Below, piece by piece: positions 1 through 23,616 of a stretch of DNA of 23,616 bases; positions within the stretch are counted from its first letter, which is position 1; every line of letters starts with the position of its first letter. Made by a program: the position numbers and the translations under genes. The stretch covers positions 1 to 23,616 of IMG/VR virus record IMGVR_UViG_3300050821_010683; one strand, written 5' to 3'. The notes under the pieces were generated by a model. It searched no databases and was not told where the DNA came from. It saw nothing but the letters and a program-made list of their open reading frames with translations. The DNA is from a virus.

Positions 1-62
1 AACGCGCCGGATTCAAACACGCCACCGACTGCTACGCCAACGACGCTCTCGACAGGAGCTGA
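1..62 (+). CDS. C-terminal end of an upstream gene (partial)
   Basis: Frame 3 is open from the window edge to a TGA at 60-62 and encodes a plausible protein tail ending in ATDCYANDALDRS. The stop lies six bases before the next start, and the AGGAG at 53-57 that serves the next gene sits inside this tail, which is the tight packing used by all the following genes. Only about 19 residues are visible, so no family can be assigned. The other two frames are also open over this short stretch, so the reading rests on composition and context. Confidence 0.4.
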   Translation, partial: RAGFKHATDCYANDALDRS

Positions 63-67
63 TCCCG

Positions 68-502
68 ATGTCCGTCGCCACCCCGATCCGTCTGGACCGC
101 TTCGTGACCGATGCGCCGAGCTTTGCCGACACCGCAGTACCCCGTGCCTTAACGTCCGTGGCCGAGACCCGCGCATGGCTGGGCAAGACCCTGGCTGCCT
201 GGGGCGTTCCCGGCGACACCGGCGAGGACGCAGTACTGCTGGCGTCGGAGATCGTAACCAACGCGATTGTGCACAACGCCGGCGCTGGTGAGACGGCCAT
301 CTCCGCGACCTGGTGGCACGGGCATTTGCGCGTCGCCGTATCCGACCCCGACCTTCTGATCCCGGCCGCCGACGTCGACATCGACGAACACGGACGCGGC
401 CTGATGATCGTGTCGGCGCTGGCTACTCGCTGGGGCGAGACGAAGACCCGTTCGGGGAAGGTCGTCTGGTTTGAACTGGACGCTTGGGACGGTGCGCAAT
501 GA
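68..502 (+). CDS. RsbW/SpoIIAB-like ATP-binding protein (anti-sigma-type HATPase)
   Basis: A 144-residue protein with the single HATPase domain of the RsbW/anti-sigma family, a group strongly expanded in Streptomyces. The N box is visible with E61 and N65 (SEIVTNAIVHN), a VSD segment around D93 stands where the G1 box is expected, and the G2 box is HGRGLMIVSALA (G109-R110-G111-L112). Characterised family members bind ATP and either inhibit a sigma factor or phosphorylate an anti-anti-sigma factor. Here G1 reads DPDL rather than D-x-G/S, so nucleotide binding may be weakened. The ATG at 68 follows AGGAG at 53-57. The stop overlaps the next start as ATGA. No partner sigma factor or antagonist gene lies beside it, so the target would have to be a host protein. 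The family assignment is good; the biological role is inference. Confidence 0.85.
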   Translation: MSVATPIRLDRFVTDAPSFADTAVPRALTSVAETRAWLGKTLAAWGVPGDTGEDAVLLASEIVTNAIVHNAGAGETAISATWWHGHLRVAVSDPDLLIPAADVDIDEHGRGLMIVSALATRWGETKTRSGKVVWFELDAWDGAQ

Positions 503-738
503 CCGAGCAGCCGGCCCCGGTCTCCGTGTACCTGACCGCCACCGGCCGCAGCCACGTCTACGTGTGGCCCGGCGAGGACCGCCCAGACGGCGTGTTCTTC
601 GCAGGATGTCAGGGCTGCGGCTGGGCCGCCGTCCCGGACGTGCGTGACGCCACCGAGGACGCCGCCAACGGCCACGCCCACAACTGTCACTACCTGCCGC
701 GCGAGCAGTGGCCCGAGTTCCTGAACGAGAAGAGGTGA
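499..738 (+). CDS. Small CxxC/His protein, possible zinc-binding
   Basis: A 79-residue protein. I chose the ATG at 499 because it overlaps the preceding TGA (ATGA), which indicates translational coupling; an upstream in-frame start at 484 would lie inside the previous gene. The centre carries CQGCGW followed about 25 residues later by GHAHNCH, a spacing consistent with one small zinc site. There is no membrane segment. Proteins of this shape (short beta strand, CxxC, helix with HxH) occur widely in actinobacterial plasmids and phages without a known role. Function is not assigned. Confidence 0.75.
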   Translation: MTEQPAPVSVYLTATGRSHVYVWPGEDRPDGVFFAGCQGCGWAAVPDVRDATEDAANGHAHNCHYLPREQWPEFLNEKR

Positions 739-743
739 ACGCC

Positions 744-929
744 GTGACAGCCGCAGGCGACGCTTACGACGCCGAACTTCTAGCCGCGCTCCGGGACAAG
801 TTCGACGACGTGGATCCGGTGCTTGCCTCGGTGATCGATGCTGCGTACCAGGTCGGCGACCCTACTCAGGACCTACAGGTCCCGCAAACCGATGCGAACC
901 ACCAGACCTCTCAGGAAGGCACGCCGTGA
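744..929 (+). CDS. Small helical protein of unknown function
   Basis: A 61-residue acidic protein starting at GTG 744, five bases after the previous stop and preceded by an AGAAGAGG purine tract inside the end of the previous gene. A longer version from 708 would overlap the previous gene by 31 bases and is less likely. The N-terminal half (ELLAALRDKFDDVDPVLASV) is an amphipathic helix followed by a DPV turn, a pattern I recognise from small actinobacterial proteins of unknown role. The C-terminal half is polar and probably disordered. The stop overlaps the next GTG start. Confidence 0.65.
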   Translation: MTAAGDAYDAELLAALRDKFDDVDPVLASVIDAAYQVGDPTQDLQVPQTDANHQTSQEGTP

Positions 930-1513
930 TCAACTACAACAGCATCGAAGAAGCCATGGCGGCGCGCCACGCCACCCACAAGGCCCGTGTCGCCGCCGCC
1001 ACCGGACTCGACCACACGCCCGTCCCCGTCGCCGAGGACACCGCCCGCGCCCTCATCGCCGCCACCGGCCACACCCACGACAGCGTCACCATCAGCGGCT
1101 GCGGCGACGGCGACGACACTCTTGTTGCGATCGGCCACCACGACCCCCTGTCGTTCATGGCCGCCGTCCACGGCATCACCGAGGCCCACGACGACCCGCA
1201 CGTGCTGTTCGACAGCCTGTACGGCGAGATCTACAACAGCGAACTCGACTTCGCCGACATGGCCGACTGGGGCACCGAGGACGTGTGGCACGCCCACGTC
1301 GCCGTGATCGAACACGGCCGCTACGACGGCGGCGCCGGAACTGCTGACACGGCCGAGTGTCTGTGCATCACCCACACCTGGGCGATGCGCGAGGTCCCGG
1401 CCGGAACCGACGGCGCGGTTGAGGTCACCATGTACCGGCCCGGCGTCGAGGAGCGCGCCGACTGGCGGTACGCCGACGTGTTCGGGCCGTATCGGGACAG
1501 AGACGAGGTGTAG
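926..1513 (+). CDS. Hypothetical acidic protein
   Basis: A 195-residue soluble protein starting at GTG 926 with a GTGA overlap to the gene before. It is rich in Asp, His and Ala, with no signal peptide or membrane segment. The middle reads as alternating helices and strands, including DPHVLFDSLYGEIYNSELDF. A single Cys pair (ECLC) lies near residue 150. I do not recognise the family. Its codon use is strongly G/C-ending like the genes around it, and the competing ORFs in other frames here have the Arg/Pro/Thr-rich composition of shadow frames. Confidence 0.7.
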   Translation: MINYNSIEEAMAARHATHKARVAAATGLDHTPVPVAEDTARALIAATGHTHDSVTISGCGDGDDTLVAIGHHDPLSFMAAVHGITEAHDDPHVLFDSLYGEIYNSELDFADMADWGTEDVWHAHVAVIEHGRYDGGAGTADTAECLCITHTWAMREVPAGTDGAVEVTMYRPGVEERADWRYADVFGPYRDRDEV

Positions 1514-1518
1514 GCGCT

Positions 1519-1980
1519 GTGAACCCGCTGACCACGCTGCGCGCCGGCTTGACCCAGGCCGAGGTGAACATTGCCGTCCGAATCGACGGCAAGGACACGC
1601 CGCGTATCATCGCCCGACACTGGTGCCACTCCGGACCCCGCGTCCCGTGGGTACTTCTCGGCGCGCTGCCTCTGCTGCCGTTCGCGAACGGCCAGGCCAC
1701 GCCCCTGATCCTGCTGGTGGCGTCCGTGCTGATCGTGTACGTCGGGTCGCGCCTTGCCGACCGCACCCACGAAGTCGGCTGGATTGACCAAGTCCACCCG
1801 TGTCCGCTGTGCCCGACCCAGCAAAACGGTGACGGCGGGCACGGCGGCGGCGGATGGAACGGCGACGACTTCCCGACTGCCCCGCCGCCGATGGACGACT
1901 ACGACGACGACCGGATCCGCGCCATGGCCGGCGACCTTGACGTGCAACTGGCCGCGCTCCTCCAGAAGGTATCCCGATGA
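1519..1980 (+). CDS. Two-helix membrane protein with CPLC motif
   Basis: A 153-residue protein starting at GTG 1519, five bases after the previous stop. Two adjacent hydrophobic stretches (around residues 42-56 and 60-75; WVLLGALPLLPF and LILLVASVLIVYVG) predict a membrane hairpin. They are followed by a CPLC motif, a Gly/His/Asp-rich linker and a short C-terminal helix (MAGDLDVQLAALLQK). The cytoplasmic tail could bind a metal through CPLC and the His/Asp-rich linker. Small membrane proteins are usual companions of Streptomyces transfer genes (Spd proteins), but I cannot place this one in that family. It overlaps the next start by four bases (ATGA). Confidence 0.7.
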   Translation: MNPLTTLRAGLTQAEVNIAVRIDGKDTPRIIARHWCHSGPRVPWVLLGALPLLPFANGQATPLILLVASVLIVYVGSRLADRTHEVGWIDQVHPCPLCPTQQNGDGGHGGGGWNGDDFPTAPPPMDDYDDDRIRAMAGDLDVQLAALLQKVSR

Positions 1981-2405
1981 ATGACAACTTCACCCCCGAA
2001 ACTCTGCGCGAGAAGGCCGAGTTCGTTACCGGCATCATCGGCGCCGACGGCAAGACGACCGATGCCATAGTTCGGCTTGGCGTGCAGATGCGGGCCGGCG
2101 CCGTGAACCAAGCCGACTTCGACGCCGTCCAGGACGCGTTCGATGACGCCGCGGGCCGGCCCCACCGCAAGCACATGCACCTGGCCGCATGGAAGATCAG
2201 CTACTGGTGGCACTGGCATGTCACAAGCCCGATCGTCTACCCACTGCTCGATGTGCCCGCGAAAATCGGCATGGTCGCCCGCAAGGTGTCCGGCCGGAAG
2301 CTGACCTGGATGCGGATCGACACCGAGGGCTATCTCCACATGGAGGAGATGACCTGGTACGAGGCGCGCCGTGTGCGGCGGTCACGGGCGGGCGGGCAGA
2401 AGTGA
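1977..2405 (+). CDS. Hypothetical protein with Trp/Tyr-rich centre
   Basis: A 142-residue protein starting at ATG 1977, overlapping the stop of the gene before. Residues 1-55 form acidic amphipathic helices. The centre has an aromatic run (WKISYWWHWHV) followed by a mildly hydrophobic helix, then a basic C-terminus (RRVRRSRAGGQK). The aromatic segment could be membrane-peripheral, but it is too short and polar for a clear transmembrane call. No family is recognised. It overlaps the next GTG by four bases. Confidence 0.65.
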   Translation: MNDNFTPETLREKAEFVTGIIGADGKTTDAIVRLGVQMRAGAVNQADFDAVQDAFDDAAGRPHRKHMHLAAWKISYWWHWHVTSPIVYPLLDVPAKIGMVARKVSGRKLTWMRIDTEGYLHMEEMTWYEARRVRRSRAGGQK

Positions 2406-2662
2406 ACTTCTTCCGCCGCCTTGAAGCCCCGCCGAACCCACTGCACGAGGCGTACACCGCCGCGACCGGACACAACGTGGAGTACGCGGTCAGCAACTTC
2501 CCGGTCGCGACCGCCGAGCAGTTGGTGCCGGTCGACCTCACCCCGTACCAGCCGTTGTTCGCCGCAATGGCGTTCCACGCCGAAAACCCCGGCGCCCCCG
2601 ACCACGCCGTGCCCGGATTCCCGGCACCAGCCAACCCCCGACACGACGAGGAGACCCCGTGA
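2402..2662 (+). CDS. Small hypothetical protein
   Basis: An 86-residue protein. The GTG at 2402 gives a GTGA overlap with the preceding stop and is preferred over an upstream in-frame ATG at 2189 that would duplicate most of the neighbour's sequence. It is Pro/Ala-rich with one likely helix (LHEAYTAATGHNVEYA) and no Cys, signal or membrane segment. The C-terminus is Pro-rich and probably unstructured. The GTG start of the next gene overlaps its stop. Confidence 0.6.
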   Translation: MNFFRRLEAPPNPLHEAYTAATGHNVEYAVSNFPVATAEQLVPVDLTPYQPLFAAMAFHAENPGAPDHAVPGFPAPANPRHDEETP

Positions 2663-2847
2663 GCAAGTACCGCGACAACCTCACCCCCGAGCAGCAGGCC
2701 GACCTCGACCGGCTCACCGCCCTGCGCGAATCCGGCTACACCGGCCCCGTCAACCAGGACGGCCTGCCCGCCATCGCCGAAAACACCGACCGCGGCCTGT
2801 GGAACCTGATCCAGGCCGCCCGGCAGCACGACAGCGGTCGACGCTAA
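2659..2847 (+). CDS. Small hypothetical helical protein
   Basis: A 62-residue protein starting at GTG 2659, which overlaps the preceding TGA. A GAGGAG Shine-Dalgarno lies about eight bases upstream. The sequence begins with a predicted helix (LTPEQQADLDRLTALRESG), followed by a short polar stretch and a second helix (GLWNLIQAARQ). It is the last gene of the coupled run that began at 68. No function is known. Confidence 0.6.
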   Translation: MSKYRDNLTPEQQADLDRLTALRESGYTGPVNQDGLPAIAENTDRGLWNLIQAARQHDSGRR

Positions 2848-2895
2848 CCCATCAGCTCCCGGCCATACAGGCTGGGCCTACCGAAGGGACCCGAG

Positions 2896-3069
2896 ATGGG
2901 CCTGTTCCGCCACACCCCCGAAGTCCGCACCGCCCAAGCCGCACTCGACACCTACACCGCCGGCCAGATCAAGGCGGGCAACCACGAGATCACTTCTCAG
3001 TACGAGCAGCTCAACCAGAACGTCAACGACGCGCTGAAGGCCGAGAAGAAGGCTAAGAAGCGCGGCTGA
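2896..3069 (+). CDS. Small coiled-coil-like protein (57 aa)
   Basis: A short ORF from ATG 2896 to TGA 3067-3069. It has a good Shine-Dalgarno (GAAGGGA, about 2882-2888) seven bases upstream. The product starts MGLFRHTPEV, continues as a long polar helix (ISSQ/NQN-type heptads: ITSQYEQLNQNVNDALK) and ends in a Lys/Arg tail (KAEKKAKKRG). The size, basic tail and position just upstream of the membrane and transfer genes recall the tiny proteins of Streptomyces plasmid transfer regions. That resemblance is positional only. Confidence 0.6.
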   Translation: MGLFRHTPEVRTAQAALDTYTAGQIKAGNHEITSQYEQLNQNVNDALKAEKKAKKRG

Positions 3070-3079
3070 CCCACAATCT

Positions 3080-3125
3080 CCCGGCCGCCGCAGTAGAAGT
3101 CCCCAAGCTCGCTGCGGCGGCCGGG
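3080..3125 (+). terminator. Strong hairpin between the small-gene run and the transfer operon
   Basis: A perfect 14-bp inverted repeat: 3080-3093 pairs with 3112-3125 across an 18-base loop. It starts 11 bases after the stop of the preceding gene. No T-tract follows, so it fits the U-less hairpin terminators common in actinomycetes, or an mRNA-stabilising or attenuating structure. The next gene has its own Shine-Dalgarno after it (AGAGGAG about 3139-3145). Confidence 0.55.
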
Positions 3126-3155
3126 CCCGCCACATCGAGAGAGGAGACTCCGAAA

Positions 3156-3449
3156 ATGACCACCATCACCGCGGTGCTACTCCTCCTCGGCACCTGCCTT
3201 GCCGGCTTCGGCACCTTCACCTTCCTTGCCTGCGCCACCACCAGCCCCGATCGCGAAACCCTGCGTCTTACCTGGCTCGCCGCCCGCTACGGACGCCGCG
3301 CCGCCACAGCCGGCCTTGCCCTGTGGCTCGCTGCGTGGCCCACCACCGGCGCCATCTTCACCTTGCTGCTCCTCGCCGCCGCCTGCACGGCGACGGCCTC
3401 ACACATCACCCGCGGAGCCCCCGAGCTGATGCGGAGGACCCCGGTATGA
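3156..3449 (+). CDS. Small membrane protein of the transfer operon (Spd-like by position)
   Basis: A 97-residue protein starting at ATG 3156 behind AGAGGAG. Residues 4-26 (ITAVLLLLGTCLAGFGTFTFLA) form a clear transmembrane helix. A basic loop (RLTWLAARYGRRAA) is followed by one long or two short hydrophobic helices (residues about 52-83). The overall pattern is two to three membrane spans with little outside the bilayer. Its stop overlaps the start of the DUF2637 gene (ATGA), so the two are probably made together. Small hydrophobic proteins encoded next to the DNA translocase are the usual spread (Spd) proteins of Streptomyces plasmids; this identity is by context, not by sequence match. Confidence 0.7.
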   Translation: MTTITAVLLLLGTCLAGFGTFTFLACATTSPDRETLRLTWLAARYGRRAATAGLALWLAAWPTTGAIFTLLLLAAACTATASHITRGAPELMRRTPV

Positions 3450-4489
3450 CCGCTTCAGCGAATCTGAACATTGCTGCCGTCACGATAGGAGATAAGGTGG
3501 ACCCGGGCTTGGGGCCAAAGAACCCGACGATCGGGAAGGATCGCCGGGTTGCTTTGCCGCACGCGATCTCAGGAATCAGCGTGGACACGCCCCAAGGTAA
3601 AGCAAAGAAGCGCGACAAGAACAGCGCGCCCGCACCCGCAATCCCCAAAGAAGCGATCCGCGACTCCCGTATTGGCGGGACCGTTGCCCTCTTTTGCGCA
3701 GCTGCCATCTCCGCACAAACCCTGTTCGCTCTCGGACGCCTCATCGGCCTGTCTGCCTGGACCGCGTGGCTGCTGCCCGCTGCCCTTGACGTGTATGCCA
3801 TGACCGCCACCCGGGTCGCGTTCCAGGTGCCGGTCAGCCACGACGCGCGGAACAAGGCGATCTGGAACGCCCGCGTCGCGCTGTTCTTCACGATCTCCAG
3901 CAACTGCCTGTATCACGCCATGCACCTTGCCGCCGGCCACCACCGCTGGACCCCCGCCGACTGGGCACTCGTCGGCGTGTCCGCGCTCCCGCCGATTGTT
4001 GTGGAGCGGCTGCTGCACTTGCAGTCGATCGTGAACACCGGTGGTGCGCCCGTTGCAGTGGAAGCGGAAACCGGAAATTGGAAGCCTTCCACTCCCACTT
4101 CCACTTCCAACGGCGCCGAGCGGCAGCCGGCGCCGGAAGCATCCGCATCCGCTACCGCTTCCAAACCGCTTCCGAAAGCCGCCCCGAATGGAAGCCCTGC
4201 CGTCTCCAGCCGAACCCGACCGGCCGCATCCACTGCAAGCCGGCATGCCGCATCCGGGCCGATCCCCATCCAGCGTGCTGCCCGGCTCGAAGTCGTCCGC
4301 GACTGGATCGCCAATACCGGCGGCGACAAGGAAGCCGTGCCGCTGAAGGAGATCCAAGAACGCTTCGGCGTGTCCCAGGCGACCGCTTCCCGCATGCGCG
4401 CCGAGGCCGCAGAACTGCCTTCAAAGCCTGCGTCGCAGTCCGAACAGGGCGCCGACGAGGAGCCTGAACGAGCGCTGGAGGCTGTCTGA
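3446..4489 (+). CDS. DUF2637/SpdB-like membrane protein with C-terminal HTH
   Basis: A 347-residue protein. I chose ATG 3446 (overlap with the preceding stop); the frame is open further upstream but would run through the neighbour gene. Residues 1-75 are polar. About 77-192 contain four hydrophobic helices with LLPAALDVYAMTATR in the second, the arrangement and conserved Asp of DUF2637 proteins found in Streptomyces transfer regions. A long Ser/Pro/Ala linker (about 195-280) follows, and residues about 300-320 (IQERFGVSQATASRMRAEA) form a helix-turn-helix. Known SpdB-type proteins help plasmid spread between mycelial compartments and interact with the TraB pump. The HTH could bind element DNA at the membrane. 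The linker-coding DNA carries a cluster of GCTTCC-type hexamers. The stop and the next start overlap as TGATG. Confidence 0.8.
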   Translation: MTASANLNIAAVTIGDKVDPGLGPKNPTIGKDRRVALPHAISGISVDTPQGKAKKRDKNSAPAPAIPKEAIRDSRIGGTVALFCAAAISAQTLFALGRLIGLSAWTAWLLPAALDVYAMTATRVAFQVPVSHDARNKAIWNARVALFFTISSNCLYHAMHLAAGHHRWTPADWALVGVSALPPIVVERLLHLQSIVNTGGAPVAVEAETGNWKPSTPTSTSNGAERQPAPEASASATASKPLPKAAPNGSPAVSSRTRPAASTASRHAASGPIPIQRAARLEVVRDWIANTGGDKEAVPLKEIQERFGVSQATASRMRAEAAELPSKPASQSEQGADEEPERALEAV

Positions 4490-5192
4490 TGACGCGACAC
4501 GACGCGGAGATCTTCGACGAAGTCACCGAAGATTTTCGGTGGAGCAGCGGCCACGAGGTGAGTCGCGTCATTCCTGGATCTGCCCCCCAAAGGGCTGACG
4601 CAGATGACTTGACCTGGCCTTCTGCCGTCTACCCGGGCCCCGGCGTGGGCTACGACACGCTAAGCCAACACGGTCAGCTCACCTTGAACGCACTCCTGGC
4701 CCCCGACCTGCCCCGGCCCATGAACGCCGCCTGGACCAAGTGGCCCGGGTGGCAGTACGTATGGCCCGGTGCCCTCACTCTCGGCTGGTCCGGACTTGGA
4801 TTCTGGGCTCACAGCGAGCCGCTGCACCCGCTGTTCGCCGCCGGTTTTGGGCTGACTGGCACAGCTCTGATGGCGCTCGGCGCGCTCGGCATCGCTGCGA
4901 GTAACACGGGGAAGCGGGACGCGGAAGACCATCCGGCCGACACCGCCGGAACCCGCTCCCTCCTCGGTCTCGGCGGCGCCGCATGGGCCGGGGCTTCCGC
5001 TTCCGGCGCCGGCTTCTCCGGTATCGGATGCATGCTCGCTTTCGGGAGCCTTGGTGCTGCATACCTCGCCGCAAGCGGATGGAAGCATCTGCGGCGTCAC
5101 AACGCCATCCGCGCCGTCATCGACTACGCATCCGCTTCCAACCCCGGCCCGCTTCCATCCGGCGGCCTTCCGTTTCCATCCTTCGCGCTTCC
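4059..5192 (+). repeat. Cluster of GCTTCC/GGAAGC hexamers in both orientations
   Basis: Fourteen copies start at about 4060, 4080, 4135, 4157, 4168, 4190, 4330, 4385, 4993, 4999, 5081, 5134, 5151 and 5187. Half extend to GCTTCCA/TGGAAGC. GCTTCCATCC at 5151-5160 has an exact reverse complement at 5077-5086. A rough estimate from base composition is about one copy per 1.1 kb counting both strands; the rest of the window holds only scattered copies. The copies fall mainly in DNA encoding low-complexity linkers of the DUF2637 protein and the translocase. This is consistent with DNA-level binding sites, for example for the translocase or the HTH protein. Confidence 0.5.
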
Positions 5193-6693
5193 GGAAAACC
5201 GGCTGCCGCCCAACCCGTATGAGCACCGGCTGTCCCAGGCGCTGTCCGCGATGAAGATCGAGGGAGTTTGGTTCGGATCGCCGATGAAGGTTGCCGAGGA
5301 CACATGGCGGCTGCCATTCGAGCTGCCGTCCGGCGCGAACTTGTCCCCAGAGAAGTTGGCGACGAAGGCTGAGGTCATCAAGAGCAACGCCAAGGCACGG
5401 CGCATCGAGGTCGAGCCCACCTACGGTGCCCGCGGCACCATCACCGTCTACGACGGCCCGGACCGCACCCACGAGGACTACCCGTGGGACGGCGTCATGG
5501 CCACCACCGTGGAGAAGCCGTTCTTTTCCGCTATTGACGACGCCGGCCGCGATACGAGAACTGACTTCCGTGAGCACAAGCTCATCACCGGGCGTACTCG
5601 AATGGGCAAGTCGGCCTACCTGAAGTACCTGATTGTGAAAACCCTGGAATGCCCCATCGTTCGTATCGGGATCGACTGCAAGGATGGCGCCCCCGGTCTG
5701 GGAATGTTCGAGCCGGTGCTGTACCGGCTCGCGAACGACCCGATGGACGGGTTGCGCATTCAGTATGGCGTCAAGGCGATTGCCGCCGGCCGTGGTCGGC
5801 GAATGCGTGAGCGCGGCATCGACGAGTGGGACCTGACCGAAGGCCCGCGCATCATTGTGATCATCGATGAGCTGGCCGAGTTGACGTTGCGCTACCCGAA
5901 GTACGCGCCGCCGATCCTGAAGTCGAACCTGGCCCTGGTTGCCGCGTCGAAGATCACGTATGTGGTGGCGACACAGACGCCGTCCGGGCCGGTTTTCGGC
6001 CCCAATACCGACGCCCGTCACCAGTTCGGCGAGCACACCGCGTTCCGCGGCGAAAAGGAGGTCAGTCGCATGCAGTTCGGTGCCACTGCCGAGAGGGACG
6101 GCTTCTGTGTGGACCAGATCGACGGCGTCGGGAAGTTCCTGGTGAAGTCGCTGGCCTATCCGCGGCCCTACACGCGCAAAGCCCCGTTCGTGCACCGCGA
6201 CACCGCGGTGGAGTACGTGGAGCGCTACGCCGGCCGGGTAGAGGAGTTGGACTCGATGGCCGCCGAGGACTTCGAGGCGGGAATGGTGGCCTTCGACGAA
6301 GCGCTGGCCGCCGGCCAGGACCCGCTGGAAATGTTCGAGCCGCCGCCCGCGGGCGGCGGAGGCGGACGCCGTACCGATTCAGTTGTTGACTCGGCGCAGG
6401 CGGAGGAGCGCCGCCGAGGTTTTCGGCTGATCACGAACTATCCGGGCACGGACGAGGTGATCGAGCTGAAGCACCTGGCGCTGTGGAACCTGCTCGGCGA
6501 ATACGGCAGCGACGGAACCACAGCTATGGAACTGGCTGCCAAGCAGCTCGATGGCTTTACCTCCGAGTCGAATGTGCGCAAGCAACTGCGCGCCTGGGAC
6601 GCCCGCGGGTTCATTACGTCGGTGAAGGACGGCCGCGCCGAACGGTGGTGGCGTATCGACGTCGTTGACGAGCCGACCCGAAAGGACGCTTGA
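4489..6693 (+). CDS. FtsK/SpoIIIE/TraB-type DNA translocase with membrane segments
   Basis: A 734-residue ATPase. The N-terminal third has hydrophobic segments at about 85-110, 112-139 and 155-198, anchoring it in the membrane. The motor domain carries Walker A GRTRMGKS (368-375, K374), Walker B IIVIIDELAEL (D460-E461) and an ATQTPSG segment (494-500) after the sensor strand, as in FtsK/SpoIIIE and the Streptomyces Tra proteins. The C-terminal about 90 residues (LALWNLLGEYG to ERWWRIDVV) look like a winged helix, the position of the DNA-reading gamma domain. In Streptomyces plasmids a single such hexameric pump moves double-stranded DNA between mycelia. It starts one base into the previous stop, so it is coupled to the DUF2637 gene. 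A chromosome-type FtsK is excluded by size and neighbours. That it acts in conjugation rather than virion packaging is inferred; a separate large terminase is present at 16114. Confidence 0.88.
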   Translation: MTRHDAEIFDEVTEDFRWSSGHEVSRVIPGSAPQRADADDLTWPSAVYPGPGVGYDTLSQHGQLTLNALLAPDLPRPMNAAWTKWPGWQYVWPGALTLGWSGLGFWAHSEPLHPLFAAGFGLTGTALMALGALGIAASNTGKRDAEDHPADTAGTRSLLGLGGAAWAGASASGAGFSGIGCMLAFGSLGAAYLAASGWKHLRRHNAIRAVIDYASASNPGPLPSGGLPFPSFALPENRLPPNPYEHRLSQALSAMKIEGVWFGSPMKVAEDTWRLPFELPSGANLSPEKLATKAEVIKSNAKARRIEVEPTYGARGTITVYDGPDRTHEDYPWDGVMATTVEKPFFSAIDDAGRDTRTDFREHKLITGRTRMGKSAYLKYLIVKTLECPIVRIGIDCKDGAPGLGMFEPVLYRLANDPMDGLRIQYGVKAIAAGRGRRMRERGIDEWDLTEGPRIIVIIDELAELTLRYPKYAPPILKSNLALVAASKITYVVATQTPSGPVFGPNTDARHQFGEHTAFRGEKEVSRMQFGATAERDGFCVDQIDGVGKFLVKSLAYPRPYTRKAPFVHRDTAVEYVERYAGRVEELDSMAAEDFEAGMVAFDEALAAGQDPLEMFEPPPAGGGGGRRTDSVVDSAQAEERRRGFRLITNYPGTDEVIELKHLALWNLLGEYGSDGTTAMELAAKQLDGFTSESNVRKQLRAWDARGFITSVKDGRAERWWRIDVVDEPTRKDA

Positions 6694-7265
6694 TGGCCGC
6701 GAAGAAGCGACGGCGTAAGAAGCCCGGCCTGTTGTGGCGGGTCCTGTTCGGACATAACGGCCCGACCCGCGGCGAGCTGAAGAAGCTGCTGGGCCTAACG
6801 TTCAGCAAAACCTTCACGCTGAACGTCCGCGACCCGGCAACCGGGCGCGTCCAGAAGAAGCGGATGCGCATCGGCGACGATAACCGGATCCAAGAGGTGA
6901 AGCCGCCGGCGAAGAAGAAGTCCTCGGCGGCGAAGCGGGCGGCAGCGAAGAAGACGACCGCGCGGCGGGCTACTTCAAAGGCGTCGAAGCCGTCGCGCAC
7001 CTCGAAGTCCGGCACCACTCAGCGCAGGCAAACGCAACCGGGCGCCGCTCCGGCGCACCGCCGTGCGAAGTCGGTGCCGCTGGCTGAGCGGGTGCGCCGC
7101 AACCCCGACGGCACGCTCAACGGCTCCCACCGCGATCCGGCCACGCAGGAACGCCAGCGGTACGCCCAGGCCCAGCGGGAGTACGCACAGGCGATGAAGA
7201 ACGCGGCAGCGGCTTCGAAGCGAGCCGAGGAGTTGCTCGGATGGAAACCGCCTGGGGCCCGATGA
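6693..7265 (+). CDS. Very basic, histone-like Lys/Ala/Arg-rich protein
   Basis: A 190-residue protein. ATG 6693 overlaps the preceding TGA; a TTG three bases earlier is the other option. It opens with KKRRRKK, has a short folded-looking segment (residues about 25-65) that includes LKKLLGLTFSKTF, then a long tail of AAKK/KKTTARR/SKPSRTSKS repeats resembling histone H1 or the tails of actinobacterial HU-like proteins. It ends in a predicted helix (QAQREYAQAMKNAAAASKRAEELLG). The charge predicts nucleic-acid binding. Being the last gene of the translocase operon, it may coat or present the transferred DNA. No known family is certain. Confidence 0.7.
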   Translation: MAAKKRRRKKPGLLWRVLFGHNGPTRGELKKLLGLTFSKTFTLNVRDPATGRVQKKRMRIGDDNRIQEVKPPAKKKSSAAKRAAAKKTTARRATSKASKPSRTSKSGTTQRRQTQPGAAPAHRRAKSVPLAERVRRNPDGTLNGSHRDPATQERQRYAQAQREYAQAMKNAAAASKRAEELLGWKPPGAR

Positions 7266-7439
7266 AGGCAACAGGAAACCCCTGCAAACTATGGCGATCT
7301 AGGACGTATTACAGCATACTGATTCTCAGAGCACGAAGAAGGGCCGGCCGTCTTGGCGGACGACCGGCCCGGAGAGTGGAAGCCCTGCCAGGCCCGCACT
7401 CTCGATCCCCAACGGACTACACCCGTAGGAGACACCACC
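7266..7439 (+). promoter_or_regulatory. Intergenic leader with less G+C-rich patch and a 12-bp hairpin
   Basis: This 174-base gap separates the translocase operon from the RapZ-like gene. Bases about 7270-7335 are visibly richer in A+T than the surroundings and include a small GTAT/ATAC inverted repeat (about 7306-7319), a plausible place for a promoter, although I cannot find a convincing -35/-10 pair. It is followed by an imperfect 12-bp stem, 7341-7352 with 7359-7370 (11 of 12 pairs, 6-base loop) and no T-run. The Shine-Dalgarno for the next gene is TAGGAG at about 7426-7431. Confidence 0.35.
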
Positions 7440-7898
7440 ATGATGTCGAACCCTGACTCGCGCGTCGATACCGGCGAGGTCCGCACCGTCATCACCACCG
7501 CAGGCGAACTGCACGACCCGCTGCCGGAATGCACCGCGCCCGTCACTTTCGTGGATTTGCGCACCGCGCTGCGGAACCCCGCCGACGATCCCACGATGAT
7601 CGACATGACCGGGCTGGACGCGAAAGTCCGCGATCATGTCCTGAACACCCCCGGTGCGCAGCAGATCATCGAAGATGTTGTTGGCCGCCTCCTCGCCGCC
7701 TACGCCTGGACCGGCGCCACCGGACGCCGCCAAGACGTACTGATCATCTGTATGGGCGGACGCCACCGGTCAGTCGCCATCGCCGAAGCCATCGCCGCCC
7801 GGCTGCGCTCCCTTGGCCACGGCGTCGAAGTCGAGCACCGCGACATTGACAAGCCTGTAAAACCCAAGAAGCAGGCACTGCCGTCTGTCGTTGCCTGA
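7440..7898 (+). CDS. Free-standing RapZ C-terminal-domain-like protein
   Basis: A 152-residue protein. ATG 7440 is chosen for its Shine-Dalgarno TAGGAG eight bases upstream; a longer form would start at a TTG inside the hairpin. The core CMGGRHRSVAIAEAIAARL (from C104) followed by VEVEHRDI matches the signature of the RapZ C-terminal domain, which in full-length RapZ reads C-T-G-G-x-H-R-S and later H-R. The N-terminal P-loop kinase-like domain of RapZ is absent. In enterobacteria this domain binds small RNAs and signals cell-envelope precursor status; in actinobacteria RapZ lies next to WhiA. VTFVDLRTALRNP at about residues 34-46 also matches the family's opening strand and Asp-Leu-Arg. What the solo version does in mobile elements is not known to me. 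Confidence 0.75.
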   Translation: MMSNPDSRVDTGEVRTVITTAGELHDPLPECTAPVTFVDLRTALRNPADDPTMIDMTGLDAKVRDHVLNTPGAQQIIEDVVGRLLAAYAWTGATGRRQDVLIICMGGRHRSVAIAEAIAARLRSLGHGVEVEHRDIDKPVKPKKQALPSVVA

Positions 7899-7909
7899 CC
7901 GGTGGGTAT

Positions 7910-7934
7910 CAGCGGCGAACGTGTATCGCCGCTG
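7910..7934 (+). promoter_or_regulatory. Hairpin in the 5' leader of the 8017 gene
   Basis: A perfect 8-bp inverted repeat CAGCGGCG/CGCCGCTG (7910-7917 with 7927-7934, 9-base loop) starts 12 bases after the RapZ-like stop. No T-run follows. It could be a weak terminator or a leader structure; the 118-base gap holds no other clear signal. Confidence 0.35.
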
Positions 7935-8016
7935 GCGCCGACCGGTCGGACCAGCCGGTCAAACCCGCGGGTTCCACCAAACGCCCGCGTCCATCCGTTA
8001 CAGAGGAGGAAGCAAG

Positions 8017-8202
8017 ATGCCAGACGAAAACGGCTTCATGACGAAGCAGGAAAAGAAGGAACGGCTGCAGCGCCTGACTGCCGAGGCCGAGGCTTGCGGC
8101 AATGCTGCTGTCTTCGCATCCGGTGGAGATACCGGAGTGAGTTCGGAAATCCGCAGGTCGGCGCAGGACCGCTACTGGAGAAATATCGCGCCTACTCGGT
8201 AG
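8017..8202 (+). CDS. Small hypothetical protein
   Basis: A 61-residue protein with one of the best Shine-Dalgarno sequences in the window (AGAGGAGG, 8002-8009) seven bases before ATG 8017. The first half is a Lys/Glu-rich helix (MTKQEKKERLQRLTAEAEA) and the remainder is polar. The open frame continues upstream to 7891, but that extension crosses the leader hairpin and is rejected. It is the last gene before the intrinsic terminator. No function is recognised. Confidence 0.65.
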   Translation: MPDENGFMTKQEKKERLQRLTAEAEACGNAAVFASGGDTGVSSEIRRSAQDRYWRNIAPTR

Positions 8203-8220
8203 ATGCTCCGGGGGCAGTCG

Positions 8221-8254
8221 AGGCCCGGACCGTGTTACGGTCCGGGCCTTTACT
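8221..8254 (+). terminator. Intrinsic terminator closing the plasmid-like half
   Basis: A perfect 12-bp stem (AGGCCCGGACCG, 8221-8232, with its complement at 8238-8249) and a 5-base loop TGTTA, followed by TTTACTCTT. It begins 18 bases after the previous stop. This is the clearest transcriptional boundary in the window and falls between the transfer-type genes and the phage-type genes. Confidence 0.85.
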
Positions 8255-8373
8255 CTTGCGCGCGTATCATCTGATCAATCTGCCGACCAGCGAAAGACCG
8301 CCATCCAGCACTGGTCGCCACACGGCACACCCACGCCGCACCCCTAGCGTAGATCACGCCAAGAGGAGCCGCG
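8255..8373 (+). promoter_or_regulatory. Leader of the second gene block
   Basis: After the terminator there are about 120 bases before GTG 8374, so a promoter is expected here. A TAGCGT at 8345-8350 resembles a Streptomyces -10 hexamer, but no good -35 lies 16-19 bases upstream. CTGATCAAT near 8270-8280 is the only less G+C-rich patch. The Shine-Dalgarno AGAGGAG is at about 8362-8368. Confidence 0.3.
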
Positions 8374-9099
8374 GTGAACAATGCCCCCATCCCGACCGCA
8401 TGCCCCGGACCATGCTCCGCAGCGTGGCGCCGTGCCGAAGCCGAACGCCTCGCCAACGGCACACCCCACCAACTCACGCCCCGCGCCGGCAACCCCGTAT
8501 GGTGCGAACCTTGCGCCCGGCACCTGCGTTCCGAGCTCGCCGACTTCCCCGAACTTGCCGCACGGCTCCTGCTCGAAGTTGAGAACGCCACCACCGCCAG
8601 CACCGAACACGTATCAGGCTCGCGCGAACGGCCCATCCACGGGCGTGAAAAGTACGTGTTTTGCATCGACGACATCGTCGCGGTCCTCACCTACTGGGCA
8701 GAAGCGATCCGTGAAGACCGCGACCTGGCCCCGCCGCCGGCCAGGCGTCCCCGCGGTGCCGCCATCACCGCCGACACCCGGCTGCTGCTCATTCACTTCG
8801 ACTGGATGATGGCCGAACACCCGGAACCGGCGCAGTCCACAGAGTTCGGGAACGACGTCTTCCGACTTCACCGCCACGCCGCCCGCCTTACTCGCACCGA
8901 CGACGTCCGCGCCAAGCGCTGCGACGGCATTCCGTGCAGGCAATGCGATTTGGTGACGCTCGAACGCGAACTCGACTGGCAGGGCCGCGCCACCGGCTAC
9001 GTTCTGTGCCGCAGTTGCGGCACGCTCCTGAAGGAAGACGAGTACGAACGCTGGGTCAAGCTCGCCGCGCAGCCGTTCAAGAAGCGGGCTGCGGCGTGA
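8374..9099 (+). CDS. Zinc-ribbon protein of actinophage type, function unknown
   Basis: A 241-residue protein starting at GTG 8374 behind AGAGGAG. Two metal-binding regions frame a helical middle. The first is at the N-terminus (C10, C14, C44 and C47: ACPGPC and WCEPC). The second is a classic zinc ribbon near the C-terminus (C188-x2-C191 and C212-x2-C215: CRQC and CRSC). I recognise this layout, with a CPGPC-type start, from proteins encoded just before a small HTH gene in Streptomyces phages and prophages, but no function is established there to my knowledge. It overlaps the next gene by four bases, so the two are probably co-translated. A DNA- or RNA-binding role is possible. Confidence 0.75.
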   Translation: MNNAPIPTACPGPCSAAWRRAEAERLANGTPHQLTPRAGNPVWCEPCARHLRSELADFPELAARLLLEVENATTASTEHVSGSRERPIHGREKYVFCIDDIVAVLTYWAEAIREDRDLAPPPARRPRGAAITADTRLLLIHFDWMMAEHPEPAQSTEFGNDVFRLHRHAARLTRTDDVRAKRCDGIPCRQCDLVTLERELDWQGRATGYVLCRSCGTLLKEDEYERWVKLAAQPFKKRAAA

Positions 9100-9344
9100 A
9101 CATCGACCCTGCGGACCCGCTGTGCCGACCCATCAGCATCGCCGACGCCATGGCCCGCACCGGCCGGTCGCGCCGCACCATTGACCGGTGGATCCACGAT
9201 GGGCAACTGCGTGTTGTCCGGCTCGAAAACCCGCCCGAGGACGTACTGATCGAGCGGGAAGTGGTGACGCTGGAGAAAGCGCGCCGGGATGGCCGCCGCC
9301 GCGGCCGGCCGCCGAAAGACTCGCCCGAGATTGCATCGAGTTGA
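9096..9344 (+). CDS. Small HTH DNA-binding protein with C-terminal AT-hook
   Basis: An 82-residue protein from GTG 9096, overlapping the preceding stop (GTGA). Residues about 13-38 (SIADAMARTGRSRRTIDRWIHDG) form a helix-turn-helix of the excisionase/MerR-like group. A wing (LRVVRLENP) and a basic C-terminus follow, in which RRRGRPPKD contains the AT-hook core R-G-R-P (69-72). A small HTH of this kind may act as a recombination directionality factor or a transcriptional regulator. No integrase is visible nearby, so regulation is the simpler guess. The palindrome at its own stop codon is a candidate operator. Confidence 0.8.
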   Translation: MNIDPADPLCRPISIADAMARTGRSRRTIDRWIHDGQLRVVRLENPPEDVLIEREVVTLEKARRDGRRRGRPPKDSPEIASS

Positions 9345-9354
9345 CGCAGGTCAA
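9341..9354 (+). promoter_or_regulatory. Palindrome TTGAC-N4-GTCAA, candidate operator/-35 region
   Basis: A perfect 5-bp inverted repeat with a 4-base spacer overlaps the stop codon of the HTH gene. TTGACG at 9341-9346 could also be a -35 hexamer, but no good -10 lies at the usual distance; TATCTT at 9375-9380 is too far. The local AT-rich stretch CAAAACTTT follows. Location and symmetry suggest a binding site controlling the genes after 9457, possibly for the HTH protein itself. Confidence 0.4.
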
Positions 9355-9409
9355 AACTTTGGCGATCCTGTTCCTATCTTCGGTGCGGAGTGCCGGGGAG
9401 AGGATCCTC

Positions 9410-9436
9410 AAGCCCACCAGCATCCGGTGGGCTTTC
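9410..9436 (+). terminator. Intrinsic terminator or attenuator upstream of the 9457 gene
   Basis: A perfect 9-bp stem AAGCCCACC/GGTGGGCTT (9410-9418 with 9426-9434) with a 7-base loop and a following TTC. It sits after the HTH gene and its palindrome and 20 bases before the next start. It can end the 8374-9344 transcript or act as an attenuator in the leader of the following genes. Confidence 0.7.
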
Positions 9437-9456
9437 GTGCTTCCCAGGGAGGTGCG

Positions 9457-9887
9457 ATGCAGCACCATACCGTGCAGCAGATCGATCGTGGACCCCGCAC
9501 CGGGAAGTGGATCTACACCGGCGGCAACCGCCGCATCGGACGCCACGCCGAATGCTGCTCCGAGGCATGGCTGGAGATGCTCCAGACCCCTATTGAGCAG
9601 CGCGACGACAGCCCCGCATGGGACCGCATCGGGCACGACACCGAAGCCGAGGCCTACGCCCACATGCGCAGCCGGCTGCTGGAGAAGCTGCGCCTGGACA
9701 CTTCGTTCGGCGACTGGTCCGGCTGCCGTGCGCCGCTGAAGAACGGCAGCCTCTGCGACACCCCACCAAATTCGGCGCCAACATCCCGCCTTGCCATTTC
9801 CTTCACCCGCTGTGCGACGAGCACCGCACCCGAGAGGTGGTCGAGACGATGTGGGACGGCCCCGGCGACTGGTCAGGATCGTGGTGA
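9457..9887 (+). pseudogene. Cys/His-rich small protein gene with an apparent frameshift at 9761-9764
   Basis: The ATG at 9457 has a strong Shine-Dalgarno (AGGGAGG). The frame reads sensibly for about 102 residues to KNGSLCDTP. It then continues open, but with Ser/Arg/Thr-rich shadow-like composition, through to 10056. The -1 frame from the CCCC run at 9761-9764 instead gives a natural continuation, TKFGANIPPCHFLHPLCDEH, with metal-ligand-type Cys/His spacing, and stops at 9885-9887 four bases before the next start. The simplest reading is a gene of about 143 codons that has lost one C in a homopolymer, through mutation or sequencing error. A real fusion to the downstream membrane protein, or programmed slippage, is less likely because no canonical slippery heptamer is present. 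Confidence 0.6.
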
Positions 9888-9891
9888 GCTG

Positions 9892-10056
9892 ATGTTCGGG
9901 ATCCTTGCCGCCGTCGCCTTCATTCTCGGCGCCATTCTGCATGTCGCCCGCACCGTGACCCCGATCTGGCTGGACTCGTGGACGCTACTGTTCGCCGGTC
10001 TGGCGTTCGGCGCGCTGCACCTGCTCGGCGTTGGGACGGCATGGCTCCGGCGCTGA
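9892..10056 (+). CDS. Small two-helix membrane protein (54 aa)
   Basis: ATG 9892 starts four bases after the corrected end of the preceding gene, with GGTGAGCTG as a weak ribosome-binding site. It contains two hydrophobic helices (FGILAAVAFILGAILHVA and LLFAGLAFGALHLLGVGTAW) with a short loop carrying W and D, and a Arg-Arg end. Holins also have this size and topology, but so do many uncharacterised phage membrane proteins. No adjacent endolysin supports a holin call; the nearest hydrolase-type gene is at 11756. As it lies in the same frame as 9457, it appears fused to that ORF when the frameshift is ignored. Confidence 0.6.
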   Translation: MFGILAAVAFILGAILHVARTVTPIWLDSWTLLFAGLAFGALHLLGVGTAWLRR

Positions 10057-10259
10057 CGTTCGAGCATGTCCACGCACTCGACGCACCCTTCGCGGACTTT
10101 GATGACTGGGCCGACGCGCTCACCCCCGGGCTCTGTACGGCCTGCACCGCCGATGCTTGGGCCGGCGAGACCGGTTGGTGGCACGCCGACGGGCGGCGGT
10201 TGTGCCCGGACCGCGAGATGCGCACTCCCGGGTTCTCGCCCGACATCCCGAACGACTGA
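10041..10259 (+). CDS. Small Cys-containing hypothetical protein
   Basis: A 72-residue protein. ATG 10041 overlaps the end of the previous gene by 16 bases. Upstream in-frame extension gives Arg-rich shadow sequence, so it was rejected. It has an acidic N-terminal half (DAPFADFDDWADALTPG) followed by CTAC, then WWHADGRRLCP, which together could form a three-Cys/one-His zinc site. The terminal region is polar. No family name is known to me. Confidence 0.6.
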   Translation: MAPALTFEHVHALDAPFADFDDWADALTPGLCTACTADAWAGETGWWHADGRRLCPDREMRTPGFSPDIPND

Positions 10260-10330
10260 ACCGGCGCGTGATGCGCCCCTTGAACGTCCGCCCCACACGC
10301 AGGGCGGCTCTCCGCGATGGAGATGGCGAG

Positions 10331-10636
10331 ATGCCGAAGGAAAGAATCCACAAGCGCGGCGAAGGCTGGGCCGACCTGCTCGTGATCTGGGACAAGCACC
10401 CTGATCCTATCGAGAAGCCCTTTGATCAGAACGTGCGGCTGTTCATTGCTGCAGCGAACGAGAACCCGGGACCGTCGGGAGCTTTCTACTTCCACCCCGA
10501 CAACCCCGCCGAGATGGGGCTCGACGAAGGCAACGCCGTCGGTCCGGTCGATATCGAACTGGACCGGGCGCAGGTGAACTACCTCATTCAGGTCCTACGC
10601 CGCGCGCGCGATCAGGTCTACGGCCGGGACGAATAG
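10331..10636 (+). CDS. Hypothetical soluble protein
   Basis: A 101-residue protein. ATG 10331 is preferred because GGAGATGG lies a few bases upstream and the protein-like composition begins here; an ATG at 10271 would add about 20 basic residues. It has an alternating alpha/beta pattern: ADLLVIWDKH, NVRLFIAAAN, SGAFYFHPD, VDIELDRAQVNYLIQVLRRARDQV. No Cys, signal or membrane helix. Unrecognised. Confidence 0.6.
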   Translation: MPKERIHKRGEGWADLLVIWDKHPDPIEKPFDQNVRLFIAAANENPGPSGAFYFHPDNPAEMGLDEGNAVGPVDIELDRAQVNYLIQVLRRARDQVYGRDE

Positions 10637-10646
10637 CCCACGCCGT

Positions 10647-10700
10647 TCGCCGCCGCACCACTTCCAATCTGACGCCCACGTCGCCAAGGCGCGGCGGCGA
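10647..10700 (+). promoter_or_regulatory. Long-range 10-bp inverted repeat in the leader of the 10718 gene
   Basis: TCGCCGCCGC at 10647-10656 is perfectly complementary to 10691-10700 across 34 bases. It fills most of the 81-base gap. No T-run follows, and the Shine-Dalgarno-like CTGGAGTA lies just after it. This may be a leader RNA structure; a chance GCC-repeat pairing cannot be excluded in this composition. Confidence 0.3.
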
Positions 10701-10717
10701 TACCTACTGGAGTACCC

Positions 10718-10990
10718 ATGCCCGCCATGAAGGCCGCCCTCGACGAGATCAAGAAGATCGCCAACGAACTCGAAGCCGAAGGCCACAAGCTCGGCGCGAC
10801 GCTGAAGGCGTGGGTGGAGAAGCTCACCGGCGAAGCCCCGGTCGTCGAAGCCGAGGTGAAGACCGACGCCGAACAGGTCGCCAAGGACGCCGCCGAGGCC
10901 GAGGCGCCGGTCGCCGCTGAGGTGATGCAGGACGTGGCGGCGGTCGCCGATCATGCCGTGACCGGCGTGACGGAGAAGCCTGCGTCGTGA
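10718..10990 (+). CDS. Acidic Ala/Glu-rich helical protein
   Basis: A 90-residue protein, almost entirely helix-forming, with Lys/Glu heptad-like stretches (LDEIKKIANELEAEGHKLGATLKAW) then EVKTDAEQVAKDAAEAEAP. ATG 10718 follows TGGAG; ATG 10727 is an alternative. It resembles small coiled-coil proteins common in phages, without identifiable function. Its stop overlaps the next GTG start (GTGA). Confidence 0.6.
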   Translation: MPAMKAALDEIKKIANELEAEGHKLGATLKAWVEKLTGEAPVVEAEVKTDAEQVAKDAAEAEAPVAAEVMQDVAAVADHAVTGVTEKPAS

Positions 10991-11325
10991 CCGAGCAGAC
11001 CCCCAGCGTCGGACGCATCGTCCACTACGCCTCGTTTGGCTCTGCGGGCGGCGAGTACACCAAGCAGTGCCGCGCCGCCATCGTGACTGAAGTCGGCGCG
11101 TGGGTCACCGTCGAGGCAACAAAGCCCGACAGCTACAGCACCAGTGAGGGTCGTCCGATCAGGACGCTGGAGCAATGGTTCTACGACGACGCGCTCGCGC
11201 TGACCGTTTGCAACCCGACCGGTCTGTTCTTCAACGGCGCCGGCCCGGTGGCGTGCAAGCACGACGAACCGTCCGACGGCCACGTTCCGGCAGGCGGCAC
11301 CTGGCACTGGCCGGAGCGGACGTGA
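10987..11325 (+). CDS. Conserved actinophage hypothetical protein
   Basis: A 112-residue beta-rich protein starting at GTG 10987, coupled to the gene before. It begins GRIVHYASFGSAGGEY, has CRAAIVTEV, and ends NPTGLFFN followed by GGTWHWPER. I recognise this opening and ending from a recurrent small protein of actinobacterial phages near structural genes. Its function is unknown to me. No signal or membrane segment. The stop overlaps the following GTG. Confidence 0.7.
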   Translation: MTEQTPSVGRIVHYASFGSAGGEYTKQCRAAIVTEVGAWVTVEATKPDSYSTSEGRPIRTLEQWFYDDALALTVCNPTGLFFNGAGPVACKHDEPSDGHVPAGGTWHWPERT

Positions 11326-11564
11326 CCGCCGAGCGTCCAAAGGTCCGCATTATTCACCCCGGCGGCCCCGCCACAATGGCGCAGGTCTGGATTGACGATC
11401 ACCAACTGACCTGCGTGACACGCGTCGAGATCGCGCCCCTCGATGTAGACAGCCGCGGACCCGTCATGGCGACGCTGACCGTCATCGATCCCGAGATCGC
11501 GCTGGAAGCCGAGCTTGCCGAGCTTTACGTTCGCGAACTCCCGACAGAGACGGCTGGGCCGTGA
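11322..11564 (+). CDS. Small beta-rich hypothetical protein
   Basis: An 80-residue protein from GTG 11322 (GTGA overlap). Upstream in-frame sequence is Arg-rich shadow and was excluded. It is mostly strands: KVRIIHPGG, AQVWIDDHQL, VTRVEIAPLD, PVMATLTVIDPEI. This pattern resembles small phage proteins that carry a single beta-barrel and are encoded beside the 10987-type gene. No function assigned. Confidence 0.65.
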   Translation: MTAERPKVRIIHPGGPATMAQVWIDDHQLTCVTRVEIAPLDVDSRGPVMATLTVIDPEIALEAELAELYVRELPTETAGP

Positions 11565-11746
11565 ACGACGATAAGGCCAGTGAAACCAGCAACGAGATCC
11601 AGGACCCGCTGTCGGCGCTGGCGATGGCCGCCACCGCGGCGCACGTCATGTTCCAGTCCTATGTCGAAGCTGGCTTCAACGAGCAGCAGGCGCTGTACCT
11701 CACCGCGCAGGTGCTGACCGCGAGCATGCGCGGACCGCAGAGCTGA
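11561..11746 (+). CDS. Small helical hypothetical protein
   Basis: A 61-residue protein from GTG 11561, coupled to the previous stop. After a polar start it forms two helices: PLSALAMAATAAHVMFQSY and FNEQQALYLTAQVLTASM. The second, with a conserved-looking GFxxxQAL turn, resembles short phage helical proteins of unknown function. It ends ten bases before the next gene, and GAGGAG just after its stop serves as the Shine-Dalgarno there. Confidence 0.6.
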   Translation: MNDDKASETSNEIQDPLSALAMAATAAHVMFQSYVEAGFNEQQALYLTAQVLTASMRGPQS

Positions 11747-11755
11747 GGAGTCCCG

Positions 11756-12304
11756 GTGTCGCCGAACGAGACCGTGTTCGTCCGCGACGAAGCCGCCTCC
11801 TCGTGGCCGTCGGCCGGGCTGTACGGCGTCGTCAAGACGCACGGACTGATCCCGTGGATCATTCGCAGGGCTACTTCCGGGTGGGCCGATCATGCCTTCG
11901 TCATCCTTGAGGACGGCGCGATTGTCGAAGCCGAGCCCGGCGGTGTCCGGCTCGGGCACCTGTCCGAGTACTACGGGTGCAGGATCGCGGTCAACTCCGC
12001 CGAGGAGATGACCGTCGCCCAACGGACCACCGTCGCGGCAACCGCCAAGACGATGATCGGGAAGCCGTACAACGACCTGGCGATCGCCGACGACGGGCTG
12101 GAATGCCTCGGCTGGCACTGGCGGTGGCTGCTAAAGCGGGCGTCCGGTGACGGCGAAGTCGTGTGCTCCCAGATGGTTGCCTTGTGCGGCCAGGCCGCCG
12201 GTCTCAACTGGCGCGGCGGAGCGGCCAGCAATACCGAGACCACGCCAGCGATGCTGGCTCGACGCCCGGTCATGCAGCCCTGGACCTACCCAGCCAGCAT
12301 CTGA
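11756..12304 (+). CDS. Permuted NlpC/P60 (YiiX/papain-like) hydrolase-type protein
   Basis: A 182-residue protein starting at GTG 11756 behind TGAGGAG. The motif order is circularly permuted relative to ordinary NlpC/P60: WADHAFVI (H46) comes first, then the acidic AIVEAEP (E58/E60), then GKPYNDLAI, and finally the likely nucleophile VVCSQMVAL (C137). This matches the YiiX-like permuted papain-fold group. Such enzymes act on peptide, amide or lipid linkages. In a phage a peptidoglycan or virion-associated role is possible, but no cell-wall-binding domain or signal peptide is present. Placement just upstream of probable virion-surface genes is compatible with a tail- or head-associated hydrolase. 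Fold: fairly sure; substrate: unknown. Confidence 0.65.
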   Translation: MSPNETVFVRDEAASSWPSAGLYGVVKTHGLIPWIIRRATSGWADHAFVILEDGAIVEAEPGGVRLGHLSEYYGCRIAVNSAEEMTVAQRTTVAATAKTMIGKPYNDLAIADDGLECLGWHWRWLLKRASGDGEVVCSQMVALCGQAAGLNWRGGAASNTETTPAMLARRPVMQPWTYPASI

Positions 12305-12328
12305 ACCACCATCACGAAAGACACCACC

Positions 12329-12559
12329 ATGACCACCGAGATCGCGATGACCACCTGGGTAGTCACATACAACGACTACGCCTCATCCGTCGGCGGCGTA
12401 CCGGTCGCAGCGCGTGTTGAAGTCGACGCCGCCTACTACGCACCGGCAGACCACCTCATCGAGTTCAAGGACTCCGATCACCAGGTCGTCTTCGCGCTGC
12501 ACGCCGGGATCATCTCCACGATCCGCCGCGGTGACGTGAAGCTGAAGCCGAGCGAATGA
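12329..12559 (+). CDS. Small beta-rich hypothetical protein
   Basis: A 76-residue protein from ATG 12329, preceded by GAAAG. It has alternating strands (TWVVTYNDYA, ARVEVDAAYYA, HLIEFKDSDHQVVFALHA, IISTIRRGDVKL). The last part resembles a small phage beta-barrel whose final strand forms the V-F-x-L and I-x-x-I-R-R pattern. An internal ATG at 12347 is an alternative start. It overlaps the next gene by four bases (ATGA). Confidence 0.6.
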   Translation: MTTEIAMTTWVVTYNDYASSVGGVPVAARVEVDAAYYAPADHLIEFKDSDHQVVFALHAGIISTIRRGDVKLKPSE

Positions 12560-12813
12560 CCCTCACCGGCCGCGCCGCGCAGCAGCACCCAGACGTCGAC
12601 ACTCTCGCGCCCGTCACCATCGCCGTCGCCACCCACAGCATCACCCCCGACAGCTACGGCGACCAGCAGCGGCAATCCACCGGCGCCGGCCGAGCCGACG
12701 TCCTCGGGCTCGTCGACCCCGAAACCGGCGCCTACCGATCCGCCGCAAACACGATCAGCGAGGCCGACCGCCGCGCCCTCAAGCTGCGGCGCAACGGACG
12801 ACCGCGCAGATAG
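12556..12813 (+). CDS. Small hypothetical protein
   Basis: An 85-residue polar protein from ATG 12556 (ATGA overlap). It contains VTIAVATHSITPDSYGD, a Gly/Ala/Asp loop, then a basic C-terminal helix (EADRRALKLRRNGRPRR). The very basic tail could contact nucleic acid. Not recognised. Confidence 0.55.
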   Translation: MTLTGRAAQQHPDVDTLAPVTIAVATHSITPDSYGDQQRQSTGAGRADVLGLVDPETGAYRSAANTISEADRRALKLRRNGRPRR

Positions 12814-12830
12814 CCGACAGGGGGTCCGGC

Positions 12831-13121
12831 ATGGGCGCGGCACCAGACGGAACCACCATCATCACCGTCCCCAACGCAGACGGCACCGGACCCACCGTCA
12901 CCGTGCTCCACGACCCCGTGACCGGCACGCTCGCTGAGCCGGTCGCCATCACCGTTGAGCACGCGACGGCCCACATCGGCATCCGCCACGCCGACGGCAC
13001 CACAACCCGATGGAGCTGCCTACCCGGCGCCCACATCACCGCCGCGGCGCTGGCAGAGAACGCCGGCATCACCAGCATCGACCACATCGACGCCGTCACC
13101 GTCTCCGCAGTGCCGTCGTGA
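12831..13121 (+). CDS. Small beta-rich hypothetical protein
   Basis: A 96-residue protein from ATG 12831 with a GGGGG ribosome-binding site about 12820. Its strand-rich sequence includes GTTIITVPNADG, TVTVLHDP, VAITVEHATAHIGIRH and an Ala-rich helix before ITSIDHIDAVTVSAV. The pattern of short strands divided by D/G/N turns suggests a small virion or adaptor protein, but no family is identified. The stop overlaps the GTG start of the next gene. Confidence 0.6.
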   Translation: MGAAPDGTTIITVPNADGTGPTVTVLHDPVTGTLAEPVAITVEHATAHIGIRHADGTTTRWSCLPGAHITAAALAENAGITSIDHIDAVTVSAVPS

Positions 13122-13810
13122 CGTTCGCGCGGGTTCAGAACGCGGTCAACAACAACAACGGCGCAAGCCTGACCGTCACGTTCAGCGCCGCGCCCACCGC
13201 CGGGAACCTCCTGGTCGCCTGGGCCAACTCGAACGCCACCGTCACCATCGGCGGCACCGGCTGGACCGCCGGGCCGTCCGTCATCGACGGCAACGGCGCC
13301 TACTTCTGGTGGAAAGTCGCAGGCTCATCCGAGCCGTCCTCGGTCACGTTTACGCCGTCGGTCAGCGACAACGTCAGCGCCGGACTGCTGGAGTACTCCG
13401 GCAACACCGCCACCCCGCTGGACGCCTCCTCGTCCTCCATGCACTCCGGCGGCGCCGTATCGTCAACCACCGCAGTGTCAGTCACCACCACCGCGGCACA
13501 CGACCTTGGGATCGCCGCCGGCCTGCTGCACAACTCCAGCGCCCAGCCGTCCGCGCCCACCGCGCCGACATGGACCAACGGCTGGAGCAACATCCAATCG
13601 CAGGGCGCGGTGCCCGGCAGCTTCATCGTCTACTCCTTCGTCGGCGACAACCTCGACCTCGGCGCTGCCGGCTCGGTGTCGACCGCCGTGTCCTGGACCG
13701 GCGGGACCTGGCTCGACGCGCAGGAACTCCTGATGACCTTCACTGCCGCAGCCACGCCGGCCGGGCAGTGGACGCCACAGATCATCACCCCGAACCAGGG
13801 CTTCATCTGA
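13118..13810 (+). CDS. Beta-sandwich probable virion-surface protein
   Basis: A 230-residue protein from GTG 13118 (GTGA overlap). A longer in-frame form from 13010 has Arg/His-rich shadow sequence and is rejected. Composition is Ser/Thr/Ala/Gly-rich with repeated strands: LTVTFSAAPTAGNLLVAWAN, TVTIGGTGWTAG, YFWWKVAG, SSVTFTPS, AGLLEYSG, SVTTTAAHDLGIAAGL. The AGNLLV segment followed by GWT is recurrent in phage and bacterial surface beta-sandwich proteins. A decoration, fibre or receptor-contact role is likely; the exact location on the virion is not shown. No signal peptide, as expected for a virion protein. Confidence 0.65.
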   Translation: MTFARVQNAVNNNNGASLTVTFSAAPTAGNLLVAWANSNATVTIGGTGWTAGPSVIDGNGAYFWWKVAGSSEPSSVTFTPSVSDNVSAGLLEYSGNTATPLDASSSSMHSGGAVSSTTAVSVTTTAAHDLGIAAGLLHNSSAQPSAPTAPTWTNGWSNIQSQGAVPGSFIVYSFVGDNLDLGAAGSVSTAVSWTGGTWLDAQELLMTFTAAATPAGQWTPQIITPNQGFI

Positions 13811-13838
13811 GCCCGCAGCGCAAGAAGGCGACGCACCG

Positions 13839-14060
13839 ATGACCCACATTGAGATCAACCACCGCGACGCCCACGAGGTCACCCCCGTCATCCACATCGG
13901 CGGCAACCAGCAGTACGGCATCCACCAGGTCACGATCCGCATGACCGGCGACCACACCGGCGAGAACGCGGTCGCCCCGACCGTCGAGATCGTCACCGAC
14001 GACGGACGGACCCTGACCGGCCGGGTGTCCCGCCTCGACCTGCTTGCCGAACAAGGCTGA
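13839..14060 (+). CDS. Small beta-rich hypothetical protein
   Basis: A 73-residue protein from ATG 13839 after a 28-base gap. It contains THIEINHRDAHEV, IHIGGNQQYGIHQVTIRMTGD and a final strand pair (TVEIVTDDGRTLTGRVSRL). It is His-rich in the first half. The family is unknown; its position between two probable surface proteins suggests a structural or assembly role. Confidence 0.55.
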   Translation: MTHIEINHRDAHEVTPVIHIGGNQQYGIHQVTIRMTGDHTGENAVAPTVEIVTDDGRTLTGRVSRLDLLAEQG

Positions 14061-14128
14061 CCCGCCCCACGGCCCGTTGCCGGGCTCCGTGCCGCCCCGC
14101 TCCTGCTTCATGAGAGAGGAGGAGCGTC

Positions 14129-14629
14129 GTGGCACGCTTCTTCACCACCGTTGAATCCGCTTCCGCGCTGCCCGCGACCGCGCCGTCCGGCGCCACCGCC
14201 AACGCGCTGTTCGGCAACCTCGTCGCCGGCGCCAACGCCGGATACAAGATGCGACGCCTCACCCTCGGCGTGCGCGCCGGCGCGAGCGTCCCGACCAGCC
14301 AGCAGCTCACTGTTGCCATCGTGCGGACCACCGCGCGCGGCACCGCAACGGCCACCAACGCGCCAAAGGCGATGGACCCGAACTCGCTGCAGACGTCATC
14401 GATCATCGGCATGGACACGGCCTGGTCCACGGTCCCGACGGCGACGTGGACGGCGCCGTACTTCTGGGAGGAGTCGTTCAACTCCCAGTCGGGCTTGGAC
14501 CTGCCCTTCGAGTTGATCGAGGAACTGATCTGCCCGGTCGGCACCGCCAACGGCCTGGCGTTCCTGAACGTCGGCAACGCGGTGCCGACCGGGCACATCT
14601 ACACCCTTACCTGCGAAACCGACGAGTAA
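14129..14629 (+). CDS. Probable virion structural protein
   Basis: A 166-residue protein starting at GTG 14129 with a strong AGAGGAGGAG Shine-Dalgarno (about 14114-14123). It is Ala/Thr-rich with beta character: MARFFTTVESASALPATAPSG, GYKMRRLTLGVRAG, QQLTVAIVRTTARG, then WTAPYFWEESFNSQSGLDLPFELIEELICP and a final HIYTLTCE strand. The high-level Shine-Dalgarno agrees with an abundant product. I recognise this kind of protein from head/tail-surface genes of actinophages, but cannot give a precise name. Confidence 0.6.
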   Translation: MARFFTTVESASALPATAPSGATANALFGNLVAGANAGYKMRRLTLGVRAGASVPTSQQLTVAIVRTTARGTATATNAPKAMDPNSLQTSSIIGMDTAWSTVPTATWTAPYFWEESFNSQSGLDLPFELIEELICPVGTANGLAFLNVGNAVPTGHIYTLTCETDE

Positions 14630-14672
14630 GGATCTTCCGACGCTGAAGCCCTGAGACTGACAGGGGCACCGA

Positions 14673-15014
14673 ATGCTTCGCCGCTGGCGCGCCGCCACCC
14701 CACGCCACTCCCGACGGTTCGAACCGGTATGGCATCAGCCCACCCCGCCGCCAGCGCTGCTGGCGCGAGCCGGAACGTCCGGCCGAGCGGCGACCAGGCC
14801 CCGCCGCGGCGTCATCCTCCCGGTGGTCGCCGCGCCGCCCGTGTCGCCGGTATGGATCGCACCCATGACCACCGGACGTCGGCCGTTGCCCTTCGTCGCA
14901 CGCCGCCCCCGCATGCTGCCGTTCCCGCTCGGCAGCTTCGGCCCGCACGAAACCCTGTGGCGCCTCGGCACCCCCGGCAACGGCTGGCAGTTCGGCACCC
15001 CCGTCATCAGCTGA
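14673..15014 (+). CDS. Small basic Pro/Arg-rich protein
   Basis: A 113-residue protein from ATG 14673. The first two-thirds are Arg/Pro-rich and low complexity. The last 25 residues (ETLWRLGTPGNGWQFGTPVIS) resemble the LGTP...W...GTP element seen in small phage proteins next to this type of gene. Shadow-frame composition at the N-terminus makes the exact start uncertain. It stops 14 bases before the next gene. Confidence 0.5.
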   Translation: MLRRWRAATPRHSRRFEPVWHQPTPPPALLARAGTSGRAATRPRRGVILPVVAAPPVSPVWIAPMTTGRRPLPFVARRPRMLPFPLGSFGPHETLWRLGTPGNGWQFGTPVIS

Positions 15015-15028
15015 CCGGGAGGAAGCCG

Positions 15029-15355
15029 ATGGCCAACCAGTCCGTCCTGTCCACCCGCTACTGCCAGGTACGGGTCCTCGCTACCCTCCCCGACGGCACC
15101 GCCTACAACCCCACCGCCGACACCGTGCAGATGGCTTTCATGGCTAAACCACCCGACAACGTCCCCGGCAGCGGCGACTGGCACCCCGGCTCGTGGGCGA
15201 CCATAGGCAACGGCGCGTACTTCGCACAGTGTCTCGTCGGGCCCACCAACGGCGGAGTCGTCCTCACCGAAGGCGTCTACTCCGTGTGGGTGCGGATCAT
15301 CGACAACCCAGAGGTGCCGGTCGAGCCCGTCGGGGAACTCACCATCAGTCCCTAA
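15029..15355 (+). CDS. Probable virion-associated small beta protein
   Basis: A 108-residue protein from ATG 15029 with GGGAGGAAG upstream. Earlier in-frame codons (from 14729) have shadow composition and overlap the preceding gene. It contains LSTRYCQVRVLATLPDGTAYNPTADTV, AFMAKPPDN, GDWHPGSWATIGNGAYFAQCLVGP and VYSVWVRIIDNPEVPVEPVGEL, the pattern of phage proteins that carry one immunoglobulin-like or fibre-neck domain. It is the last gene before the terminase block. Confidence 0.6.
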   Translation: MANQSVLSTRYCQVRVLATLPDGTAYNPTADTVQMAFMAKPPDNVPGSGDWHPGSWATIGNGAYFAQCLVGPTNGGVVLTEGVYSVWVRIIDNPEVPVEPVGELTISP

Positions 15356-15380
15356 CGCAACCGCAACCAGGGGGTGAGCG

Positions 15381-16094
15381 TTGAGGAACCCGGACAAGAA
15401 GCAGTGCACAGGCGTCACCGCGAGCGGCGAACCCTGCCAGCTTTGGGCCAACGACGGCGAACTGTGCGCCCACCACAACGGCACCTGGATCGCTGACGGC
15501 CGGCGCTGCACAGCAACCATCACCGGCGGCACCACACGGCAGGAGCACCGCGGCGAGCCCTGCAAGAACCCGGCGATGAGAGGCCAGAAGGTCTGCGCTG
15601 CACACGGCGGCCGGGCACCCCAGAATCGTCGCGCCGCAACGGCCCGGCTCATGGAAGAGGAAGGGCGGCGCATCTTGGCTGCCTACGGCGGTTCCCTGGA
15701 AATCAGCGCCACCGAAGCGCTCCTCAACGAGGTCTGCCGCACCGCCGGCCACGTCGAGTGGCTGTCCCAGAGGGTTGCCGAGCTCGAAAACGGCGAGCTG
15801 ATCTGGGGTACCACCCGCATCAAAGAGGGCGGCCAGGACGGCGGCACCACCCAGGAAGCCGAAGCCCACATGTGGCTGAAGCTGTACAGAGAAGAGCGCG
15901 CCCACCTCGTGCGCGTCTGCTCCGAGGCGATCCGCTGCGGCATCGAAGAGCGGTACGTAAGGATGGCCGAGTCTCAAGGCGCCCTGGTCGCCGATGCCAT
16001 CAAGGCGATCCTCGAAGACCTGAAGCTGACGTCGGAGCAGCAGCAACTCGCCGCGAACGTCGTGCCGATACGGCTGCGGCAGCTCACTGCCTGA
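15381..16094 (+). CDS. Terminase small subunit with Cys/His N-terminus
   Basis: A 237-residue protein starting at TTG 15381 behind AGGGGGTGAG; no in-frame ATG or GTG precedes it. The N-terminus has two zinc-knuckle-type clusters: C9, C19, C29 with H31/H32, and C43, C61, C72 with H75 (ending CAAHGGRAPQNRRAA). This is followed by a helical domain (ALLNEVCRTAGHVEWL) and a C-terminal helix (DAIKAILEDLKL). I recognise this layout from small terminase subunits of Streptomyces phages. It recognises the packaging site on phage DNA and recruits the large subunit, encoded directly downstream. Family identity is good; sequence specificity cannot be judged. Confidence 0.75.
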   Translation: MRNPDKKQCTGVTASGEPCQLWANDGELCAHHNGTWIADGRRCTATITGGTTRQEHRGEPCKNPAMRGQKVCAAHGGRAPQNRRAATARLMEEEGRRILAAYGGSLEISATEALLNEVCRTAGHVEWLSQRVAELENGELIWGTTRIKEGGQDGGTTQEAEAHMWLKLYREERAHLVRVCSEAIRCGIEERYVRMAESQGALVADAIKAILEDLKLTSEQQQLAANVVPIRLRQLTA

Positions 16095-16113
16095 CCCAGC
16101 ACCTGGGGGCGCG

Positions 16114-17538
16114 GTGACCGTGACCGTGCCGTGGGCCGAATACGCCGCCCGCATCTTCGAAGACGTCCCGCCGCCAAAGTGGCGCGACATAGCCCGCCCC
16201 GAACAACTCCCCCCTGACGGCGCATGGCTCGTTTGGGCATACGTTGCAGGTCGCGGCGCAGGGAAGACCAGATCAGCCGCCGAATGGGTTCACGAGAAGG
16301 CCGTGAGCCAGCCCGGGATCCGCATCGCGCTGGTCGGACGCACGCCGGCAGACGTCCGCGACGTCATGATCGAAGGCGAATCCGGGATTCTCGCCATCGC
16401 CGGCGACAAGAAGCCCATCTACCAGTCCACCAAACGGCGACTCACCTGGCCAAACGGATCCAGCGCCCACACCTACTCGGCAGAGGTCCCCGCCCAGCTT
16501 CGTGGACCCCAGCACCATTTCGCCTGGGCAGACGAGCCCGCAGCGTGGACTGACGCACCCAAGGGCGACTCGCTGGACACGGCCTGGAACAACTTGATGC
16601 TGGGGCTACGACTCGGCACCTCGCCAGGATGCGTGTTCACCACCACGCCCAAGCCGAACGCCCTCATTCGTACCGTCCTGAACCGGGCGACCACCATCGT
16701 TACCCGCGGATCCACCTACGATAACCTCGCGAACCTCGCCCCGGCATTCCGCGAGGAAGTCCTCGCCACCTACGAGGGCACACGCATTGGCCGGCAGGAA
16801 CTACTCGGCGAACTCCTCGAAGACGTCGAAGGCGCCCTGTGGACCATCGCGAACCTCGACGAGGACCGCATTGCTCACGCCCCCGAGATGCGCCGGATTG
16901 TTGTCGCGGTCGACCCCTCCGGCGCATCCGGGCCGAACAGCGACGAGCAGGGCATCGTCGTCGCCGGCCTCGGAATCGACGGCGGCCTGTACGTTCTCGC
17001 CGACCGGTCCTGCAAGCTGAGCCCCCACGGCTGGGCATCCCGTGCAGTGGGCGCCTACCACGAGTTCTCCGCGGACCGGATCGTCGCCGAGAAGAACTTC
17101 GGCGGCGACATGGTGGAGTCCACCATCCGGCAGGTCGACCCCGATGCTGCGGTAAAGGTCATCTCTGCGTCGCGAGGCAAGTCTCAGCGGGCCGAGCCCG
17201 TGGCGGCCCTGTATGAGCAGCACCGCGTTCACCACGTCGGCGCGCTGCCTCAACTCGAAGACCAGATGACGACCTGGACCCCGCTGGACGGAACGAGTCC
17301 AGACCGCCTCGACGCGCTGGTGTGGGCCATGACGGAACTGACCGACGACTTCAGCGCAGCGGCGTGGATCGAGTACATGAAGCGCAAAGCCGAGTCCGGA
17401 GCGACAGAGGCCGAAGTGCCCTCGCTGGAGGCAGCAGGATCCGATGCCGCCGACGTGTCATCGCAGGACGCACCCGACCCGGTAGACGCCCGTCAGGCCG
17501 CACGCAACGCCGCTTTCCGCGCCCACCAGGGCAGGTAG
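16114..17538 (+). CDS. Terminase large subunit (packaging ATPase-nuclease)
   Basis: A 474-residue protein starting at GTG 16114, with GGGGG about six bases upstream. Walker A is AGRGAGKT (45-52, K51). Walker B is FAWADEP (D140-E141). The RNase H-like nuclease domain shows VVAVDPSG (D267), AEKNFGGD (E326) and DRLDALVWA (D397/D400), all in the usual order for Terminase_6-type large subunits. It threads double-stranded phage DNA through the portal into the prohead and cuts it at the end. Full length and all catalytic residues are intact. It is encoded between the small terminase and portal genes, as in HK97-like siphophages. Confidence 0.95.
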   Translation: MTVTVPWAEYAARIFEDVPPPKWRDIARPEQLPPDGAWLVWAYVAGRGAGKTRSAAEWVHEKAVSQPGIRIALVGRTPADVRDVMIEGESGILAIAGDKKPIYQSTKRRLTWPNGSSAHTYSAEVPAQLRGPQHHFAWADEPAAWTDAPKGDSLDTAWNNLMLGLRLGTSPGCVFTTTPKPNALIRTVLNRATTIVTRGSTYDNLANLAPAFREEVLATYEGTRIGRQELLGELLEDVEGALWTIANLDEDRIAHAPEMRRIVVAVDPSGASGPNSDEQGIVVAGLGIDGGLYVLADRSCKLSPHGWASRAVGAYHEFSADRIVAEKNFGGDMVESTIRQVDPDAAVKVISASRGKSQRAEPVAALYEQHRVHHVGALPQLEDQMTTWTPLDGTSPDRLDALVWAMTELTDDFSAAAWIEYMKRKAESGATEAEVPSLEAAGSDAADVSSQDAPDPVDARQAARNAAFRAHQGR

Positions 17539-17559
17539 TAGGGAGGCGGGTCGGCCTCG

Positions 17560-20500
17560 ATGGGTGTGCGCGAACGGCTCCAGCTCCTGCGGAAAGTGTT
17601 CGGCCCCGCCGAGCCCGCCGCGTTCCAGGCGGGCGAAGAAGCCGCAGGCATGACCCCAGCGCGGCCATTCTCGCCGGGCGAACCCATCGGGCCCTACGAC
17701 GGATACTCCCGAAACCCGCGCACCCGGGACTTCGTCCAGGGCTACAACATCAACGCCCGGCCCCGATCCCACGAACGGATTCCGTTCGACACACTGCGGA
17801 ACCTCATCGACGCCTACGACGTCGCGCAGATGGCGATCTGGCACCGCATCGAATCGATCCGATCGCTTGAGTGGTCCCTCGTCGCAGCCGACGGCTACGA
17901 AGGCGACGTTTCCGACGCCGTCGCGATCGGCATGAAGGTGCTGGAGTCACCGGACCGGGAGAATGACTTTTCCTCCTGGCTGGCCTCGTACCTGTACGAC
18001 ATCCTCGCCTACGACGCCGGCACCTTGTACCGGATCCGGAACCGCACCGGGCAGACCATCGGCCTGCGCGTGGTCGACGGCCAGACAATCGCACCGCTCC
18101 AGGATTACTGGGGCAACGTCCCCTCGTTCCCGGCCGAAGCCTACGTCCAGTACGTCAACGGACTGCCATGGAACTGGCTCACCACCCGCGACCTCATCTA
18201 CAAGCCGGTCCGGAAAATCACCCGGTCCCCGTATGGCCAAGCACCGCTTGAGACGATCATCCTCAATGCGAACACCGACCTGCGGTTTCAGGCCTACTTC
18301 CTTCAGTTTTTCACCGACGGCAACATCCCGGCCGCCTTTGCCGGCGCCCCCGAAACGTGGTCCCCGCAGCAGATCGAACAGTTCCAGACCTACTGGGACG
18401 CTTACATCCTCGGCGACCAGGCCGCGAAGTCACAGATCAAGTGGATCCCCGGCGGATCAAAGATCGAATTCACCGGGCAGCGCGAGTTCTCCGACGCGTT
18501 CAGCCTGCACCTGATGCGCAAAACCCTTGCGGCGTACCACGTGGTGCCGTCCGATATGGGCTTCACCCAGGAGATCAACAAGAGCTCCGGCGAAACCCAG
18601 TCCGACGTCCAGCACCGCATCGGCGACGTTCCGCTCGCCAAGCACATCTCCGGCATCATCACCGGGTTCCTGCGCAACGACTTGCACCTGCCGATCAAGT
18701 TCACGTTCGACCTCGGCGAGGAACAGGACGACCGGCTCCAGACCGCACAGGCCGACAAGATCTACTGGGAGCTGGGCGCTGTGGGATCCAGCGAGCTCCG
18801 CGAGATGCGGTACGGACTTACCGAAGCCGGAACCTACACGGTTCCGCGCTCCATCTTCACCACCCGCGGCGGCCCGATCCCCCTCGGCTCCCTCGACGAC
18901 GTCGCCGGCGAAGTCGACCCCACCACCGGGGCACCCGCACAAAACGCGCCGCGATCCCGCCAGGTGTTCCGGCCCGTCCAAGGCGTCGTGCCGGTCCCGC
19001 CGATCGAAAACGTGCCGCTGGCCGAACAGATGTACGGGCCGGCCGCGCTACCACCCGCACTACCGAAGCCGGCGCCGGTCGGCAAGGAAGGCGCAGCCAC
19101 CGGGATCACCGCGGCCACCGGCATCTACAGCTACGACGGGCCCGGAAGCGGACCCGACCGCACCGACACGGATGATGAAGACGACAACGAGACGGCAGTT
19201 GCCAAAGCTGCCGAACTCGCCGCGTTCCGCCGCTACGCCAAGCAGCGCCGGCGCCTGGATCGTCCCTGGCGGGACTTCGACTTCACAACCGTCGACCCGG
19301 CCACGGCACGGGAACTCAACGACACCGCCCGCGCCGACATGCGCAAGTCCGCGACCGGAACGCCCGGACTCACCAAGCGCTCCGGCATGATCTCCCTCGA
19401 CCTTCCCGAAGGGACCGTTCCTCGCATCCCAGGCGGCGTCAAAGACCACCACATCACCGTGGTCTACCTCGGCTCCGACGTGAACGACGACGCATTCGCC
19501 GATGCCTGCCGGCGTGCCGAAGAAGCAGCCCGATCCGCTCCCGGCCCCCTCACCGGGATCATCGGCGGCATCGGGACCTTCCCGCCATCGGCAGGCAGCG
19601 ACGGACTCATCCCCGCATTCGCCACTGTCGCGCTTGCCGGTGTTTACGAGCTCCAGGCCGGCTTGGCAGATCTGTCCGCCAGCGAGCACCGCGACTACCA
19701 CCCGCACGTCACCCTCGCCTACCTCAACCCCGGCGACCCGCTGCCCGACCCGGTCGCGCCCGCGACCGTCACGTTCACGCACCTGACCGTGCACCGCGGT
19801 AACCAGGCCGTGTCGTACCCGCTCGGGCCGCCAGACATCGTGAAGGCCGCCGCCCCAAAAGATGACGCCCCCGACGACGGGGGCGACTGGCCCGGCTGGC
19901 AACACGACCACGTCGCAGCCAACCACTGGGCCCCAAAAATCGGCGCAGCACTCGCCGGGACACTACCCGCCAAGCAAGCCACCGACGTAGCCGCCGGATT
20001 CCTCAACAACCACCCCGAAACCAGCAACAACAACACCGACCGCAAAGCCCTGATCGCCGCCGCAGCAGGGTACCTCGCCGCCAAGAAAATCGACACCGAG
20101 GGCGCACTCGGGAAAATCCTCGGCGGGATCCTCACCGACGGCTACCTCATCGGCACCGCCGCAGCCGTTGCAGTCCTCAACGACACCGGCCCGGCGCTGC
20201 CGGACTGGAAGCCCGGCAACACCGGCAGCTCCCAGGCACGCATCGAAACCCTCGGCGCCGCCGTCGGGTTCGCCGCACTCCTCGGCACCGTCCAGGCCGC
20301 GGCCCGGAACATGGCGGCCAACCGTCTCGACGACCTGTCCCGGGCCCTCGCCGACGCGGCGATGCGTGGCGACGGATCCACCGAAGCAGGGCGGGCACTG
20401 CGCGCGGCACTGGCCGATGCTTCCCGTTCCGCGGCGATCGCCGTCACCGAAATCACCCGGGCGTCCAGCGCCGGGGCCATGTTCACCTACAACCAGCACG

Positions 20501-20670
20501 GCGTCGTCATGGGGCGGTGGCTCCTCGACCCGAGCAGCAAGACGTGCCCGCGGTGCATCGCAAACGCGGGAGCCGGCCCGGTGCCGATCGGACAGCCATA
20601 CCCCAGCGGAGATGCGAACGCTCCAGCCCACGTGCGTTGCAGGTGCTGCGTCATCCCCTCGCGATCCTGA
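17560..20670 (+). CDS. Portal - 2H phosphoesterase-like - MuF three-domain fusion
   Basis: A single continuous ORF of 1036 residues, starting at ATG 17560 behind GGGAGG. Residues about 1-500 are a phage portal protein (SHERIPFDTLRNLI at about 70; IESIRSLEWSLVA; ETQSDVQHR near 345). A charged linker and an AFRRYAKQRR/PWRDFDF segment (about 548-590) follow. Residues about 608-760 carry the two HxT motifs of the 2H (LigT/2'-5' RNA ligase-like) phosphoesterase superfamily: H631-I-T633 and H716-V-T718 (HHITVVYLG and HPHVTLAYL). Residues about 780-1036 are a MuF-type minor head domain ending in C996-x2-C999, PYPSGDANAPAH and RCRCC (H1024, C1027, C1029). Portal-MuF fusion is known; the 2H insert between them is the unusual part. 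The portal forms the dodecameric DNA gate; MuF acts at the head vertex. Confidence 0.88.
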   Translation: MGVRERLQLLRKVFGPAEPAAFQAGEEAAGMTPARPFSPGEPIGPYDGYSRNPRTRDFVQGYNINARPRSHERIPFDTLRNLIDAYDVAQMAIWHRIESIRSLEWSLVAADGYEGDVSDAVAIGMKVLESPDRENDFSSWLASYLYDILAYDAGTLYRIRNRTGQTIGLRVVDGQTIAPLQDYWGNVPSFPAEAYVQYVNGLPWNWLTTRDLIYKPVRKITRSPYGQAPLETIILNANTDLRFQAYFLQFFTDGNIPAAFAGAPETWSPQQIEQFQTYWDAYILGDQAAKSQIKWIPGGSKIEFTGQREFSDAFSLHLMRKTLAAYHVVPSDMGFTQEINKSSGETQSDVQHRIGDVPLAKHISGIITGFLRNDLHLPIKFTFDLGEEQDDRLQTAQADKIYWELGAVGSSELREMRYGLTEAGTYTVPRSIFTTRGGPIPLGSLDDVAGEVDPTTGAPAQNAPRSRQVFRPVQGVVPVPPIENVPLAEQMYGPAALPPALPKPAPVGKEGAATGITAATGIYSYDGPGSGPDRTDTDDEDDNETAVAKAAELAAFRRYAKQRRRLDRPWRDFDFTTVDPATARELNDTARADMRKSATGTPGLTKRSGMISLDLPEGTVPRIPGGVKDHHITVVYLGSDVNDDAFADACRRAEEAARSAPGPLTGIIGGIGTFPPSAGSDGLIPAFATVALAGVYELQAGLADLSASEHRDYHPHVTLAYLNPGDPLPDPVAPATVTFTHLTVHRGNQAVSYPLGPPDIVKAAAPKDDAPDDGGDWPGWQHDHVAANHWAPKIGAALAGTLPAKQATDVAAGFLNNHPETSNNNTDRKALIAAAAGYLAAKKIDTEGALGKILGGILTDGYLIGTAAAVAVLNDTGPALPDWKPGNTGSSQARIETLGAAVGFAALLGTVQAAARNMAANRLDDLSRALADAAMRGDGSTEAGRALRAALADASRSAAIAVTEITRASSAGAMFTYNQHGVVMGRWLLDPSSKTCPRCIANAGAGPVPIGQPYPSGDANAPAHVRCRCCVIPSRS

Positions 20671-20699
20671 CCGGGCCGCCACGAGAAAGGCGGTGCGGC

Positions 20700-21080
20700 G
20701 TGCCGGACGGCGAAGAGCAGCGCTACCTGCTGCTCATGGCGTACCAAGCTGGCCCTGACCCGCGGATCCGCCGCGGCGCCGACGGCGGCTGGGACTACTT
20801 CGACGCAGCAGAGCTTGAACGAGCATGTTTCAGCTTCCTGCCCGGGGGTGCCCAGGTCGGGTTGTTCCACGGCCCCGACGACTCGATCGGCCACTTCACC
20901 GTCACCGAGAACTACATCTACCGCGGGCCCGACTGGGACGTCGGCGACGGCATCGTCGTCAAGGCCGGCGACTGGCTCATAGGCGGCATCTGCGATGAGA
21001 CCGCATGGGACCTGTACAAGCGCGGTCTTATCACCGGCATGAGCCCCCAAGGGGTTGCGAAGCGTAGGAGTCCGCAGTGA
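20700..21080 (+). CDS. XkdF-family prohead serine protease
   Basis: A 126-residue protein. GTG 20700 lies nine bases after GAAAGG; upstream in-frame sequence overlaps the portal fusion gene and reads as shadow. The arrangement matches XkdF-type putative phage serine proteases: ELERACFSFLPGG, then VGLFHG (H57 candidate catalytic His), TVTENYIYRGPDW, VKAGDWLIGG and ITGMSPQGVAKR with S115 as candidate nucleophile (usual form G-F/M-S). It would cleave scaffold and possibly other head proteins during prohead maturation. The protein ends where other phages continue into a tail region; that tail is encoded as the start of the next gene, which overlaps by four bases. Confidence 0.8.
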   Translation: MPDGEEQRYLLLMAYQAGPDPRIRRGADGGWDYFDAAELERACFSFLPGGAQVGLFHGPDDSIGHFTVTENYIYRGPDWDVGDGIVVKAGDWLIGGICDETAWDLYKRGLITGMSPQGVAKRRSPQ

Positions 21081-23080
21081 GCGACACCGAATACGACCCG
21101 GCCGACGTACCCGAAGGCATGACTGCCCTGTATGACGCGGACGTCCCCAGGAGCGACCTCGTTAGCGCGGCTGCTAACGGAATTCCCCGGCCGCTGATCG
21201 CCAAGCAGGCCGACGGCGGACCTGGACTCCTCGACGCTGACTACGTGCGCTCCCTGATCGCCAAGGCCGAACCTGAGCCGGCGCCCCAGGAGACAGTGAC
21301 CATGACTGGCAGCCCTTCCGCCATCGCCGCGATGATCCACGCCGCCGCCGTCCGCAAGGCCGAGGCTGCGCAGGCTGAGGTCGTCGAGAAGACAGAAGCC
21401 TCCACCGCGACGATGAACGACCGCGACGATAGCGACTTCGCCTACGTCGAGGGCGGCGGCACCAAGGACGAGACGGGCAAGACAGTGCCCCGCTCCCTGC
21501 GGCACTACCCGATCTATGACGAGGCGCACGCCCGGGACGCACTCGGCCGCGCCGGCGCGCAACTCCAAGACGGCGACGACGACGCGAAGCGGATCGCCCG
21601 CGCGGCACTCCCGAAGATCCACGCAGCAGCCAAGAAGTTCGGAATCGACGTGCAAAAGGACATGGGCGCCATGGAGATCGACGACACCGACGGCATGGAC
21701 CCCACCGTGGTCCTCGCCGAGCCCGACATGGACGCCCCAGGCGATCCCGCCGACCCCGGCAGCCCCGCCTGGGAAGCCATCGACGCCGCCACCGCACGCA
21801 AGTGGACAGCCATCGCCGCCAGGCTCCGCGCCGCCCTCATGACACTCGTCGACCGCGAAGTTCTCGAATCAGTCAGCGCCAACGGCGACGACGACGACGC
21901 CTACAACGCCGCCGATCTGGGCGACGCCGCATCCGCCATCGACTACGCCATTTCCATCCTGGCGCCGTTCGCCGTAGACGAGCAGTCCGAAGCCGACTGT
22001 GGCGCCGACATGGAAATACTCGGCAAGGCCATGGCCCACTTGGACGCCGCCAGCCTCGAAACCGTCGAAGCCCTTGCCCCAATCGCGAAGGCCGGGCGCA
22101 CCCTGTCCTCGGCGAACGAAGCTGCGCTGCGCGCCGCACTCCAGTCCCTACAGCAAGTCCTGGCCTCACTTCCGAAGGCCCCCGCCGCCCCCGGCGACGC
22201 CACCGAAATGACCAAGGAGGAGTTGCCGGAAATGAGCGACAACGACACCGCCGTCCAGTCCGCCCTCGACGCGTCCACCCCGCTCGGCACCCCCAAGGAG
22301 CCGGCGTCCGCAGAGATGCCTGCCGCGCAGGGCATGCCCGGCGAGGTTGCCAAGGCCGGCAAGCCCCCGCAGGTCGCGATCTACGACGCCAACGGCAACC
22401 TCGTTGGCACCGTCGACCCCGCCGAAATCACCATGCTCGCCCCCGCGAAGGCGCCTGCGGCTGCTGCTGACGGTGACGCGGCAGCTGGCACCGACGGCGA
22501 CGCCGCCGCGGCCGACGACACCCAGATGGCCGCCGCAGACGCGGCCACCCCCACAGACCTGGCGCCCGCACCGGCCGCCACCGTCGGCACCCCCGCCGAC
22601 GCCGTCCAAGCCGACGACGACAGCAACGTCGCCAAGGCCGACACCCCCACCAACGACGTGCCAAACGAAGACATGCTCAAGAGCAGCATCGACGCTCTGG
22701 TCAAGGCGGCTGTAGACGAGCGAAGCGCCGAACAGGCGGAGCTCTACAAGCAGCTGGACGACCGGAACCGGGCGCTGGAGGAGCACAACGAGGCACTGAC
22801 CAAGCAGGTCGAACAGCTCACCTCCTACGGGGAGCGGCTGGCCGTGCTTGAGAACGCCCCCGCCGTCATGGCAATCGCCAGCAACGGCGCCATCCCGCCC
22901 GCGCACATGCTGCGTGGACAAGACCGCGGTGTCAGCACTGACACAAGCCAGGCCGCGCTGCTGAAGGCCCGCTTCAACGCATCCGACGACGCCCTCGAGA
23001 AGAAGAGGATCGCCGACGAGATGCAGGAGAAGGCCATCGCCCGGTTCGCCGAGATGCAGCAGGCCGCCCGGCGCGGCTGA
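21077..23080 (+). CDS. Protease-tail and scaffold-like protein
   Basis: A 667-residue protein from GTG 21077 (overlap with the protease stop; TAGGAG at 21065-21070). Residues 23-45 (RSDLVSAAANGIPRPLIAK) resemble the segment that follows the XkdF domain in other phages. Residues about 115-190 contain the conserved GGTKDETGKTVPRSLRHYP and AAAKKFGID elements. A helical middle (about 225-375) is followed by an Ala/Pro/Asp-rich flexible part (about 385-545) and a C-terminal coiled coil (RNRALEEHNEALTKQVEQL, about 565-583) with a helical end, as in scaffolding proteins. Two in-frame internal starts with good Shine-Dalgarno sequences suggest shorter products. It assembles the prohead interior and is probably cut by the upstream protease. 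The capsid gene follows. Confidence 0.75.
   Translation: MSDTEYDPADVPEGMTALYDADVPRSDLVSAAANGIPRPLIAKQADGGPGLLDADYVRSLIAKAEPEPAPQETVTMTGSPSAIAAMIHAAAVRKAEAAQAEVVEKTEASTATMNDRDDSDFAYVEGGGTKDETGKTVPRSLRHYPIYDEAHARDALGRAGAQLQDGDDDAKRIARAALPKIHAAAKKFGIDVQKDMGAMEIDDTDGMDPTVVLAEPDMDAPGDPADPGSPAWEAIDAATARKWTAIAARLRAALMTLVDREVLESVSANGDDDDAYNAADLGDAASAIDYAISILAPFAVDEQSEADCGADMEILGKAMAHLDAASLETVEALAPIAKAGRTLSSANEAALRAALQSLQQVLASLPKAPAAPGDATEMTKEELPEMSDNDTAVQSALDASTPLGTPKEPASAEMPAAQGMPGEVAKAGKPPQVAIYDANGNLVGTVDPAEITMLAPAKAPAAAADGDAAAGTDGDAAAADDTQMAAADAATPTDLAPAPAATVGTPADAVQADDDSNVAKADTPTNDVPNEDMLKSSIDALVKAAVDERSAEQAELYKQLDDRNRALEEHNEALTKQVEQLTSYGERLAVLENAPAVMAIASNGAIPPAHMLRGQDRGVSTDTSQAALLKARFNASDDALEKKRIADEMQEKAIARFAEMQQAARRG
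21288..21304 (+). promoter_or_regulatory. Possible internal translation start in the scaffold gene (MTGSPS)
   Basis: AGGAGA at 21288-21293 stands eight bases before an in-frame ATG at 21302. Starting here removes the first 75 residues (the XkdF-tail segment) and gives a product beginning MTGSPSAIAAM. Supporting signal is only the Shine-Dalgarno and spacing. Confidence 0.35.
22214..22234 (+). promoter_or_regulatory. Internal Shine-Dalgarno and start for a nested scaffold protein
   Basis: AAGGAGGAG (22214-22222) lies nine bases before in-frame ATG 22232, inside the 667-residue gene. The nested product would be 282 residues long: flexible N-terminus, coiled coil, helical tail, the profile of a stand-alone scaffold. 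Lambda uses the same plan (Nu3 nested in the protease gene C). The residues encoded by the site itself (TKEELPE) are unremarkable, so the purine tract need not be protein-driven, but Lys-Glu-Glu codons can produce it by chance. Confidence 0.5.
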
Positions 23081-23111
23081 GCCCGCGAGCACCACCTCCT
23101 CCACAAACTCC

Positions 23112-23145
23112 AGCCCCCGAGAGCGCCAAGCGCCCGGGGGCTTTC
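23112..23145 (+). terminator. Hairpin terminator or attenuator between scaffold and capsid
   Basis: AGCCCCCG (23112-23119) pairs with CGGGGGCT (23135-23142), with an inner GCGC/GCGC helix, followed by TTTCG. It lies 32 bases after the scaffold stop and 25 bases before the capsid start. Partial read-through or an unseen promoter after it would be needed for the capsid gene; an mRNA-protecting role is another option. Confidence 0.7.
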
Positions 23146-23169
23146 GCATGCCCGAAAGTAGGTAGCGCC

Positions 23170-23616
23170 TTGAGCACCATGCAAGACGTCACCGAGGAAA
23201 CCCTTCAGGCCATCACCAAGGCCCAGACCAGCGGCATCCTCGAGTCGACCGGCATCTACAGCTACGACCTGTCCGAGCTCGTCACCCTCATTCCCGTGGT
23301 CACCCCGTTCCGCGACCACGTGGCACGCAAGCAGTCACCTGATGGCAACCCATTTGCGGTTTGGCGAGCCATCATGAACCTGACGAACTCCCAGCCCGAC
23401 CCCAGCATGGGCTTCGACTACGCCGCCAACGAAGCCGTATTCAGCGAGCAGGACTTCCAGGCCAAGTACAAGCCCACCGGGCTCGCCGGCCTCGTCACCC
23501 AGGACGCGTTCGACCTCGCCAAGGGCTACGCCGACCCCTACGCCGTCGCCACCTTCAACGTCCTCAACCAGGTGTTGATCGGCGACGACCGCAAGCTCCT
23601 CGGAGCCCAGTCCTTC
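23170..23616 (+). CDS. Major capsid protein, N-terminal part (truncated by window end)
   Basis: The first 149 codons of an ORF that runs off the window. TTG 23170 is preferred: AAGTAGG ends about seven bases upstream, whereas ATG 23179 would be 16 bases away. The sequence (QDVTEETLQAI, TGIYSYDLSEL, LIPVVTPFRD, FAVWRAIMNLTNSQPDPSMG, GLAGLVTQDAFDLAKGYADP) is what I recognise as the N-terminal arm and first domain of capsid proteins of actinobacterial siphophages, probably of HK97 fold. Position after protease and scaffold supports this. Residues 27-33 are identical, down to the DNA, to a segment of the portal fusion linker. Confidence 0.8.
   Translation, partial: MSTMQDVTEETLQAITKAQTSGILESTGIYSYDLSELVTLIPVVTPFRDHVARKQSPDGNPFAVWRAIMNLTNSQPDPSMGFDYAANEAVFSEQDFQAKYKPTGLAGLVTQDAFDLAKGYADPYAVATFNVLNQVLIGDDRKLLGAQSF

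Follow-up and report, generated by a model that had tools for sequence, protein, structure and literature searches.

The closest described systems are the TraB/Spd transfer modules of Streptomyces plasmids and elements of the pZL12 type. TraB pumps unprocessed double-stranded DNA (dsDNA) and is the sole protein needed for dsDNA transfer, and SpdB2 of pSVH1 is a DNA-binding protein and an interaction partner of TraB (PMC4170104). The Streptomyces plasmid-phage pZL12 is reported to replicate, to transfer by conjugation and to run a lytic phage cycle (cited in PMC4487206 and PMC3583192). In pCQ3 (NC_013449), another plasmid-phage of Streptomyces, the genes for a protein with four transmembrane (TM) helices and a helix-turn-helix (HTH), an annotated traA and traB are located directly upstream of the terminase, portal and capsid genes, all on one strand. 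TraB of pCQ3 shares 36–37% identity with TraB of pSN22 and pJV1. A preliminary description of the DNA analysed here named pZL12-type elements as a precedent, and the pairing of traA-traB with packaging genes in pCQ3 bears this out. The same gene order speaks against the suggestion, made in that description, that the gene set and its arrangement might be new.

The whole stretch of DNA analysed, referred to as the window, is the IMG/VR virus fragment IMGVR_UViG_3300050821_010683 (23,616 bases). All of the 39 genes called lie on the + strand. Two close relatives, G001 (133.8 kb, exact 120-bp end repeats) and G002 (124.7 kb, 110-base end repeats), are judged complete on account of their exact end repeats. 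The main features of the window are listed below together with the evidence for each.

3156–3449, + strand: small membrane protein, 97 aa, 2–3 TM helices, Spd-like by position (open reading frame and hydropathy)
3446–4489, + strand: DUF2637 membrane protein, 347 aa, SpdB-like candidate (PF10935, 22.0 bits; predicted structure and profile match)
4489–6693, + strand: FtsK/TraB-like membrane dsDNA translocase, 734 aa (PHROG 1358, AlphaFold/Foldseek, Walker motifs)
6693–7265, + strand: basic Lys/Arg-rich protein overlapping ftsK (homologues 3' of ftsK in relatives)
7353–7898, + strand: RapZ C-terminal-domain protein, conserved accessory (PF22740, E 6e-21; present in G001 and the relative G009)
15381–16094, + strand: small terminase-like protein (PHROG 3678, E 2e-44; HGGxSTG motif; directly 5' of the large terminase, TerL)
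16114–17538, + strand: large terminase, the packaging motor (PF03237, E 1e-22; PF17289, E 6e-14)
17560–20670, + strand: portal fused to 2H-phosphoesterase (LigT-like) and Mu F-like domains, 1036 aa (PF04860, PF13563 and PF04233 above cut-offs)
20700–21080, + strand: XkdF-type head maturation protease (PF14550, E 5e-9; PHROG 3017)
21077–23080, + strand: scaffold-like protein (between protease and capsid; homologous to proteins of G001, G009 and the relative G004; PHROG 3017 weakly)
23179–23616, + strand: major capsid protein, truncated where the window stops (98% identity to a 495-aa protein of G001 in the same place; PHROG 13692, which has no curated function)

Within the module at 3156–6693, the gene of the small membrane protein overlaps that of the DUF2637 protein by 4 bases, and the latter overlaps the ATPase gene by 1 base. 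These coordinates and overlaps, as well as the same-strand terminases, portal, protease, scaffold and capsid genes, had been described previously and are confirmed by the gene calls and domain matches. Homologues of the small membrane protein are found in the same place in G001 (73%) and G002 (54%). Homologues of the Lys/Arg-rich protein are encoded directly 3' of ftsK in G001 and are separated from it by one gene in G002 and in the fragment G003; the gene is probably part of the ftsK operon. The membrane module and the head and packaging genes are separated by about 8 kb of small accessory genes. A promoter and terminator scan gave no signal above chance level. A megablast search of the whole window against phages matched only 37 bases.

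Sequence profiles barely detect the ATPase. PF01580 yields a sub-threshold score of 18 bits, and a sequence search of the PDB returned no match. The AlphaFold model (mean pLDDT 69) consists of four N-terminal TM helices, an α/β linker, a RecA-type motor and a C-terminal winged helix. Among solved structures, Foldseek ranks FtsK motors (6t8o, E 4.6e-17) and TcpA, a coupling protein of conjugation, as the best matches. Both Walker motifs are intact (A, GRTRMGKS; B, IIVIIDE), and ftsK is under purifying selection (dN/dS ~0.2, compared with 0.18 for TerL). The motor fold, these motifs and the terminase domains uphold the earlier statement that a single element carries two different dsDNA motors, one of them in a TraB/Spd-type module. 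The ATPase shares with TraB-type proteins the membrane-anchored FtsK-type motor, the intact Walker motifs and the C-terminal winged helix, but it does not group with plasmid TraB. In the tree, TraB of pCQ3, pJV1, pSN22 and NBC_01506 form a clade of their own (100/100) and the phage ATPases are placed outside; the window ATPase is ~25% identical to plasmid TraB. As their clades lie outside plasmid TraB, the phage ATPases are not classed as TraB. Scans for exact 8-mer clusters and tandem repeats revealed no clt-like repeat clusters near ftsK in the window, G001 or G002. In pSN22 and pJV1, the same repeat scan does locate repeats, immediately 3' of traB.

The DUF2637 protein of the window scores below the PF10935 cut-off (22.8 bits), whereas its relatives are well above it (e.g. 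66.5 bits in G009). The predicted structure comprises four long TM helices, a disordered linker and a C-terminal HTH. The membrane domain gives an hhalign profile match of 95.6% to the spd-region membrane proteins of pJV1 and pSN22. Furthermore, one Streptomyces plasmid of 15 kb has a DUF2637 gene within its traA-traB operon. As modelled, with four TM helices and a predicted DNA-binding domain next to a transfer-type ATPase, the protein fits the SpdB type. DUF2637-like folds are also found by Foldseek in phages of Gordonia, Rhodococcus and Mycobacterium and in phiC31. Since these include phages of unicellular actinobacteria, DUF2637 alone is no marker of transfer.

Genes 1–39 of the window are collinear with G001, from an anti-sigma-like kinase gene through the capsid gene, and the order is unbroken, positions 7200–9500 included. 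G001 is an independent contig from a separate metagenome. The preliminary description had considered that the two halves might belong to a chimeric assembly. The collinearity along the entire window rules this out, and with the same linkage present at many other loci the probability that an integrative conjugative element was artificially joined to a phage is negligible. The ATPases of G001 and G002 are 72–75% identical to that of the window. G002 and G003 have the pump module in common with the window and possess a different packaging module (TerL of the PF04466 type). Conversely, the packaging genes of G009 and of the Kitasatospora prophage G004 match those of the window, and their ATPases are 25–30% identical to its ATPase. 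As relatives swap one module and keep the other, the pump and packaging modules recombine freely yet remain adjacent.

An alignment of nine ATPases, used as the query, retrieved 79 viral loci with related ATPases. A terminase or portal gene is located on the same strand, 2.2–8.7 kb downstream (median 5.3 kb), in at least 37 of the 62 loci with enough downstream sequence, a lower bound because TerL and portal were detected with BLAST seeds only. Collapsed at 80% identity, the linkage is present in 15 of 32 clusters. A DUF2637-like gene occupies position –1 or –2 relative to the ATPase gene in 43 of 63 loci, or in 21 of 31 clusters when these are collapsed at 80% identity. Because Pfam matches are weak, these calls were made with an iterated HMM whose seed included the pJV1 and pSN22 proteins; Pfam alone, which serves as an independent check, detects DUF2637 in 21 of the 45 loci scanned. 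The chief exceptions to the coupling are Gilgamesh-type phage-plasmids of ~130 kb. The recurrence in many unrelated phage loci places the arrangement beyond chance, and the pairing of pump and packaging genes is stable and widespread among the relatives.

Three ATPase queries (window and two relatives) against 50,697 phage genomes gave few matches: the Streptomyces phages Gilgamesh and Mischief19, unannotated faecal contigs and far-diverged proteins of Bacillus and Listeria phages. No match was obtained for Gordonia, Mycobacterium, Arthrobacter and Microbacterium phages in this set. The module is uncommon per genome (3 of 70 Kitasatospora genomes at E 1e-20, L216-type query). How broadly it occurs among prophages seems to have been under-appreciated.

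Along the 21 kb that were compared, G004 is identical to a prophage residing in a Kitasatospora mediocidica contig of 1.5 Mb; a serine-recombinase-like gene is located at the left edge of this prophage. This host was found by searching species genomes with a terminase query; the ftsK query against species genomes detected no close relative. The mycelial actinobacterial host proposed earlier is thus supported by a relative. G001 and G002 both encode tyrosine integrases, and a search for ParA in these two complete genomes found none. G001 also encodes a tape measure protein, which together with its integrase and the head genes of the window is in line with temperate Caudoviricetes. Structural and packaging genes would suit a phage-plasmid, as the element was called previously, but the integrases, the absence of ParA from both complete relatives and the chromosomal location of G004 make a temperate phage that probably integrates and carries a transfer-like module the better description. 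An actinomycete integrative conjugative element (AICE) was rejected as well; the relatives have an integrase and FtsK, but Prim-Pol, which was the AICE replication protein searched for among RepSA, RepAM and Prim-Pol, is absent. On this reading, the window derives from a temperate tailed soil phage of mycelial actinobacteria, probably an integrating one.

A further link to plasmids is provided by L208 (92 kb), which shares synteny with pCQ3 to either side of the pump genes (GntR 78%, TerL 62%, portal 65%). At the place of the pCQ3 traA-traB genes, L208 encodes an ATPase of the phage type together with a 4-TM/HTH protein and a small membrane protein. This suggests that plasmid-type and phage-type pumps are interchangeable in one genomic slot. 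Judged from gene order, the shared slot is the strongest sign that both types of translocase may do the same job.

From the sequence data, there is about an even chance that the phage carries a TraB/Spd-like pump which would move dsDNA between hyphae or compartments. The DUF2637 protein, with its four TM helices and DNA-binding-type HTH, and the small membrane protein would most likely form or recruit a membrane platform. The ATPase, anchored by its four TM helices, would assemble into a hexamer and bind phage DNA by its C-terminal winged helix. It would then drive the circular phage genome, as a double-stranded copy, through septa or points of hyphal contact, in the manner of TraB of Streptomyces plasmids. 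The hexameric state, the pore, the recognition of DNA and any transfer within a mycelium or from one to another are all presumptive. The pump is favoured by the motor fold and motifs, the linkage to DUF2637 and terminase/portal genes, the profile match to the spd region, the slot swap in L208 and the host range. The latter, i.e. the location in a Kitasatospora chromosome and the lack of matches in the four other actinobacterial phage groups searched, fits mycelial transfer. The case for a pump is weakened by the position of the ATPase outside the TraB clade, the lack of clt-like repeats, the occurrence of DUF2637 folds elsewhere and the far-diverged FtsK proteins of Bacillus and Listeria phages.

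The same machinery might serve maintenance within one mycelium: the genome would be moved or partitioned through septa and to the spores, and separate mycelia would not exchange it. Functions of spd in Streptomyces are hard to separate from plasmid stability, spdB2 stabilises SLP2 (PMC4170104), and the two complete relatives, lacking ParA, would find another segregation device useful. Both, however, have integrases, and a prophage that has integrated passes to the progeny along with the chromosome; moreover, the slot in pCQ3 is occupied by a TraB homologous to conjugation proteins. Maintenance as the sole role is therefore rather unlikely. It is improbable that the ATPase is a lytic or replication helper that resolves or moves replicating DNA, or drives DNA entry through septa on infection. 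Its gene lies just 5' of the late genes and such roles appear in the literature, albeit as guesses only (P1312, 'DNA segregation', PMC4569894; Geonosis, 'might be used during replication', PMC11536984), but the overlapping genes for 4-TM/HTH and small TM proteins would be superfluous for replication, and the slot is exchangeable with traA-traB.

Two other explanations were weighed. The DUF2637 protein could be a regulator or an excisionase-like DNA binder unrelated to Spd, with the ATPase acting independently; its C-terminal HTH, matches of 2 of 45 relatives to PHROG 733 ('excisionase') and a Foldseek match to a 'putative excisionase' of a Rhodococcus phage point in this direction. Against the four conserved TM helices, the constant adjacency to ftsK and the position next to traB in a plasmid, this is quite improbable. 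The FtsK fold and the C-terminal winged helix would also be expected of a protein that handles or takes over the host chromosome by FtsK-like segregation or dimer resolution. Chromosomal FtsK of Kitasatospora is, however, far from the phage ATPase clade in the tree, and the motor gene is tied to those for DUF2637 and packaging, which makes host chromosome handling very improbable.

Should the module pump phage DNA between hyphae, a wide range of actinophages would have two ways to infect, by virion and by hyphal contact. For the phage of the window such dual spread, by virions and through the mycelium, is plausible. In wider terms, many temperate phages of mycelial actinobacteria (~40–135 kb, several unrelated packaging lineages) may possess a TraB/Spd-like pump beside their packaging genes, spread as naked dsDNA without lysis or virions and swap phage and plasmid pumps in one slot; this is proposed tentatively, at somewhat less than an even chance. 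It would blur the boundary between prophages and conjugative elements in antibiotic-producing bacteria and would give prophage DNA a route that needs neither surface receptor nor virion. No link of phage FtsK-like proteins to transfer was found in the literature covered, which includes few subscription journals, and an earlier proposal may exist. In the published cases covered, phage FtsK genes are assigned to segregation or replication, and the idea of transfer is thus directly testable in Streptomyces or Kitasatospora lysogens.

Compared with known systems, the window shows the following likenesses and differences. The TraB/Spd systems of pJV1, pSN22 and pSVH1 likewise have a membrane-anchored FtsK-type ATPase with a C-terminal winged helix and an adjacent 4-TM protein, but the window motor is only ~25% identical and belongs to a separate clade, and no clt repeats were found in the window. 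For pSAM2, too, the literature describes no clt motif. AICEs of the pSAM2 type resemble the relatives in having an integrase and an FtsK-type transfer protein; the relatives, on the other hand, have a full virion and packaging gene set and no Prim-Pol replication protein. Streptomyces phage Gilgamesh and the ~130 kb plasmids 11x1 and NBC_00536 encode an FtsK-like translocase of the same broad clade (27–28% identity to that of the window), but they possess ParA and their ftsK is uncoupled from DUF2637. Thermobifida phage P1312 and Streptomyces phage Geonosis are published actinophages with an annotated FtsK-like protein and are likened here by annotation. pCQ3, a plasmid of 85 kb, has ParA/ParB and a plasmid-clade traB, whereas the window has an ATPase of another clade and lacks traA, and its close relatives (125–134 kb) have an integrase and no ParA. 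Thus, pZL12 and pCQ3 are the precedent, and the window is a variant with a different ATPase clade.

The pump and accessory genes are common to the window, the 124.7 kb end-repeated virus record G002 and the fragment G003, whereas the terminase/portal module of G002 and G003 is different. Other genes and the portal frame of the window are located as follows.

68–502: HATPase_c_2 anti-sigma-factor-like kinase gene, kept in G001 (the closest complete relative), in G002 and in G009 (a relative with packaging genes matching those of the window)
7353–7898: phage gene whose product contains a RapZ C-terminal domain, kept in G001 and G009
11756–12304: Peptidase C92-like (permuted papain) protein between the pump and packaging genes, kept in all close relatives
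17560–20670: single frame of 1036 aa in which the portal protein is joined with two further domains, 2H-phosphoesterase (LigT-like) and Mu F-like

An exchange of the packaging module was noted on comparison of positions 12556–16094 of the window with 45146–47937 of G002. The large terminase of G001 (31134–33590, corresponding to 11137–13590 of its stretch L009) contains an intein (PF14890), which is absent from the large terminase of the window. G001 also carries a transposase gene.

G001, 5126–6352: TnpB/IS605-type transposase gene

Portal fusions of approximately 1000–1075 aa that resemble the one in the window are also present in G001, G009 and the Kitasatospora mediocidica prophage G004. 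At locus L025 (9189–14678), the portal homologue is contained in an apparent open frame of 1829 aa, which is perhaps a further fusion or an intein.

In the unicellular host Arthrobacter liuii, the terminase of locus L125 is 68% identical to that of the window, and the whole genome carrying this locus contains no match to the FtsK/TraB-like ATPase (ftsK) of the window. The Kitasatospora genome G065 harbors three related ftsK copies, all equal in score.

C1:8485599: ftsK copy (L237)
C2:858886: ftsK copy (L240)
C3:37075: ftsK copy (L241)

L237 is close to one end of a chromosome, L240 belongs to an 865 kb replicon, and L241 is carried by a 93 kb contig. A terminase is located about 6 kb from ftsK in two of the three copies.
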